Shown here in pieces: positions 1 through 64,000 of a DNA stretch of 64,000 bases (the first letter of the stretch is position 1; each line of letters starts with the position of its first letter). A model generated the notes under the pieces. It was given only the letters and a program-made list of their open reading frames with translations, searched no databases and had not been told where the DNA came from. The DNA is from Sphingomonas sp. EC-HK361 (GTDB lineage Bacteria; Pseudomonadota; Alphaproteobacteria; Sphingomonadales; Sphingomonadaceae): positions 1,441,105 to 1,505,104 of the forward strand of contig NZ_LR701494.1 in the NCBI RefSeq assembly GCF_902498785.1, given 5' to 3'. The translations under genes and the position numbers were made by a program.

Positions 1-224
1 ACGGGGTCGGCATCGAAGGTCAGCCGGTCCTGGGACGCGCCGGGCGCGAGCCCGATCTTGACGAGCGCGGGCCAATATTGCGCGACGAGATCCCGCAGCT
101 TCTGCTCGGCACCGGGCGCGGGATCGGTTGCGCCAACGTCAAATCCGCGAGCCAGATAATAAGCCGCCCAACTGGCGCCGATGACGCCGCAACCGACGAT
201 GCCGATTTTTTGAGGTGTCGCCAC
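1..224 (-). CDS. 3-hydroxyacyl-CoA dehydrogenase-like NAD-binding protein, N-terminal part (runs off the window)
   Basis: Only the first 74 codons are in the window; the rest lies beyond base 1. The start is a GTG at 222-224 preceded by a GGAG about eight bases upstream. The N-terminus, KIGIVGCGVIGASWAAYYLA, is a Rossmann dinucleotide fold of the GxGxxG type seen in 3-hydroxyacyl-CoA and carnitine dehydrogenases. It should oxidise a 3-hydroxyacyl-type substrate with NAD; the substrate cannot be told. It is divergent from the LysR-type regulator at 404, which may control it. It is a different gene from paaH further right. Confidence 0.7.
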   Translation of the reverse strand, partial: MATPQKIGIVGCGVIGASWAAYYLARGFDVGATDPAPGAEQKLRDLVAQYWPALVKIGLAPGASQDRLTFDADP

Positions 225-403
225 GATGATTTCTCCGTTTTGCTTGCGCAGATCTCGACGAGATGCGGACAAGCCTAAAAAATGTTCGAGGTGGGCGGGT
301 GTCTGATTGGCGATGTCCACCCATCTCTTGCGCCAAATCTATGCCTGCGTTGCCAGACACACCAAGACTTGCTAGCGCTACAAGCTATGCTCAGGAGGCA
401 TGG

Positions 404-1276
404 TTGGAACTGCGCCACATCCGATACTTCGTTGCCGTCGCGGAATCCGGAAGCGTCAGCACGGCAGCGCGATCCCGGCTGCATACCTCGCAGCCGTCAC
501 TGAGCCGGCAGTTGCTCGAGCTTGAAGAAGAGCTGGGCGTGAAGCTCTTCGAACGACGGTCTCGTGGCGTGGTGCTTACCGATCCGGGCCTCGTGTTCCT
601 GGAACGAAGCCGGCGCGTGTTGAAAGAAGTCGATGACGCGGCTGCGGCGGCCAGAAATACTCCGGCTGTGTTGAGGCTGGGGGTCCTCCCCGGGCTTGAA
701 CTGTCGACACTGCCCAGGGTGGTCGAACTTGCCCGGAAGCATTCCCCCGAAGCGGAAATTCGCGTGATGAGCGCCTCATCTCCGCGACTGATCGAGGAGT
801 TGCGCGCCGGGAACATCGATATGGCTTTCATGCGTCAGGACGAAGACGCGGTGGATATCCATTTCGAGATTGCGGGCTATCACGGCCTCACCGCCTTTCT
901 GCGCGACGACCATGCTCTGGCTGCGAAGCCCGAGCTCGTCTTCGAGGACCTGATCGATCAGACCTATGTGTCAGTCGGGCGTCGGTCCGCCCCGGCTCTG
1001 CGCGTGGCCATCGACGCCTGGGCGCAGCGCAAGGACCTGCCGCTGCGCCCGGTCCACACGGCCGCCAACATTGCCTCGGCGCTGTCGCTCATCCTCACGG
1101 TCGGAGGCTTTTCGCTTTTGCCGAAATATGCCGACCAGCTCCTGCTCCCGCGCGTCATCACGCGTCCTCTCGTCGACGGACCTTCCCCAATCCCGCTCAT
1201 GATCGGCTACCGGCCCAAGAACGCATCCCGCTCCAGGCATTTGATGGAAGCTGTGCGAAAAGGGTGGCGGGCCTAG
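404..1276 (+). CDS. LysR-family transcriptional regulator (HcaR/CynR-like)
   Basis: A 290-residue LysR-type regulator. I chose the TTG at 404 because it is preceded by a clear AGGAGG five bases upstream and gives the usual family start MELRHIRYFVAVAE; the longer frame from 263 adds unrelated residues. The winged HTH covers residues 1-60 (SVSTAARSRLHTSQPSLSRQ), followed by a periplasmic-binding-like effector domain to the C-terminus. It is divergent from the dehydrogenase fragment at the window edge, the classic LysR layout, so that gene is the likeliest target. Effector unknown. No PaaR-type palindrome was seen in this promoter region. Confidence 0.88.
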   Translation: MELRHIRYFVAVAESGSVSTAARSRLHTSQPSLSRQLLELEEELGVKLFERRSRGVVLTDPGLVFLERSRRVLKEVDDAAAAARNTPAVLRLGVLPGLELSTLPRVVELARKHSPEAEIRVMSASSPRLIEELRAGNIDMAFMRQDEDAVDIHFEIAGYHGLTAFLRDDHALAAKPELVFEDLIDQTYVSVGRRSAPALRVAIDAWAQRKDLPLRPVHTAANIASALSLILTVGGFSLLPKYADQLLLPRVITRPLVDGPSPIPLMIGYRPKNASRSRHLMEAVRKGWRA

Positions 1277-1435
1277 TCGTACAGCCCATGCCCGGTGGTC
1301 GGCTCACCGGCCACGATCATGCCGGGGGTCTGCCCCGCGCATCATCAGCCTGGGCAGTTCGTATGTCAGTGAGCGAAAGAGCTCCGCTCAGCATCATCGT
1401 GCCGTTACAATAGCGAACGGGATGACAGCAGATTG

Positions 1436-2041
1436 CTATGCTGCCCGTTTGCCGCTCGCGGATTTCTTGCCGATCAGCTCGAGAACCATTTCCGCCAGTT
1501 CGTCGATCTTTATGTCTCCGTCAGGATCGTACCAGGTGTGGGTCCAGTTGATCATCCCGAAGAGCAGCATGGTCTGGACGCGTGCCCGTTTCGGGTCGCC
1601 GGCCAGACCCGGGGTGAGAGCGGTGAGTAGCTTCTGGGTCACTTCGACCACCTGGCGCTGCTTGCTCACGATCGTTTCACGCATTGCGTCTGGCAAATGC
1701 GCCAGCTCGTTCAACAGCACTTTCTGGCGGCTCGCCGCGCCCATATAGTGGCGCAGGAAGGCATGGATCAGCCTGTTGAACTGGTCGGCGGCTCGCCCGC
1801 CTTCCCGGGCCACCTGATGGGTATCCTCCACGAGCTGATCGATGTGCGAAGACATCACCTCGTAAAGAATATCCTCCTTCGAAGGGAAATAATGGTAGAT
1901 GAGCGACTTGGACGTCTGGCACGCTGCGGCGAGATCGGAGAGGGATGCGCCGGTGAAGCCGCGCCGAGCAAAGAGTTCGGCTGCCTTGTCGACGATCGCT
2001 ATGCGGCGCTCCTCATAATCCGGGGCCTGGGTGCGCGCCAT
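1436..2041 (-). CDS. paaR: TetR-family repressor, probable PaaR of the phenylacetate/styrene regulon
   Basis: A 201-residue TetR/AcrR protein. The HTH is at residues 20-60 (GFTGASLSDLAAACQTSKSL then IYHYFPSKEDIL), followed by an all-helical ligand domain. Start is the ATG at 2041; a longer frame to 2173 crosses the promoter and was rejected. TetR-type PaaR proteins in other proteobacteria repress paa genes and release DNA on binding phenylacetyl-CoA. That role is inferred here from position downstream of paaF and from matching palindromes upstream of itself and of four other sty/paa promoters. It has its own promoter, and read-through from paaF is also possible. Confidence 0.82.
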   Translation of the reverse strand: MARTQAPDYEERRIAIVDKAAELFARRGFTGASLSDLAAACQTSKSLIYHYFPSKEDILYEVMSSHIDQLVEDTHQVAREGGRAADQFNRLIHAFLRHYMGAASRQKVLLNELAHLPDAMRETIVSKQRQVVEVTQKLLTALTPGLAGDPKRARVQTMLLFGMINWTHTWYDPDGDIKIDELAEMVLELIGKKSASGKRAA

Positions 2042-2080
2042 CAATCCGTCCAATCCACACAAGAGTATAAGAACCGACCC

Positions 2081-2109
2081 TATTATCCGGATCGGCCCGA
2101 AATTCTCAA
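2081..2109 (-). promoter_or_regulatory. Predicted sigma-70 promoter of paaR
   Basis: On the minus strand TTGAGA (2104-2109) is followed after 17 bases by ATAATA (2081-2086), about 40 bases before the paaR ATG. A palindromic operator lies immediately upstream. Read by eye only. Confidence 0.5.
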
Positions 2110-2116
2110 GCAATGA

Positions 2117-2132
2117 TTGACCGGCCGGTCGG
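2117..2132. promoter_or_regulatory. PaaR-type operator upstream of paaR
   Basis: TTGACCGGCCGGTCGG contains the perfect 12-base palindrome GACCGGCCGGTC (2119-2130). It is the most symmetrical of five related sites in this window and sits just upstream of the paaR -35 box, consistent with autoregulation. Confidence 0.65.
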
Positions 2133-2245
2133 CCTCGAGAGGACGGCAGCTGCTGCAAGCGACCAATAGCCATTCCAGACGGGATCGACCGGCCACATGT
2201 GCGCCTTGCCCGATGGCCCCCGTCACCGGACCAGGGCCTTGGCCA

Positions 2246-3037
2246 TCAGCCGCAGGACATTGCCGGCCAGACCGGATCGCGTCGTTCGCGGAAGGCCGCG
2301 ATGCCCTCGGCTTTCTCCGGACCGGCGAGCAGTGCAAGAAAGCGCTGGCGCTCGGCGCAGAGATGCTCGCTCAAGGAACGATCCGCGGCGTCTCTTATGC
2401 TGGCCTTCGCAGCCTTGAGCGCGCGAGGTGCGCGCGAGGCGAGCTTGCTTGCAAGGGTCAGCGCATCGGACAAGGCCTCGCCGTCCCGGGCCAGCCGCGC
2501 GATCAGCCCGAGATCATATGCGCGCCTGGCGTGGATCGGCTCGCCCGTCAGCACCATATCCAGGGCGGCGGCCCGTCCTACGAGGCGCGGCAGGAGCGCA
2601 GTGCCCCCTGCCCCAGGGATGATCCCGAGATTGGTTTCGGGCTGGCCGATCCTGGCATTTTCGGCCGCGACAACGATGTCGCAGCGCAGCATCAGTTCGC
2701 AGCCCGCGCCGAGGCACCAGCCCTCGACCGCCGCCACCAGCGGTTTGGGGAAGCCCGCGATACAGGCCCAGGCGTTCCAGCGCGGCCCGGCGATCGGCTC
2801 CTTTCCGTCGGAGCGCTCCAGTTCCCCAAGATCGGCACCCGCCGCGAATACCTTCTCGTTTCCGGCAAGGACGACACAGCGAATGGTATCATCGTCGGCC
2901 GCGCCCATCAGCTCGCGGGCGATCATCTCGAGCAGAGGCGTCGCGAGAGCGTTGCGGCTTGCCGGCCGGTTGAGGGTCAGCAGCAACACGCCATCGGAAG
3001 GCCGCGACGCGAGCAGCATGGGGGCCTCAGCTGTCAT
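2246..3037 (-). CDS. paaF: 2,3-dehydroadipyl-CoA hydratase (enoyl-CoA hydratase) PaaF
   Basis: A 263-residue crotonase-fold protein. In the phenylacetate pathway PaaF hydrates 2,3-dehydroadipyl-CoA to 3-hydroxyadipyl-CoA in the cytoplasm. Visible family features are the oxyanion-hole segment (AAGADLGELE) and the catalytic region GAGCELMLRCDIVVAAENAR and GIIPGAGGT, with Glu in the expected places. The ATG at 3037 overlaps the end of paaE; an internal ATG at 3019 is an alternative start. It is the last gene of the paaABCDEF unit. Assignment as PaaF rather than PaaG rests on its typical hydratase motifs and on the better PaaG candidate at 10019. Confidence 0.82.
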   Translation of the reverse strand: MTAEAPMLLASRPSDGVLLLTLNRPASRNALATPLLEMIARELMGAADDDTIRCVVLAGNEKVFAAGADLGELERSDGKEPIAGPRWNAWACIAGFPKPLVAAVEGWCLGAGCELMLRCDIVVAAENARIGQPETNLGIIPGAGGTALLPRLVGRAAALDMVLTGEPIHARRAYDLGLIARLARDGEALSDALTLASKLASRAPRALKAAKASIRDAADRSLSEHLCAERQRFLALLAGPEKAEGIAAFRERRDPVWPAMSCG

Positions 3038-4103
3038 AGTCGACAACCACACCCTCGCCGGCCGGGATGGACTGGCAGGTCAGGATGTAACCCTGCTCGA
3101 CTTCCTGCGGGCTCAATCCGTAATTCTTTTTCATGGTGACCTCGCCAGCGACCAGTTTGGCCCGACAGGTCGCGCACACGCCCGCCTTGCACGCATAGGG
3201 CGCAGGGAGTCCGGAGGCCCGGGCGCTCTCGAGGATATTGCCCTTCTCGGCATCGAATTCGATGGCCCGGCGCCGTCCGTCGACACGAACTTCCATCCGC
3301 AGGCCCTGCGCCTTCCGGCGGCTCTCACGATCCGCTTGCCGTTCCGTCTCGCTCTCCTCGCCGGTGGAAAAGCGCTCGGTCAGGACATGTTCCGGCGACA
3401 GGCCCGCGCCCAGCATCGCCAGCTCGGCGGCGTCCATCATGGCACCCGGACCGCAGATGAACGCGACATCGATCGCGGCCGGGTCGACAAGCGAGTCCAG
3501 GACCATGGCGATCCGCGCCTCGTCCAGGCGACCGTTGAACAATTCGATATCGTCGAACTCGCTGGTGAGGAAATGATAGATCTGGAGCCGACCCAGATAG
3601 CGGTCCTTCAGCGCGGCGAGTTCCTCGAGAAACATGATCGAGGAGGAACTCCGATTGCCATAGAGCAGCGTGAAACGACTGTCTTGCTCGATCGCCAGGC
3701 CCGTCCTGATGAGCGAGAGAACCGGCGTGATGCCCGAGCCCGCGGCGAAGGCCAGATAATGATGCCGAGCCTCGGGCTCGAATTTCCAGGTGAAATGGCC
3801 GCGCGGTGCCATCGTTTCGATGATATCGCCCGCCTTCAATGATTGAAGCGCCCAGCCGGAGAAAAGTCCGCCTTCCACCTGCTTGATGGCGACCCGCAGC
3901 GGGCCGTTGCCCGGTGCCGCGCAGATCGAATAGTTGCGGCGCACATCCTGCCCGGCGATTTCCGCGCGGAAAGTCAGATGCTGTCCCGGAAGAAAGGCAA
4001 AGGTCTCGGCAAGCGACGGATCAGGCTCGAGCGTCACCGCGATCGCCTGATCGGTTTCGTGGGCGACGTCCAGGATCTTGAGCGGATGGAAAGCGGTCGA
4101 CAT
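3027..4103 (-). CDS. paaE: Phenylacetyl-CoA epoxidase reductase subunit PaaE
   Basis: A 358-residue reductase that passes electrons from NADPH to the PaaABC oxygenase. Domain order is FAD-binding (about 1-110, with RRNYSICAAP), NAD(P)-binding (about 115-230, FAAGSGITPVLSL) and a C-terminal plant-type 2Fe-2S domain (about 270-358). The cluster ligands appear as CKAGVCATC plus a distal Cys in YILTCQS. Start ATG 4103 has AGGAA upstream; the upstream extension to 4232 overlaps paaD and was rejected. Length matches the family. It lies eight bases after paaD. Confidence 0.94.
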   Translation of the reverse strand: MSTAFHPLKILDVAHETDQAIAVTLEPDPSLAETFAFLPGQHLTFRAEIAGQDVRRNYSICAAPGNGPLRVAIKQVEGGLFSGWALQSLKAGDIIETMAPRGHFTWKFEPEARHHYLAFAAGSGITPVLSLIRTGLAIEQDSRFTLLYGNRSSSSIMFLEELAALKDRYLGRLQIYHFLTSEFDDIELFNGRLDEARIAMVLDSLVDPAAIDVAFICGPGAMMDAAELAMLGAGLSPEHVLTERFSTGEESETERQADRESRRKAQGLRMEVRVDGRRRAIEFDAEKGNILESARASGLPAPYACKAGVCATCRAKLVAGEVTMKKNYGLSPQEVEQGYILTCQSIPAGEGVVVDYDS

Positions 4104-4111
4104 TGGCGTTC

Positions 4112-4615
4112 CTAATGACATTTGAAGCGATCGAACGGTTCTTGGCAGTCGAGGCAGCGCCACAGCGCCTTGCACGGGGTCGATCCGAAACGGCTGACCT
4201 CCTGCGTATGCAGCGATCCGCAGCGGGGACATTCGGCAGGAGAGTCAGCCCGAAGCGATCGCGATCCGGCGCCTTTGGGTGGCGGTGCGATGCCATAGGC
4301 GCGCAGCTTCTCGCGTCCCTCGTCGCTGATCCAGTCGGTCGTCCATGGCGGCGAAAGGACCGTCTTGATCCCCACATCGGCAAAGCCGGCTTCGTCGAGA
4401 GCCGCGCGGACGGATGCCTCGATGACCAGCGTCGCGGGGCAGCCGGTGTAGGTTGGCGTGATGGTCACGACCGGAGGATCGCAACGCACGCCGCGGACGA
4501 TGCCCAGGTCCGTCACCGACACCGCCGGTATCTCCGGATCGGGAACGGTAGCGAGAACCGCCATGATCCGGTCGGCAACGGCATCGTCAAGGACCTCGGA
4601 AACCATGCCGATCAC
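4112..4615 (-). CDS. paaD: Phenylacetyl-CoA epoxidase maturation protein PaaD
   Basis: A 167-residue protein with an N-terminal MIP18/DUF59 domain (DPEIPAVSVTDLGIVRGV; TPTYTGCPA) and a C-terminal zinc-ribbon-like tail with Cys pairs (CPRCGS and CLDC). PaaD is needed for the epoxidase and is thought to help iron-sulfur or di-iron maturation. The frame opens with a GTG at 4615 overlapping the paaC stop as GTGA; an ATG three codons inside (4606) is an alternative start. Translation is probably coupled to paaC. Confidence 0.92.
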   Translation of the reverse strand: MIGMVSEVLDDAVADRIMAVLATVPDPEIPAVSVTDLGIVRGVRCDPPVVTITPTYTGCPATLVIEASVRAALDEAGFADVGIKTVLSPPWTTDWISDEGREKLRAYGIAPPPKGAGSRSLRADSPAECPRCGSLHTQEVSRFGSTPCKALWRCLDCQEPFDRFKCH

Positions 4616-5460
4616 CAGACCGCGTCAGGGTAGGTGCGCGGCAGATACTGCATCGTTGCGAGCAGATGGCCGAGATGCTCGCCATGATGGCCGATCCGGC
4701 CGCCAGTAAGGGCGCGGGGATATTCGGGGAGGGGCAAGGTGGCGTCGCGCAGCACGTTTCCGACGGTCGCGTCGAAACCCTGGCGAAGTTCCGCCCGATC
4801 GACCGCGATACCCGCGCGGGTCAAGGACTGCTCGATCTCATCGCTCTGGAACATCTCGTCAACGAAGCGCCAGAACCAGTCCAGGCCGTCGACCATGCGC
4901 CGCCGGCTTTCCTCGGTACCGTCTCCGAGCCGGACCACCCAGTCGGAGGCAAGCTCGGCATGGTAGCGCACTTCCTTGACCGCCTTGGCGGCAATCTCCG
5001 CGATCCGGTGATCGGACGAGCCGGTCAGTCGTTCGAACAGCGACAGCTGCATGGTGGAAAACAGGAATTGCCGCGCGATGGTCTGCGCGAAATCGCCGTT
5101 CGGTTGCTCGACGAGCAGGCAATTGCGGAAGGCAAGAACATCCCGATGGAAAGCCAGCCTGTCGCCATCGCGGCCCTTTCCCTCCACCTCGCCCGCCAGG
5201 TTGAGGAACAGGCTCGCCTGACCGATCAGGTCGAGACCGATATTGGCGAGGCTGAGGTCGATCTCGAGCGCCGGCGCATGCCCGCACCATTCGGTGAGAC
5301 GCTGACCCAGGATCAGGCTGTCATCGCCAAGGCGCAGAAGATAGTCGAAGAGCGCCCCATGATGCTCGACCGCTTCGCCCGCGTCGAAGCTGCCGCCCGC
5401 CCGCGCCTTTTCGGCATTAGCCACATCGCCCGGCTGGATGGTCGGAAGCGACGGCGCCAT
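4612..5460 (-). CDS. paaC: Phenylacetyl-CoA epoxidase structural subunit PaaC
   Basis: A 282-residue ferritin-like helical protein that pairs with PaaA in the multicomponent epoxidase. Family features include EHHGALFDYLLRLGDDSLIL and DLIGQASLFLNLAGEVEGK. PaaC is the non-catalytic partner that stabilises PaaA in characterised systems. The ATG at 5458-5460 overlaps the paaB stop by one base (TGATG). A GTG directly before it (5463) would add one residue. Part of the paaABCDE unit. Confidence 0.93.
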   Translation of the reverse strand: MAPSLPTIQPGDVANAEKARAGGSFDAGEAVEHHGALFDYLLRLGDDSLILGQRLTEWCGHAPALEIDLSLANIGLDLIGQASLFLNLAGEVEGKGRDGDRLAFHRDVLAFRNCLLVEQPNGDFAQTIARQFLFSTMQLSLFERLTGSSDHRIAEIAAKAVKEVRYHAELASDWVVRLGDGTEESRRRMVDGLDWFWRFVDEMFQSDEIEQSLTRAGIAVDRAELRQGFDATVGNVLRDATLPLPEYPRALTGGRIGHHGEHLGHLLATMQYLPRTYPDAVW

Positions 5461-5744
5461 CACATATGCCCCACGGCGTCTGGGATGTCGTAGAAGGTCG
5501 GATGGCGATAGATCTTCGTCTCCGCCGGCTCGAACATCGGGCCGGACTGGTCCGGGTCGGAAGCGACGATATCGCTCGACTGTACGACCCAGAGGCTGAC
5601 GCCTTCCAGCCGCCGGGTATAGACGTCGCGCGCATGACGCAGGGCAAGTTCCCCATCGGGCGCATGCACCGACCCGACATGCTTATGGCTCAACCCGCCT
5701 TTCGACCGGATGAAGACCTCCCAGAGCGGCCAATCGTGGCTCAT
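5460..5744 (-). CDS. paaB: Phenylacetyl-CoA epoxidase subunit PaaB
   Basis: A 94-residue small subunit bridging the PaaAC heterodimers. The hallmark N-terminus DWPLWEVFIRSKGGLSHKHV and a central HARDVYTRR are present. Start ATG 5744 has AGGAC eight bases upstream. Its length matches the family, and it sits between paaA and paaC as in other bacteria. Confidence 0.95.
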   Translation of the reverse strand: MSHDWPLWEVFIRSKGGLSHKHVGSVHAPDGELALRHARDVYTRRLEGVSLWVVQSSDIVASDPDQSGPMFEPAETKIYRHPTFYDIPDAVGHM

Positions 5745-5777
5745 CAAAATCGTCCTTGTTTATGGTGTCGACAGGTC

Positions 5778-6773
5778 TCAGGCGGCAAGCCGGGCCCGGC
5801 GTTTGGCTTCATGGGCGTCGGCCGCCTCGCGGACCCAGGCGCCCTGCTCCCAGGCGTCGCGTCGGGCTTTCATGCGCTCCCTGGCGGTCGGTCCCTCGCC
5901 GCGAACCACGGCATAGAATTCCTCCCAGTCGATCTCGCCGAAATCATAGCCTTCCTTCTCAGCATTCCAGCGAAGGTCGGGATCGGGGATCGTCAGGCCC
6001 AGGAACTCCGCCTGCGGCACGGTCGCATCGACGAATTTCCGGCGGAGATCGTCATTGCTGTCGCGCTTGATCCGCCAGCGGAAGCCTTGCGCGGAATTGG
6101 GCGAATCCGCGTCGGGCGGACCGAACATCATCAGCGAGGGCCACCACCAGCGGTTGAGCGCGTCCTGTGCCATCGCCTTTTGCTCGGCTGTACCGGCGCC
6201 CAGCGTCATCATGATCTCGTAACCCTGGCGCTGGTGGAAGCTCTCCTCCTTGCAGACGCGGATCATCGCGCGGGCATAGGGACCATAAGACGTGCGCTGC
6301 AACGGCACCTGGTTCATGATCGCGGCGCCGTCGACGAGCCAGCCGATGGCGCCGATATCGGCCCAGGTCAGCGTCGGATAATTGAAGATGGTGCTGTACT
6401 TGGCCTTGCCCGCATGAAGCGCCTCGATCATCTCCTCTCGGCTCGTGCCGAGCGTCTCGGCGGCGCAGTAAAGATAGAGCCCGTGGCCGCCTTCGTCCTG
6501 CACCTTGGCCAGCAGGATCGCCTTGCGTCGCAGCGACGGCGCGCGCGTCAGCCAGTTGCCTTCCGGTAGCATGCCGACAATTTCGGAATGCGCATGCTGC
6601 GAGATCTGGCGCACGAGCGTCCGACGATAAGCCTCGGGCATCCAGTCCTTGGGCTCGATGAATTCGTCCGCGGCCACCCGCGCCTCGAAGGCGGCGACGA
6701 GTTCCGGGTCTTCGGACACGATCGAAACGGGGGCGACCTTACCGCCCTGCTCCTTGAGCTCGGTGGTATACAT
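5778..6773 (-). CDS. paaA: Phenylacetyl-CoA 1,2-epoxidase catalytic subunit PaaA
   Basis: A 331-residue di-iron oxygenase subunit that epoxidises the ring of phenylacetyl-CoA. Candidate iron ligands are visible: Glu64 (AHSEIVG), Glu94 and His97 (QDEGGHG), and Glu177 and His180 (KEESFHQ). Start ATG 6773 has AAGGAG upstream; the longer frame to 6908 reads through the promoter and into paaJ. It is the first gene of the paaABCDEF unit, with its own promoter and a PaaR-type operator. Length is typical. Confidence 0.96.
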
Positions 6774-6800
6774 CGGCTTGCTCCTTCTCAGTACGAATCC

Positions 6801-6829
6801 GGTATATAATTCACCGACCGGACGGTCAA
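6801..6829 (-). promoter_or_regulatory. Promoter and overlapping PaaR-type operator of paaABCDEF
   Basis: On the minus strand TTGACC (6824-6829) and TATACC (6801-6806) are spaced by 17 bases. The imperfect palindrome TTGACCGTCCGGTCGGTG (6812-6829) covers the -35 box and half the spacer, a position where a bound repressor would block RNA polymerase. It lies in the 70-base gap between the paaJ stop and the paaA start. Confidence 0.65.
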
Positions 6830-6843
6830 CTAATTTTGTGCGC

Positions 6844-8046
6844 TCAGACCCGCTCGATGATCGTGGCGATGCCCTGCCCGACGCCGATGCACATCGTGCA
6901 CAGCGCATAGCGGGCGCCGCGGCGCTGGAGCTCCTCGGTGGCGGTCAGCAGGAGGCGCGCGCCCGACATGCCCAGCGGATGACCGAGCGCGATCGCACCA
7001 CCATTCGGGTTCACATGCTCCGCATCGTCGGGCAGGCCGAGCCGGCGCATCACGGCCAGGCCCTGGCTGGCGAAGGCTTCGTTGAGTTCAACAAGATCCA
7101 TGTCGCCGATCGAAAGGCCGAGCCGTGCGAGCAGCTTTTCGGAAGCCGGGGCGGGACCGATCCCCATGATGCGCGGAGGAACGCCCGCAACCGCGCCGCC
7201 CACCACGCGGGCGCGCGGCGTGAGGCCATATTTTGCGGCGGCAGCCTCGCTCGCCACGATGATGGCGGCCGCTCCATCATTCACACCGGATGCATTGCCG
7301 GCGGTGACCGTTCCGTCGGGGCGCACGATAGGTTTCAGCCTGGCGAGCGTTTCGACGCTGGTCTCGCGCGGATGCTCGTCGCGGGTGACAAGCAGAGGAT
7401 CGCCTTTCCTTTGCGGGACCGCGACGGGAACGATCTCGGCATCGAACCGGCCGGACGCCTGGGCCGACGCTGCGCGGCGCTGGCTTTCGGCCGCGAACCG
7501 GTCCTGATCCTCGCGCGTCACGTGGAAATCCTGGGCGACATTCTCCGCGGTCTCCGGCATCGAATCGATACCGAATTGAGCCTTGAGCGCCTTGTTCACG
7601 AACCGCCAGCCGATGGTGGTGTCGTAAACCGCGTTGGACCGCGAAAACGGCCCGTCGGCTTTGGGCATGACGAACGGCGCGCGGGTCATGCTCTCCACCC
7701 CACCTGCGACGATGAACTCTGCTTCGCCCGCCTTGATCGCACGAGCCGCCATTGCGACCGCGTCCATCCCCGAGCCGCACAGGCGGTTGACGGTGGTGCC
7801 CGGGGCCTGCTCGCCGAAACCTCCCAGCAGCGCCGCCATGCGGGCGACATTGCGATTATCTTCGCCTGCCTGGTTGGCGCAGCCGAGAATGACGTCGTCG
7901 AGCGCGGCCCAGTCGACCTTCGGATTGCGCTCGACAAGGGCCCGGATCGGGACTGCGGCAAGGTCGTCGGCGCGCACGCCGGCAAGGCTGCCGCCATAGC
8001 GGCCAACAGGTGTGCGAATCGCGTCGCAGATGAAAGCGTCAGGCAT
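6844..8046 (-). CDS. paaJ: 3-oxoadipyl-CoA / 3-oxo-5,6-dehydrosuberyl-CoA thiolase PaaJ
   Basis: A 400-residue thiolase that cleaves the two beta-ketoacyl-CoA intermediates of the pathway to give acetyl-CoA and succinyl-CoA. Catalytic motifs are all visible: nucleophile Cys in [11 protein letters not shown] (about residue 90), His in [11 protein letters not shown], and the C-terminal Cys in [10 protein letters not shown]. Start ATG 8046 overlaps the end of paaI by eight bases. Last gene of the paaHIJ unit. Confidence 0.93.
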
Positions 8047-8479
8047 CGTCTTGGTTCTCCGATGGCAGGATCGCACCGCCGATGGTGCGGGAAAGGCCGT
8101 GAAAGGACGCGACGGCGCGCCCCTCGCTCGTGCGCACCGTCACCGCATAGGCGCCGCTGCGGCCGGACAGCATGACTTCGCTCGCTTCCGCGATCAGACG
8201 GTCGCCGCGTCTGGCGGGGCCGAGGAAGCTGATCGACGCGGCGTGCGCTACGGTGAAGGCATCGTGGGAGTTGCAGGCATAGGCGAAAGCCTGATCGGCC
8301 AGCGTGAAGATCGCGCCGCCATGGGCGGTTTCATAGCCGTTGAGCATGAAGGCGTTGACGGTGACGGCGATGCGGGCATATCCGGTCCGCACCTCCTCGA
8401 TCTCGATCCCCCACTCGGCGCCCATCGTCTCGCGGGTCCGCAGGAGATCGGTGATCGCTCTGGCTCGCGCATCGCTCAC
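8039..8479 (-). CDS. paaI: Hydroxyphenylacetyl-CoA-type thioesterase PaaI
   Basis: A 146-residue hotdog-fold thioesterase. The PaaI motif [20 protein letters not shown] carries the conserved Asp of the family. PaaI releases CoA from dead-end aryl-CoA products and protects the CoA pool. It overlaps paaH by four bases (ATGA) and paaJ by eight, so the three are surely one transcript. Confidence 0.92.
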
Positions 8480-9918
8480 AGGCGGTCGAGCCCGCGCGAC
8501 GGGGAATAAAGAAGATCGTCCGTGCCGGCAGCGATATGGAGGAGTGTCTGCTTCAGCCTGGCAGGCCCGAAATCGCGGGCCCAGGCCAATGGCCCGCGCG
8601 GATAATTGGCACCGTGGATCATCGCCTCGTCGATGGCGTTGGCCGGCGCGATGCCATCCTCGACGGCATCCGCCGCGCCATTGACGAGCTGCGCCAGGGT
8701 CCGCAGGACGATCTGGCCCGGCCGGTCGGGAAGGAGAAGAAGCCTCTTATCGAGCGCGAAGGCGAGATCCGCGGCGGCCGCAGCCGAACGCTCGTCGCGC
8801 GCCGATGCGATCAGCACCGGCGATATGGCGTGGTCATGAACATGGTCGAGGAGGACGTCCACTTCGCGCCGCTGATCGAGCGTGCGGCCGTCTCCCTTCG
8901 CCACGATGACGCCATCAACCGAAATGCTGCCGGCAGGTATTCCTGTCGCAGGCGAGGTCGACAGCCTCCCGCTCAGCCAGAGAAAGTCCTGCGCGTCCTG
9001 GGCGACGGCGATTTGAGGCGCTGGCCGCTGGCTGGCGGTCGTTTGATCGACCTGCCCGGTTTTCTCGGCGGCTCCATAGTCATAGACCCCCCTGCCCGAC
9101 TTGCGGCCTAGTCGCCCTTCGTCCAGCAGCCGCGCCTGCGCCGGCTGGGGCCGAAACCGCGCGTGCGGGGAAATCCCATCGAAGACCGAGCGGGCGGCCG
9201 CATAGTTCACATCGTGGCCGATCATATCCGCGAGCGTGAGCGGCCCCATCCGGAACCCGCCCCCGCTGCTGATCGCGTCGTCGATCAGCGCGGCTGGAAT
9301 TCCTTCGTCGAGTGCCAGGAAGGCCTCGGCATAGAAGGGCCGCGCCACGCGATTGACGATGAAGCCGGGCACATCCTTCACCGCGACCGCGTGCTTGCCC
9401 CACGCGGCCATGAGGCGGGTCAGCTGCTCGACAACCACAGGGTTGGTCTCTGCCCCCGCGACCACCTCGACGAGCTTCATCGCGGGCACCGGGTTGAAAA
9501 AGTGAAGGCCAGCGAAACGCTCGGGATGGCGCAGGCTGCGCGCCATCTCGGAGATCGAGAGCGAGGAGGTGTTGCTGGCGACGATGGCGTCACGCGCGGC
9601 AAGCGCGCCGAGGTCCGCGAAGAGCCTGTGCTTGACATCGAGGTCTTCGAGCACGGCCTCGATGATCAGGCCCGCGTCCGCGGCATCGCCCAGCTCCTGC
9701 GACCAGCCAATACGTGCTACGATGGTGTCGGCATCGTCCCGATCGAGCCGCGAGCGCGCGACCAGCGCACCGATCGACTTTGCGAGGAGCTGCCGACCGC
9801 GATCGAGAGCGCTCGCGTCGCGGTCAATCACTACCACCTCATGCCCCGCCGTCGCGGCTACCTGGCCTATACCGCTTCCCATCGTGCCCGCGCCGATGAC
9901 CGCAACCTTCCTGTTCAT
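8476..9918 (-). CDS. paaH: 3-hydroxyadipyl-CoA dehydrogenase PaaH
   Basis: A 480-residue NAD-dependent 3-hydroxyacyl-CoA dehydrogenase that converts 3-hydroxyadipyl-CoA to 3-oxoadipyl-CoA. The N-terminal Rossmann motif is KVAVIGAGTMGSGIGQVAA. The catalytic His is in the LHFFNPVPAMKLVEV segment and the C-terminal domain is duplicated, as expected for the long PaaH type. Start ATG 9918 has AAGGAG seven bases upstream; the longer frame to 9966 was rejected. It is divergent from paaG. Confidence 0.92.
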   Translation of the reverse strand: MNRKVAVIGAGTMGSGIGQVAATAGHEVVVIDRDASALDRGRQLLAKSIGALVARSRLDRDDADTIVARIGWSQELGDAADAGLIIEAVLEDLDVKHRLFADLGALAARDAIVASNTSSLSISEMARSLRHPERFAGLHFFNPVPAMKLVEVVAGAETNPVVVEQLTRLMAAWGKHAVAVKDVPGFIVNRVARPFYAEAFLALDEGIPAALIDDAISSGGGFRMGPLTLADMIGHDVNYAAARSVFDGISPHARFRPQPAQARLLDEGRLGRKSGRGVYDYGAAEKTGQVDQTTASQRPAPQIAVAQDAQDFLWLSGRLSTSPATGIPAGSISVDGVIVAKGDGRTLDQRREVDVLLDHVHDHAISPVLIASARDERSAAAAADLAFALDKRLLLLPDRPGQIVLRTLAQLVNGAADAVEDGIAPANAIDEAMIHGANYPRGPLAWARDFGPARLKQTLLHIAAGTDDLLYSPSRGLDRL

Positions 9919-9971
9919 CCGAATCTCCTTGGGGACTTTCCTAACCAGCAATTTCCCGCTTGCCAATAATA

Positions 9972-9989
9972 GTCCGACCGGGCAGTCTA
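9972..9989. promoter_or_regulatory. PaaR-type operator between divergent paaH and paaG
   Basis: Read on the minus strand the site is TAGACTGCCCGGTCGGAC, matching the paaA operator at most positions. It lies in the 100-base gap between the paaH and paaG start codons, so one site could control paaHIJ and paaG-paaZ-paaK at once. A minus-strand -10-like TATTAT lies close by. Confidence 0.55.
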
Positions 9990-10018
9990 TTAAAGAGGAT
10001 GAATCGGAAAGGGCGTTG

Positions 10019-10810
10019 ATGAGTTACCAGACCATCGACTTCGATCTGGCGGACGGGGTGGCGAAGCTCACCTTGAACCGGCCGGATCGGTTGAACAGCT
10101 TCACCGCACAGATGCACGAGGAGGTCGCGGCCGCGCTCGACATCGCGGCGGCTGACCAGAGCGCGCGCGTGCTCGTGCTGACCGGTGCGGGCCGCGGCTT
10201 TTGCGCCGGCCAGGATCTCGCCGATCGCGCGGTTGCGCCGGGCGAACAGGCCGTGGATCTCGGCGAATCCGTCGAACGCTTCTATGCTCCGCTGATCCGG
10301 CGGATCACCAATCTCGAAAAGCCCACCATCTGCGCGGTCAACGGCGTCGCGGCGGGCGCGGGCGCCAACATCGCGCTTGCCTGCGACATCGTCATCGCCG
10401 CGCGCAGCGCGAAATTCATCCAGTCCTTCGCCAATATCGGGCTCATTCCCGACTCCGGGGGCACCTGGGTCTTGCCGCGGCTCGTTGGGCAGGCGCGGGC
10501 GCTCGGGCTGGCGCTGACCGGAGACCCCCTGCCCGCCGAGACCGCCGAACGCTGGGGCATGATCTGGAAATGCGTCGATGACGAAGCCCTGGGCGCCGAA
10601 GTGGAGGCGCTGGCGACGCGCTTTGCGGCCGGTCCCACCAGAGGCCTCGCCGCCACCAAAAGACTTATCCGCCAGTCCTGGCTCCAGCCGATCGAAACCG
10701 AGCTCGAGCTGGAACGCGACGCGATGCGTGAACTCGGCTTTTCCGAGGATTATCGCGAAGGCGTCGCCGCCTTCATGGCGAAGCGCAAGCCGCAGTTCAC
10801 GGGACGCTGA
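10019..10810 (+). CDS. paaG: 1,2-epoxyphenylacetyl-CoA isomerase PaaG
   Basis: A 263-residue crotonase-family isomerase that converts the ring epoxide to the seven-membered oxepin-CoA and moves double bonds later in the pathway. PaaG-type segments are GAGRGFCAGQDLADRAV, NGVAAGAGANIALACDI and NIGLIPDSGGTW, with Asp where hydratases carry Glu. The ATG at 10019 follows a GGAAAGG; the frame open from 9569 runs back through paaH and was rejected. First gene of the paaGZK unit. Confidence 0.93.
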   Translation: MSYQTIDFDLADGVAKLTLNRPDRLNSFTAQMHEEVAAALDIAAADQSARVLVLTGAGRGFCAGQDLADRAVAPGEQAVDLGESVERFYAPLIRRITNLEKPTICAVNGVAAGAGANIALACDIVIAARSAKFIQSFANIGLIPDSGGTWVLPRLVGQARALGLALTGDPLPAETAERWGMIWKCVDDEALGAEVEALATRFAAGPTRGLAATKRLIRQSWLQPIETELELERDAMRELGFSEDYREGVAAFMAKRKPQFTGR

Positions 10811-10836
10811 ACCAGGAATTCGAGCAAGAGGATTAT

Positions 10837-12873
10837 ATGACGAACTTTCCGATCACCCTGCAGAATTACGCGCTCGATGAGTGGAAGACGGCGGCAGGAG
10901 ACCTGTCCGAGGTGCGTTCCGCGATCACCGGCGAGACGGTCGCGCTTACGGGCAGCCAGGGCCTCGATTTCGAGGCGATGCTCGCACATGGCCGCGACAT
11001 CGGTGGCCCTGCGCTCAGGGCGATGACATTCCACCAGCGCGCCGTCATGATCAAGGCGCTCGCGCAGGCGATCATCGAGCGAAAGGAAGAGCTTTACGAG
11101 ATCTCCTACCAGACAGGCGCGACGCGCACCGACAGCTGGATCGACATCGAGGGCGGCGCGGGAACCCTGTTTACGACGTCATCCAAGGGCAGGCGCGAGC
11201 TCCCCGACGACACGATCCTGATCGATGGCGCCGTGGAGCCGATCGGGAAGCGGGGCACGTTCATCGGCCAGCACGTCTATACATCGCTCCAGGGCGTGGC
11301 CTTGCACATCAACGCCTTCAACTTCCCCGTCTGGGGTATGCTGGAGAAGCTCGGGCCGACCCTGCTCGCAGGCGTTCCGGCCATCGTGAAACCGGCCTCC
11401 TCGACGGGCTATGTCGCCGAAGCGGCCGTGCGCATCATGCTGGACGCCGGGGTTCTGCCGCGCGGCGCGCTGCAGCTCATCATGGGCTCCACCGGCGATC
11501 TGTTCGAACATCTCACCTGCCAGGACGTCGTCTCCTTCACCGGCTCGGCCCAGACCGCGATGAAGCTCCAGTCGCATCCCACGATCGCTCAAGAGTCGGT
11601 CCGCTTCATCGCCGAACGGGATTCACTCAACGCGTCGATCCTCGGTCCCGACGCGACCGCGGATAGCCCCGAGTTCGACCTCTTCATCAAGGAAGTCGTG
11701 CGTGAGATGACCGTAAAGGCCGGTCAGAAATGCACCGCGATCCGGCGCGCCTTCGTGCCGGCCGCCCTGCTCGACGATGCCGAGGCGGCGCTCAAGGCCC
11801 GACTCGCCAAGGTCGTCGTCGGCGATCCGCGGATCGAGGGGGTAACGATGGGAGCGCTCGCCAGCGCCTCGCAATTGGACGATGTGCGCGAGAAGGCACG
11901 CGAACTTGCAACAGAGGCGCGTCTCGCCTTCGGCGCCATCGACAGCGTCGAGGTCACCGGCGATGCGGGCGGGAGCGGCGCCTTCATCTCACCCCTGCTC
12001 TTCCGGGCCGACGATCCCTGGAGTGCCGACCTCATCCACGATGTCGAGGCGTTCGGTCCTGTCTCCACGCTGATGCCTTACAAGGATCTCGACGACGCTG
12101 TCGCGCTCGCCAATCGCGGCAAGGGTAGCCTGGTGCTGTCGGTCTTCACCTATGATCCCGGGATCGCGCGTGCATTCACGCTGGGTGCGGGCGCCTATCA
12201 CGGCCGCGTCATCTTCATCGATCGCGACTGCGCCAGGGAATCGACCGGTCACGGCTCGCCGCTGCCGATGCTGATCCACGGCGGACCCGGCCGTGCCGGC
12301 GGCGGCGAGGAGATGGGCGGCGTTCGTGGCGTGAAGCACTATATGCAACGCACCGCCTTGCAGGGCAGCCCGCGAACGATCTCGGCCATCGTCGGTCAGT
12401 GGCTGCCCGGCGCGCCCAAGCCCAGCGAGGGCGAGCATCCCTTCCGCGTGCGGTTCGACGAACTGGCGATCGGCAAGACCTTCGACACCGCGTCGCGCAC
12501 GATCACGCTCGAGGATATCGAGCATTTCGCGACGTTCACGGGCGACACCTTCTACGCCCATATGGATGAAGAGGCGGCCACGGCGAACCCGTTCTTCCCG
12601 GGCCGTGTGGCGCATGGCTATCTCCTCCTGTCTTTCGCCGCGGGCCTCTTCGTCGATCCGGCGCCCGGGCCCGTGCTGGCCAATACCGGGCTGGACTCGC
12701 TTCGCTTCGTGAAGCCCGTCTCCCCGGGAGAGGCGATCAAGGTCTCGCTGACGGTGAAAGCGAAGACCCGGCGCAACGACGACTATGGCGAGGTCCGCTG
12801 GGCCGTGACCGTCACCGATACGGCGGACGATATAGTCGCCGCCTACGAGTTGCTCACGATGAATGCCTTCTGA
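10837..12873 (+). CDS. paaZ: Bifunctional oxepin-CoA hydrolase / semialdehyde dehydrogenase PaaZ
   Basis: A 678-residue fusion, the full length known for PaaZ. The aldehyde dehydrogenase part covers about residues 1-520, with the nucleophile Cys in AGQKCTAIRR. The C-terminal MaoC-type hotdog hydratase covers about 530-678, with FTGDTFYAHMDEEA carrying the catalytic Asp and His. It opens the oxepin ring and oxidises the resulting semialdehyde. It starts 26 bases after paaG with an AGAGGAT ribosome site. Confidence 0.96.
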   Translation: MTNFPITLQNYALDEWKTAAGDLSEVRSAITGETVALTGSQGLDFEAMLAHGRDIGGPALRAMTFHQRAVMIKALAQAIIERKEELYEISYQTGATRTDSWIDIEGGAGTLFTTSSKGRRELPDDTILIDGAVEPIGKRGTFIGQHVYTSLQGVALHINAFNFPVWGMLEKLGPTLLAGVPAIVKPASSTGYVAEAAVRIMLDAGVLPRGALQLIMGSTGDLFEHLTCQDVVSFTGSAQTAMKLQSHPTIAQESVRFIAERDSLNASILGPDATADSPEFDLFIKEVVREMTVKAGQKCTAIRRAFVPAALLDDAEAALKARLAKVVVGDPRIEGVTMGALASASQLDDVREKARELATEARLAFGAIDSVEVTGDAGGSGAFISPLLFRADDPWSADLIHDVEAFGPVSTLMPYKDLDDAVALANRGKGSLVLSVFTYDPGIARAFTLGAGAYHGRVIFIDRDCARESTGHGSPLPMLIHGGPGRAGGGEEMGGVRGVKHYMQRTALQGSPRTISAIVGQWLPGAPKPSEGEHPFRVRFDELAIGKTFDTASRTITLEDIEHFATFTGDTFYAHMDEEAATANPFFPGRVAHGYLLLSFAAGLFVDPAPGPVLANTGLDSLRFVKPVSPGEAIKVSLTVKAKTRRNDDYGEVRWAVTVTDTADDIVAAYELLTMNAF

Positions 12874-12900
12874 TCTATAAAAGAGGGATGGGAGAGAAAG

Positions 12901-14181
12901 ATGGATTACGGACCCAGGACGCGAGCAGAACTGGAGGCGCTCCAGCTCGAGCGACTGCAATGGTCGGTGGCGCATGCCTATCGCAACGTCGCAAGTTTCC
13001 GGGCAAAGTGCGAGCAGAGGGGCGTGAGCCCGGCCGATATCCGGTCGCTCGCCGACATTGCGCTTTTGCCGTTCACGACCAAGGCGGACTTGCGGGCGGC
13101 CTACCCGTTCGGAATGTTCGCGGTGCCCCAGGAGCAGGTCTCGCGCGTGCATGCCTCGTCCGGAACGACCGGTCGCCCCACCGTCGTCGGATATACCGCC
13201 AACGATATCAAGACCTGGTCTAGCCTGATCGCGCGCTGCATCCATGCCGCGGGCGGACGGCCTGGCATGAAGGCGCATATCGCCTATGGCTACGGCCTCT
13301 TCACAGGCGGTCTGGGCGCCCACTATGGAGCCGAAGCGCTCGGATGCACCGTCATTCCGATGTCCGGGGGCCAGACCGAAAAACAGGTCCAGCTCATCGA
13401 GGACTTCAAGCCCGAGATCATCATGGTCACGCCGAGCTATATGCTCTGTATCCTCGACGAATATCGCAAGCAGGGCCTCGATCCGCGCGCGACGTCGCTG
13501 CGCTATGGGATTTTCGGCGCGGAGCCCTGGACCGAAGCAATGCGGCGCGAGATCGAGGAGGCGTTCGACATCCGGGCAAGCGACATCTACGGCCTTTCCG
13601 AAGTCATGGGACCGGGCGTTGCCCAGGAGATCGCGGGAACGTCCGGCCCGACCATCTGGGAAGATCATTTCCTCCCCGAGATCGTGGATCCCGAGACCGG
13701 AGAAGTGCTTCCAGACGGCGAGGAAGGCGAGCTCGTCTTCACGTCGCTCACGAAGGAGGCACTGCCGATCATCCGCTACCGCACCCGCGATCTTACCCGC
13801 TTGTTGCCGGGCGAGGGGCTTCCCTATCGGCGTATCGCCAAGATCGTCGGCCGAAGCGACGACATGCTGATCATTCGTGGCGTGAACGTCTTCCCCACGC
13901 AAATCGAAGAACAGGTTCTCAAATGCCCGGGTCTGGCGCCCCATTTCCTCATCGAAATCAGCCGGCCTTCGCGAATGGACGAGGTGCTGATCGAAGTCGA
14001 GCCGCGCGGCGACCTCGACCATGAAGCGAGCGCCGCCCAATGCCGGCTGCTTGCATCCTACGTGAAGGATGTCATCGGCGTCACGGCGCGTATCAACCTG
14101 AGGCGGATCGGAGATATTCCGCGATCCACCGGCAAGGCGTCGCATGTTCGCGATCTGAGGCTCCAGGCGCTGAGCGCGTGA
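12901..14181 (+). CDS. paaK: Phenylacetate-CoA ligase PaaK
   Basis: A 426-residue adenylate-forming ligase that activates phenylacetate with ATP and CoA. The ATP-binding loop is VHASSGTTGRPTVVGYT, the adenine-binding region IYGLSEVMGPGVAQE, and the hinge with the C-terminal domain is near GRSDDMLIIRGVNVFPTQIE. Start ATG 12901 has GGGAGAG upstream. It joins the styrene upper pathway, whose end product is phenylacetate, to the Paa pathway. Confidence 0.96.
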   Translation: MDYGPRTRAELEALQLERLQWSVAHAYRNVASFRAKCEQRGVSPADIRSLADIALLPFTTKADLRAAYPFGMFAVPQEQVSRVHASSGTTGRPTVVGYTANDIKTWSSLIARCIHAAGGRPGMKAHIAYGYGLFTGGLGAHYGAEALGCTVIPMSGGQTEKQVQLIEDFKPEIIMVTPSYMLCILDEYRKQGLDPRATSLRYGIFGAEPWTEAMRREIEEAFDIRASDIYGLSEVMGPGVAQEIAGTSGPTIWEDHFLPEIVDPETGEVLPDGEEGELVFTSLTKEALPIIRYRTRDLTRLLPGEGLPYRRIAKIVGRSDDMLIIRGVNVFPTQIEEQVLKCPGLAPHFLIEISRPSRMDEVLIEVEPRGDLDHEASAAQCRLLASYVKDVIGVTARINLRRIGDIPRSTGKASHVRDLRLQALSA

Positions 14182-14200
14182 ATTCCCTCGCCTCTGACCG

Positions 14201-14938
14201 ATGAAGGACGAAGCACCGATAGCTGCCGCGACCCTGATCGTCATGCGTGACGGGCCGACCGCTCCCGAGCTGCTAATGGTCGAACGTGCCGCAGGATTGC
14301 GTTTCGCAGGCGGCGCGGTCGCCTTTCCCGGCGGGCGGATCGAGCCGGTAGATTACGCCTCTGCCAATCACTCGCTCGACGCCGCGAAGGTCGCCGCGAT
14401 CCGCGAGACGGCGGAAGAAACGGGCATCCTGATAGCGGCCGAGCCCAGGCCGTGCGAACAGGCCATGTTCGAGATCGGCGTGGAGCTTCGCGCCGGTCGT
14501 TCCCTATCTGCCATTCTGGCGGAGCGGAACGTCAGGCTCGCGATCGCAACCCTCGTCCCGTTTGCGCGCTGGTGCCCGGTGGGTCTCGAGAAACGTCCCT
14601 TCGACACGCATTTTTTTCTCGCCCGCGCGCCGGAGGCTCTACCGCTCCCGATCGCTGACGGCTCGGAGATTTCGCGTGTCTTCTGGACGAGTGCGAAGGC
14701 TTTGCTCGACGGCGCGGATCAGGGGACGACGAAGCTTATGTTCCCGACCCGCCGCAATGTCGAGCGACTGGCACATTTCGGAAACATCGCTGAGGCCTGC
14801 GAAGATGCCGCCCAGCGTCCGATCGGCATGGTGAGCCCCTGGATCGAAGATCGTGGAGGCATTCCGCATCTCTGCATTCCGGAAAATCTTGGGTATCCGG
14901 TGACGGCTGAACCTCTCGACAAGGCGATACTCGGCTAA
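14201..14938 (+). CDS. NUDIX hydrolase with an expanded Nudix box
   Basis: A 245-residue NUDIX protein. The box begins FPGGRIEP and ends with RETAEETGIL, but about ten extra residues (roughly VDYASANHSL) sit in the middle. This resembles the NUDT19/RP2 group, whose eukaryotic members cleave CoA and acyl-CoA to phosphopantetheine compounds. It follows paaK by 19 bases on the same strand, so it is probably co-transcribed. A role in trimming stalled CoA thioesters is an inference from context; another nucleotide diphosphate substrate is possible. Confidence 0.82.
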   Translation: MKDEAPIAAATLIVMRDGPTAPELLMVERAAGLRFAGGAVAFPGGRIEPVDYASANHSLDAAKVAAIRETAEETGILIAAEPRPCEQAMFEIGVELRAGRSLSAILAERNVRLAIATLVPFARWCPVGLEKRPFDTHFFLARAPEALPLPIADGSEISRVFWTSAKALLDGADQGTTKLMFPTRRNVERLAHFGNIAEACEDAAQRPIGMVSPWIEDRGGIPHLCIPENLGYPVTAEPLDKAILG

Positions 14939-15000
14939 CCAGGCCACAGGCATCGACCGTCGCCGCCGCGCAGCGACAGCCGATGCAGGCCTGCGATCCA

Positions 15001-16503
15001 TTAATAGGCGATGCAGACCGATTTCACCTCGGTGTAGGGATCGAGCGACCGGACGCCGAAGTCCCTACCGATGCCGGATTCCTTGAATCCGCCAAACGGC
15101 ATGTTCGGATCGATCAGATTATGGCAGTTCACCCACACCGTTCCGGCCTTGATCCGAGACGTGAGCTCCATCGTCTTCTTCAGATCGTTGGTCCAGAGCG
15201 AGGCGGCCAGGCCCATGTCGCTGTCGTTGGCGAGCCTGATCGCTTCGTCCTCGCTGTCGAAGGGCGTCACGGTCACCAGCGGGCCGAACACTTCCTGGCG
15301 CGAGATGGCAAGATCCGCCCCCGCATCCACCACGATGGTCGGCCGCACATAATAGCCTGGCAGATCGGGCCGGTCGCCGCCCGCCACGATCCTGGCGCCA
15401 TCTTCCCGAGCCTTGCTGACATGATCCAGGATCTTCTGGCGATGACCCGCCGAAACGACCGGGTTGATCTGGGCTGCGGGATCGAGTCCCGGCCCGATCG
15501 CCATGCCGTCGACCGCGGTCGCAAGCGCTTTCACGAAGGGCTCGTATATGTCGCGTGCCACATAAAGTCGCGACGAGGCCGCGCAAACCTGGCCATTGTT
15601 GAAAAAGCCGCCGAGGATAGCGCCCTGCACCGCTTTCTCGATCGGCGCGTCGGCGAGGAAGATCGCCGGATTCTTTCCACCGAGCTCGAGCGAGGTCCGC
15701 AGCATCCGCTCGGCTGCGCTTCGTGCGATCGCCTTTCCGGTCGCGGTCGATCCGGTGAAACTGATCTTCGACACGAGAGGATGATCGACCAGGGCCTTTC
15801 CGGCGCGGCCGTCGCCGGTCACGAGATTGAGGACGCCATCGGGCAGGCCTGCTTCCCGGCCGAGTTCGACAAGGCGGATACTTGTCAGGGGTGTGAGCTC
15901 GGATGGCTTGAGGACGACCGTGCAGCCCGCTGCGAGTGCCGGCATGATCTTCCAGAGCCCGATCATCATCGGAAAGTTCCACGGCGAGATCGCGCCGACC
16001 ACGCCGATGGGCTCGCGCCGCGTCGAGGCATTGTACCGGCCGCCCGGAATCGCACCAATCGAGACATCGAAAGTTTCGCCGGTCACCTTGGTCGCCAGGC
16101 CCGCGATATAGCGCATATAGGACGGAGCACCGCCAATATCGACGTAGCGGGAGATGTTGATGGACTTGCCCTGGTTGAGGGTTTCCAGCTGGGCCAGCGC
16201 CTCGGCATTCTGTTCGACCAGATCCGCAAATTTCAACAGCAGCCGCTCGCGCTCCGCCGGGGCAAGCGCTGACCAGGCGCCGCTCTCGAAGGCCGCATGG
16301 GCGCTGCGCACCGCGTCGTCGACATCCTGAGCGTTGGCGTTGACGACAGACGCGATCCGCTCGCCTGTCGCCGGGTTATAGACGTCGATCCGGTCGCTAC
16401 TGCGCGCTTCGCGCCAGGACCCGTCGATGAACAGGCCATGCTCGGTGCCCAGGAAGGCGGTGACGTCGTTGAGGGGGGTCACGATATTGGAAGCAGTTGC
16501 CAT
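15001..16503 (-). CDS. styD: Phenylacetaldehyde dehydrogenase StyD
   Basis: A 500-residue aldehyde dehydrogenase. The general-base Glu is in TSLELGGKNPAIFL and the nucleophile Cys in NNGQVCAASSRLYV; the NAD fold includes SFTGSTATGKAI. It belongs to the StyD/FeaB/betaine aldehyde dehydrogenase class. Next to styABC and paaK, oxidation of phenylacetaldehyde to phenylacetate is the evident job. Start ATG 16503 has AGGAGAG upstream. It is second in a unit with the EthD-domain gene, convergent with the NUDIX gene. Confidence 0.9.
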   Translation of the reverse strand: MATASNIVTPLNDVTAFLGTEHGLFIDGSWREARSSDRIDVYNPATGERIASVVNANAQDVDDAVRSAHAAFESGAWSALAPAERERLLLKFADLVEQNAEALAQLETLNQGKSINISRYVDIGGAPSYMRYIAGLATKVTGETFDVSIGAIPGGRYNASTRREPIGVVGAISPWNFPMMIGLWKIMPALAAGCTVVLKPSELTPLTSIRLVELGREAGLPDGVLNLVTGDGRAGKALVDHPLVSKISFTGSTATGKAIARSAAERMLRTSLELGGKNPAIFLADAPIEKAVQGAILGGFFNNGQVCAASSRLYVARDIYEPFVKALATAVDGMAIGPGLDPAAQINPVVSAGHRQKILDHVSKAREDGARIVAGGDRPDLPGYYVRPTIVVDAGADLAISRQEVFGPLVTVTPFDSEDEAIRLANDSDMGLAASLWTNDLKKTMELTSRIKAGTVWVNCHNLIDPNMPFGGFKESGIGRDFGVRSLDPYTEVKSVCIAY

Positions 16504-16537
16504 ATCTCTCTCCTGTATATCTTGCCGGTGATACCGG

Positions 16538-16843
16538 TCAGAGCGCGAGGGTTTCTCCCGTCATCACGGTCACAAGCTTGCCCGCGAAGTCCATGGCGTC
16601 CTTCCCGCACGCTGCGTTTTCCGGACTCTTGAGCGCCGCCGCCAATGCGGCGTCATCCGCAAAGCTCATTTCCGCCAAGAGGAAGACACCCTCTTCTCCG
16701 ACCAGCGTCCTGCTGATCCGGGTAATGGCAACGTCGACGAGGCCGGGCAACGCGCGCACCAGCGGCATATGCACCTCGCGATAATGCCGCAGGAACTCCT
16801 CGGCGTCCTCCGGGGCCCGATAAAGGGCAAGCATCTTCTTCAT
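16538..16843 (-). CDS. EthD-domain protein (dimeric alpha-beta barrel)
   Basis: A 101-residue protein of the EthD family. The domain signature appears as RAPEDAEEFLRHYREVHMPL followed by VRALPGLVDVAI. Such ferredoxin-fold proteins often accompany oxygenases or aromatic pathways, as accessory or small-ring enzymes. Start ATG 16843 with GGGAGAG upstream was chosen over 16909, which would cover the operator. It is first in a unit with styD, 34 bases apart. Its reaction is unknown. Confidence 0.85.
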   Translation of the reverse strand: MKKMLALYRAPEDAEEFLRHYREVHMPLVRALPGLVDVAITRISRTLVGEEGVFLLAEMSFADDAALAAALKSPENAACGKDAMDFAGKLVTVMTGETLAL

Positions 16844-16887
16844 GGCGTCTCTCCCGTCTTTTTGCATGCTGACGACATTAATAGCAT

Positions 16888-16905
16888 GAACGGTCAGACG
16901 GCTAA
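16888..16905. promoter_or_regulatory. PaaR-type operator upstream of the EthD-styD unit
   Basis: On the minus strand the site reads TTAGCCGTCTGACCGTTC, a weaker relative of the paaA operator. A -10-like TATTAA follows TTAGCC after 16 bases, so the site overlaps the presumed -35 box, as at paaA. Confidence 0.5.
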
Positions 16906-16946
16906 TCACAAGCGTTATGGCATCGTCACGGCAAAATCAATTGATG

Positions 16947-17915
16947 TCAGATCGGGATCGGCTCGTCCGGACGCACGAAATGTGGCTGCGGCCTCGCAAG
17001 CGCAGGGTCGATGCGGGCGAGCAGGTCACGGCTCTGCATCATCCGCGCCGCCGCGAAATCGATGAAGGCCCTCGCCCGCCGCGAAGGGTAGCGCGATTGG
17101 GGGTAGACGATGCTGACTGCGATCGACGGTAGGAAATAGTCCCGCAACAGAATCTGGAGCGCCCCGCGCTCGAAACCCTCGACCGCCAGCCATGCCGGCA
17201 CGATCGCGACGCAATGGCCACCCATCGCGGCTTCAAAGGCTGTGTCGTCGCTGTTGGTGATGAAGCGTCCACTGACCTTGATGGCCTGCCGGCCGTTCTC
17301 CGAATCGAATGCGAGGACGCCGTCTGCCATCCACGGCGCGCACGCCACTTCATGGTCTTCAAGATCGATAGCGGTCTCTGGGATACCGTTGCGGGAGAGA
17401 TACTCGGGCGAGGCCACGACAAGCCATTCGAAGCGCCTGACTGTCCGCACGATAAGCGGACCTTCCGAGGGCGCGTCCGTCACCACCGCGAGTTCGAAAC
17501 CGCCGGCGGCCAGGTCCGGCTCCTGCTCTGCCACGATAAGATCGACCGAGACCAGCGGATTGAGCTCGAGGAATGTGTGGACCAGCGGCCGCACGAGACA
17601 CCGCCCCAGCGTGTGCGGCACCGCGATCTTCAAAAGTCCGCTCGCTTCCGGCTGCTGCCCGTGCACGACGGCATGGGCCATTTCGGCCGCATCGAGCATG
17701 CGGTGGACATGTTCATGGATCCGCTCGGCCTCAGCCGTCGGCCGAATCTGGCGAGTCGTTCGATGGAAGAGCTGGATACCGAACTCCTTTTCGAGCGCTG
17801 CGATATGCTTGCTGACAGTCGACTGAGCGATGCCAAGCTGCCGCCCGACCGCGGAAAAGGAGCCGAGCTCCATCATTTTCGAAAAAGCGGCGTAGGCTTC
17901 GAGGCGGTCTGTCAT
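16947..17915 (-). CDS. LysR-family regulator next to styA (CrgA-like group)
   Basis: A 322-residue LysR-type regulator. The HTH is FSAVGRQLGIAQSTVSKHIA near residues 20-40, followed by ALEKEFGIQLFHRTTRQIRPT. The ATG at 17915 gives the usual family start (MTDRLEAYAAFSKMMELGSF); the frame to 18068 runs into styA and was rejected. Divergent from styA by 118 bases, it is the only pathway-specific candidate regulator of the styrene genes in the window. Pseudomonas instead uses the StyS-StyR two-component system, which is absent here. Whether it activates or represses is unknown. Confidence 0.88.
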   Translation of the reverse strand: MTDRLEAYAAFSKMMELGSFSAVGRQLGIAQSTVSKHIAALEKEFGIQLFHRTTRQIRPTAEAERIHEHVHRMLDAAEMAHAVVHGQQPEASGLLKIAVPHTLGRCLVRPLVHTFLELNPLVSVDLIVAEQEPDLAAGGFELAVVTDAPSEGPLIVRTVRRFEWLVVASPEYLSRNGIPETAIDLEDHEVACAPWMADGVLAFDSENGRQAIKVSGRFITNSDDTAFEAAMGGHCVAIVPAWLAVEGFERGALQILLRDYFLPSIAVSIVYPQSRYPSRRARAFIDFAAARMMQSRDLLARIDPALARPQPHFVRPDEPIPI

Positions 17916-17918
17916 ACC

Positions 17919-17934
17919 TATTCCATATGGAATA
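17919..17934. promoter_or_regulatory. Perfect 16-base palindrome at the LysR gene start
   Basis: TATTCCATATGGAATA is a perfect inverted repeat four bases upstream of the LysR-type gene's ATG, in the lysR-styA divergent gap. It has the size of a LysR-type binding half-region and is unlike the PaaR-type sites. It may serve autoregulation or activation of styA. Confidence 0.5.
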
Positions 17935-17964
17935 TATACTAGCACGAACAGGCGATTTACGCCT

Positions 17965-17982
17965 GAACGCTCGGTCGGTAAA
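17965..17982. promoter_or_regulatory. PaaR-type operator and promoter region of styA
   Basis: GAACGCTCGGTCGGTAAA is the inverted form of the shared palindrome (TTTACCGACCGAGCGTTC on the other strand). A plus-strand promoter TTTACG (17957-17962), 17-base spacer, TAAATA (17980-17985) overlaps it. It is about 50 bases upstream of styA and would place the styrene operon under the same repressor as paa. Confidence 0.5.
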
Positions 17983-18033
17983 TAGGATGAAACAAAATAA
18001 GCAATTCCCGACCATCCGCGAAAGGAAGAGGAT

Positions 18034-19302
18034 ATGACGAAATCGATCGGCATCGTCGGCGCCGGCACCGCAGGCCTTCATCTTGGCCTCCACCTTATCG
18101 AGAACGGCGTCGAGGCGACGATCTACACCGATCGGCGGCCCGAGGAATATGCGTCGATGCGCCTCCTCAACACCGTGGCTCACCACCATGTCACCGTGTC
18201 CCGCGAGGACCGGCTTGGCGTGAACCATTGGCCCGATGCCGGCTATGCAGGGCATTATTATTATATCGGCGGCCCGCAGCCGCTCGAATTCTACGGGAAG
18301 CTCGAAAAGCCGAGCCGGGCCGTCGATTATCGCATCTATCAGCCCGCTTTGATGGAGGATTTCGCAGCGCGCGGCGGGACCATCGTCTATGAGCCGATCG
18401 CCCACGAGGATCTGCCGGAGATCTCCGAAAAGCACGATCTGATCGTCATATGCACCGGCAAGGGCCCGTTCGGCCAGATGTTCGCCCACGAGCCCGCCTA
18501 TTCGCCATTCGATCGGCCGCAGCGCGCGCTGTGCGTCGGACTCTTCAAGGGCATCCGCGAGACGGAAACGCGCGCCGTGACGATGTTCTTCTCTCCCGGA
18601 CAGGGCGAGATGATCGAGATTCCCACTCTCTCGTTCAACGGCATGGTCAGCGCGCTCGTCATGGAGAACCATATCGGCGGCGATCTCGAGATCCTCGCCA
18701 AGACCAAATATGACGACGATCCCAAGGCCTTCATCGCGCTTCTTCTCGAAAAGCTGAAGAAGCACTATCCGACCTGCTACGAGCGCATCGACCTCGACAC
18801 CTTCGATCTTGCCAATGGGCCGCTCGACATCCTCCAGGGCGGTGTCACGCCAACCGTGCGCGCGAGCTACACCAGGCTGTCGAACGGCAAGCTCGCGGTC
18901 GCGCTCGGCGACGTGCAGGCCGTGGTCGATCCGGTCCTGGGCCAGGGCGCGAACATGGCATCCTATGCCGGCGTGATACTCGGCGAGGAGATCGTGGCCA
19001 ATGAGGTGTTCGACGAGCGCTTCATGGAGAAGGTCGACGCACGTCGCGGTGACCGGGTGCTCAGCGCCACCCGCTGGACCAACTATATCCTCCGTGGCTT
19101 CAACACGCTTGCGCCTGAGCTTCTGCAGTTCATCGGCGCGATTAGCCAGAACCCGCCGCTCGCCGACGAGTTCACCGAGAACTTCAACTTCCCGGAGAAG
19201 CAGTGGGACTGTTTCTCGAGCCCCGAGCGCGTCCAGCGCTGGATCGAGCAGCGCCTCTCGGTGCCGGCGAACGACGAAGAAGTCACAGTTGCAGCTGAAT
19301 GA
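18034..19302 (+). CDS. styA: Styrene monooxygenase oxygenase component StyA
   Basis: A 422-residue FAD-dependent epoxidase that uses reduced FAD from StyB to make (S)-styrene oxide. Family features are the N-terminal [16 protein letters not shown] Rossmann motif and the FAD-ribityl segment [19 protein letters not shown] near residue 290. Length fits the about 415-residue StyA proteins. Start ATG 18034 has AGGAAGAGG upstream. Indole monooxygenases belong to the same family, but the adjacent styB, styC and styD favour styrene. Confidence 0.94.
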
Positions 19303-19360
19303 GGAAGGTCGGCCGGCCGCTGGGGTGCGGGCCGGCCTTCACCTTCCGGGGAGACACCCG

Positions 19361-19861
19361 ATGTCCGTAACCGATGACATATTTCGCAGAGCTCTGTCCT
19401 GCCTCGCGGCCGGCGTGAGCATCGTATCCACCCAGCGTGATGGGGACCGGCGGGGAGTGACCGCAACTGCCGTCTGCTCGGTCTCGGCGTCGCCGCCTAC
19501 CATCCTCGCCTGTGTGAACACCGCGACCGGAACGTGTCAGATGATCAGGGAAACCGGCCTGTTCGCGGTCAATCTGCTGGCTCAGCATCATCAGCCGGTA
19601 GCGGAAGTGTTCGCGGGCCGGAGCGGCCTGCAGGGTGACGACCGGTTCGAGCATGGTGATTGGACGGCGGGCGATGTCCACGGGCTGCCGATCCTCCAGA
19701 CGGCACTTGCAGCGATCGAATGCCGAGTCGACCATCAGGTGCAGGCCGGCACCCATGTCGTATTCTTCGGCGTCATACAGGGCGTTTATTTTGCGGACCA
19801 TCCGCCGTTGCTGTTTCACGGCGGACGCTTCCACGCGCTTCCGGTCGCTGCCGCCGCCTGA
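19361..19861 (+). CDS. styB: Styrene monooxygenase flavin reductase StyB
   Basis: A 166-residue flavin reductase of the HpaC/StyB type that supplies reduced FAD to StyA. Features are the FRRALSCLAAGVSIVSTQRD start, GVTATAVCSVSASPPTIL and a terminal ADHPPLLFHGGRFHAL. Start ATG 19361 has GGGGAGA upstream. It lies 58 bases after styA on the same strand. Confidence 0.93.
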   Translation: MSVTDDIFRRALSCLAAGVSIVSTQRDGDRRGVTATAVCSVSASPPTILACVNTATGTCQMIRETGLFAVNLLAQHHQPVAEVFAGRSGLQGDDRFEHGDWTAGDVHGLPILQTALAAIECRVDHQVQAGTHVVFFGVIQGVYFADHPPLLFHGGRFHALPVAAAA

Positions 19862-19900
19862 GGTGAAGAACACCCGGGAAAACAATGAGGAGAGGATAAT

Positions 19901-20443
19901 ATGGCAACTTTGGCGTCCCGCTCGCAAGCATCGGCTTCCCCGACGGAAAAGGACGATGCATTCCATCGCGTTGCATTGCGCAATGTCATGCTTGGCAACG
20001 GCGTGCTCATGATCTTCATGGCCCTGGTCGGAGGCCTCGGCCTGTGGATGTATCTGCTGGGCGGGATCTTCCCGCTCCCCGGCATCGACTGGAAATTCCA
20101 GCTCCCCGGCTCGGCCGAAGGCTGGGCGCGCGCGCACACCGGACCCGTCATGAACGGGTTGATGGTGATCGCGGTCGCATTCATCCTGCCGCTCCTCTCC
20201 TTTACGCCGAAGCAGGCGCGCCTCTGGGGCTGGATCGTCGTTCTCGACGGCTGGTCGAACACCGGTTTCTATTTTTTCGGAAACTGGGCGCCGAACCGCG
20301 GCCTGTCATTTGGCCCCAACAAATGGGGCGATGCCAATATCTTCAGTTTCCTCGCGCTTGCCCCTGCTTATCTGTTCGGCGTCCTCGTGATGATCGCGCT
20401 GTTCATGATCGGGCTGCGCGCGATCCAGGATGCCCGGCGCTGA
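19901..20443 (+). CDS. styC: Styrene oxide isomerase StyC
   Basis: A 180-residue integral membrane protein with four predicted helices that rearranges styrene oxide to phenylacetaldehyde. Diagnostic segments are PGSAEGWARAHTGPVMNGLM, LDGWSNTGFYFFGNWAPNRG and FSFLALAPAYLFGVL. Recent structural work describes the family as a haem b-containing membrane trimer. Start ATG 19901 has AGGAGAGG upstream. It lies 39 bases after styB, completing styABC. Confidence 0.95.
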   Translation: MATLASRSQASASPTEKDDAFHRVALRNVMLGNGVLMIFMALVGGLGLWMYLLGGIFPLPGIDWKFQLPGSAEGWARAHTGPVMNGLMVIAVAFILPLLSFTPKQARLWGWIVVLDGWSNTGFYFFGNWAPNRGLSFGPNKWGDANIFSFLALAPAYLFGVLVMIALFMIGLRAIQDARR

Positions 20444-20511
20444 GTTGCCGGAACACTTATCCGAAGACGATTCAGTAGAGCGCAGCACATTGCGCCATGG
20501 GAGGATGATTT

Positions 20512-21225
20512 ATGAAGGCAAGGATCATGGCCGCGATCTGCGCGGTTTGCATTACGGCACCTGCGCTGGCCGACACGCCCGAGCCCGGTGCCGACGCGAC
20601 GCCCCGAGCGGCCGACGCCCCCGCACCCCCGCCCGTTGCGGAAGAGGCACCGTTCAAGCACTGGTTCATCCGCGCCGGGCCGGCCGAAGTGATTTACGAT
20701 GAGGGCGCCAAGATTTCTGTCGGGGGCCAGCAGGTCCCCGGAGCAAGCGTACGCGTCAAGAACAATTTCACCGGCGAGATCGAGGGCGGTTATTATTTCA
20801 ACCCGAACGTTTCGGTATCCCTGACGGTCGGCGCACCGCCGACCGCCACGCTGTATGGCACCGGCCCCTTAGCCGGGCTCAAGCTGGGCAAGGTGACCTA
20901 CGGTCCGGCCGTCGCCGCCGTTCAGTATCACATCACCAACTTTGGCAAGCATTTCCAGCCTTATCTGGGCTCCGGCATCAACTATACGATCGTGCTCAAG
21001 AACCACGATGCGGCGGTTCAGAACCTGAAGGTCAAGAGCCCGGTAGGGGTTGTTCTCCAGGGTGGCATCGAGAGCTGGCTGAGCAACCGCTTGAGCCTTT
21101 TTGTCGATGCAAAGCAGATTTTCCTCAACACGACCGCTCGCGGTACGGTGGCGGGCGCGCCGGCGAGGGCCAACATCCGCATCAATCCGCTGATCGTGAC
21201 AGGCGGTTTGAGCTTCCACTTCTGA
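20512..21225 (+). CDS. OmpW/AlkL-family outer-membrane protein, probable hydrophobic substrate channel
   Basis: A 237-residue outer-membrane beta-barrel protein. A signal peptide ends near APALA (about residue 20), followed by an Ala/Pro-rich stretch and then the OmpW barrel (GYYFNPNVSVSLTVGAPP; FQPYLGSGINYT). It ends in aromatic SFHF, typical of outer-membrane assembly. OmpW/AlkL proteins let hydrophobic molecules cross the outer membrane, so uptake of styrene is the likely role. It lies 68 bases after styC on the same strand. Confidence 0.87.
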   Translation: MKARIMAAICAVCITAPALADTPEPGADATPRAADAPAPPPVAEEAPFKHWFIRAGPAEVIYDEGAKISVGGQQVPGASVRVKNNFTGEIEGGYYFNPNVSVSLTVGAPPTATLYGTGPLAGLKLGKVTYGPAVAAVQYHITNFGKHFQPYLGSGINYTIVLKNHDAAVQNLKVKSPVGVVLQGGIESWLSNRLSLFVDAKQIFLNTTARGTVAGAPARANIRINPLIVTGGLSFHF

Positions 21226-21270
21226 CAAGCGGGTTCGGCGCGGCGCAGTCAAAAGGATGGATAGGACATC

Positions 21271-21483
21271 ATGGTAGTCATTTCCTGTCCGAAATGTGGT
21301 CTACGGGGCTGCATAGCCTCTCCCCCCGAGTCTGCTGCGCCGAACGACAACGAAAATATGCGCGAGTTTCTCCCGCCCGAGGGATTTCGCAAGGTCCAGC
21401 TTGGATGGAGGGTCGGCACCTTGCGGCTATATTGCATGACCTGCGGGCTGCCGGCGGAAGCCTTGAATTCAAATCTCGGATGA
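21271..21483 (+). CDS. Small Cys-pair protein, possible zinc ribbon
   Basis: A 70-residue protein of unknown function. It has two Cys pairs, CPKCG near the N-terminus and CMTCG near the C-terminus, spaced as in a treble-clef zinc ribbon. A GGATAGGAC precedes the ATG at 21271. It is the last intact frame before the transposase remnants and may be the tail of the styABC-ompW transcript. Codon use looks ordinary. The gene call is moderately sure; the function is not known. Confidence 0.5.
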   Translation: MVVISCPKCGLRGCIASPPESAAPNDNENMREFLPPEGFRKVQLGWRVGTLRLYCMTCGLPAEALNSNLG

Positions 21484-21494
21484 GGTGACCTCAG

Positions 21495-22140
21495 GGGCCT
21501 CTACGCTAGGCTCAGGATCTATCAAATCATTCGCGGAGATGAGGATCGGTTGATTCGATGACGGAGTTGGCAGGCCTTGCCATGAGCGATTTGATTCGGT
21601 TGTCGGAGGCGCAGATGTGCCGGATCAAGCCATATTTGCCGCTGTCGCATGGCGTGCCACGGGTAGACGACCGGCGGATCATCAGCGGCATGATCTTCGT
21701 CATCAGGAACGGCTTGCGATGGCGCGACGCGCCCGACGACTACGGTCCGTCGAAGACGATCTACAACCGCTTCGTCCGGTGGAGCCTGCTTGGCGTGCTC
21801 AACAAGATCTTCTCCGCCCTGTCGGCGCGGGGCGGCAAGCCCGACCAGCTGATGATCGATGCGACGCACCTGAAGGCGCATCGGACCGCCGCCAGCCTGC
21901 TCAAAAAGTGGCTGTTCGCAGACGTATCGAACGCACAAAAGGCGGCCTGAATTCCAAACGCCATGCCGTATGGGACGGCAACGGCAGGCCGCTGATCATG
22001 CCGATCAGCGAGGGGCAGGTGAGCGACTACAAGGGCGCCGCCCTCATGCTCGACGCCTTGCCCGCGCCAAAACGCTGCTCGGTAACCGAGGCTACGATCC
22101 CGACTGGTTCCGCACAGCGTCGCTGGGCGCGGCTGAGTAG
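21495..22140 (+). mobile_element. Degenerate IS5-family insertion sequence with broken transposase
   Basis: The frame 21558-21950 (130 residues) is an IS5-type transposase N-terminal half (MCRIKPYLPLSHGVPRVDDR; RNGLRWRDAPDDYGPSKTIY; DQLMIDATHLKAHRTA). The next part continues in another frame (RTKGGLNSKRHAVWDGNGRP; SDYKGAALMLDAL). A third frame has LLGNRGYDPDWFRT before similarity ends near 22125. Two frameshifts and the lost DDE C-terminus make it inactive. CTACGCTAGGCTCAGGATCT near 21500 may be its left end. Confidence 0.8.
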
Positions 22141-22510
22141 TCCCGGGGCGCTGCCCCGGCGCCCATCGGACCTGATTCCGCCCAGCTTCCTCCACGCGCG
22201 AGCGCGTTCCGTGCAGCCGGTTCCCGGCGAAGCCACCGCTCCGGCTGCCCGTCTCGCATCTCAACCGTCATATGTCGACCACCACGGCGCTTCCTCAAGG
22301 AGCGCCGGGTCGGCTCCGAGACCAATCCACGCACCAGAAGAGCAAAATGAAGCAAGAAGCTCCATTTTTTGTCTCTCTATACGCTTATCGATTGGTTCGG
22401 CACTTCATTGCCCCACCCATTGCGCGGCCAGCCGGATCACCTCATTCTTTGTCGACCCAAGCGTCACCACATGAGTCGTCCAGTCAAAGAAGTCTTCAGG
22501 ATAAAAACCA
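22141..22510. other. Stretch without a recognisable gene, after the IS5 remnant
   Basis: No intact gene is recognisable. There is a short GC hairpin near 22141-22162 (CGGGGCGCTGCCCCGGCGCC). On the minus strand 22411-22496 reads as a short tail, FFDWTTHVVTLGSTKNEVIR and then LAAQWVGQ with a stop, that looks like the C-terminus of a lost gene. I cannot name it. Confidence 0.35.
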
Positions 22511-22753
22511 ATGGGGCATCCTATGTCCGACAATAAGTATCTGACTGTCGAGGAAGTGGTCGAACGCTATCGCGGGGCTGTCACTGTCAGCACGTTGGAG
22601 AGTTGGCGGGGAATGCGGATTGGCCCCGCGTTCATCAAGGTAGGGAAAGCTGTCCTGTACCCTGTCGAGGAATTGGACGTCTGGGACAAGAAGAACATGG
22701 TTGTCTGCAAGCCTTCCAAGGTGATCGGCCGGGCTCGCGTCACAGAGGTCTAA
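22511..22753 (+). CDS. Excisionase-like helix-turn-helix protein
   Basis: An 80-residue small HTH protein. The segment YLTVEEVVERYRGAVTVSTL followed by ESWRGMRIGPAFIKVGKAVL and YPVEELDVW is the MerR/excisionase-type fold found in phage and integrative element proteins. Two starts are possible: ATG 22511, or ATG 22523 with GGGG upstream. It sits between the IS5 and IS66 remnants, so it is probably left over from a mobile element. Confidence 0.65.
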   Translation: MGHPMSDNKYLTVEEVVERYRGAVTVSTLESWRGMRIGPAFIKVGKAVLYPVEELDVWDKKNMVVCKPSKVIGRARVTEV

Positions 22754-22949
22754 TAGCTCTTGCTCCCTACCGTTGACGAGCCGCGCACGCGTCCCCAACA
22801 ATAAAGGCCCCCACATCGAGCCCGATCGACAAGCCTGCCGGCGTGGCAAGCACTCCAAAACGAGGAACGCCGCGGACCAAGCAACTGTTGTCAGTCCCTC
22901 TGCGGCGTCAAGGTAACTGCTCACGGGGTTGGCTCGGGATCGAGGCGGA

Positions 22950-24277
22950 TCAGGCGATAGCGAAATTGCCGTCGACGGGATTGCGGATGGCGCGGAGCGC
23001 GGATTGTCCGGAGAGACGGGCCGTTCCGGTCACAGAGCGATAGCCCGCATGAATCTGTGCATCCCATCCCGAGCGGAAGCCGTTGGTGACCTTTCGAACA
23101 CCACCGATGGGCAGATCTCTCTCTCGGAGATGTTGTTGGTTGCTGGGACCTCGCGGTTGGAGAGGAAGACGAAGAACTTCCCTCGCCACGCTTTGATTTG
23201 TCTGAGGAGCGCCTGTCCGGCCGGATGGACGATCGGCATGCGCATCAACCGGGTAAGCACATTGTCGGCCTTGGCGGCATAGGTGGCCAGCATTGTGTCT
23301 TTCAGGCTGCTCCGTCGCTTGCCAATGCGGATGGCCCAACGCAGGTGATCGCGGACTTTCAGGGCAAAGGCCCCGTTGCCGCAGTCGATGGCGTATTAAA
23401 CATCGCGCAACACGTGGGCGAGGCGCACCGGGTGCGCTTTGCCCAGTTCCTGTTGACCGGCATAGCGATCAGAGATCTACACATCGGGCTGATGGCCGCC
23501 GAGCACCTACTCAGCGACGCTGCGTGCCGGCGTGGGGCGACTTGTGCGGGACGGCTTTGTCGGAGAGGAACACCCGCTGCCAATGGATGACGCCGTTGAT
23601 GCGGATCGTCGTCTCGTCCGATGCGATCACCCGCATGGTCAGCAACTTGTCGATCGCTTTGGTACACTGCCGCCCATGCGGCGCAAGACATTGGCGATTG
23701 CCCCTTCGGAGATGACCAGACCGAACAACTCGTCGGCAAACCGGGCCAAGCGTTCAAAGCCTACATGGTGGCTGTGATGCAGATATGCGAGCAGCGAGCC
23801 GATCCCGGGGCCGAACAGCGTGCCCGGCGCCATCTCGGCAGGCGCCTCGGCGCGATATTCGCGGCAGCGGCCACCGAACAACTCGATGCGTGTGACGATC
23901 GGCCAGATCGCAGGCAAATCGATGTGATCATAGCGATGACGGCAGCGCTGGACCTGACCCGAAACATCGCTGTCGCAATGCCCGCAGGCCGTCGCCATGA
24001 CCCGCTCGGTCTTATCCGGTGTCTCGGACAGAGGCCGGTGCCTGCCAACTCGCGAGGGGCGCTTGCCGTCCTTCGCCTTGCGGCCCTTACTGCCACCCTT
24101 GCCGAAATCGTCCTTCGAGAGCGGGACGCGTGAGTTCTTCCACGTCTTGCGCGGCTTACCGACCGGCGCCTCCAGTTCCGAAATCCGAGCCGCCATCCGC
24201 TCGATCATCTCGTGCTGTGTAGGCAGCAGTGCGTTCCTCTCCGCCTCGGTCAGAACATGAAGCGGCGGCGGCGACAT
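22950..24277 (-). pseudogene. IS66-family transposase (TnpC), broken by several frameshifts
   Basis: Reading on the minus strand, 24277-23639 gives the IS66 N-terminus (leucine-rich start, the ACGHCDSDVSGQVQRCRHRY zinc-finger-like segment, GPGIGSLLAYLHHSHHVGFE, RLARFADELFGLVISEGAI). After a frameshift the catalytic part continues, including VIASDETTIRINGVIHWQRV. Two more frames give AIDCGNG..., then FFVFLSNREVPATNNISERE near the C-terminus. At least three frame breaks make it non-functional. It may have moved genes in this zone in the past. Confidence 0.85.
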
Positions 24278-24766
24278 GCTCAGGCTGAATCAAATCCTGA
24301 TTCCGGGCGCAACACCTTTTCTGGCAACCCCGTGAGCAGTTACGCGTTAAGGTCGGAGGCCCTTGTCTTTTCCTCAAGGACTTGCTTACAAAAATCCGGA
24401 TACGGCACCGTATTTGCCTCACGCGTTGACGAAAGTTCGCGGACAGCCGAGGACGCCGTACGGTAATCATTTCTAGCAAATTGATAGTACTGCCATCGCC
24501 AATAGATGACCCACTCGCTGCGTCTTGGCGCGGCTTTTCTCCCGTATGACTGGGAGCTGTCATCTCGAACGCGCTGCCAGACTCACATTGTCCCAAGGTT
24601 AAAAAGGGGACTATAACCGCATTCAATATGGGTGCACGGGGGTGTGTCATGGTAGCGTAACGAGGAGGCGTGAGCGGGATTTAATCCGCCCCTCATTTCA
24701 GCCCCCAACGAGATTTAATCAGTATAATTTTCGAATTAAATCAATCATTTATTCGTGCAAGCTGGG
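24278..24766. other. AT-richer stretch without a supported gene
   Basis: Between the IS66 start and the radC remnant no reading frame has a recognisable family. One minus-strand frame (24156-24650) is open for 164 codons, but its composition is unlike a protein and it overlaps the transposase. The stretch 24690-24760 is clearly AT-rich compared with its surroundings, consistent with foreign DNA ending at the radC junction. Confidence 0.4.
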
Positions 24767-24931
24767 ATGATCCACAACCATCCGTCAGGCGACCCCTCAC
24801 CCAGCCGGGCCGACATCGATATCACGCGCGCGATCATCGATGCGGGCAAGCGGCTGGGGATTGCGGTCCACGACCACATCATCGTCGGGACGAGCGGCCA
24901 TGTGAGCCTGCGCGCCAAGGGACTGATCTAA
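24767..24931 (+). pseudogene. radC: 3' remnant of radC (JAB-domain DNA repair protein)
   Basis: Codons from 24767 read [20 protein letters not shown] and end [11 protein letters not shown] with a TAA stop at 24929-24931. This is the metal-binding HNHPSGD motif and the last 50 residues of RadC; the N-terminal three quarters are absent. Sequence to the left is mobile-element debris, so radC has been cut by an insertion or deletion. Too short to be functional. Confidence 0.85.
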
Positions 24932-24934
24932 AGT

Positions 24935-25053
24935 ATCCTCCCCTGGAAGGGGAGGTGGCAGCGCGGAGCGCTGACGGAGGGGTATCGCCCTCTCGATAGC
25001 GGGGACACCCCTCCACCAGCTTCGCTGGTCCCCCTCCCCTTCCAGGGGAGGAT
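24935..25053. repeat. Long inverted repeat, sphingomonad-type palindromic element
   Basis: Two arms of 21 bases (24935-24955 and 25033-25053) are exact reverse complements. Between them lie further self-complementary pieces (AGCGCTGACGGAGGGGT; ACCCCTCCACCAGC). The whole can fold into a long stem between the radC remnant and the pectate-lyase gene and could end transcription from both sides. Confidence 0.75.
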
Positions 25054-25064
25054 CAATCAGTTCT

Positions 25065-26432
25065 TCACAGCGTCAGGCTCATCAGGCGCCGGTGCAGCTC
25101 GTCGAGCCAGGCATCGAGGTTGAGGATGCCATCGCCATTGGCGTCGCCCCACGCGTCGAATAGCTTCGGGTTCATGCCATGCGAGGCTTCCCACCGGTCG
25201 TCCATCCCGTCGCGATCGACGTCCGGATAGGCCTTGCCGGTGACGTTCGGCGCCGGGATGACCCCCGGCTGCTTCACGATCGCCCCTGTCCGGTTGCGCA
25301 CGTCCGACACGATCCGCGCATCGAAATTGTCGCGCGGCAGGGTGCCCGCACCGCGCAGCACCGTCTGATAGGCGGTCGCAGCGGACGTCGCGGCGAAGGT
25401 CGGGATGCATGGCGGACCGGCGACCTGCACTGGCGCGACGAGCGGCGAGACCTGCACCATCGGGCCGGAAAAGGCGTTGTCCCACAGATAGACCTTCGCC
25501 GGCCCGATCGAGCCGGTCAGGTTGCGCGCGATCGCGACGGTCGAACGGCTCGTGTTCGCGCCGCCGATGAAGCTGTTGCCGATGAGCGCGACGGGGGTGC
25601 CGCCGAAACTTTCCCAGATTTCAGCGAACTCGGACGCGGCATTGTAGAAGACGTTGTTGACGACCTCGACGCAGGAGCCGCGGGGGAAGTTGAGATCGGG
25701 ATTGCGGTCGCCATTGTGTGCACAGACATTGCCGGCGAACGTCAACCGCTGGGCATCGACCGGATCACTGGCGAGCAGCGCACACTTGTCGTGGGTCGGG
25801 ATGCCCTCGGCGAAGATCGAATTGCTGATCGTGATCCGGTCGTTGTCGGCATAGCCGTTGATCAGCTCGTCGCGCGCCCAGCTGGCGCTGACATGATCGA
25901 GGATCACGTTGTCGCTGTGCTCGATCGTGATCGAATCCTCGGATTCGCGGTTCGCGCCGATCCGGTCGTTGCGCACGCGGATGTAGCGAACGACGATATC
26001 CTGCGTGTTCTTGATGAGCAGCGGTGTATAGCCGACCGACCCGCCGCCATGCGCCAGCGTGATGCCTGCGCCCGGCGCGGTCTGCCCGGCGATGGTCAGG
26101 TAGGGGTTGCGGATCACTGGCGGCCGTGTCGTGAAGCGGATGACACCGCTGACCTGGAAAACGCACACCCGCGGCCCGCTCGCGTCGATGCAGGCGCGCA
26201 AGCTGCCGGGGCCGGAATCAGCGAGCTTGTTGACGATGATGACCTGACCGCCGCGCCCGCCCTTCGCCGCCGCGCCGTAGCCGACCGCGCCGGGAAAGGC
26301 GAGCGGCCCCGCCACCGCGCGCGGCGCCGGCGGCGCGGTCTGCGCCAGCGTCGGCGACGGGGCGAGCGCCGCGAGAATTGAGAGCGCCGTGGTGCCCGCG
26401 AGCGCGCTCGCGCCATGTCCGATCCAGGCCAT
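25065..26432 (-). CDS. Secreted pectate-lyase-like beta-helix protein with C-terminal Ca-binding repeats
   Basis: A 455-residue exported protein. A signal peptide ends near LAQTAPP (about residue 32). The central part has pectate-lyase features: FPGAVGYGAAAKGGRGGQVI at the start, the LTIAGQTAPGAGIT turn, SEDSITIEHSDNVILDHVSA and repeated short strands of a right-handed helix. The C-terminus holds DVDRDGMDDRWE and DANGDGILNLD, calcium-binding loops of the EF-hand or thrombospondin type. It probably degrades plant pectin or a related polysaccharide outside the cell. Start ATG 26432 has GGGGGAGAAG upstream. Substrate not proven. Confidence 0.82.
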   Translation of the reverse strand: MAWIGHGASALAGTTALSILAALAPSPTLAQTAPPAPRAVAGPLAFPGAVGYGAAAKGGRGGQVIIVNKLADSGPGSLRACIDASGPRVCVFQVSGVIRFTTRPPVIRNPYLTIAGQTAPGAGITLAHGGGSVGYTPLLIKNTQDIVVRYIRVRNDRIGANRESEDSITIEHSDNVILDHVSASWARDELINGYADNDRITISNSIFAEGIPTHDKCALLASDPVDAQRLTFAGNVCAHNGDRNPDLNFPRGSCVEVVNNVFYNAASEFAEIWESFGGTPVALIGNSFIGGANTSRSTVAIARNLTGSIGPAKVYLWDNAFSGPMVQVSPLVAPVQVAGPPCIPTFAATSAATAYQTVLRGAGTLPRDNFDARIVSDVRNRTGAIVKQPGVIPAPNVTGKAYPDVDRDGMDDRWEASHGMNPKLFDAWGDANGDGILNLDAWLDELHRRLMSLTL

Positions 26433-26664
26433 CGTCTTCTCCCCCTGCGAAATCCCTGCCGATCGTTCGCCGAAGGATCAATTGACCATAAGGAGGAGTC
26501 GTGCCCGTGTTCTCGAGCTTTGCCGATCGTGCGCGGCGGGTAAGGCGGGCAAGATCGATGAAATAGCGCGAAAGTTCAGCGAGTCGTGAGAACGGAACGC
26601 CTTGCGGCGCGGCTCGGACGGTGCCTACATTTCGCGCGGGATCAGCGTGTAGGGGGGAAACAGG

Positions 26665-27093
26665 ATGACACGAATGACGGGTCTCGGCCTGGTCGCGCTG
26701 GCGCTGTCGGCCACGGCGTCGGCGCAAAGCCCGACGTTTACGCCGGCGCAGCGGGCCGAAGGCGAACGCGATGTCGCAAAGGCCGGCAAGATGCTGGCGG
26801 ACAAGGTGAGAGATACGGATGGCGCCAAGTTCCGTAACGTCTTCATCCAGAAGACGACGGGCAAGGACGGCACCGAATATGTCCAGCTATGCGGCGAGAT
26901 CAACGCCAGGAACGGTTATGGCGGGATGAGCGGGTTCCACAAATTCATGCTCATCGGCGATCAGGTGCTGATCGGCGGCGCCGGGCAGATCGTCAATGCG
27001 GACGACATCTGCGGCAACGGCCGGGGCATTGTCGACACGCGGGATTATACGCCTGAATTGCGGAAAGCCTTCGATGCCAATGCGGGCGGGTAG
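26665..27093 (+). CDS. Small exported protein of unknown function
   Basis: A 142-residue protein that I do not recognise. A signal peptide (LGLVALALSATASAQS) is clear, with cleavage near residue 21. The mature part has FRNVFIQKTTGKDGTEYVQL followed by CGEINARNGYGG and a second Cys in NADDICGNGRG, so one disulfide is possible. Purine-rich AGGGGGGAAACAGG precedes the ATG. It is divergent from the pectate-lyase gene and convergent with glutamate dehydrogenase. Periplasmic location is inferred. Confidence 0.7.
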   Translation: MTRMTGLGLVALALSATASAQSPTFTPAQRAEGERDVAKAGKMLADKVRDTDGAKFRNVFIQKTTGKDGTEYVQLCGEINARNGYGGMSGFHKFMLIGDQVLIGGAGQIVNADDICGNGRGIVDTRDYTPELRKAFDANAGG

Positions 27094-27112
27094 CCGCACA
27101 TCGCCTAAAGAC

Positions 27113-27192
27113 TCGTCACCCCGGTCTTGATCGGGGGTTCCGCTGGCTCCAACGGCGGCAAGACGCGGGATCCCGGCTCGAGGCCGGGGTGA
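27113..27192. repeat. Interrupted palindromic intergenic repeat
   Basis: TCACCCCGG (27116-27124) and CCGGGGTGA (27184-27192) are inverted partners. The left end CTCGTCACCCCGG is repeated at 57112-57124. It sits between two convergent genes and may be a terminator-like dispersed repeat. Confidence 0.5.
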
Positions 27193-27216
27193 AGGCACGC
27201 ATGGGGTTGTCCGACC

Positions 27217-30200
27217 CTACCGCCCCAGCAGCACCCGCGCCTGACCCGCGATCTGCGCGAGCATCGCAGCGTTCGGCACCGCCGCCAGCCGCGCGCGGTC
27301 AACGACGGCCTTGAACTGCGCGACGCGGGTCGCGTTGCGCTCCAGCCACCCTTCCACAGCGTCGCCAGGCGCCTTGCCGCCGCAGCGCGCCAGCCAGTCG
27401 AAGCGGAGTTGCTGGAAGTCGCGGGCGAGGCCGGCGATCAGCAGGCGCTCCCACGGATCGCTCGGCGCGATGCGCGCGGCGTTGGCCTGCGCCCAGTCGA
27501 GCCCGAGCGCCTGGCCGAGCCGGGTGAAGGCGCGGGTGATGTCGGCTTCGTCGAGCTTGAGCCGCTCGGCGAGATCGGCGAGCCCGACCGCACCGTCGAG
27601 CTCGAACAGCCGCACGACCTTGACGACGAGCGATCGCGGCGCGCCGATCTGTTCCAGCGTATCGGCGATCCGCCCCGATTGCGCCTTCGCCTCGTCGAGC
27701 AGCAGCGCCTTGGTCTGCTTGTCGAGCCGCGCGATCCCGCTCGACAGCCGCGCGATCGCTTCGTCGGGCATCATGCCGGGCGCGGTGACGCGCAGCAGGT
27801 CGGCGATCTGCGCGCGCGTCGCCACCGCGACCTCGTCGAACAGCGCGATCCGCGCCGCTTCGGGCATCGCCGTCGTCTCGATCTCTGCCCAGAGCTTGGG
27901 CAGGTCAAAGAGGCGTTCGGTGACGACGAACATCGCCGCGATATCGGCCATCGCAGCGCCTTCCTCCTCGGCCAGCTCGAACGGGTAGAGCACGCCCATC
28001 CGGTTGACGATGCGGTTGGCGAGCTTCGTCGCGACGATTTCCCCGCGCAGCCGGTGCGCGTCGATCGCGGCGGCGAACTTCTTGCGCATCGCCGGCGGGA
28101 ACGCGGCGTGGAGATCGGCGCGCATCGCGTCGTCACGCCCAAGCGGCGAATGCTCGATCGCGTCCTGCAGCGCGAGCTTTGCGGTCGCCAGCAGCACCGC
28201 GAGCTCGGGCCGGGTCAGCCCGCGACCCTCGGTCGCACGGCGGAGCAGGTCGTCATTGCCGGCGAGCCCCTCCACCTTGCGGTCGAGCTTGCCCTGCCCT
28301 TCGAAGATTTCGATCACGCGGACATAGCTCGGCAGCGCCTTCGGGCCGTCCTGTTCCATCGTCGACAGCGCGAGCGTCTGGAGGCGGTTGTCCTCCAGCA
28401 CCAGATGCGCGACGTCGTCGGTCATCGATGCGAGCAGATCGTTGCGCTTTTCATAAGCGAGCCGCCCCGCCGCCATTTCGGCGTTGAGCGCGATCTTGAT
28501 GTTGACCTCGTTATCCGAACAATCGACGCCGGCGGAGTTGTCGATAAAATCAGTATTGATCCGCCCGCCCGCGCCCGCAAAGGCGATGCGCGCGGCCTGG
28601 GTCACGCCCAGATTCGCGCCCTCGCCGACCGCAATGGCGCGCAGTTCCTCGGCATTGACGCGCAGCCGGTCGTTGGCGGGATCGCCGACGGTCGCGTTGT
28701 TCTCGGCCGCGGCCTTCACATAGGTGCCGATGCCGCCGAACCAGATCAGATCGACGGGCGATTTCAGGATCGCGGAGATCAGCGCGCCCGGCTCCATCTC
28801 GTCCACGTCAAGCGCCAGCGCCTCACGGATCTGCTTCGACAGCCTGATCGTCTTATCGGTGCGCGCGAAGACCCCGCCGCCCTTCGAGATCAGCTTCGGA
28901 TCATAGTCCGCCCATGAAGAGCGCGGCAGCGCGAACATGCGCGCGCGCTCGGCCCAGCTTGCCGCGGGATCGGGGTCGGGATCGAGGAAGATGTGGCGGT
29001 GATCGAACGCCGCGACGATCTTCAATGTCTGCGAAAGGAGCATGCCGTTGCCGAAGACGTCGCCCGACATGTCGCCGCAGCCGACGACGCGGATCGGCTC
29101 GCTCTGCACATCGACGCCGCGCTCGGCGAAGTGGCGCTGGACCGAGACCCATGCGCCCTTGGCGGTGATCCCCATCGCCTTGTGGTCATAACCGACCGAC
29201 CCGCCGCTGGCGAAGGCGTCGCCGAGCCAGAAATCGCGCTCGATCGCGAGCGCGTTGGCGACGTCGGAGAAGGTCGCGGTGCCCTTGTCCGCGGCGACGA
29301 CGAAATAGGGATCGTCGCCGTCGAGGATGCGGACGCTCTTGGGATGGACGACCTTGCCATCGACCAGATTGTCGGTGATCGACAGGAGCGAGCGAATGAA
29401 GATGCGGTAGCTCTCGGTCCCTTCGGAAAGCCACGCGTCGCGGTTGGTCGCCGGATTGGGCAGCTGCTTGGGGTAGAAGCCGCCCTTCGCGCCGGTCGGC
29501 ACGATGACCGCGTTCTTCACCCGCTGCGCCTTCATCAGGCCGAGGATCTCCACGCGGAAATCGTCGCGGCGATCCGACCAGCGCAGACCGCCGCGCGCGA
29601 CCGGTCCGGCGCGCAGGTGGATGCCCTCAACGCGCGGCGAATAGACCCACACCTCGCGCCATGGCACAGGCGCAGGCAGGCCGGGGATGAGCTTGCTGTC
29701 GAGCTTGAACGCCAGCGCCTCCTGCCCCGCAGGCGCGAACGCGTTGGTGCGCAGCGTCGCCGCGATCAGCGCCTTGTAGGCGCGCAGGATGCGATCGTCG
29801 TCGATCGCGGCGATGGCATCGAGCCCGCGCCCGATCGCTTCGTCGATCGGCGTGTGATCGCCCTTCGCGTCGGGATCGTGTGCAGCGGCGAAGCGCTGGA
29901 CGAGCGCGGTCGCCAGTTGCGGCGCGCGGCGCAGCGCATCGACGACCGTCGTCAGCCCGTAGGGTAGCCCGGCCTGACGCAGATAGCGGAACCACGCACG
30001 GAACAGCACGACGGCCTGCGGGGCGAGCCCCGCATCGACGATCAGGCGGTTGAACTCGTCATTTTCCGCCGTGCCCGCCAGCACCTGCGCGATGGCATCT
30101 TCCAGCACGCCGACATCGGCCGGCTTCGCGTCCGCCTCGACCAGGAAGTCGTGAATATGCGGGTGGCTGTCGTCGGCGAGTGCGGTCGGCACCTCCTCGA

Positions 30201-31812
30201 TCACGCGGAAGCCGAAATTCTCGAGCACCGGGACCGCATCCGAGAGCGCGAGCGCACCGCCGAGACGGTAGATCTTCAGCCGCGTCGCCCCGCTCGCATC
30301 CGCGAACAGGCGGACGGCGCGGTCGCCCTCAGTCTGCAGGCCGGCTATGCGCACGATGTCGCGCGCCGCCTCTTCCGGGCCGTTTGCGGTGCGATAGCCC
30401 TGCGGCAGCGTTGCCGCGTGACGCAGCGCGAGGCGCGCGGCGCGCGCGGCCCCGACCTCCTCGATCAGCGCCGCCTCGACCGAGGGCGCCCAGCCGCGCA
30501 CCATCTTCGCCAGCCGCTCGTCGAGCGGGGCTGCATCGGGCATCCGCCCTTCGCCGCGCAGATCGAGCGTGTAGCGGATGAGCGCGACGCCCGAATCCTC
30601 GGTTCCGCTCGTCCAGTTGAGGACGACCGCGTTCGCCGCCTCCGCCAGCATCTCGCCGATCGCGACGCGGCGCGCCGTAGTCAGGTCGTCGCGCGGCAGC
30701 CAGACGAACGCGAACAGGTGCCGGCCGAGCGGCGAGCGGACGAGGACGAGCTTCGGCCGCGGGCGATCGGCAAGGCTCATCGCGGTGAGCGCGAGATCCT
30801 CGAGCGAGGCTTCGTCGAACGCCGCAACGAGATCGTGCGGCAGCGCGGTCAGTGCGTGGGTCAGCGCCTTCCCAGTATGGCCGGCGGGATCGAAGCCGAA
30901 CTTCGCTTCGAGCGCCTTCAATCGCGTGCGCAGCACGGGCACGCTGCGCGGCGTGGCGTTGAGCGCGGCGCTCGTCCACAGGCCGGCATGGATCGACAGC
31001 CCGGTCACCTTGCCGCCCTCGCGCACCGGCGCCACCACGAGGTCGAGCGGCACAAGACGGTGAACGGTCGAGATCAGGTTCGACTTGAGCAGCAGCGGTG
31101 CCTCGCCGCCCTTCGCGAACCACGCAGTCGCCAGATCGCGCGACGGCTCGGCGAGGATCGGCACGCCGTGGTCGTGGCGGGCGAGCCCCAGGACCTGGCT
31201 GCGCTTGCCGCCGGTCCAGCGTTCATACCCGAGCAGCGTGAAGTTGCGATCGAGGAACCAGCGCAGCAGCGCCGCCCCCTCGTCGGTCGCGGCGTCCGCG
31301 TCCGCCGCCATCGCCGCCTGCAGCGCCGGCCAGTCGGCGACCGCGGCGCGCACATCGGCAAGGTTCGCCTGCAGATCGGCGACCAGCCCGCGCCGGTCGC
31401 GCGCGTCGGTGCGATCCATTTCGATATAGACCATCGATTCCGGCGACCCGCCCGAATCGGCCACCCCGGTCAGATGGCCGGCCGCGTCACGCTCGACGCA
31501 CATGACCGGGTGAATGATGCGATCGATCGCGATGTCGTGCGACGCCACGGTGGAAGCGATCGAATCGACGAGGAACGGCATGTCGTCGTTGACGATCGCA
31601 AGCCGCATCCGCCGGTTCTGCGCATCGCCCGGCAGCACCTCCAGGCTCATCGCCGGCGCGCCGTCGTGACGCTGTTCGGCGGTGGCGGCGACGAAGGCCG
31701 CCGCGTCGGCCTGCTCGGCCTTGCCGAACCCCTGCAATTCGCCCGGAAGGGCACCCTTTACGAGCCGGGCAGCGAGCGCGTCCGACAGCGATTTCAGCGA
31801 CGTCTTGGCCAT
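27217..31812 (-). CDS. gdhB: Large NAD-specific glutamate dehydrogenase (about 180 kDa class)
   Basis: A 1531-residue protein, the usual size of the large bacterial NAD-dependent glutamate dehydrogenases. They deaminate glutamate to 2-oxoglutarate and ammonia in catabolism. The N-terminal half carries the regulatory ACT-like regions (NDDMPFLVDSIASTVASHDI). The catalytic core starts near residue 740 with GGLRWSDRRDDFRVEILGLM, and the catalytic Lys is in VPTGAKGGFYPKQL near residue 775. Start ATG 31812. No frame breaks were seen. Convergent with the small exported protein. Confidence 0.95.
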   Translation of the reverse strand: MAKTSLKSLSDALAARLVKGALPGELQGFGKAEQADAAAFVAATAEQRHDGAPAMSLEVLPGDAQNRRMRLAIVNDDMPFLVDSIASTVASHDIAIDRIIHPVMCVERDAAGHLTGVADSGGSPESMVYIEMDRTDARDRRGLVADLQANLADVRAAVADWPALQAAMAADADAATDEGAALLRWFLDRNFTLLGYERWTGGKRSQVLGLARHDHGVPILAEPSRDLATAWFAKGGEAPLLLKSNLISTVHRLVPLDLVVAPVREGGKVTGLSIHAGLWTSAALNATPRSVPVLRTRLKALEAKFGFDPAGHTGKALTHALTALPHDLVAAFDEASLEDLALTAMSLADRPRPKLVLVRSPLGRHLFAFVWLPRDDLTTARRVAIGEMLAEAANAVVLNWTSGTEDSGVALIRYTLDLRGEGRMPDAAPLDERLAKMVRGWAPSVEAALIEEVGAARAARLALRHAATLPQGYRTANGPEEAARDIVRIAGLQTEGDRAVRLFADASGATRLKIYRLGGALALSDAVPVLENFGFRVIEEVPTALADDSHPHIHDFLVEADAKPADVGVLEDAIAQVLAGTAENDEFNRLIVDAGLAPQAVVLFRAWFRYLRQAGLPYGLTTVVDALRRAPQLATALVQRFAAAHDPDAKGDHTPIDEAIGRGLDAIAAIDDDRILRAYKALIAATLRTNAFAPAGQEALAFKLDSKLIPGLPAPVPWREVWVYSPRVEGIHLRAGPVARGGLRWSDRRDDFRVEILGLMKAQRVKNAVIVPTGAKGGFYPKQLPNPATNRDAWLSEGTESYRIFIRSLLSITDNLVDGKVVHPKSVRILDGDDPYFVVAADKGTATFSDVANALAIERDFWLGDAFASGGSVGYDHKAMGITAKGAWVSVQRHFAERGVDVQSEPIRVVGCGDMSGDVFGNGMLLSQTLKIVAAFDHRHIFLDPDPDPAASWAERARMFALPRSSWADYDPKLISKGGGVFARTDKTIRLSKQIREALALDVDEMEPGALISAILKSPVDLIWFGGIGTYVKAAAENNATVGDPANDRLRVNAEELRAIAVGEGANLGVTQAARIAFAGAGGRINTDFIDNSAGVDCSDNEVNIKIALNAEMAAGRLAYEKRNDLLASMTDDVAHLVLEDNRLQTLALSTMEQDGPKALPSYVRVIEIFEGQGKLDRKVEGLAGNDDLLRRATEGRGLTRPELAVLLATAKLALQDAIEHSPLGRDDAMRADLHAAFPPAMRKKFAAAIDAHRLRGEIVATKLANRIVNRMGVLYPFELAEEEGAAMADIAAMFVVTERLFDLPKLWAEIETTAMPEAARIALFDEVAVATRAQIADLLRVTAPGMMPDEAIARLSSGIARLDKQTKALLLDEAKAQSGRIADTLEQIGAPRSLVVKVVRLFELDGAVGLADLAERLKLDEADITRAFTRLGQALGLDWAQANAARIAPSDPWERLLIAGLARDFQQLRFDWLARCGGKAPGDAVEGWLERNATRVAQFKAVVDRARLAAVPNAAMLAQIAGQARVLLGR

Positions 31813-31922
31813 AGGACCGGCCCTATGCGCCCGCCCGGCGCCTATCTCAACCCCTGTGCAGCCCGGCCGGAAATTGCTGCGATGCGCAATAATGTGAGGC
31901 CGGCGCGCAACGGGCGCAAAGG

Positions 31923-33146
31923 TCAGGCAAGGGCGCGAATCGCCCGGTCGCGAAGCGCCGCATCGTTGGTGACCGCACCCACCACATCCAGCGCACCATC
32001 GGCAGCGACGCGCGCGACGAGGACCACGACCTCGCCGGCCGCAGCACCGGTTTCGATCCCAACGCGTGCTATCGACGGACGATCGGCGATGGGGTCTGCA
32101 CGGCGCGGCTTCGGCGCGGGCTTGCGCACCGCGCGCTCGGCCTGGACGACGCCCTTGATGCCACCGTCATAGCCATCGATGAACGTCGCGAGGCCGCCCG
32201 CGGGGACCGCGTGCCGGGCAGCGTGCGCCAGAACCGCGGCGAACTCGGTGACGCGCGTCTTGTCGTAATCGGCACCGAAGACGAGCTTGACCACCGGCGT
32301 CATCGGCGCGCGCGCCTGCACCGCAATGCCCGCCTCGACAAGCAGCCGCGCATAGCCGTCGGCATCGTCGTTCGTCGCCAGCGCGAAATCATGCGCGCGA
32401 CCGAGCGCGCGGTAGAGCGCAGCACGGCTGCGCGTATCGGCCGCGCGAACCGCGGCAGCGCTCTCGCGCGCCTGCAGCAGTTGATCGGCAAGCGCGCTCG
32501 CCAGGGCGGCCGGGACATATTCTGCGCTCGGCCCGTCTGCCCAGACTGGCGCGGGCACGGTCGCGCGCGGCACGTCGCGCCGCGCCGCCTCAAGCTCGGC
32601 GTCGAGCTTCGCCTGGGTCTGGCCGTCGACCAGCTCCTTCCAGTTGATGACGCCGTAGATGTAACCGATCGAATCGTCGGGGCCGGCAAACGGCATCAGG
32701 ATGCCGCGATACATCATGGTGTGGCCGCGCGTGCCGACGAACTCCGCCTCGAACCCGATCGGCGCCTTGTTCGCGATGATCTGAAGATAATGGTCGGTCA
32801 GCCGCGAAAGGAGCGAGCGCGCGGGCACCTCGCTGATCCGGCCGATCGCATGGTCCAGCCCGCACTCGTCGCGCAGCGCCGCGCCCAGATACTGGACCCT
32901 GGGGTCCTCGATCCCCTCGCTGAAATCGAGCAGCACGCTGTGCGGCCCGAAATCGGCGATCCCCTCGGGCTGCAGATCGGCGATCTGCGGATAGCCCCTG
33001 CCCTTCAGCAGCGACACCCAGTGGTTGTAGGCGCGGACATGCATCCGGCGCTCATCGGTGCCGACCACCGGGGTCGCCTCGCCCACGCCGCCCTCGGTCG
33101 GATCGTTGGGCGGCGTGACGCCTTCAAGGCCGCGGACGGTATCCAT
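31923..33146 (-). CDS. PAS-domain protein of unknown output
   Basis: A 407-residue protein. Residues about 40-165 look like a PAS fold of the PAS_5 type (RAYNHWVSLLKGRGYPQIAD; RVQYLGAALRDECGLDHAIG; YRGILMPFAGPDDSIGYIYG). The middle is Ala-rich and probably helical, and the C-terminal part has no output domain that I know. It may sense a small molecule or redox state. It stands upstream of the glutamate dehydrogenase gene on the same strand, 110 bases apart, with no proof of co-transcription. Confidence 0.72.
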   Translation of the reverse strand: MDTVRGLEGVTPPNDPTEGGVGEATPVVGTDERRMHVRAYNHWVSLLKGRGYPQIADLQPEGIADFGPHSVLLDFSEGIEDPRVQYLGAALRDECGLDHAIGRISEVPARSLLSRLTDHYLQIIANKAPIGFEAEFVGTRGHTMMYRGILMPFAGPDDSIGYIYGVINWKELVDGQTQAKLDAELEAARRDVPRATVPAPVWADGPSAEYVPAALASALADQLLQARESAAAVRAADTRSRAALYRALGRAHDFALATNDDADGYARLLVEAGIAVQARAPMTPVVKLVFGADYDKTRVTEFAAVLAHAARHAVPAGGLATFIDGYDGGIKGVVQAERAVRKPAPKPRRADPIADRPSIARVGIETGAAAGEVVVLVARVAADGALDVVGAVTNDAALRDRAIRALA

Positions 33147-33332
33147 GCGTTACGAATCCCTCGAAATGGGCAACTGAACTGTCAGCGGCGTGATCGCACG
33201 GCTTTGGTAAACGCAGCGTAAAGGCGCCAGCCGCGCGACGCGCCGCGCGACAAGGCGCTTGTCAGTCCCCGACACGCCTGATAAGCGCCCGCTTCCCGAT
33301 CCGCGGAGCGTCACCTCCCGATCGGCACCAGG

Positions 33333-33408
33333 GCCGCTTTAGCTCAGCTGGTAGAGCATCGCATTCGTAATGCGGGGGTCACAGGTTCGAGTCCTGTAAG
33401 CGGCACCA
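33333..33408 (+). tRNA. tRNA-Thr (anticodon CGT)
   Basis: A full cloverleaf can be drawn: acceptor GCCGCTT with AAGCGGC, D-arm GCTC/GAGC, anticodon stem TCGCA/TGCGG with loop TTCGTAA, and T-arm ACAGG-TTCGAGT-CCTGT. The CCA end is encoded (33406-33408). The anticodon CGT reads ACG threonine codons. Its 3' half overlaps a recombinase remnant on the other strand, so it is a likely attachment site. Confidence 0.95.
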
Positions 33409-33840
33409 CTCCCGGTCAAAGATGGGCACCCGAGGGGGATCGTTGGCGTGGTCAGGGCCTAGTGCGGCTTCCATGGCTGCGACGGAACCAGTGATATCAA
33501 TCGTGGCATGGGCGACGACGACCTTGGCAACGGGTAGCTGCACATAGGCGCGGCGGAACTGTGGACTGCTTGTCATCTGCTGTCGGATCAGCGCCCCGAA
33601 GCGTTCGACCGCATGGGCGTCGATTCGCCGCTTGCCAGTGACGAGCCAAGCGGTGTGGCTGCGTTCGGTCGCGCTAGGCTGGGCCGGTCGCCGATTATAC
33701 TCGGCAAGTCGCTCGCCAGGCTTGGGATCGCACACAGAGAGGTCGCCGTCCTCCATCACTTCATAGCTCCGCCCGATCCGGGTTTCGGTCGCCTGCCGCT
33801 CACGGCGTGACCTGTGCATCATCCAGGCGCTGCTCGCCAT
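33379..33840 (-). pseudogene. C-terminal remnant of a site-specific (serine-type) recombinase reading into the tRNA
   Basis: The last 70 or so codons (AHAVERFGALIRQQMTSSPQ; FRRAYVQLPVAKVVVAHATI; PPRVPIFDREWCRLQDSNL) match the C-terminus of element-borne large serine recombinases as I remember it. The final CRLQDSNL and stop are encoded by the antisense of the tRNA-Thr 3' half (33379-33408). No catalytic N-terminal domain is present; the earlier residues are of unknown origin. It looks like the scar of an element once inserted at this tRNA. Confidence 0.55.
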
Positions 33841-34022
33841 GACGGTGGTCGCGATTGCCGGACAGCAGGACCGCGCTGACGATGTTCACCGCAAGGCCCA
33901 GGATCGCGATGATCATCGCTTCGCCGAACGCAACGGCGACAGGCTCGAACAGCCGCAGCACGGCTTCCACGCCGATGCCGATCGCAACCAGCCCCAAGAT
34001 CAGCGCCGAAGCGGAGCCGGCA
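33800..34022 (-). pseudogene. Internal fragment of a DmeF-type cation diffusion facilitator
   Basis: Codons on the minus strand read SASALILGLVAIGIGVEAVL, then FEPVAVAFGEAMIIAILGLA and VNIVSAVLLSG before a short tail and stop. This matches a middle transmembrane section of DmeF-like cobalt/nickel exporters just before the His-rich loop. Both ends of the gene are missing. It overlaps the last codons of the Fur-family gene, so a deletion joined the two. Confidence 0.65.
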
Positions 34023-34518
34023 AGATCTCCCCCTCTGCCTTTGCGGCCTCCCCGCCGTCACAGTCCCTGCATACGCCGCGTACCTCGAGGACAGGGCGCT
34101 TCGCCATGAAGCCGGCGGCGGCGGCGGAATCACGAACTTCATCGCTGATCCGATCGTCGTCGATGTGAGTCGTGCCACCGCAACTGTCACACACCAGGAA
34201 AATGCAGTCGTGCAGGCAATCCGGATGCGCGTTGGCGATATAGGCGTTGGCGCTTTCGACCCGTCGCGCGACATTGGCCGCAACCAACAGGTCGAGAATC
34301 CGATAGACGCTGTTCGCCGCGATCCGACGGCCCTCGGCGTGCGATACGGCCTCGGTCACATCATAGGCCGATGCCGGCTTCGCGGACTTGGTGAGCGCCG
34401 CGAACACTGCCGCGCGAAGTGGAGTCCAGCGCTCGCCTGCGCGTTCCAACGCGGCTTGCGCCGAACCGGCAAGTGCCGCTCCTTGCGGCTCGTGATGCTT
34501 GTGGTTGCGGTCAGCCAT
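34000..34518 (-). CDS. zur: Fur-family metal regulator, probable zinc regulator Zur
   Basis: A 172-residue Fur-family protein. The DNA-binding part is ERAGERWTPLRAAVFAALTK followed by SAYDVTEAV and IAANSVYRILDLLVAANV. Zinc ligands appear as Cys pairs CDSCGG and CRDCDG. Start ATG 34518 has GGGGAAC upstream. The class with TPLR and the SVYRILDLL helix is closer to Zur than to Fur. A ZnuD-like receptor with a palindrome in front lies 3 kb away, which supports zinc. The last dozen residues may come from the deletion joining it to the DmeF fragment. Confidence 0.8.
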   Translation of the reverse strand: MADRNHKHHEPQGAALAGSAQAALERAGERWTPLRAAVFAALTKSAKPASAYDVTEAVSHAEGRRIAANSVYRILDLLVAANVARRVESANAYIANAHPDCLHDCIFLVCDSCGGTTHIDDDRISDEVRDSAAAAGFMAKRPVLEVRGVCRDCDGGEAAKAEGEILPAPLRR

Positions 34519-34582
34519 ATCGTTCCCCGGGGCCGGATGTCCGAGCGAACGTGAGTGGTGCGCTCGAACAGGTCTTGGAACA

Positions 34583-35130
34583 TCAATAGACCCGTTGCGC
34601 CACCAAAGCACCCTCGTTGGAACATGCCGATGACGCCGGTCGCGCCGCCGACGGATCGCGTCGTAACCGATCCATCTCCTGCCGTGCCGCGGCACGATCG
34701 CGCAGAAACGCCGGATCGCTTTCGATCGCGGCGAGTGTCGCGGCGGCCGTCACGCGGCCCGCTTCAACCGCGCTGGCGTTGTGAACCCCGCAAACGACCC
34801 GGCTTTCGCCATGGGCACGACCGCGCGCCATGTTCGGTGTCGCCCGGTCTGGCACAAGCTCGGCAAGGATCGTCGCCCAGGCCCAGCCTAGCGTCGTATG
34901 GCCGGCCGGATAGTCGTAGCTCGTCTTCAACTCCTCGGCGGGCTGGCAGATTGCGCCGTGTCGAACCTCTCGTTCGGCAGGAGTGCCGCCGTCTTTGGCG
35001 CCAGTTCCGGGGTCAGAGCGATGCCAGTCGCGCAACTGAATTTGGCGAACATGTCGCGCGGCGTCGATTTCCCATCGTCGGTCGCCATCGCCCTGTAAGC
35101 GCTTCCTGCCGCGCTGCGAACGTGGACAGA
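34583..35130 (-). pseudogene. Class A (PhoN-type) acid phosphatase, frameshifted and truncated
   Basis: Two frames together make a degraded phosphatase. The upstream one reads TPRDMFAKFSCATGIALTPE and LAPKTAALLPNERFDTAQ. The downstream one has CQPAEELKTSYDYPAGHTTL, GWAWATILAEL and GESRVVCGVHNASAVEAGR. The signature PSGH appears as PAGH, and the expected RP motif block between the frames is missing. So the gene is broken by a shift plus a deletion near 34950. Divergent from the phoD-like gene. Confidence 0.72.
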
Positions 35131-35196
35131 ATTGATATATTGTCTCACGCCGCCCGCTTCTCTAGGGCCTTGCCGATTACGACAGAGATCGCCCGC

Positions 35197-36753
35197 ATGA
35201 CCCTTACCCGCCGCACGACGCTGCTCGGACTGACCACCGGTGCCGGATTGCTGGCCGCGCCAGCGATCCTGCGGGCGCAGCAGCTCTTCGCTGCCTATCC
35301 CTTCCGTCTTGGGATCGCAGCGGGCGATCCGGCGTCGGACGGATTTGTGATCTGGACTCGCCTCGCGCCAGAGCCGCTGGAACGGCATGGTGGAATGCCG
35401 ATGGCGCCTATTTCGGTCGACTGGCAGGTCGCGTCGGATGACCGCTTCTCGACGGTTGTGGCGAAAGGCAGCGCGTTTGCGCGGCCCGAGCTGGCGCATT
35501 CGGTTCATGTCGAGGTCGGCGGCCTGTCGCCCGACCGGCCTTATTGGTATCGCTTCAGCGTCGGGCGCGAGCGATCGGTCGCCGGCCGCGCGCGGACGCT
35601 GCCGCTGGCCAGCACTGCGATCGATCGACTGCGTTTCGGGGTCTGCGGCTGCCAGAATTACGAGGACGGGCTGTTCACGGCCTATCGCCATCTGGCGGAC
35701 GAGGACCTCGCCTTCGTGTTCCACTATGGCGACTACATCTATGAGGGCAGAAGCTCGCCGGTCCCGGTGGGATATGACGGCCGCCCTCGGCGCTTCGTAC
35801 GCGCGCATGAGGGCCAGCTTCTCTTCGATCTCGACGATTACCGGCGGCGCTACGCCCAATACAAGATGGACGCCGATCTCCAGGCGGCGCACGCGGCCCA
35901 TGCCTGGTTCCCTACCTTCGACGATCACGAGGTCGAGAATAACTGGGTCGGAGACATCGACCAGGAGGATGATCCGCCCGAAATCTTCGCGCTGCGCCGG
36001 GCCGCCGCCTTCCAGGCCTATTACGAGCATATGCCGTTTCGGCGTGCCGCCTTTCCGGGGCCTAGCGGCATGCCGATCCATCGCCGGGCCAAGGTGGGCC
36101 AGCTTCTCGACCTGCATCTGCTCGATACCCGGCAGTTCCGCTCCGATCAGCCCTGCGATGACGGCTTCAAGGCCTATTGCGCGGGCTGGGACGATCCGAA
36201 GGCGCAGGTGATGGGTGCATCGCAGGAGGCGTGGCTGACGACGGCGCTGAAGGAGAAGCGCGCGCGCTGGAATGCGCTCGCCCAGCAGGTCATGGTCATG
36301 CCGCTCGATCGCCGGACGGGCGCGGAGCCGGCGCCGATCCGCAACATGGACAGCTGGGGCGGCTACAACGCGCCGCGCGAAAGACTGCTCTCGCGGCTCA
36401 AGGGGCTGAACAATGTCGTCGTGCTCACGGGTGACGAGCACCAGAATTTTGCGGGCGAGCTGCGTCTCGATGGCGGTCGCGGCGACGCGGTCGCGGTCGA
36501 ATTCGTCGGCACGTCGATCTCCTCGGGCGGCGACGGGGCCGATACCCGCAAGGGCGCGGACCGGATCCTGGCCAACAACCCGTTCCTCAAATTCTCGAAC
36601 GACCGCCGCGGCTACATGACCTGCGACGTGACGCCGGAGCGGTGGGAGACGAACTTCCGGGTCGTCGAGCACGTGTCCGAACCCGGCGCGGCGATCGCCA
36701 CCGCTGCCGCCTTTACCGTCGAGCACGGCGCACCGGCGTTGCACCGCGCATGA
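35197..36753 (+). CDS. phoD: PhoD-family alkaline phosphatase / phosphodiesterase
   Basis: A 518-residue secreted enzyme that releases phosphate from mono- or diesters in the periplasm. The N-terminus LTRRTTLLGLTTGAGLLAAP is a twin-arginine signal. PhoD features are FRLGIAAGDPASDGFVIWTR, the metal-binding VFHYGDYIYEG, WFPTFDDHEVENNW and VVVLTGDEHQNFA. Metal ligands Asp, His and Cys are in place. Start ATG 35197. It overlaps the next gene by four bases (ATGA), so they form one unit. Confidence 0.93.
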   Translation: MTLTRRTTLLGLTTGAGLLAAPAILRAQQLFAAYPFRLGIAAGDPASDGFVIWTRLAPEPLERHGGMPMAPISVDWQVASDDRFSTVVAKGSAFARPELAHSVHVEVGGLSPDRPYWYRFSVGRERSVAGRARTLPLASTAIDRLRFGVCGCQNYEDGLFTAYRHLADEDLAFVFHYGDYIYEGRSSPVPVGYDGRPRRFVRAHEGQLLFDLDDYRRRYAQYKMDADLQAAHAAHAWFPTFDDHEVENNWVGDIDQEDDPPEIFALRRAAAFQAYYEHMPFRRAAFPGPSGMPIHRRAKVGQLLDLHLLDTRQFRSDQPCDDGFKAYCAGWDDPKAQVMGASQEAWLTTALKEKRARWNALAQQVMVMPLDRRTGAEPAPIRNMDSWGGYNAPRERLLSRLKGLNNVVVLTGDEHQNFAGELRLDGGRGDAVAVEFVGTSISSGGDGADTRKGADRILANNPFLKFSNDRRGYMTCDVTPERWETNFRVVEHVSEPGAAIATAAAFTVEHGAPALHRA

Positions 36754-37217
36754 TATCGGCGTGGCGCGGCAGCTTTGCAGTCGGCATCGTAGCCGGCATT
36801 GCGATCTCGGCAATGGCCGTCGCCATCGCGGCCCCGACCCACAAGCCGCTCCGACCCGTGGAAGTGACGCTTCACCGATTTGACCGGGCCGGGGGGAGCG
36901 AGCGGCAATTCGCGGATTGGATCGCATTCCTCCATGCCCGCCACCGCGAGGCCGTTCAGACGCTGGCGCGTGAACGCACCTATTTCGAGGCGATGTTCAC
37001 TGCGCCTGACGAACCCAGGCGGCTCTACTGGATCACGGTTCAAGGCGTCGGCGGCTCGCCGGTCGAGCGTTCCACCCTCGATCTCGATCGTCGTCACATG
37101 GCGTTCATGAAAGCGGTGCTGGTCAAGGGATCGCACCGTCAGCTGGTTACCCAGAATGTCCTGGCGCCTGACTTCATTGTGAAGGCGGTGCGCAACGAAC
37201 AGCGTCAGGAGCGATGA
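36750..37217 (+). CDS. DUF6176-like exported protein
   Basis: A 155-residue protein with an N-terminal hydrophobic segment (FAVGIVAGIAISAMAVAIAA) acting as signal or anchor. The rest (ERQFADWIAFLHARHREAVQ; ERTYFEAMF; RRLYWITVQG) resembles the small DUF6176 fold. Function unknown. It overlaps the phoD stop as ATGA and is surely co-translated, so an auxiliary role to the phosphatase is possible. Confidence 0.7.
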   Translation: MISAWRGSFAVGIVAGIAISAMAVAIAAPTHKPLRPVEVTLHRFDRAGGSERQFADWIAFLHARHREAVQTLARERTYFEAMFTAPDEPRRLYWITVQGVGGSPVERSTLDLDRRHMAFMKAVLVKGSHRQLVTQNVLAPDFIVKAVRNEQRQER

Positions 37218-37348
37218 CGCCGATCACGGTGCACATGCTTGACCGAGCTGCATCCATCGCTCGCCGGTTCGCTGGATACGCTCACTGGCTGGCGCACGCC
37301 AAAACGCGCCTGCCGCGCGATCGGACGTCGACTAAAATCCGAATAGTC

Positions 37349-37370
37349 CTTGATACAATATATTATCAAG
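37349..37370. promoter_or_regulatory. Zur-box-like palindrome upstream of the TonB receptor
   Basis: A 22-base near-palindrome, CTTGATACAATATATTATCA and two further bases, with 9 of 11 positions paired. It sits 35 bases before the receptor's ATG. The AT-rich symmetric form is like Zur or Fur boxes. A weaker related string, TTGATATATTGTC, is at 35132-35144 before phoD. Confidence 0.5.
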
Positions 37371-37405
37371 CGTAGGCGCATGACAAAATGTTCAGGGAAG
37401 ATAAA

Positions 37406-39553
37406 ATGCTTAAATATCTGATTGGCGTCAGCCTCGTCTCGCTGCTCGCGTCCACCGGCGTCACCGCGCAAACCGCTGAATCCGATGAACGGACCACGTC
37501 GCAAGCATCGCCGGCCCAGTCCGACATCATCGTGACGGGGGTGATCCAGCAGAGCGAGCGCGACGTGCTTCAGGGCACCTCGGTGCTGTCCGGCGAAGCG
37601 CTGACGCGCGATCTGCGTCCGACGATCGGCGAAACCCTGGCCCGTCTTCCCGGCGTATCGGCGACCTCCTTCGGGCCTAGCGCCTCGCGCCCGATCCTGC
37701 GCGGTTTCCAGGGCGAGCGCATCCGCGTCCTGACCGACGGGATCGGGTCGATCGACGTGTCGAACACCAGCGTCGATCACGCCGTCATCATCGATCCGCT
37801 GCTCGCCGAGCGGGTCGAGGTGCTGCGCGGGCCGGCGGCGTTGCTCTACGGCTCGTCGGCGACCGGCGGCGTGGTGAACGTGATCGATACCCGCATCCCG
37901 CGCACCATGCCGGAGAACGGCTATCGGCTGAGCGGGATCGCCAACTATGGCTCGGCCTCCAACGAGCGGTCGATCGAGGGGGCGGGCGACGTTGCGATCG
38001 GCAAGCACTTCGTGGTGCACGCCGATGGTTCCTATCTGAAGTCGGACAATCTCCGGATCGGCGGCTATGCGCTGTCGCCGGCAGCAAGAGCGGCTGCGCT
38101 GAGCCAGGTCGGCCTGCCGCAGGACACCGACGAACCGATCGATTTCGCCGCCTCGGCTGCGATCAGGGACAAGCTGCCCAATTCCTTTGCGGAAACGTGG
38201 ACGGCAGGCGTCGGCGCGTCGCTGATCACCGATACCGGCCAGCTGGGCATATCCTACAGCCATTACGACAGCCTTTACGGCGTGCCGATCCGCTACGCGA
38301 CCGAGGTCGGTCAGGAGCAGGAGGCACCGCGGCTCGATGTCGTGCAGAACCGCGTCGATCTGCGCGGTGAGGTCGAGACCGGTGGCGGCTTCCTCGACAA
38401 GATCCGCATCCGTGCGGGCCATGCCGACTATCGGCATTTCGAGCTCGAGCCGACGGGCGAGATCGGCACCGCCTTCTACAACAATGGAACGGAGGGACGC
38501 CTTGAGCTTGTTCAGGCAAATCATGGCGGCTGGCAGGGCGCGTCCGGTGTCCAGTATTTCAATCGCCTGTTCAACGTCGTCGGCGAGGAGGCCTTCCTGC
38601 CGCGCAACGAAACCAACCAGACCGGCTTCTTCACGCTCCAGCAATATGATGGCGGCGCGTTCAAGGCGGCCGGCGGCATCCGCTACGAGCGCAGCGACCT
38701 GACCGCCAGGACCGACGAAGAGAGCCGCTTCTTCACCGGCAGGCGCACGTTCGACGCGGTGTCCGGTTCGCTGGGCGCGTCCTATGGATTCGGTGACGCG
38801 ATCCGCATCGGCATCAACGGCTCGCACACCGAGCGCGCGCCATCGGCCGAGGAGCTGTTCGCCAATGGCGGCCATGCCGGGACGCAGGCCTATGAATTCG
38901 GCAATCCAAATTTCCGGCTCGAGAAGTCGTGGGGATTGGAGGCGACCTTCCACGCGCATACCGAGCGCGTGAACTTCGATGCGTCGGCCTACTACACCCG
39001 GTTCAAGAACTACATTTCCGAGAACCAGACCGACCCCGCGGTGTGCGAGGCGGGCGCTGTCCTTTACGGCGCCCAGGAACGCGAGGTCGATCTGCCCTGC
39101 TTCCAGTATCAGCAGGCAGACGCGCGCTACTACGGGTTCGAGGCTGACCTGTCGGCTAACCTGTTCCAGCTCGGCTCGACGCGGATCAACGCCGATGTGC
39201 TCGGCGATTATGTCCATGCCAATATCGTCGATCTCGGGCCCGTTCCGCGCATTCCGCCGGCGCGCGTGCTGGGCGGCATCGAGGCGCAGGGCGACCGCTT
39301 CACGGCGCGCGCCGAAGTCGAGCATCTTTTCAAGCAGACCCGCATTGCCGCGTTCGAAACGCCGACCTCGGACTATACGATCGTCAACGCCTCGATCATC
39401 CTTTCGCCGTTCGGGCGCGACAGCAAGACACAGCTCCTGCTCAGCGCCAACAATATCTTCGACCAGAATGTGCGCCGCCACGCGAGTTTCCTGAAGGACT
39501 TCGCGCCGCTTGCCGGCCGCGATCTCCGCGCGACGCTTCGGTTCGGCCTGTAA
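37406..39553 (+). CDS. TonB-dependent outer-membrane receptor, ZnuD-like
   Basis: A 715-residue receptor. A signal peptide (LIGVSLVSLLASTGVTAQ) is followed by an N-terminal plug (DIIVTGVIQQSERDVLQGTS; RPILRGFQGERIRVLTDGIG; ERVEVLRGPAALLYGSSATG) and a 22-strand barrel ending in RATLRFGL. The plug style and PRNETNQTGFF section are as in ZnuD zinc receptors. The neighbouring Zur and palindromic box fit zinc uptake. I chose ATG 37406 with AGGGAAG upstream over 37388. Iron-siderophore uptake is the main alternative. Confidence 0.82.
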   Translation: MLKYLIGVSLVSLLASTGVTAQTAESDERTTSQASPAQSDIIVTGVIQQSERDVLQGTSVLSGEALTRDLRPTIGETLARLPGVSATSFGPSASRPILRGFQGERIRVLTDGIGSIDVSNTSVDHAVIIDPLLAERVEVLRGPAALLYGSSATGGVVNVIDTRIPRTMPENGYRLSGIANYGSASNERSIEGAGDVAIGKHFVVHADGSYLKSDNLRIGGYALSPAARAAALSQVGLPQDTDEPIDFAASAAIRDKLPNSFAETWTAGVGASLITDTGQLGISYSHYDSLYGVPIRYATEVGQEQEAPRLDVVQNRVDLRGEVETGGGFLDKIRIRAGHADYRHFELEPTGEIGTAFYNNGTEGRLELVQANHGGWQGASGVQYFNRLFNVVGEEAFLPRNETNQTGFFTLQQYDGGAFKAAGGIRYERSDLTARTDEESRFFTGRRTFDAVSGSLGASYGFGDAIRIGINGSHTERAPSAEELFANGGHAGTQAYEFGNPNFRLEKSWGLEATFHAHTERVNFDASAYYTRFKNYISENQTDPAVCEAGAVLYGAQEREVDLPCFQYQQADARYYGFEADLSANLFQLGSTRINADVLGDYVHANIVDLGPVPRIPPARVLGGIEAQGDRFTARAEVEHLFKQTRIAAFETPTSDYTIVNASIILSPFGRDSKTQLLLSANNIFDQNVRRHASFLKDFAPLAGRDLRATLRFGL

Positions 39554-39569
39554 CGCAGCGGGGGCTGCG

Positions 39570-39598
39570 GTGCCGACGGGATGCCCTCCCGTCGGCAC
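39570..39598 (+). terminator. Terminator hairpin after the TonB receptor
   Basis: GTGCCGACGGG (39570-39580) pairs with CCCGTCGGCAC (39588-39598), an 11-base perfect stem with a 7-base loop, followed by a weak TATCATT tract 17 bases after the receptor stop. Confidence 0.7.
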
Positions 39599-39657
39599 TA
39601 TCATTCTGCGGAGATCACCGTCAGGATGCTGATCGGGCTGAATTTTTGGGGTTATCT

Positions 39658-42096
39658 ATGCTGCGCGTCGGCGTCCTGACACTTGTCCTGACAATTTCCG
39701 CTGCCGCTTCCGGCGAGGCCCCTTCGACAGGCTATCACCGCGCGCCAGCAGCGATCGCGAAAATCCTCGAAACCCCGCCGACCCCCGCTGTCGTCGTCAG
39801 CCCCGATCACCGGACGCTGGCGATCATCGGCCGCGAGAACCTGCCGACGATCGCCAATATGTCGAAGCCGATCCTGCGCCTCGCCGGGTATCGTATCGAC
39901 CCCGCGACGAACGGTCCCGCGGAGGTGCGCGTGAACTGGGGGAATGCGCTGTCGTTCAAGGATGTGGCGAGCGGCAAGACGGTCCAGGTCAAGCTCCCCG
40001 CCGGCACCCGCTTCGCCTCGCCCGACTGGTCGCCCGACGGCACCCGGCTGGCGATCGTCGTGCAGGAGCCGAACGGGCTGGCGCTCTGGATCGCCGACCG
40101 TGGCGGCGCGGCGCGGCCCTTGGCGCGCGGGCTGAACGCGGCGTTCGGCTCGTCGTTCGCCTGGACCCCGGACAGCCGCGCGATCATCGCGCGGAAGGTC
40201 GTCGCGAACCGCGGCGCGCCGCCGGTCGAGACGGCGACCCCGACCGGGCCGATCGTGCAGGAAAGCAGCCGCCGCATGTCGGCTGCGCGCACCTATGAGG
40301 ACCTGCTGGCGAACGAAACCGACGAGCGGCTGTTCGATTATTATTTCACCGGCCAGCTCACCCGGATCGATGCGACGAGCGGCGCGGCGACGCCGATAGG
40401 CCAGCCGGGGCTCTACACCAGCTTCAGCATGTCGCCGGACGGCCGCTATCTGCTGACCGAGAAGCTGAAGCGGCCCTATTCTTACCTCCTGCCCGCCAGC
40501 TTCTTCCCGACCGAGATCGCGGTCTCGACGATCGACGGCCAGCCGGTGAAGATGCTGGTCGATCGCCCGCTCGCCGACGACCTGCCGGTCGATTTCGACG
40601 CGACGGTGAAGGGACCGCGCGAGGCGGAGTGGCGCGGCGACGCGCCCGCGACGCTGGTCTGGGCCGAGGCGCTCGACGGCGGCGATCCCAAGGCGAAGCT
40701 ACCGTTCCACGACCGGCTGCTGATGCAGGCCGCGCCGTTCACCGCGCCGCCGGTCGAGCTCGGCAAGACCGTCAGCCGCTATGCCACGACGATGTGGGGC
40801 GATGACGGCTTCGCGCTGGTGGTCGACCGCGAATGGAAGACGCGCACCGAGCGGCGCTATGCCGTCACGCCCTCGGCGCCGGGCGAGGCGAAGCTGCTGC
40901 TGACGCGCAATTATCAGGATCAATATGGCGATCCCGGCTTTCCGATCACCAAGGAGAATGCGGCGGGCAAGGCGGTGATGCGCTTCACCCCCGATCACCA
41001 GGCGGTGTTCGCCAGCGGCGAGGGCGCGACCAAGGCCGGCGCCTTCCCGTTCCTCGCGCGGATGCCGATCGCGGGCGGCGCGCAGACGCGGCTATGGACC
41101 GCCAGGGCACCCTATTACGAAAGCGTCGTCTCGCTGCTCGACGACAAGGGCACGCGCATCCTGACGCGGCGCGAGAGCGCGAAGCTCGCGCCCAACTACA
41201 TGATCCGCAGCGTGCGTGGCGGGTCGGCGAAGGCGGTCACCGATTTCCCCGATCCCGCGCCGGTGTTCGCCGGCGTTACCCAGCGGACGATCACCTACAA
41301 GCGCGCCGACGGCCTGCCGCTGTCGGGCACGCTCTATCTGCCGGCGGGCTATGACGCGAAGCGCGACGGGCCGCTGCCCACGCTGCTGTGGGCTTATCCG
41401 TCCGAGTACACCGATGCGAAGGTCGCCGGGCAGACCGTCGACCAGGGCAACCGCTTCACCCGGCCGCGCGGGATCAGCCATCTGTTCCTGCTGACCCAGG
41501 GCTATGCCGTGCTCGACGATCCGGCGATGCCGATCATCGGCGAGAACGGCGCGGAGCCCAACGACACCTATGTGAAGCAGCTGCAGGAGGATGCGCAGGC
41601 CGCAGTCGATGCGGTGGTGAAGCTGGGCGTCGGCGACCGCGCGCGGATGGCGGTCGGCGGGCACAGCTACGGCGCGTTCATGACCGCCAACCTCCTCGCC
41701 CACACCGATCTGTTCCGCGCCGGAATCGCGCGCTCGGGCGCGTATAACCGCACGCTCACGCCGTTCGGCTTCCAGGCCGAGCAGCGGACCTACTGGCAGG
41801 CCACGCCGACCTATACCGAGATGTCGCCCTTCACCTATGCCAACCGGATCAAGACGCCGATCCTGCTGATCCACGGCGGCGCCGACGACAATTCGGGTAC
41901 CTTCCCGATCCAGTCGGAGCGGATGTACGCCGCGCTGAAGGGCAATGGCGCGACGGTGCGCTACGTCGTGCTGCCCAACGAGCCGCACGGCTACCGCGCG
42001 CTCGAATCGACCGAGGAGACGCTGTGGCAGATGACCGACTGGCTCGACAAATATGTGAAGCCGAAGCGAGACGTCGCGACGGCGGAGGCCAAGTGA
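39658..42096 (+). CDS. Prolyl oligopeptidase family (S9) serine peptidase, exported
   Basis: An 812-residue peptidase. A signal peptide (VGVLTLVLTISAAASGEA) is followed by a beta-propeller-like region (SPDWSPDGTRLAIVVQEPNG; SFSMSPDGRYLLTEKLKR) and an alpha/beta hydrolase domain from about residue 545. The triad is visible: Ser in GGHSYGAFMTA near 668, Asp in GADDNSGTFP near 741, His in NEPHGYRAL near 777. The GHSYGAF form is as in glutamyl endopeptidase-type S9 enzymes. It probably trims peptides in the periplasm. Start ATG 39658; a TTG four codons earlier was not preferred. Confidence 0.9.
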   Translation: MLRVGVLTLVLTISAAASGEAPSTGYHRAPAAIAKILETPPTPAVVVSPDHRTLAIIGRENLPTIANMSKPILRLAGYRIDPATNGPAEVRVNWGNALSFKDVASGKTVQVKLPAGTRFASPDWSPDGTRLAIVVQEPNGLALWIADRGGAARPLARGLNAAFGSSFAWTPDSRAIIARKVVANRGAPPVETATPTGPIVQESSRRMSAARTYEDLLANETDERLFDYYFTGQLTRIDATSGAATPIGQPGLYTSFSMSPDGRYLLTEKLKRPYSYLLPASFFPTEIAVSTIDGQPVKMLVDRPLADDLPVDFDATVKGPREAEWRGDAPATLVWAEALDGGDPKAKLPFHDRLLMQAAPFTAPPVELGKTVSRYATTMWGDDGFALVVDREWKTRTERRYAVTPSAPGEAKLLLTRNYQDQYGDPGFPITKENAAGKAVMRFTPDHQAVFASGEGATKAGAFPFLARMPIAGGAQTRLWTARAPYYESVVSLLDDKGTRILTRRESAKLAPNYMIRSVRGGSAKAVTDFPDPAPVFAGVTQRTITYKRADGLPLSGTLYLPAGYDAKRDGPLPTLLWAYPSEYTDAKVAGQTVDQGNRFTRPRGISHLFLLTQGYAVLDDPAMPIIGENGAEPNDTYVKQLQEDAQAAVDAVVKLGVGDRARMAVGGHSYGAFMTANLLAHTDLFRAGIARSGAYNRTLTPFGFQAEQRTYWQATPTYTEMSPFTYANRIKTPILLIHGGADDNSGTFPIQSERMYAALKGNGATVRYVVLPNEPHGYRALESTEETLWQMTDWLDKYVKPKRDVATAEAK

Positions 42097-42097
42097 A

Positions 42098-42892
42098 TTG
42101 ACCGCGACTTCCCTCTCAGACACCGAGCGATGGGACGATCTGGCAAGCTTTTATGAGCAGGCGGCCCATCCCTATACGGCTCTCTTCGCACGATTGGCGT
42201 TGGACAGAGCCAATATCGGACCTAGCGACAGGGTCCTGGACGTAGCGACGGGCACCGGCGCGCTCGCCCTGGCAGCCGCTGAAACCGGCGCACAGGTGCT
42301 GGCAACCGACTTTTCGGACGCGATGATCCGCCGAGTCCTGGCCCACGGTATACCGAACCTGACGGCGCGCGTGATGGACGGGCAGGCATTGGAGCTACCC
42401 GATGATTCGTTTGACGCCGCCTTCTCGATTTTTGGCGTGTTTCTGTTCCCGGACTGGCGCGCGGGCCTTTCCGAGCTGTCGCGCGTTGTCCGGCCCCATG
42501 GAAAGGGAGCAATCGCCACTTGGCAGACGCGCGGTGCGGGTCCCAATATCCTACTGATGGACCTGTGCGACGAGCTGTTTCCGGATGTCGCGCTTCCGTC
42601 CATGCCGGACGGGGTGGTTTACTTGAGTGACCCGACAAATCTTGAAAGCGCGATGATCGCGGCGGGCTTTGCATCGGTCACGATCGAAACACTGACAATC
42701 GACTTCGGGATCGAGCGCACGCTATTCGATGATCCCGGCATCCTGTTCGGCACCAGTCCGCTCTGGGGCGCACTCGACGCAGACCAGCGCGTCACCTTGC
42801 TGCATCGATTGCACGAACAAGTCGCCGCAATGCCTGGCAACGACAAGGTCATGGTTCCATCGACCGGGATCGTCGCGGTCGGAACTCGATAA
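42098..42892 (+). CDS. Class I SAM-dependent methyltransferase
   Basis: A 264-residue methyltransferase. The SAM-binding motif is VLDVATGTGALALAAAETGA, then ATDFSDAMI, motif II VMDGQALELPDDSFDAAFSI and later LSRVVRPHGKGAI. The family (UbiE/COQ5-like) methylates small molecules; the substrate is unknown. The start is a TTG at 42098, preceded by GGAGG, one base after the S9 peptidase stop. So the two are probably co-transcribed. Confidence 0.82.
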   Translation: MTATSLSDTERWDDLASFYEQAAHPYTALFARLALDRANIGPSDRVLDVATGTGALALAAAETGAQVLATDFSDAMIRRVLAHGIPNLTARVMDGQALELPDDSFDAAFSIFGVFLFPDWRAGLSELSRVVRPHGKGAIATWQTRGAGPNILLMDLCDELFPDVALPSMPDGVVYLSDPTNLESAMIAAGFASVTIETLTIDFGIERTLFDDPGILFGTSPLWGALDADQRVTLLHRLHEQVAAMPGNDKVMVPSTGIVAVGTR

Positions 42893-42898
42893 GCGCCT

Positions 42899-44836
42899 TC
42901 AACGCTTCATAATGTTGTTCGCTCGATCGCGATCCGGGAGCTTGTGGTCAGGGTCGAGTTCGACCTTGGCGACGCGACCGGTCGGAACCGGAACCGCGAC
43001 CGAGGCTTGACGGATCCACGTCTCCGCCGGCAGCCGCAGATCGGTCGTCCGCCCATCATCATAGCTGACTCGCAGCGTGGCAGGCATCACCAGCCGGTCG
43101 CGCGCCTCGACGCGGATCAGCGGCGTCCCGTCCTTCGCGGCCTCGATCCCCGCGACCGCGAGGTCCATTTGCCAGTTGTTCGCATACCAGCCGCGCCACC
43201 ACCAGCTCAAGTCCTCGCCAGCGTCGCTTTCCATCGCGCGAAAGAAGTCTGCGGGCTTGGGGTGCCTGAACGCCCAGGCGGCGATGAAACGGCGGAAGGC
43301 GGGGTCGAACCGCTCCGGCCCCAAAATCTGCTCGCGCAGCAGAACGAGACCGAGTGCCGACTTGAAATAGGTGACCGGGTGGCGCCATTTCTCGACCACC
43401 GTGTCCGCGCGCGACAGGATTGGCGGCGCATCCTTGTCGGCGAGGATCGGCAGGATTTCATCGACCGGATTGCCCCCGCCCTCAGCATATTCGGAATCGC
43501 GCTTGGGCGCGTATTCGCCCTTGTTGAACTCGTCCGATTCATAGACGTCGATGAAGGTGTTGAAGCCCTCGTCCATCCAGGCGTCGCGGCGCTCGTCGAA
43601 GCCGACGATCATCGGGAACCAGCTATGGCCGATCTCGTGCGCGGTGATCCAGAACAGCTCCTTGCCGGCGTCGTCGGGGCCGTCGAAGATGATGCCTGGA
43701 TATTCCATGCCGCTGGTCGGCCCGGCGACGTTGATCGCGTTCGGCCAGGGATAGGGAAACCATTTGGCCGAGAACCGCTCGACCGCATCCTTCAGATATT
43801 CGGTCGAACGCCCCCATTTGTCCGCGCCCTGGCTCTCCGCCGGATAGACCGACTGCGCGAGTGCGGTCCTGCCGCCGGGCAGGTTGATCCGCGCGGCATC
43901 CCAGGCGAAGCCGCTCGACGCGGCGAACGCGACATCGCGGGTGTTCTCCATCCGGAAATGCCAGGTCAGCGTGTCGCCCGCCCTGGGCCGCGTGGCGGGA
44001 TCGGCAATCTCGGACGGATCGCGGATCATCATCGTGGCGTCGCTGGCGCGCGCCTTGGCGAGCCGGGCGAGCTGAGTTCGGGTCAACACCTCCGCCGGGT
44101 TCATCAACTCGCCCGATCCGGCGACGATCATGCTTGACGGCAGCGTGATCCAGTAATCGAAATTGCCGTAGGTGAGGTAGAATTCCTGCGCGAGATAGGG
44201 CGCGGTGTCCCACCCGCGGATATCGTCGTACACCGCCATGCGCGGATACCATTGCGCGATGTCATACACCTCCGCGTCGCGCGATCGGCCCCAGGACGTG
44301 CGGCCGCCGAACGCGCCCGGGATGGTATAGTGGTAGCGGATCGTCACCACCGTCTTGGCATGCGGCGCGAGCGGCGCCGGCAGGCGCAGTTGCGCGCGGG
44401 TATCGGAAATCAGCGGCGTCACGGACACCGCCTTGCCCGCCGCTGCGACGCTGACGCTGTCCAGCGTCATGCCGTCGGTGCTACCAGCCGGACGGCTCCC
44501 GCCGCCCGCCAGGCGCCCGCGCGAGCCCTGCCTGTAGAGATTCTGGTCGAGCTGCAACCACAGCACGTAGAGCGTGTCGGGGCTGTTGTTGGTGTAGGTG
44601 ATCGTCGCGGTGCCGGTGATCGATTTGGTTGCGGGATCGAGCGTCGCGCGCAGCACATAATCGGCACGGTTCTGCCAATAGGCCGGGCCCGGCATGCCGT
44701 TCGCGCCGCGATAGACATTGACCGCCTGTCCCATGCCGAACGGCGCGAAGGTCTCGCGCGGATCGTAGCTCTGCGCCGCCGCCGAAGAGGCCGCCACCAC
44801 AGCAAGCATGACCGCGCCGTTCTTCACCAGCCGCAT
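42899..44836 (-). CDS. M1-family metallopeptidase, exported
   Basis: A 645-residue aminopeptidase-like protein. A signal peptide ends near SSAAAQS (about residue 22). The zinc site is HEIGHSW near residue 399, with the third ligand Glu in WMDEGFNTF about 22 residues later. An exopeptidase-type GMEYPGI motif comes before. The C-terminal part is a helical and beta domain. It likely digests peptides in the periplasm. Start ATG 44836 has AAAGGAG upstream; the longer frame to 44926 was rejected. Convergent with the methyltransferase, six bases apart. Confidence 0.9.
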   Translation of the reverse strand: MRLVKNGAVMLAVVAASSAAAQSYDPRETFAPFGMGQAVNVYRGANGMPGPAYWQNRADYVLRATLDPATKSITGTATITYTNNSPDTLYVLWLQLDQNLYRQGSRGRLAGGGSRPAGSTDGMTLDSVSVAAAGKAVSVTPLISDTRAQLRLPAPLAPHAKTVVTIRYHYTIPGAFGGRTSWGRSRDAEVYDIAQWYPRMAVYDDIRGWDTAPYLAQEFYLTYGNFDYWITLPSSMIVAGSGELMNPAEVLTRTQLARLAKARASDATMMIRDPSEIADPATRPRAGDTLTWHFRMENTRDVAFAASSGFAWDAARINLPGGRTALAQSVYPAESQGADKWGRSTEYLKDAVERFSAKWFPYPWPNAINVAGPTSGMEYPGIIFDGPDDAGKELFWITAHEIGHSWFPMIVGFDERRDAWMDEGFNTFIDVYESDEFNKGEYAPKRDSEYAEGGGNPVDEILPILADKDAPPILSRADTVVEKWRHPVTYFKSALGLVLLREQILGPERFDPAFRRFIAAWAFRHPKPADFFRAMESDAGEDLSWWWRGWYANNWQMDLAVAGIEAAKDGTPLIRVEARDRLVMPATLRVSYDDGRTTDLRLPAETWIRQASVAVPVPTGRVAKVELDPDHKLPDRDRANNIMKR

Positions 44837-45013
44837 CCGCAGCGCACTCCTTTGAGACTCTATATCCCGTGCGTATCGGTTGATCCGCCGGTCGGCAACA
44901 GGCCGGGCGGGGTCGCAGCCGTGCAAAGCGGCCGATCCGCGCGCCGGATCCCGAAGTTGCGACTGGCATTTGGGATACGTTATAGTATTACGCGCTTGAA
45001 GGTTGGTGTGCCG

Positions 45014-45439
45014 ATGTTGATTCCCCTGCTACTGGCGGTTGTGATCCCGGCATCCTCGGCGCAGCCATTGTCGCCCGCCGAGGGTCCGCTTGCCGGGCCG
45101 GCGGTGGTGGTGCTCTGGGCGAGCTGGTGCGCATCATGTCAGGCGGAGATCGCGCGATTGCCCCGGCTCGCGGCGGCGGCAGCCCCATTGCCGGTCCGGA
45201 CGCTCGCGATCGATCCGCCCGCGCTGGCTCGCAGGACGCTCGTTGCGCGTGGGCAGTCGGTGCAGGGGGCCTATGCCGATGGACGCCCGCCGCGCGCCGT
45301 GCTCGATCAATGGGGCGGCGCGGGCAGCGCGTTGCCGGTCGCGGTCGCGCTCGACCGCAACGGCAAGGTCTGCGGGCGCAAACTCGGCCTGCTCGGCACC
45401 GATCAGTTGAAACAATGGGCAGCGCGGTGCCGGAAGTGA
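45014..45439 (+). CDS. TlpA/thioredoxin-like exported protein
   Basis: A 141-residue protein with a signal peptide (LIPLLLAVVIPASSAQP) and a thioredoxin-type active site WASWCASCQAEIARL near residues 36-50. The rest is short for a full TlpA (GSALPVAVALDRNGKVCGRK is the strand around the cis-Pro). It may act as a periplasmic thiol-disulfide protein. It is followed by the ABC ATPase fragment with overlap, suggesting an old export operon cut short by the nearby rearrangement. Confidence 0.8.
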   Translation: MLIPLLLAVVIPASSAQPLSPAEGPLAGPAVVVLWASWCASCQAEIARLPRLAAAAAPLPVRTLAIDPPALARRTLVARGQSVQGAYADGRPPRAVLDQWGGAGSALPVAVALDRNGKVCGRKLGLLGTDQLKQWAARCRK

Positions 45440-45810
45440 GGGGGTTGGCGGTAAAGGGGCTGGTCGCGGGCTATGGCGGCAAGCCGATCGCGCGCGTCGC
45501 ACACCTGGCGGTCGGCGCCGGCGACGCGGCGGTGCTCGGCGGGGTTTCCGGTTCGGGCAAGACGACCCTGCTGCTGGCGGTGGCAGGCCTTGCCGATCGA
45601 CTGGAAGGCACGATCTGCATCGATGGCGAGGATGTCGGCCGTTTCTCAAGCGCGGCGCGCGATTGCCATCGTGGCCGCCATATCGGGCTGATTTTTCAGG
45701 ACCTGCACCTCATCCCCGGCCTCTCCGCGCTGGACAACATGCTGCTCGCGCCGTTCGCCACGGGAGCGCGGTGTCCGTCGTCAGATCATTTGGCGCATCT
45801 CGCGGCGTAA
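45415..45810 (+). pseudogene. ABC transporter ATPase (LolD/MacB type), truncated after the Q-loop
   Basis: A 131-residue start of an ATPase. The Walker A motif GGVSGSGKTTLLLAVAGLAD and the Q-loop region HIGLIFQDLHLIPGLSALDN are intact. Similarity stops near LLAPFATGA; the signature motif, Walker B and H-loop are gone. About 100 residues of a normal protein are missing. The following sequence is unrelated. It overlaps the thioredoxin-like gene by 25 bases and is inactive in this form. Confidence 0.82.
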
Positions 45811-45915
45811 ATTAGTGGAGTGCGGGCCTCGTCTGGGGGTTGATGTTAGGCGGCGCGCTTGCGGTGCTGCAAGCGTCGATGTTCGATGGTTTGTCGCTCC
45901 CTTCCAGGGAGGGGA
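45770..45915. mobile_element. Short insertion-sequence-like remnant at a deletion junction
   Basis: Between the ATPase break and the start of hrpB similarity lie about 145 bases unlike either gene. On the minus strand part of it reads as a short tail, QTIEHRRLQHRKRAA with a stop at 45846, which reminds me of an IS transposase end. I cannot name the element from this much. Confidence 0.35.
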
Positions 45916-45917
45916 GT

Positions 45918-46884
45918 GGGAGGGGTTCTCGCGCTCGCTTTCCCCGACCGCGTGGCCAAACGCCGCGATGCGTCGGGCGAGGCGTGGGCGTCGGTCGGCG
46001 GGCGGGGGTTCCGGCTCGATCCGTCCTCACCGCTCGCGCGCGAGGAATGGCTGGCCGTCGCCGAAACCGCAGGGATGGCCGCGGGTGCGCGCATCCTGTC
46101 GGCCGCACCGCTTGACCTCGCGGAGGTCGAAACGCTGTTCGCCGACCGTATAGAAACGCGCCGCACCGCCGATTTCGACCGCGAAACGGGGGCGGTCCGC
46201 GCCATTCGCGAGCGGCGGCTCGGTGCAATCCGGATGGCGAGCGGACCCGACGACCGCGCCGATCCGGCGATCCTGTCTGCCGCGTTGCTGGACGGCGTGC
46301 GCACGCACGGGCTCGAGCTGCTGCCATGGGGTGACGGCGCGCGCGCGATCCGCAACCGCGCCGCTTTCGCGAACCATGCCGTGGCGCTCGATGAAGGGAA
46401 CCTGATCGCGCGGTTGGACGAATGGCTGCCGCCGCTGGTCGAAGGCCGCCGCCGGCTCGACGCGATCCCGTCCGGGGCGCTCACCGACGCGTTGCGCAAT
46501 CTGGTTGGCTGGGAAGGGATGCGCGCGCTCGATCGGATCGCGCCCGCCGATTTCACCAGCCCGGCGGGCAGCACGCATGCGATCGATTACGGCGCAGACG
46601 GGGGCCCGCGCGTCGAGCTGCGCGTGCAGGCGCTCTTCGGGTTGGCCGAGCACCCTGTCGTCGGCGAGGCGAGGGTGCCGCTTGTCCTCAGCCTGACCTC
46701 GCCCGCGGGACGCCCGATCCAGACGACGCGCGATCTGCCGGGATTCTGGGCGGGAAGCTGGGCCGCGGTCGCCAGGGAAATGCGCGGGCGCTACCCGCGT
46801 CACCCCTGGCCTGACGATCCCGCCGCCGCCTCGGCGACGCTGCGCACGAAAAAGGCGGATGCAAGGCGCGGCGAACAGCGATAA
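45918..46884 (+). pseudogene. hrpB: ATP-dependent helicase HrpB, C-terminal part only
   Basis: The frame from about 45918 reads GVLALAFPDRVAKRRD and carries on through the HrpB C-terminal domain (LELLPWGDGARAIRNRAAFA; ALTDALRNLVGWEGMRALDR; DLPGFWAGSWAAVAREMRGR and YPRHPWPDDP near the end). The helicase core (about the first 500 residues) is missing, so it is a headless remnant. The open frame back to 45859 is not HrpB. The break faces the ATPase break, pointing to a single rearrangement. Confidence 0.85.
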
Positions 46885-46893
46885 GGGGGCGAC

Positions 46894-47175
46894 ATGACGA
46901 CCGCCCGTATCTTCCAGCGCCCCAAGAACGCGATGCAGTCCGGCAAGGCCCGGACCGATCTCTGGCAGCTCGAATTCGAACCCGCCGAGGCGAAGCGTCC
47001 CGATCCGCTCACCGGCTGGGCAGGGAGCGGCGATACCCGCGATCAGGTGCGGCTGTATTTCCCGACTCAGGCGGCTGCGACCGCTTATTGCGAGCGCGAG
47101 GGTCTGGCCTTCACGATCGTGCCGCCACCGACGAAGACGCTGAAGCTGCAGGCTTACGCCGACAATTTTCGCTGA
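46894..47175 (+). CDS. NADH dehydrogenase accessory subunit, NDUFS4 family
   Basis: A 93-residue homologue of the 18 kDa accessory subunit of respiratory complex I (ETC_C1_NDUFA4 family). Features are ARIFQRPKNAMQSGKARTDL, WQLEFEP, PLTGWAGSGDTRDQVRLYFP and a final KTLKLQAYADNFR. It stabilises the NADH-oxidising arm at the membrane. Start ATG 46894 has AAGGGGGC upstream. Ten bases after the hrpB stop. Confidence 0.92.
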   Translation: MTTARIFQRPKNAMQSGKARTDLWQLEFEPAEAKRPDPLTGWAGSGDTRDQVRLYFPTQAAATAYCEREGLAFTIVPPPTKTLKLQAYADNFR

Positions 47176-47178
47176 ACG

Positions 47179-48048
47179 CTAGCGCGACCAGCGCGCCCAG
47201 ATCGCAGTAGGCAGTGCAAGCCCGCGCGCTTCCTCGCGCACCGCGAGTTCCCCCGCCTCGACCGTGCCCGGCAAGTCGGCGAACGCCTGTTTCAGCATTT
47301 CCCCGATCGCGAGCGCGGACATGCGAACCGCATAGACCGTCAGGAACAGGAAGCGCGAATCGGCATCGAGCAGTTGCCGGCAATTGGCGATGAGTCCGGG
47401 CAGGTCTTCCTCCAGCCGCCAGATTTCGCCATCCGGCCCGCGGCCATATTTCGGCGGGTCGAGCAGGATGCCGTCATAGCGCCGCTCGCGGCGCACCTCG
47501 CGCGCGACGAATTTCGCGGCGTCGTCGATGATCCAGCGGACGGGCAAGTCGGTCATGCCCGACAGCGCGGCATTGGCGCGCGCCGCCTCGACCGACTTCT
47601 TCGACGCATCGACATGGACCATCTGCGCGCCGGATGCTGCCATCGCGAGCGTGCCGACGCCGGTATAGCCGAACAGATTCATCAGCGTCGGCGCGTCCGT
47701 GCCAGCGGTCTGCTCGCGAATCCACGACCAGACCGGGGCCATGTCCGGAAAGAAGCCGAGATGGCGGAACGGCGTCGTCTGCGCGGTGAAGCGCACCGCG
47801 TCCCAGCCCAGCGTCCAGCCGTCGCGCGGGGTTGGGTTGCCGAACACCCAGCGTCCGCCGCCATCCTCGTCCGATCCGGGCACGAACTCGCCGTCGAACC
47901 GCCAGTCGGTGCTGGCGGGCGCCCATAGCGCCTGTGGCTCGGGGCGGACGAAGCGGAAGCGGCCATAGCGTTCCAGCTTCCTGCCGTGGCCGCAATCGAC
48001 CAGGCCGTAATCGGCCCAAGGCTCGCCGACGAGGGTCTTCAGCTCCAT
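47179..48048 (-). CDS. RlmI-like SAM-dependent methyltransferase
   Basis: A 289-residue methyltransferase of the RlmI/RlmK-like group, which usually methylates cytosine or guanine in 23S rRNA. Motifs are NLFGYTGVGTLAMAASGAQM (SAM site), HVDASKKSVEAARANAALSG and the catalytic IIDDAAKFVAREV with ILLDPPKYGRG. No PUA domain is seen; the N-terminus is short. Start ATG 48048 lies one base after the thrC stop, so the two share a transcript. Target not known. Confidence 0.83.
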   Translation of the reverse strand: MELKTLVGEPWADYGLVDCGHGRKLERYGRFRFVRPEPQALWAPASTDWRFDGEFVPGSDEDGGGRWVFGNPTPRDGWTLGWDAVRFTAQTTPFRHLGFFPDMAPVWSWIREQTAGTDAPTLMNLFGYTGVGTLAMAASGAQMVHVDASKKSVEAARANAALSGMTDLPVRWIIDDAAKFVAREVRRERRYDGILLDPPKYGRGPDGEIWRLEEDLPGLIANCRQLLDADSRFLFLTVYAVRMSALAIGEMLKQAFADLPGTVEAGELAVREEARGLALPTAIWARWSR

Positions 48049-48049
48049 C

Positions 48050-49444
48050 TCAGCCCCGCGCCGCCGCGCGCTCGCCGATGAAGCCGGTCACGGCGTTGAA
48101 GGTCGCCGGCAACGTTGTGCAGCGCTCCTCACGGTCGAACAGGTCGCCGATCCGCGACGGCAGCGAGGGGCGCACGCCCGTCGCTCGCTCCACCGCATCG
48201 CCGAACTTTGCCGGATGCGCGGTGGCGAGCGTCACCATCGGCACATCGACGTTCGCCCGGCGCGCCGCCGCGAGACCGATCGCGGTATGCGGATCGATCA
48301 CTTGACCAGCGCTCTCATATGCCCACCGCATCGCGCGCGTCATGTCGTCGATATCGACTCGGTCGCTTGCGAAGAGCGAGGCCGCACCCTCGCGCTGTGC
48401 GTTGGTGAGCCGCATCGCGCGCGACGCTTCGAACCCGCGCATCTGTCCGGCCAGCGCATCCCCGTCGCGGCCCCCCAGATCGAAGAGCAGGCGCTCGAAA
48501 TTCGACGACACCTGAATGTCCATCGACGGCGTCGGGGTCGCCACCACGGCGCTGCTCGAATAATCACCGCTGGACAACGCGCGGTGGAGGATATCGTTGA
48601 CGTTGGTCGCCACGATCAGCTTCACGATCGGCAGCCCCATCTTCGCGGCGACATAGCCCGCGAAGACGTCCCCGAAATTGCCCGTCGGCACGCTGAACGC
48701 GACCGCCCGCTGCGGAGCGCCCAATCGAACGGCAGCGTAGAAATAATACACCACCTGCGCCATCAGCCGCGCCCAATTGATTGAATTCACCGCCGACAAC
48801 CGGAAACGCGAAGCGAACGCCGCGTCGTTGAACATCGCCTTCACCAGCGCCTGCGCGGTGTCGAAATCGCCCGATATCGCGATGTTGTGGACGTTGGGGG
48901 CAAGCACCGTCGTCATCTGGCGGCGCTGCACGTCGGACACGCGCCCTTCGGGGTGGAGCATGAAGATATTGACGCCCATCCGCCCCGCGACCGCATCGAT
49001 CGCCGCAGAGCCCGTATCCCCGCTCGTCGCGCCGATGATTGTCAGATGATCGCTGGTGCCAGCGAGGAATCGCTCGAAGAGAAGCCCGAGCAACTGCAGC
49101 GCGACATCCTTGAACGCGAGCGTGGGGCCGTGGAAGAGCTCAAGCAGCCACTGGTCATGGTCGAGCTGGACGAGCGGCGTGACCGCGGCGTGGGCAAAGC
49201 GGCCATAAGCGGCCTCGCACAGCGCGCGAAGCTCGTCCGTGGTCAGCGCGTCGCCGACGAACGGCGCCATGACCCGCGCCGCCGTTTCGGCATAGGAGAG
49301 TCCCGCGAGCGCTGCGATCTCGTCGTGGGAAAGGCGTGGCCAAGCCTCGGGGACATACAGCCCGCCGTCGCTGGCAAGCCCGGCGAGGGTTGCGCCCCGG
49401 AAATCGAGTGCGGGGGCGCCCCCGCGCGTGCTCACATACCGCAT
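48050..49444 (-). CDS. thrC: Threonine synthase ThrC
   Basis: A 464-residue PLP enzyme that makes threonine from O-phosphohomoserine. It begins MRYVSTRGGAPALDFRGATL. The PLP Lys is in HGPTLAFKDVALQLLG near residue 110, and the glycine-rich phosphate site in IGATSGDTGSAAIDA. The frame goes on upstream to 49864, but the ATG at 49444 gives the normal N-terminus. It lies 12 bases after the SURF1 gene, downstream of the oxidase genes, as in many alphaproteobacteria. Confidence 0.95.
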   Translation of the reverse strand: MRYVSTRGGAPALDFRGATLAGLASDGGLYVPEAWPRLSHDEIAALAGLSYAETAARVMAPFVGDALTTDELRALCEAAYGRFAHAAVTPLVQLDHDQWLLELFHGPTLAFKDVALQLLGLLFERFLAGTSDHLTIIGATSGDTGSAAIDAVAGRMGVNIFMLHPEGRVSDVQRRQMTTVLAPNVHNIAISGDFDTAQALVKAMFNDAAFASRFRLSAVNSINWARLMAQVVYYFYAAVRLGAPQRAVAFSVPTGNFGDVFAGYVAAKMGLPIVKLIVATNVNDILHRALSSGDYSSSAVVATPTPSMDIQVSSNFERLLFDLGGRDGDALAGQMRGFEASRAMRLTNAQREGAASLFASDRVDIDDMTRAMRWAYESAGQVIDPHTAIGLAAARRANVDVPMVTLATAHPAKFGDAVERATGVRPSLPSRIGDLFDREERCTTLPATFNAVTGFIGERAAARG

Positions 49445-49455
49445 GGTCGCCGGAC

Positions 49456-50082
49456 CTAGCGGGGGCGCCTCGCCGCCACAAGCCGCCGCCGCAGCGCCAG
49501 CGCGTAGATGATCGCGGCGATCCCTGCGAACAGGAACCACTGCACCGCATAGGCCAAATGGTTGTTGGGCACCGCCGACAGGTCCGCCGCCGAGTTCGCG
49601 GCAAGGCCGGGAAGCGGCGTGTCGGCGACGATCATCAGCGCCTTTGGCGTGTGATCGAAGATGCCGGCGATCAGCGGCCGGTGATCGGGGGCGTGAGTGA
49701 CGTAGCCGCTCACCGGCCCGCCGCGCCAGACGGGTTTTGCGCCCGGATCGGTCGCGACGCCGACCTGGACCCAGAAGCCGGGGCCTTCCGCGCCAGTGCG
49801 GCACTGCGCGATCTGGCGCCAGCCGGTGCGCCCCTTCGCGTCGCGGCCGGACTGCGCTTCCCACCGAACGGGTTCGAGGCAGATTGCGCTCGCCTTGCGA
49901 AAGAGCACGCGGTCGTCGGGGAACTGCGGAAGCGCGATCGCAGGCAGCGCCTCATTGTGCGCATAGACTGCGAGCAGCGCTTCCTTCTCTTGGAGTCGCT
50001 GCAACTGCCAGAAGCCGAGCGCGATCATTGCCGCGACGGCGAGCGTCACGACGACCGTCGGGATGAGGGGGATTCGCTTCAT
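49456..50082 (-). CDS. SURF1-family cytochrome oxidase assembly protein
   Basis: A 208-residue SURF1 homologue that helps insert haem a into cytochrome c oxidase. It has two membrane helices, one at each end (PTVVVTLAVAAMIALGFWQL; VQWFLFAGIAAIIYALAL), and the motif PVSGYVTHAPDHRPLIAGIF. Start ATG 50082 overlaps the DUF983 gene by four bases. Expected position in the cox operon. Confidence 0.92.
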   Translation of the reverse strand: MKRIPLIPTVVVTLAVAAMIALGFWQLQRLQEKEALLAVYAHNEALPAIALPQFPDDRVLFRKASAICLEPVRWEAQSGRDAKGRTGWRQIAQCRTGAEGPGFWVQVGVATDPGAKPVWRGGPVSGYVTHAPDHRPLIAGIFDHTPKALMIVADTPLPGLAANSAADLSAVPNNHLAYAVQWFLFAGIAAIIYALALRRRLVAARRPR

Positions 50083-50483
50083 CGCGGCTCGATCCGCCCT
50101 TCACGCGCGGCGTTGCGATACTCCAGCGCGATCAGCCAGCCCTTGGCGAGCCGCAGCGAAGCGACGACGCCCACGAGCGTCACCGGAATCCAGATAAGCA
50201 TGTGCAGCCACAGCGGCGGGTGGAGGGTGAGTTCGACGGTAATCGCCAGGATCACCACGATCGTGCCGAGGATGAGCGTAAGAAACGCCGCCGGTCCGTC
50301 GCCGACGTTGAAGGTGGAGAAATCGAGCCCGCAGGCACGGCAGCGATCGGCGAAGCGGATCGGGCCGGCGAACAGGGTCGGCGCACCGCAGCGCGGGCAC
50401 ACGCCCTTCAGCCCGGAATCGATGGGGCGCGGTGCTGACACCAGCACCGCGCCCCGTTCACTCTCGGCAGTGGGATCGGTCAA
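50079..50483 (-). CDS. DUF983 membrane protein of the oxidase operon
   Basis: A 134-residue membrane protein. A zinc-ribbon-like part with GVCPRCGAPTLF and CRACGLDFS precedes two membrane helices (FLTLILGTIVVILAITVELT; LHMLIWIPVTLVGVVASL). DUF983 genes often stand in cox clusters, with unknown role. I chose the TTG at 50483 because it overlaps the coxC stop (TTGA); frames further up run into coxC. Confidence 0.85.
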   Translation of the reverse strand: MTDPTAESERGAVLVSAPRPIDSGLKGVCPRCGAPTLFAGPIRFADRCRACGLDFSTFNVGDGPAAFLTLILGTIVVILAITVELTLHPPLWLHMLIWIPVTLVGVVASLRLAKGWLIALEYRNAAREGRIEPR

Positions 50484-51394
50484 CCGGCGTGGACCGGTGC
50501 GCCCCAGCCGCCCCAGACGTAGATGCTGACAAACAGGAACAGCCACACCACGTCGACGAAGTGCCAGTACCAGGCCGCCGCCTCGAAGCCGAAATGCTGC
50601 TTCGGGGTGAAGTCGCCCTTGTAGGTGCGGATCAGCGTCACGATCAGGAAGATCGTCCCGATCAGCACGTGGAAGCCGTGAAACCCCGTCGCCATGAAGA
50701 ACGACGCGCCGTAGTTCAGTCCCTTGAAGGGGAAGGGCGCGTGGGCGTATTCATAAGCCTGGATCGAGGTGAACAGCACGCCGAGCACGATCGTCAGCCA
50801 CAGGCCCTTTAGCACGCCGTCGCGGTTCCCGACGCCCAGCAGGCCCCACAGCCCGGTCTTCTCGCCGCCGCGCTGCCCGTGAATTAGCGCATGGTGCGCC
50901 CAGGTCACGGTCGTGCCGCTGGTCAGCAGGATGAGCGTGTTGAGCAGCGGAAATTCGAAGGCGTTGATGACCTCCAGCCCCTTGGGCGGCCACTGCGCGG
51001 CGATGGCTGCCGCACCTTCGGCGGCGCGCTCGACCTGCCCGTCGACGAAGCTCATCGCGGTCGGGAACAGCGAGAAGTCGAAGAACGCCCAGAACCAGCC
51101 GACGAAGAACATCACCTCGGAGGCGATGAACAGGATCATCCCGTAGCGAAAATGCAGCTGGACGACGGGCGTGTGATCGCCGGCATGCGCCTCGCGGATC
51201 ACCTGGTGCCACCAGCCCCACATGGTGAAGAGGACGGCGGCAAGCCCGATCAGGAACACCCAGCCGCCATGCGCCGCCGAATGCATATACATGATCCCGC
51301 CCGCTGCCATGATGAGCGCGGAGAAGGCGCCGATGATCGGCCAGGGGCTTGGTGGCAGGATATGGTAGTCGTGGGTCTTGGCGCCGGCCATCAT
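50480..51394 (-). CDS. coxC: Cytochrome c oxidase subunit III
   Basis: A 304-residue, seven-helix subunit of aa3-type cytochrome c oxidase. Family features are HDYHILPPSPWPIIGAFSAL, RYGMILFIASEVMFFVGWFW, TSGTTVTWAHHAL and FHGFHVLIGTIFLIVTL. It stabilises the catalytic core in the membrane. Start ATG 51394 has AGGGATGAG upstream. Part of the ctaB-ctaG-coxC unit. Confidence 0.96.
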   Translation of the reverse strand: MMAGAKTHDYHILPPSPWPIIGAFSALIMAAGGIMYMHSAAHGGWVFLIGLAAVLFTMWGWWHQVIREAHAGDHTPVVQLHFRYGMILFIASEVMFFVGWFWAFFDFSLFPTAMSFVDGQVERAAEGAAAIAAQWPPKGLEVINAFEFPLLNTLILLTSGTTVTWAHHALIHGQRGGEKTGLWGLLGVGNRDGVLKGLWLTIVLGVLFTSIQAYEYAHAPFPFKGLNYGASFFMATGFHGFHVLIGTIFLIVTLIRTYKGDFTPKQHFGFEAAAWYWHFVDVVWLFLFVSIYVWGGWGAPVHAG

Positions 51395-51428
51395 CTCATC
51401 CCTGTAGGTTCGGTTCTTTGCGCTTGCT

Positions 51429-51971
51429 CTAGCTTGCGGCTTTCCCGGAATCCACCGGGTAAAATGTGTAGCTGAGCGTGATCGTCTGGACGTCGCGCGT
51501 ATCCGGATCGGTCGCGATCTTCGGATCGACGAAGAAGATCACCGGCATCCTCGCGGTCTCGCCGGGTTTCAGCGTCTGCTGGGTGAAACAGAAACACTGG
51601 ATCTTGGTGAAATACTTGCCGGCCTGCGCCGGGGTGACGTTGTAGGTCGCACTGCCCGTGATCGGATGGTCGCTGAGGTTGGTCGCGGTGAAGAACGCCA
51701 TGTCGCGCGCGCCGACGTCGATCGTGTCGGATTTCAGTTCGGGGGCAAATTTCCACGGCAGTTTCGGGCTGACGTTCGCGTCGAAATCGATGCGGACCCT
51801 GTCGTTGATCGCACCGGGCGCCTGCGTCCCGCGCTGGGTGGTGCCGTTGAGTCCGGTCGCCTGGCAGAACAGCCGGTAGAGCGGCACGCTGGCGGCGGAC
51901 AGGCCGGTCATGACGCCGAGGCACGCCATCAGGAAGAGCACCGTCTTCGCCTTGCCGGTAATCCGCATCAT
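51429..51971 (-). CDS. ctaG: Cytochrome oxidase copper chaperone CtaG (Cox11)
   Basis: A 180-residue Cox11 protein that delivers copper to the CuB site. There is one N-terminal membrane helix (TVLFLMACLGVMTGLSAASV), then the periplasmic domain with FTKIQCFCFTQQTLKPGE carrying the copper-binding CFCF motif. The start overlaps the small membrane gene by four bases. Confidence 0.95.
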   Translation of the reverse strand: MMRITGKAKTVLFLMACLGVMTGLSAASVPLYRLFCQATGLNGTTQRGTQAPGAINDRVRIDFDANVSPKLPWKFAPELKSDTIDVGARDMAFFTATNLSDHPITGSATYNVTPAQAGKYFTKIQCFCFTQQTLKPGETARMPVIFFVDPKIATDPDTRDVQTITLSYTFYPVDSGKAAS

Positions 51972-52114
51972 GCCATGCCTGCGCGAATCTTGGCGATGGT
52001 GATCGCGAAGACGAGGACGACGAGCGCGCCGAGCAGCAGCGCGAGGATGAGCGCGCGGCTCTTCTGGCGCTGGCGGATCAGGTCCTGCCGTTCGCGATCG
52101 TCGTTCACCGTCAT
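51968..52114 (-). CDS. Small single-helix membrane protein of the cox operon
   Basis: A 48-residue protein with a basic N-terminus ([18 protein letters not shown]) and one membrane helix ([20 protein letters not shown]). It overlaps ctaB by four bases (ATGA) and ctaG by four. Small CoxF-like proteins are known at this place in alphaproteobacterial oxidase operons. Role unknown, perhaps assembly. Confidence 0.82.
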
Positions 52115-53025
52115 GCCAGCACCCACCGATCGACGACGAGCGCGCCGAAGATCACGAAAAGATAGAGGATCGAATATTTGAACAGCGTCTTTTCTGGCTT
52201 CATCGTGTCGTCGACCTGCGTCGTGCGAACCGCCACGCGAGCCGCATGGAAGCCGAAGATCGCGGTCGTCACGACTGCGACCAGCCCGTAGATCGCGCCG
52301 GTGAAGCCCAGCGGCCAGGGCGCGACGGCCGCGGCCGCCATCGGAATGGTGTAAAGGCCGATCTGCTGGCGCGTCACGCGCTCGCCGGCGACGACCGGCA
52401 GCATCGGAATGCCGGCATTGGCGTAGTCGGTCTTCACGAACAGCGACAGCGCCCAGAAGTGCGGCGGGGTCCACAGGAAGATGATCGCAAACAGAAGTAC
52501 CGGCATGAGCGTGACGTCGCCTGTCGCCGCGGCCCAGCCGAGCAGCGGCGGAAACGCGCCCGCCGCGCCGCCGATGACGATATTCTGCGGCGTCCGCGGC
52601 TTCAGCCAGGCCGTATAGACGACGACGTAGAACAGGATCGAGATCGCGAGGATCAGCGCGGAAACGAGATTGACCGCCAGCCCCATCAGAATGACCGAAA
52701 AGACGCTGAGCCCGACGCCGAAATGGAGCGCCGCCTGCCGGTCCATGCGCCCGGCCGGAAGCGGGCGCCTGGCGGTGCGGCGCATCTGCGCGTCCAGGTC
52801 CGCTTCATACCATTGGTTGAGCGCCCCAGAGGCTCCCGCACCGAGCGCAATGCACAGGATCGCGGTGAAGCCGATGACCGGATCGAGGTGCACCGGCGCC
52901 GCCAGCATCCCGCACAGTGCGGTGAAGACGACGAGCGTCATCACCCGCGGCTTCGTCAGCGCCAGGAAGTCGCGCCAGTCGGCCGGCAGCGTCGCGGTAT
53001 CGGGGAGCAGCGTCTCGGTGGTCAT
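52111..53025 (-). CDS. ctaB: Protohaem IX farnesyltransferase CtaB
   Basis: A 304-residue membrane prenyltransferase that makes haem O, the precursor of haem a. UbiA-type motifs are [20 protein letters not shown], the second Asp-rich loop region around [17 protein letters not shown], and [20 protein letters not shown]. Eight or nine helices are predicted. Start ATG 53025. First gene of this part of the operon. Confidence 0.96.
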
Positions 53026-53111
53026 GGTCGCGGCCGCCTATATCGGCTGTCCGCCGCGGAAGAAAGGGCGCACGGTTGCGGACGTCAGGCGATTGTCGCT
53101 AGGCCGGTGCG

Positions 53112-53243
53112 ATGACCGACGAGGACGATACTCCGCGCACTGCTTTCCGCTGGATCCGCGAACATCTGAGCGTGTTCATCGGGGTGCTGGGGTTGTTAGC
53201 GTGGTTCGTCATGCTGTGGCTGATGTTCGGAGATGTGCTGTAG
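53112..53243 (+). CDS. Short single-helix membrane peptide
   Basis: A 43-residue frame with a charged start (TDEDDTPRTAFRWIREHLSV) and a hydrophobic helix (FIGVLGLLAWFVMLWLMFGD). It is divergent from ctaB by 87 bases. No strong ribosome site is seen, so it may be chance. The composition is that of a real membrane peptide. Confidence 0.5.
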   Translation: MTDEDDTPRTAFRWIREHLSVFIGVLGLLAWFVMLWLMFGDVL

Positions 53244-53293
53244 CGCCTGTTGTGCTCCCGCCTTCGTGGGGACACATAAAATGTGACGACCTT

Positions 53294-55864
53294 CTACCCG
53301 CTGACCAGCCGCGCGATGTCGATCATGCCGCGCGCTGCCGACAGTCCCGGCGGCGTCGCGACGAAGCGCGGCACCCAATCCGGCCCGAACTTCTCCTTGA
53401 ACGCGCGAAGCCCCGCAAAGCCATAAAGTCGCTCGCCATTGTCGAACAGCAGATGCCCGATCCGCGCCCAGATCGGCGCGAGCGGCCCGGCGCGCAGCCC
53501 CGACAGCGGCGCCATTCCGAGGTTGAACCGCGCGAACCCTTGCGTCCGCGCCCACTCGATCAGCCGCACGATCATCATGTCCATCGTGCCATAGGGCGCA
53601 TCGTTCACATGGCGCATGAGGTCGATAGAAGCCTCCGTCCCGTCGCCAGAACGCCAGATATTGGCGAAGGCGACGATGCGGTTGCCGACCCGAACGACCG
53701 CCATGTCGAAGTGCGCGAGATAGCCGGCGTCGAACGCACCGAGGCTGAAGCGCTTCTCGCGGCCGTGCCGGTCGCCGAGCCATTCGTCGGAAATCGCGCG
53801 GAGTTCCGCCATCATCGGCGGCATTTCGGCGGCCGATACGATGGAGAAGACCGCGCCTGCCGCATCGCACCGCCGGATCGCGTGCCGCAGCGGCTTCGCG
53901 CGCGGGCCGGCCAGCGTGAAGCGGGTGAGATCGACGCGCGCCTCCTCGCCATATTTCATCGGCTGGAGGCCAAGGTCGACAAACAGCGGCAGCATCGCCT
54001 CGCTCGCCTGGAACACGCAGATCCGGCCGCGCTCGCCATGCGCGCGCCGCCTTAGTGCCCAGAGAAGCTCGTCCCACGCCGCGCGCGGGCCGACGGGGTC
54101 GCCCATCACGATCCAGCTGCGCCCCTGCACGCGGTACATCAGGAACGCGTCATGGGCAGCTGACAGCAGGAAGCGCTTGTCGCCGGTAAGCGCCAGATTC
54201 GCATCGCTGCGCGGCGAGCGCGCGAACGCCGCCTGCGCCACGTCGTCGGGCAGAATGTCGGCGATGGCGCGCGGCCGGTGCGCGGCGAGCAGGTGCCAGA
54301 GCGCGGTCGCGGCAAGGAGCACGCCCGCGCCGAAACTCGCGCGCAGGAAGCGTGGCGCATTCCCTTTAAGGGCAAACCGCCACCATAAGTCATCGGAATA
54401 GGGGATGCGCTTATAGGCGAAGAACCCAGCCCATACGCTCATCGCGATCGCGGCGGCGGCGGCGGCGATCCAGCGCCAGTCGGGCGGATCGGTGAACACG
54501 CCGCCGCGCCGGGTGAAGGCCGGCCGGGCATATTGCAGCACCGCAAGGATGGCCGCGATCAGCAGCGCTTCTTCCCAATCGAAGCCCTTGGCAAGCGAGA
54601 AGACGATGCCGCCCGCGAGCATCAGCCGCGCGGTATCGAAGCCACTGCGCAGTCGTGCCCGCAGGGCGGGTGCGACGAGCAGCAGAGCTGTGCCGACAAG
54701 GCTCCCGGCGAGATGCGACCCTTCGATGAAGGGCAGGGGCAGCAGCTCGTCGAGCGCACTCAGGCGACCCTTCACACCCGGCAACGCGCCGGAGACGAGC
54801 AGGATCAGCCCGCCGGTGAAGACCAGCACCGTGACGGCCGTCGGCGCAAATCCGCGCGCGGTGCGCTGGACGAAGCCGAGCCCGCGCGCGATCGGGTGGC
54901 GCAGGCGATACCCTTCCGCGACCAGCACGCCACTCGCCGCGAGGAGGAGCGGCAGGATGTAGTAGATGAGCCGATACAGGAGGAGCGCCGCGAAGACGTC
55001 CGGCCGATCGCCGGGGACCGAGGCGATCATTACCGCCTCGAACACGCCGACCCCGCCCGGCACATGGCTGACGAGCGCGATGACGATCGCGAGGGCGTAG
55101 GCGAACAGGAAAGCGGGAAAGAGCGCCGGCGAGAGATCGGGGACGAGCACGAACAGCGCGGCGGACGCCGCGGCCAGATCGACCAGCGCGACGATGGCGA
55201 GGGTTGCCTGGCGGGGAAGCGTCGGGATCGGCAGGTCGAAGTTGAGAGCGGCGATGCGCTTCATCCCCATCGCCCGTGCGAGCGGCAGGCCCGCGAGGAG
55301 GGCGGCGAGCGCCAGCCCCATCAGCCGCGCCGCATCGGCGGTGAAATCCTGCCCCAGCACGGTGACGCCGCCACCGCCCGCCAGCAGTGCGAGGGCCGCG
55401 ACCCCGCCGACGCCGATCCAGAAAGTGATCGACGCGATCAGGACGACCTGCCCCGTCTCGGCAAGGCTGAGCCCCGCGCCGCGGTAGATGCGCAGTCGCG
55501 CCGACCCCCCGGTCAGCAGCGAAAGGCCGAGATTGTGGCTGAGCGTATAGCTGGTGAACGACGCGACCGCGGCGGTGCGCCACGGCAATCGGCGACCGAT
55601 CGTGCTGAGCGCGATGACGTCGTAGAACGTCAGCGCGAGATAGCTGAGCGCCGTCAACACGAAGGCAAGGGCGATCCGCGCCGGCGGGATCTGCGCTAGG
55701 CTGGCCCGCACATCCTTCAGGTGCACGCTCAGCAGCACGCGGTGGAGCGCGAGAAAGCCGAGCGTGCCGATGAGCGCGACGAGCGCGAGGGTCAGGATGC
55801 GCCGGTTGCGCCGGGCAAAGCCGGCCAACCGCGCGGCGGGCGTGCTCACCCCACGCGCCGCCAT
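53294..55864 (-). CDS. mprF: MprF-family aminoacyl-phosphatidylglycerol synthase/flippase
   Basis: An 856-residue bifunctional membrane protein. The first about 560 residues form many helices (SHNLGLSLLTGGSARLRIYR; VSHVPGGVGVFEAVMIASVP), the flippase part. The C-terminal cytoplasmic synthase domain (YRVQGRSWIVMGDPVGPRAA; NLGMAPLSGL) transfers an amino acid, commonly lysine, from tRNA to phosphatidylglycerol. The result is a less negative membrane surface. ATG 55864 is one start; a GTG at 55849 overlapping the DUF2147 stop is another. Confidence 0.9.
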   Translation of the reverse strand: MAARGVSTPAARLAGFARRNRRILTLALVALIGTLGFLALHRVLLSVHLKDVRASLAQIPPARIALAFVLTALSYLALTFYDVIALSTIGRRLPWRTAAVASFTSYTLSHNLGLSLLTGGSARLRIYRGAGLSLAETGQVVLIASITFWIGVGGVAALALLAGGGGVTVLGQDFTADAARLMGLALAALLAGLPLARAMGMKRIAALNFDLPIPTLPRQATLAIVALVDLAAASAALFVLVPDLSPALFPAFLFAYALAIVIALVSHVPGGVGVFEAVMIASVPGDRPDVFAALLLYRLIYYILPLLLAASGVLVAEGYRLRHPIARGLGFVQRTARGFAPTAVTVLVFTGGLILLVSGALPGVKGRLSALDELLPLPFIEGSHLAGSLVGTALLLVAPALRARLRSGFDTARLMLAGGIVFSLAKGFDWEEALLIAAILAVLQYARPAFTRRGGVFTDPPDWRWIAAAAAAIAMSVWAGFFAYKRIPYSDDLWWRFALKGNAPRFLRASFGAGVLLAATALWHLLAAHRPRAIADILPDDVAQAAFARSPRSDANLALTGDKRFLLSAAHDAFLMYRVQGRSWIVMGDPVGPRAAWDELLWALRRRAHGERGRICVFQASEAMLPLFVDLGLQPMKYGEEARVDLTRFTLAGPRAKPLRHAIRRCDAAGAVFSIVSAAEMPPMMAELRAISDEWLGDRHGREKRFSLGAFDAGYLAHFDMAVVRVGNRIVAFANIWRSGDGTEASIDLMRHVNDAPYGTMDMMIVRLIEWARTQGFARFNLGMAPLSGLRAGPLAPIWARIGHLLFDNGERLYGFAGLRAFKEKFGPDWVPRFVATPPGLSAARGMIDIARLVSG

Positions 55865-56262
55865 GTCTGCGACTTGCAGAACAAGTGGCCCATCAGGCAC
55901 CCGGCGATGGTCAGCGTGTCGGGGGTGGTCAGCCGGATGTGTGACGGAAAGGTCCGCCCCATGTCGGGCACATAGACCCGTCCCGACCACTCGCCGCCGC
56001 CCGCTGCGCGATAGCCTTGCAGCAACTGCATGCCGACGAGCCGTTGCACTCCGGCGTCGCGCGCATCGGACTGCGCGGTCGAATCGGCCCAGACGATCGC
56101 GCCGCAGAGCGTCGACGGCCCGCAGGCGTGGGTTTCGACTTCCAGCGTATGGCGCGGATTGGCCCAGCGACCGATCGGCGGCGTGCTGTCGGGCACGGGA
56201 ACCGCGGCGACGATCGCCGTCGCGGCGATCGGCAGGGCGAGCAGGGGTGATAGGCGTTTCAT
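55846..56262 (-). CDS. DUF2147 exported protein
   Basis: A 138-residue secreted protein. A signal peptide (PLLALPIAATAIVAAVP) is followed by the DUF2147 domain (IGRWANPRHTLEVETHACGP; LCGAIVWADS; YVPDMGRTFPSHIRLTTPDT; LTIAGCLMGHLFCKSQTWRR). Function unknown, probably periplasmic. It overlaps both neighbours by a few bases, so it is part of the virJ-DUF2147-mprF unit. Confidence 0.88.
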   Translation of the reverse strand: MKRLSPLLALPIAATAIVAAVPVPDSTPPIGRWANPRHTLEVETHACGPSTLCGAIVWADSTAQSDARDAGVQRLVGMQLLQGYRAAGGGEWSGRVYVPDMGRTFPSHIRLTTPDTLTIAGCLMGHLFCKSQTWRRVG

Positions 56263-56999
56263 GACGGGGTCCGGCTGGATTGGATGACGCCGCGCAGCGC
56301 GCCGAGGACGTGCCCGACCAGGCTGGCGTCGTCATGGCCGAGGAAATGCCCGCCCGGCATCGCGACGATGGTCGCATTGGGCAGGCGGAGGAGCGGGCAC
56401 AGGCTGTCTGGTTCGGCCTTGCCGTAGATGCAGGTCAGCGGTGCCCAGGTAATGGTGCGCGCAGTCGTCGTCGCGATCGAATCGGGAGCGGCGCGATAGG
56501 CGAGGCCGGACGGGTCGGCGCGGAAATACACGCTTTGCCCGGGCACAACGAGGACGATCGCGGCCACCTTTGCGCGCAGGTCGGCGGGAAAGTCGGCGAG
56601 GCCCGTCTGCAGGATGTCGCTGCCATAGGACTGGCCGATCAGCACCAGTCGCGCGGCGCCCGTCTGCGCAAGCGCGCGCCGCGCGCTGTCGGCGACGATC
56701 GCGTCGATCTCCGCACGGGTCTTGCGCGTGCGAAAGGCGGTGGAGGAACTGACGCCGAGTATGGGGATGCCGTGTTCGGCCAGCGCCCGCGTCGTCGGCG
56801 GCCCCATGCCGAAACGGAGGCCCATGTCGCCGCTGAAATAGAGCGCGGCGAGCCGGGTCTTGGGGCCGTCGGCGGCGAGCAGATGATAGGCGTCGGCGTC
56901 GAAGAAACCGCCGGCCCAGGCGGTGACCGCGATCGCCAGCGCAACGGCGGCGGCCGCAAGGCCGAACGGACGGAGACGACGGGGGCGGGGGCGAGGCAT
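56259..56999 (-). CDS. VirJ/AcvB-like periplasmic hydrolase
   Basis: A 246-residue alpha/beta hydrolase with an N-terminal signal/anchor (FGLAAAAVALAIAVTAWAGG). The nucleophile is in VLIGQSYGSDILQ, and a late His in GGHFLGHDDA completes the site. The family is VirJ/AcvB; in Agrobacterium and Rhizobium the AcvB/AtvA protein, encoded next to the mprF homologue lpiA, hydrolyses lysyl-phosphatidylglycerol. The mprF gene lies two genes downstream in the same unit, which supports the same activity. Confidence 0.83.
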   Translation of the reverse strand: MPRPRPRRLRPFGLAAAAVALAIAVTAWAGGFFDADAYHLLAADGPKTRLAALYFSGDMGLRFGMGPPTTRALAEHGIPILGVSSSTAFRTRKTRAEIDAIVADSARRALAQTGAARLVLIGQSYGSDILQTGLADFPADLRAKVAAIVLVVPGQSVYFRADPSGLAYRAAPDSIATTTARTITWAPLTCIYGKAEPDSLCPLLRLPNATIVAMPGGHFLGHDDASLVGHVLGALRGVIQSSRTPS

Positions 57000-57117
57000 C
57001 CCCGCGGTCTATGCGCGCAGCGTTGACGCGATGATGGCGGCGCGATGACGAAGCTGTCACGCCCCCGGGGAGAGGGCGTGGGGGGGGCGGGGCGGGACGT
57101 GCCTGAAGCCCCTCGTC

Positions 57118-57150
57118 ACCCCGGCCCCCGAGCCGGGGTCCCGCTTTTTT
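57118..57150. repeat. GC hairpin with T-run, dispersed repeat copy
   Basis: ACCCCGGC (57118-57125) pairs with GCCGGGGT (57132-57139), followed by a run of six T. The start CTCGTCACCCCGG is the same as at 27112-27124, so it is a repeat family. It can act as a terminator for plus-strand transcripts. Confidence 0.65.
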
Positions 57151-57153
57151 AAG

Positions 57154-57225
57154 GGGCGGATAAGTGGTCAAAATGGAAGGAAGAAAGCGGTCGGCAGAGC
57201 GCTTTCTTCCTCCCTTTATCCGCCC
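57154..57225. repeat. Long imperfect hairpin
   Basis: GGGCGGATAA (57154-57163) pairs with TTATCCGCCC (57216-57225). Inside, GGAAGAAAGCG (57179-57189) pairs with CGCTTTCTTCC (57200-57210). It is the second of four inverted repeats in this 490-base gap. Confidence 0.7.
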
Positions 57226-57229
57226 GTTG

Positions 57230-57293
57230 GTTTCGAGCGTAGTCGAGAAACGTTTCCAAGCGCTGTCCAGCGTTTCTCGACTTCGCTCGAAAC
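57230..57293. repeat. Inverted repeat with 23-base arms
   Basis: The arms 57230-57252 (GTTTCGAGCGTAGTCGAGAA...) and 57271-57293 are reverse complements with one mismatch. The motif TTTCGAGCG-AGTCGAGAAACG is a familiar dispersed element of sphingomonad intergenic DNA. Confidence 0.7.
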
Positions 57294-57339
57294 GAACGGA
57301 GGTAGTGATTCCAGCCAGCCCTTTTCGTTCGAAGAAAAG

Positions 57340-57373
57340 AAACGCCCCGGCGGCAGCCGGGGCGTTTCTTTTT
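57340..57373. terminator. Strong terminator hairpin downstream of coxA, working both ways
   Basis: AAACGCCCCGGC (57340-57351) pairs perfectly with GCCGGGGCGTTT (57356-57367) around a GGCA loop. T-rich tracts lie on both sides, so on the minus strand it follows the coxA stop by about 115 bases. Confidence 0.85.
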
Positions 57374-57488
57374 GGCCGGGCCGACACCGGCGTTAATCCG
57401 GTGTCGTCGAACGGGGCGATGCCCCGCCGGCCTGCCGTTCGCGTGCCCTTGCGGGCAGCGCCGCGCAGCGTGCGCGACGCACTCCGGC

Positions 57489-60327
<2,839 letters not shown>

Positions 60328-60561
60328 CGTCCGTCGTCACCCTCTTCTAGACGGTCGCCCGAGCCACGCCCGTGCGCGAGGCCCATGCGCGAGGCTTTGC
60401 CCCCTTTTAAACAGTGGGCCTATACGCAGGGGGAGCGCCGCGCCGCAAGCGGGCGGCCGCGGTTTTTTGGCAGGTGCCGCGTTGCAGACCGCCGATTGCG
60501 CTCCTATGCGGCCTCCAGGATCGCCCGCGCGGGCGCTGCCGAGACCCGGAGGAGATCGCCA

Positions 60562-61143
60562 ATGACCGACGAGGAGGTTCTGGCCGAGTTCCGCGGCGCC
60601 GATGCGCTGCTGGAGGGGCATTTCATCCTGTCGTCGGGGCTGCACTCCTCCCGCTACCTGCAGTGCGCGCGCGTGTTGATGGACCCGGCACGCGGCGCCC
60701 GACTCGCATCCGCGCTCGTCGAGCGAATCCCGGGCGACCTGCGCGCACGGATCAGCGCGGTCGTCTCTCCGGCGATGGGCGGGATCATCGCCGGCCACGA
60801 AATGGCGCGGGCATTGCGCGTCGAGGCGATGTTCGTCGAGCGTCCCACCGGCACCTTCGAACTGCGCCGCGGCTTCCGGCTCGCGCCGGGCCAGGAGGTG
60901 CTGATGATGGAGGATGTCGTCACCACGGGACTGTCGAGCCGCGAGGCGATCAGGGCGATCGAGGACGCGGGCGGGCGCGTGATCGCGGCGGGGGCGCTGG
61001 TGGATCGATCGAACGGGTCGGCCGATCTCGGCGTGCCGTTCTTCTCGCTCATCCGCCTCGACGTGCCGACCTATGCGGCCGATGCGCTGCCCGCAGCCCT
61101 GACGGCGATCCCCGCGACCAAGCCGGGGAGCAGAGCCGCGTGA
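60562..61143 (+). CDS. pyrE: Orotate phosphoribosyltransferase PyrE
   Basis: A 193-residue enzyme of pyrimidine synthesis that makes OMP from orotate and PRPP. The PRPP-binding motif is VLMMEDVVTTGLSSREAI, and an early FILSSGLHSSRYLQC region is typical of the family. Start ATG 60562 has GGAGGAG upstream. It is first in a unit with the membrane protein, pdxJ, acpS and lepB, all overlapping or nearly so. Confidence 0.95.
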   Translation: MTDEEVLAEFRGADALLEGHFILSSGLHSSRYLQCARVLMDPARGARLASALVERIPGDLRARISAVVSPAMGGIIAGHEMARALRVEAMFVERPTGTFELRRGFRLAPGQEVLMMEDVVTTGLSSREAIRAIEDAGGRVIAAGALVDRSNGSADLGVPFFSLIRLDVPTYAADALPAALTAIPATKPGSRAA

Positions 61144-61625
61144 GCCCCTTTACCGGGCGCGCCATCGGCCTCGCCTTCGCGACGCTGTGGCTTCTGCTGG
61201 GGGCCGGGGCCCTGCCGCTTCCTTGGCGCTATGTGGTCGGCGGGCTTGGCGTGGCTGCGATCATCGCGCTCGTAATCCGCGCTTGGCGAATGAATGAGCG
61301 GCGGACGGGGCTCTTCCGGATGGGGCGCTATCGGCTTTCGGTCGCGCTGGAGTTCGGCGCTATCGCGTTTACGAGCTATCTGCTCATGAAAACGGGATCG
61401 GGCGGATATCTCATTCCTGCGGTCGGCGTGATTGTCGGGCTCCATTTCATCGGCCTGTGGTGGGCTGGTGGCGGCATTCAGTATCTCCAGCTCGCCGGCT
61501 TGATGACGGTCATCGACTCTTTCGCGCTGCTGCTTCCGCCCGGCAGCGCGTCGATGCAGGCGGTGGCAGGGCTTGGGTCTGCCGCCGCCCTTGCGGGAAT
61601 TGCCGGCACGGGCGCGCGCCGATGA
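61140..61625 (+). CDS. Hypothetical membrane protein
   Basis: A 161-residue protein of unknown function with about five membrane helices ([68 protein letters not shown]). It starts with a GTG that overlaps the pyrE stop (GTGA), and its stop overlaps the pdxJ start. So it is co-translated in the pyrE-pdxJ string. Confidence 0.82.
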
Positions 61626-62350
61626 CCCGTCCCCTGCGCCTCGGCGTCAACATCGATCACGTCGCGACCGTGCGCAACGCGCGCGGGAGCGGCTATCCCG
61701 ATCCGGTGCGCGCGGCCTTGCTGGCGGCGGATGCGGGCGCGGACGGCATCACCGCGCATCTGCGTGAGGATCGCCGCCACATCACCGACGACGATATCGC
61801 GCGGCTTTCGGCCAAACTGACGATACCGCTGAACCTGGAGATGGCGGCGACCGACGAGATGCTGGGTATTGCGCTGCGCCATCGTCCCCACGCGGCGTGC
61901 ATCGTCCCCGAAAAGCGCGAGGAGCGGACGACCGAAGGCGGGCTGGATGCCGCCGGCCAGCACAACCATCTCGCACCGATGGTCACGGCCCTGGGTGAGG
62001 TCGGCATCCGCGTCTCGCTGTTCATCGAACCCGATGCGCGCCAGATCGATGCCGCGGTGCGCCTCGGCGCGCCCGTCGTCGAACTCCACACCGGCCGCTA
62101 TGCCGAACTCGACGGACCAGCGCGGGCCGACGAATTGCGCCGGATTGCCGATGCCGCAGCGCTTGCGACCAAGAACGGCATCGAGGTCCACGCCGGCCAT
62201 GGCCTGACCTATGACAATGTCGGCCCGATCGCCGCTATCCCGCAGGTGCGCGAACTGAACATCGGCCATTTCCTGATCGGTGAGGCGATCTTTTCCGGGC
62301 TTGGTGACGCGGTGCGCCGGATGCGCGAAGAAATGGACGCGGCGCGGTGA
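61622..62350 (+). CDS. pdxJ: Pyridoxine 5'-phosphate synthase PdxJ
   Basis: A 242-residue TIM-barrel enzyme that makes pyridoxine 5'-phosphate in the deoxyxylulose-phosphate route. Motifs are [48 protein letters not shown] and [16 protein letters not shown]. Start ATG 61622 overlaps the upstream gene. AcpS follows with overlap, as in many bacteria. Confidence 0.96.
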
Positions 62351-62754
62351 TCCTCGGCCTCGGCTCCGATCTGTGCAATATCGAGCGAATTCAGGCGTCT
62401 CTCGATCGTTTCGGCGATCGCTTCGAAACCCGCGTCTTCACCGATGTCGAGCGTGCGAAGGCCTCGCGGCGCCCCTTCACCAAGGCGGGCACCCTCGCCA
62501 AGCGTTTCGCCGCCAAGGAGGCGTTTTCGAAAGCGGTGGGCACCGGTTTCCGGCGCGGCGTTTTCATGAAGGACATCGGCGTCGTCAACGCGCCCTCCGG
62601 CGCGCCGACGCTCGCGCTGACGGGCGGGGCCAAGGCAAGGCTTGACGCCATGATACCGGCGGGCCACGTCGGACGCGTGCATTTGACCATGACCGACGAT
62701 CATCCCTGGGCGCAGGCCCTTGTCGTGATCGAGGCGGTCCGTTCCGAAGAGTAG
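62347..62754 (+). CDS. acpS: Holo-acyl-carrier-protein synthase AcpS
   Basis: A 135-residue phosphopantetheinyl transferase that activates acyl carrier protein. The first motif is [20 protein letters not shown] and the second [19 protein letters not shown], with the metal-binding Asp and Glu. The start is a GTG overlapping the pdxJ stop (GTGA). Length is normal. Confidence 0.95.
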
Positions 62755-62757
62755 CCG

Positions 62758-63690
62758 ATGCCCGAGGAGTTGAGTTTGCGCAGCGAGCGTGCCACCGATC
62801 GCACGGTGATGAAGAAGCGCGGCAGCGGTTTCTGGTCGGAGGTGAAGGGGATTTTCTGGCTGCTGCTGGCCGTCCTCGGCTTCCACAGTTTCATCGCCAA
62901 GCCCTTCTACATCCCCAGCGAATCGATGCTGCCGGGGCTGGAGGTCGGCGACCGGCTGGTCGTCAGCAAGTTCGCTTATGGCTGGTCGTTCGTCTCGCCG
63001 ACGATCCCCAACCCGGCCGCAATCGTGCGCGACCTGCTGCTCCACGAGCCGCAGGACAGCTGGACGGTGCAGTTCCCCTTCAGCAAGGGGCGCATTTTCG
63101 GGCATATCCCGGTGCGCGGCGATGTCGTCATCGTCACCCCGCCGGGCACCAACAGCGATTACATCAAGCGGGTCATCGGCCTGCCGGGCGATACGCTCGC
63201 GGTGCGCGGGGGCACGGTGTATCTGAACGCGAAGCCAGTGCAACGCGGGGCGCTCCATTACGAGAACCTGCCGATCGATTCGAACGCGACCTGCGATCCC
63301 GATCAATATCCGGGCGCGCGGCTCAGGCTGCCGGGCGGGACGAACGTCTGTCACCTGCCGATCGTTACCGAGACGCTGCCCAATGGCCGGCGCTACGACA
63401 CGGTCGAGCTCGGCTACAGCCAGGGTGACAATTACGGGCCGGTGAAGATCCCCGCGAACCATGTCTTCCTGATGGGCGACAATCGCGATCGGTCGGCGGA
63501 CAGCCGCTTTCCGCTCGGCGGGTTCGACCGCGGCCTCGGCGGCCCGGTGCCGTGGGAGAATCTCGGCGGGCGCGCGGAGTTCATCACCTTCAGCCTTGAC
63601 GGCGATGCGACGTGGAACCCGCTGACCTGGTGGGGATCGCTGCGCTCGGGCCGCGCCGGCACCTCGCTCCATCCTGTAGTCGCGAAGTGA
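62758..63690 (+). CDS. lepB: Signal peptidase I LepB
   Basis: A 310-residue membrane protease that removes signal peptides. The nucleophile is in YIPSESMLPGLEVGDRLVV near residue 58, and the general-base Lys in NSDYIKRVIGLPGDTLAV. A conserved box GDNRDRSADSRFPLGG stands near the C-terminus. One membrane helix at the N-terminus (FWLLLAVLGFHSFIAKPF). Three bases after acpS. Confidence 0.95.
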   Translation: MPEELSLRSERATDRTVMKKRGSGFWSEVKGIFWLLLAVLGFHSFIAKPFYIPSESMLPGLEVGDRLVVSKFAYGWSFVSPTIPNPAAIVRDLLLHEPQDSWTVQFPFSKGRIFGHIPVRGDVVIVTPPGTNSDYIKRVIGLPGDTLAVRGGTVYLNAKPVQRGALHYENLPIDSNATCDPDQYPGARLRLPGGTNVCHLPIVTETLPNGRRYDTVELGYSQGDNYGPVKIPANHVFLMGDNRDRSADSRFPLGGFDRGLGGPVPWENLGGRAEFITFSLDGDATWNPLTWWGSLRSGRAGTSLHPVVAK

Positions 63691-64000
63691 GCGATCAACC
63701 CTTGACCGTCGTCGGCGGCGCGAGCCCGCACGAGGTGCGCGACCCTGCGACCCGGCGCGAGATCAAGCGGGCGGCGGTGTGGCTCGGCATGGCCTGCGGC
63801 ATCGCGCTCGTCGTGCTGCTGGTGCAGCCGCTGCTCATCATTTTCGCCGGGCTCGTCTTTGCGGCGATGCTCGACGGCGGGGTGCGCCTGCTCGGGCGGG
63901 TGCTGCCGATCGGGCGGGGATGGCGGCTGCTGATCGTCTGCCTGCTGACGATCATATTCCTCGTCACGACCTTCTACGTCGCTGGCGTCCAGATCACCGA
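63687..64000 (+). CDS. AI-2E family transporter, N-terminal part (runs off the window)
   Basis: The first 104 residues are in the window. The start is a GTG at 63687 overlapping the lepB stop (GTGA). Residues read REIKRAAVWLGMACGIALVV, then LLIIFAGLVFAAMLDGGVRL, the PerM/AI-2E family start with two early helices. The substrate is not known; the family includes sodium-proton antiporters and exporters. Confidence 0.82.
   Translation, partial: MSDQPLTVVGGASPHEVRDPATRREIKRAAVWLGMACGIALVVLLVQPLLIIFAGLVFAAMLDGGVRLLGRVLPIGRGWRLLIVCLLTIIFLVTTFYVAGVQIT

Follow-up and report, generated by a model that had tools for sequence, protein, structure and literature searches.

A candidate two-input styA promoter with a LysR-type box and a PaaR-type operator in a sphingomonad styrene cluster

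Genes for styrene oxidation and phenylacetate (paa) degradation lie close together in the 64,000-nucleotide stretch of Sphingomonas sp. EC-HK361 DNA analysed here (the window), which raises the question of which signals open the promoter of the styrene monooxygenase gene styA. An earlier note on this DNA had tied five related palindromes into the regulon of a single TetR-type repressor and suggested that the styrene genes are induced by a product of the lower pathway rather than by sensing of styrene. Here, we propose that styA has a two-input promoter, which would combine activation by a LysR-type protein with repression by the TetR-type protein PaaR that is lifted by phenylacetyl-CoA, and we put the probability of this reading at about 0.7.

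The putative repressor gene, paaR (1436..2041, minus strand), is located within the paa cluster of the window and encodes a TetR-family protein of 201 amino acids, for which Pfam TetR_N (59.4 bits) and TetR_C_24 (78.8 bits) each scored above cut-off. None of the 21 NCBIfam matches was a PaaR model, the top match being the SACE_7040 family at 85.9 bits against a cut-off of 250. Among 149 genomes of the family, 14 had a PaaR match (E ≤ 1e-40) and 15 a PaaA match (E ≤ 1e-100), with 13 having both. By analogy with the PaaR proteins of Burkholderia cenocepacia and Thermus thermophilus, both of which are reported to be dissociated by phenylacetyl-CoA (PMC9493321), this protein would be expected to bind DNA and to be released by the same compound.

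A PaaR-type motif was learned de novo from 41 upstream regions on 17 fetched stretches from 15 other genomes of the family, with the window left out; paaA and paaG are divergent neighbours in L084, L085 and L087, so that one site was viewed from either side in these stretches. The paa promoters yielded the palindromic motif TTGACCGACCGGTCGGTCAA, with a log-likelihood ratio of 137.6–225.9 by width vs 22.0–29.4 for shuffled sequences (one set per width). The tested B. cenocepacia PaaR operator ACCGACCGGTCGGT falls inside this motif, and operators of the same type were present, by motif, in the paa promoters of the window and the training genomes.

The five palindromes of the earlier note were all found in the window, and all lay outside genes as annotated (paaR starts at 2041, ethD at the ATG at 16843). 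The best four matches in the 64 kb, with the 16-mer as well as the 20-mer, were the sites at paaR, paaA, paaH/paaG and styA. Scores (and ranks) of the 16-mer were 20.07 (1) at paaR, 19.39 (2) at paaA, 17.55 (3) at styA, 14.93 (4) at paaH/paaG and 10.51 (13) before EthD; by 20-mer, paaA ranked 1, paaH/paaG 2, styA 3, paaR 4 and EthD 9, and by 14-mer paaR ranked 1, paaA 2, styA 3, paaH/paaG 8 and EthD 10. Thus, four of the proposed sites held, whereas the EthD-styD site was weak (ranks 9–13), and the description of both styrene-side sites as weaker was right for EthD but not for styA, which ranked third at all widths.

The operator before paaR (2117..2132; 16-mer rank 1) contains a perfect 12-bp palindrome, GACCGGCCGGTC, as had been noted, and stands 7 bp upstream of a minus-strand sequence that resembles a promoter (TTGAGA-16-GATAAT). 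An operator at this position is not general: of the 13 regions upstream of paaR in other genomes, 3 reached a 16-mer score of at least 13. The operator upstream of paaA (gene at 5778..6773, minus strand; operator at 6810..6829, 20-mer rank 1) was present in 12/12 training genomes having both PaaR and PaaA, and in 0/2 having PaaA without a PaaR match. A further operator (9970..9989; 20-mer rank 2) lies between the divergent paaH and paaG genes and overlaps a promoter-like TTAATA-16-TATTAT on the minus strand.

Looser patterns were not specific. With up to two mismatches, GACCGNCCGGTC matched the window 102 times vs 58.9 expected, and the nearest genome, G001, had 24 exact GACCGNNCGGTC matches per strand vs 17 for a reversed control. 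Loose GACCG-N2-CGGTC matches were rejected as sites because the reversed control was almost equally frequent and, the loose match being non-specific, the significance of a site was drawn from the longer motif, its position and its conservation. Equal-scoring sites were also found elsewhere in the nearest genome, where 19 distinct places beyond the paa-sty cluster scored above 14 in one width (60 pattern-matched loci scored); all 19 lay within a stop-to-stop frame of 196 amino acids or more, but G+C-rich DNA abounds in frames of this kind, which makes the evidence weak.

The styA gene (18034..19302, plus strand; NCBIfam StyMonoxStyA, 714.8 bits, cut-off 550) is followed on the same strand by styB (19361..19861), a flavin reductase at the family level only (StyB model 88.4, below the cut-off of 200), and by styC (19901..20443), encoding styrene-oxide isomerase (NCBIfam StyOxIsoStyC, 214.4 bits, cut-off 150). 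No promoter of the sigma-70 type emerged at styA from a scan with consensus sequences, and the putative -35 and -10 elements were therefore read by eye as TTTACG, a 17-nt spacer and TAAATA (17956..17984, plus strand), which corresponds to a block conserved in AP50 and YR768. The PaaR-type operator CTGAACGCTCGGTCGG (17963..17978; motif rank 3) sits in the spacer of this putative promoter, with one imperfect half (TGAACG instead of TGACCG). Upstream, a LysR-type regulator gene (16947..17915, minus strand) diverges from styA, and the sole 10/10 match to TATTC-N6-GAATA in the 64 kb, TATTCCATATGGAATA (17919..17934), is a candidate LysR box. LysR-type boxes are palindromes containing T-N11-A, and the intergenic region between styA and the LysR gene, with its divergent gene and palindromic T-N11-A box, has the layout of a LysR-type divergent operon. 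The earlier suggestion that styrene itself is not sensed had overlooked both this gene and the candidate box.

We then compared styA promoters in relatives. StyA searches returned G001 only from 396 genomes of the order, three matches from 394 genomes of the Donghicola family (one at the La6 plasmid coordinates) and five from 385 genomes of the class; nine plasmid records matched, of which four were taken for analysis. The promoter counts leave out L031 and L044 (the window's own cluster), L131 and L132 (the same as La6 and Donghicola), L038 (which begins within styA) and L043 (upstream region unscored), and L133–L137 were used via the larger L145–L149. Of nine alphaproteobacterial styA promoters with a StyA identity of 67% or more, seven had a strong operator and two a degenerate copy that scored 7.4 and held raw ranks of 15 and 10 within ~19 kb; both of these latter genomes encode PaaR-like TetRs. 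The distance from LysR box to operator was nearly fixed, at 44, 44, 44, 42, 42, 42, 44, 44 and 45 bp in the nine loci. Ancestry is shared among the Sphingobium promoters and likewise among those of Rhodobacterales, so these loci are not independent draws.

Does the LysR protein govern styA alone, the PaaR-like sequence being a chance or promoter feature? A LysR gene faces styA in 11/11 alphaproteobacterial styA-type loci examined while the operator is not in all of them, and promoter elements could account for part of the conserved block. However, the independently trained motif placed the styA site 1st–4th among distinct sites in 6/6 loci, each distinct site outranking it being upstream of a paa gene or a TetR gene, and none of the 1000 scrambled matrices made for each of three widths placed the styA promoter this high over the six loci. 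This permutation test covered the first six loci and was run before the other three were known; the three later loci (StyA at least 67% identical), taken after the motif was fixed, comprised one strong operator and two degenerate ones at the same distance. The core half-site bases are also kept between Sphingobium and Rhodobacterales, whereas the flanks have diverged, and we consider exclusive control by LysR unlikely. At the loci G663 and G869 (StyA-like proteins 53–54% identical), the operator was absent at styA despite TetR matches (31% and 27% identity).

Another TetR-family protein, rather than PaaR, might use the styA site, since GACCG-N2-CGGTC is a simple motif and these genomes hold further TetR genes. 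We regard this as quite improbable: at all six loci, a single matrix marked the paa promoters as well as that of styA, and a gene for a PaaR-like TetR is part of the cluster or its neighbour in the window, P88, La6 and Donghicola; in G1207, it shares a small contig with the cluster. In AP50, YR768, G1035 and G1131 the TetR gene may lie apart from the sty genes, and the Rhodobacterales TetRs are only 30–34% identical to the window's PaaR. A PaaR relative (E ≤ 1e-15) was found in 3/3 alphaproteobacterial genomes tested vs 0/4 gammaproteobacterial MAGs, and the operator was absent from the styA promoters of those four MAGs. Overall, the comparison supports a putative PaaR-kind regulator with operators at paa promoters and the same operator type at styA, as first suggested.

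The site upstream of ethD (16538..16843, minus strand; EthD family reductase) and styD (15001..16503, minus strand) is a weak, palindrome-like and doubtful one (16886..16905). The styD product is a phenylacetaldehyde dehydrogenase whose best NCBIfam match is the StyD model (663.4 bits, below the cut-off of 850). Upstream of styD/ethD in relatives, the best 16-mer score was at most 6.5 in 7/7 stretches scored, a set that excludes G1035 and G1131. The EthD-styD site, weak here and missing from these seven stretches, was not accepted as a firm member of the regulon; this leaves the odds of the two-input explanation unaffected because that explanation is built on styA. G1035 and G1131 each have two sites between divergent paaK and styD (20-mer 16.6–19.7), which makes regulation of styD by PaaR plausible in these two genomes, and the PaaR key may have shifted from styA to styD in them. 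In YR768, styD comes 113 bp after paaK, downstream of a strong site.

The paaK-styD sites, the weak site before ethD-styD and the PaaR-type operator at styA would all suit the original proposal that PaaR alone governs styA and styD, with a lower-pathway product as sole inducer of the upper pathway. We nevertheless judge that proposal very unlikely, given the conserved divergent LysR gene with its candidate box at a near-fixed distance and the seven stretches of relatives lacking the styD/ethD site. Also counting against product induction, a review reports that phenylacetic acid was of little importance for inducing sty genes in seven strains, Sphingopyxis and Sphingobium among them (PMC5874493).

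In the two-input model, the divergent LysR-type regulator would bind TATTCCATATGGAATA, ~64 bp upstream of the styA transcription start predicted near 17991, and activate styA when it senses a compound of the upper pathway, be it styrene, styrene oxide or phenylacetaldehyde. PaaR would occupy CTGAACGCTCGGTCGG between the putative -35 and -10 elements and block styA transcription, and would bind operators of this type at paaR, paaA and paaH/paaG as well; phenylacetyl-CoA, with which the CoA intermediates of the lower pathway begin, would release it from styA. Under such AND-type logic, a PaaR block that persists until phenylacetyl-CoA appears would allow full-rate styrene oxidation only with the lower pathway already running. 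This should curb accumulation of styrene oxide and phenylacetaldehyde and, because both are toxic, gating the first oxidation on a working lower pathway would be a sensible design. If PaaR release is necessary yet insufficient, this offers a possible reason for poor sty induction by phenylacetic acid alone. If true, the model also provides a testable promoter for biosensors and biocatalysis.

Among known systems, the sty cluster of Sphingopyxis fribergensis Kp5.2 is alike in being a sphingomonad cluster with a LysR gene, proposed as its regulator, with styD upstream and with adjoining phenylacetate genes; the review's account also names a histidine kinase and gives neither an operator nor a PaaR link (PMC5874493). 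PaaR of B. cenocepacia is likewise a TetR repressor of paa genes with a ACCGACCGGTCGGT-type operator, described as a dual overlapping inverted repeat in core promoters between -10 and -35 (PMC2770484), but its regulon as reported is without a styrene promoter (PMC2770484, PMC9493321). T. thermophilus PaaR (TTHA0973), a TetR repressor of paa operons, also responds to phenylacetyl-CoA and has a palindromic site, 14 bp long, although its sequence differs (AACnAACGTTnGTT) and the reports name no styrene genes (PMC6651687, PMC9493321).

The combination of an activator with a phenylacetate repressor is similar to one known in Pseudomonas, with a different repressor here. In Pseudomonas sp. Y2, PaaX represses PstyA (del Peso-Santos et al. 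2006, cited in PMC2442086), so that a phenylacetyl-CoA-responsive repressor acts at styA besides a pathway-specific regulator and couples the upper and lower pathways; here, an operator for the lower-pathway repressor is seen in the styA promoter as a motif match. The Y2 repressor is of the GntR type (PMC9493321), whereas that of the window is TetR-type PaaR, and Pfam PaaX had zero matches in G001, AP50 and YR768. The specific regulator of Y2 is the two-component system StyS/StyR, which precedes styA in Pseudomonas VLB120, whereas the window has a LysR protein beside styA. If true, TetR-type PaaR and LysR in place of GntR-type PaaX and StyS/StyR would represent convergent circuit evolution. 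On balance, we lean slightly towards the wider view that alphaproteobacterial sty clusters carry a LysR box and a PaaR operator ~4 helical turns apart, in near-fixed geometry, as a two-key lock for substrate and downstream CoA-thioester that is plasmid-borne with the pathway and arose independently of the Pseudomonas PaaX/StyR promoter, the same coupling having evolved twice.

The paa cluster runs from paaR (1436–2041, minus strand) to paaK (12901–14181, plus strand). Next come styD, ethD and a LysR-type gene (16947–17915), all on the minus strand, and then styA-styB-styC-ompW, which starts at 18034 on the plus strand. StyA and StyC exceeded the cut-offs of their curated NCBIfam models; matches to the StyB and StyD models stayed below cut-off. 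Short open reading frames just 3' of the sty genes (21558–24650) resemble, by eye, IS transposase fragments, and mobile elements may have shaped the window. The nearest genome, G001, had 41% of sampled words in common with the window and carried the paaR site, the paaA site and styA on its contig 27 at window coordinates + 22912. Since its proteins from PaaI to OmpW (stretch L031) were 100% identical to those of the window, it provides no independent evidence.

To avoid circularity, training of the palindromic motif left out the window and drew on 17 stretches from 15 other members of the family, which supplied 41 regions upstream of paaG, paaA or paaR; no styA match was seen in any of these genomes. 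The best motifs found de novo were nGACCGnnCGGTCn (width 14) and TTGACCGACCGGTCGGTCAA (width 20), and log-likelihood ratios were 137.6 to 225.9 vs. 22.0 to 29.4 for the control, which was one base-shuffled set per width with fewer starts than the real set. The 20-mer contains the mutation-tested PaaR operator of Burkholderia cenocepacia, ACCGACCGGTCGGT, a dual overlapping inverted repeat located between the -35 and -10 elements (PMC2770484). When the window was scanned, the top four sites were those upstream of paaR, paaA, styA and paaH/paaG with the 16-mer and of paaA, paaH/paaG, styA and paaR with the 20-mer; with the 14-mer, the paaH/paaG site dropped to rank 8. Thus, of the five sites that the earlier note had joined in one regulon, these four held their place with the two wider matrices, whereas the site upstream of ethD-styD ranked only 10, 13 and 9 (widths 14, 16 and 20). 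For a region of its length, the estimated probability of a match this good was 0.005 at styA and 0.012–0.018 at ethD-styD.

A site preceded paaA in all 12 training genomes with PaaA and a PaaR match (20-mer score 17.3 to 28.7) and in neither of the two with PaaA and no PaaR match (-3.9 and -8.6; 230 bases scored), all of these genomes being within the training set and those lacking PaaR being handled identically. A site before paaR was not general, as a 16-mer score of 13 was reached in 3 of 13 paaR upstream regions, and the TetR genes of YR768 and AP50 (Sphingobium) and Donghicola (Rhodobacterales) showed no strong upstream site nearby. At paaR and paaH/paaG, a consensus promoter scan found promoter-like pairs that adjoin or overlap the operator. 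In genome G423 (stretch L088), a good operator (20-mer 19.6) precedes a PaaR-like TetR gene, but no PaaA match was obtained at E ≤ 1e-100.

Relatives of styA were drawn from genome contigs, plasmids and whole-genome searches. In six loci (the window, AP50, YR768, Donghicola, Phaeobacter P88 and Marinibacterium La6), the styA promoter site was the first to fourth best distinct site at all three widths, and the sites outranking it preceded paaA, paaG with paaH or paaI, paaJ/pcaF, paaK (~217 bp away in YR768) or a TetR gene; no scrambled palindromic matrix, of 1000 tried at each width, equalled this ranking. Three additional styA loci were found only after the matrix was fixed: the site scored 13.8 in G1207 (raw rank 2 in a 5.4-kb contig) and 7.4 in G1035 and G1131 (raw ranks 15 and 10), in these two at the same place as elsewhere. 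Overall, the styA operator was strong in 7 of 9 alphaproteobacterial loci and degenerate in 2. No site was seen at styA in G869 and G663 (StyA-like proteins 53–54% identical). In the gammaproteobacterial stretches with usable upstream DNA (L034, L036, L037 and L040), the nine best matches all lay outside the styA promoter, as did the eight top-ranked matches in Pseudomonas VLB120. Among actinobacterial stretches, L041 and L042 had no match close to styA, and L115 had a weak match (9.8) ~150 bp before it. In L039, from an uncultured Mycobacterium, the best 16-mer match lay 225–240 bp before styA; two of its four best 16-mer matches (9761–9776 and 9625–9640, scoring 13.1 and 12.5) fell 225–376 bp upstream of the gene. 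This locus is a possible separate occurrence of PaaR-styA coupling.

Read from the sequence, the candidate styA promoter comprises TTTACG (17956–17961), a 17-nt spacer and TAAATA (17979–17984), which would form a weak promoter with the PaaR-type operator within its spacer. The consensus scan did not report this pair, as might be expected if the promoter depends on an activator. The block ATTTACGCCTGAMCGCKCGGTCGRTAAATAG was common to the three Sphingobium sequences. A LysR gene was divergent from styA in 11 of 11 alphaproteobacterial loci. The 64-kb window has a single 10/10 match to TATTC-N6-GAATA, the candidate LysR box TATTCCATATGGAATA (17919–17934). The single best match occupied the same place in AP50 (9/10), YR768 (10/10) and Donghicola (9/10); P88 and La6 had 8/10 matches, a quality reached 3 and 7 times in the respective loci. 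No match in the gammaproteobacterial, Pseudomonas or actinobacterial loci exceeded 7/10, and the best-scoring ones were common there. Box-to-operator centre distances were 44, 44, 44, 42, 42, 42, 44, 44 and 45 bp in nine loci, given a box template derived from the window that the last three loci match at only 7/10, where the position may be one base off. The spacing of box and styA was more variable, at 93–119 bp across the first six loci.

The best-supported model for styA combines LysR activation with PaaR repression: a LysR-type regulator would activate styA, and PaaR would repress it until released by phenylacetyl-CoA, which, rather than phenylacetic acid, is reviewed as dissociating PaaR from its targets (PMC9493321). 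The pure product-induction circuit proposed in the earlier note is opposed by the LysR gene and by a review stating that, in seven strains, Sphingopyxis and Sphingobium among them, phenylacetic acid did not act as an important inducer of the sty genes (PMC5874493). The two-input model accommodates this statement because PaaR release would be necessary, not sufficient, and it fits a weak modulating role of PaaR equally well.

All seven styD/ethD upstream stretches from AP50, YR768, Donghicola, P88 and La6 scored ≤6.5. G1035 and G1131 each had two sites between divergent paaK and styD (L145 4841–4979; L146 13332–13433). With the 20-mer, these scored 16.8 and 16.6 in G1035 and 19.7 and 16.6 in G1131, and the site nearer styD was TTGACCGGCCGTCCGGTTTT in both. 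As these are the same two genomes in which the styA operator has decayed to TTGAATAGCCATTCGG (LysR box 44 bp away), PaaR control may have moved there from styA to styD. EthD-family genes like that before styD in the window (16538–16843) were seen inside or beside paa operons elsewhere (stretches L083, L086 and L032), and ethD may therefore be part of phenylacetate rather than styrene metabolism.

No paper on a PaaR-styA link was found in the open-access literature searched, outside which subscription journals mostly lie; in the sole paper of that set with both "PaaR" and "styrene monooxygenase" (PMC8423941), "paar" belongs to the name of an instrument manufacturer. Pfam PaaX had no match in G001, AP50, YR768, G1207 or the P88 plasmid; it matched in Donghicola and the La6 plasmid, each time adjoining the sty cluster, and more weakly, above the cut-off, in G1035 and G1131. 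On the La6 plasmid (L113 12135–12992), paaX lies directly behind the styA-facing LysR gene, and the same cluster includes a PaaR-like TetR gene. A 2026 survey describes PaaX and PaaR as co-occurring in some groups (PMC13186573). In Pseudomonas sp. Y2, PaaX represses PstyA (del Peso-Santos et al. 2006, as cited in PMC2442086); the regulatory logic would be the same in the window, whereas the proteins are unrelated.
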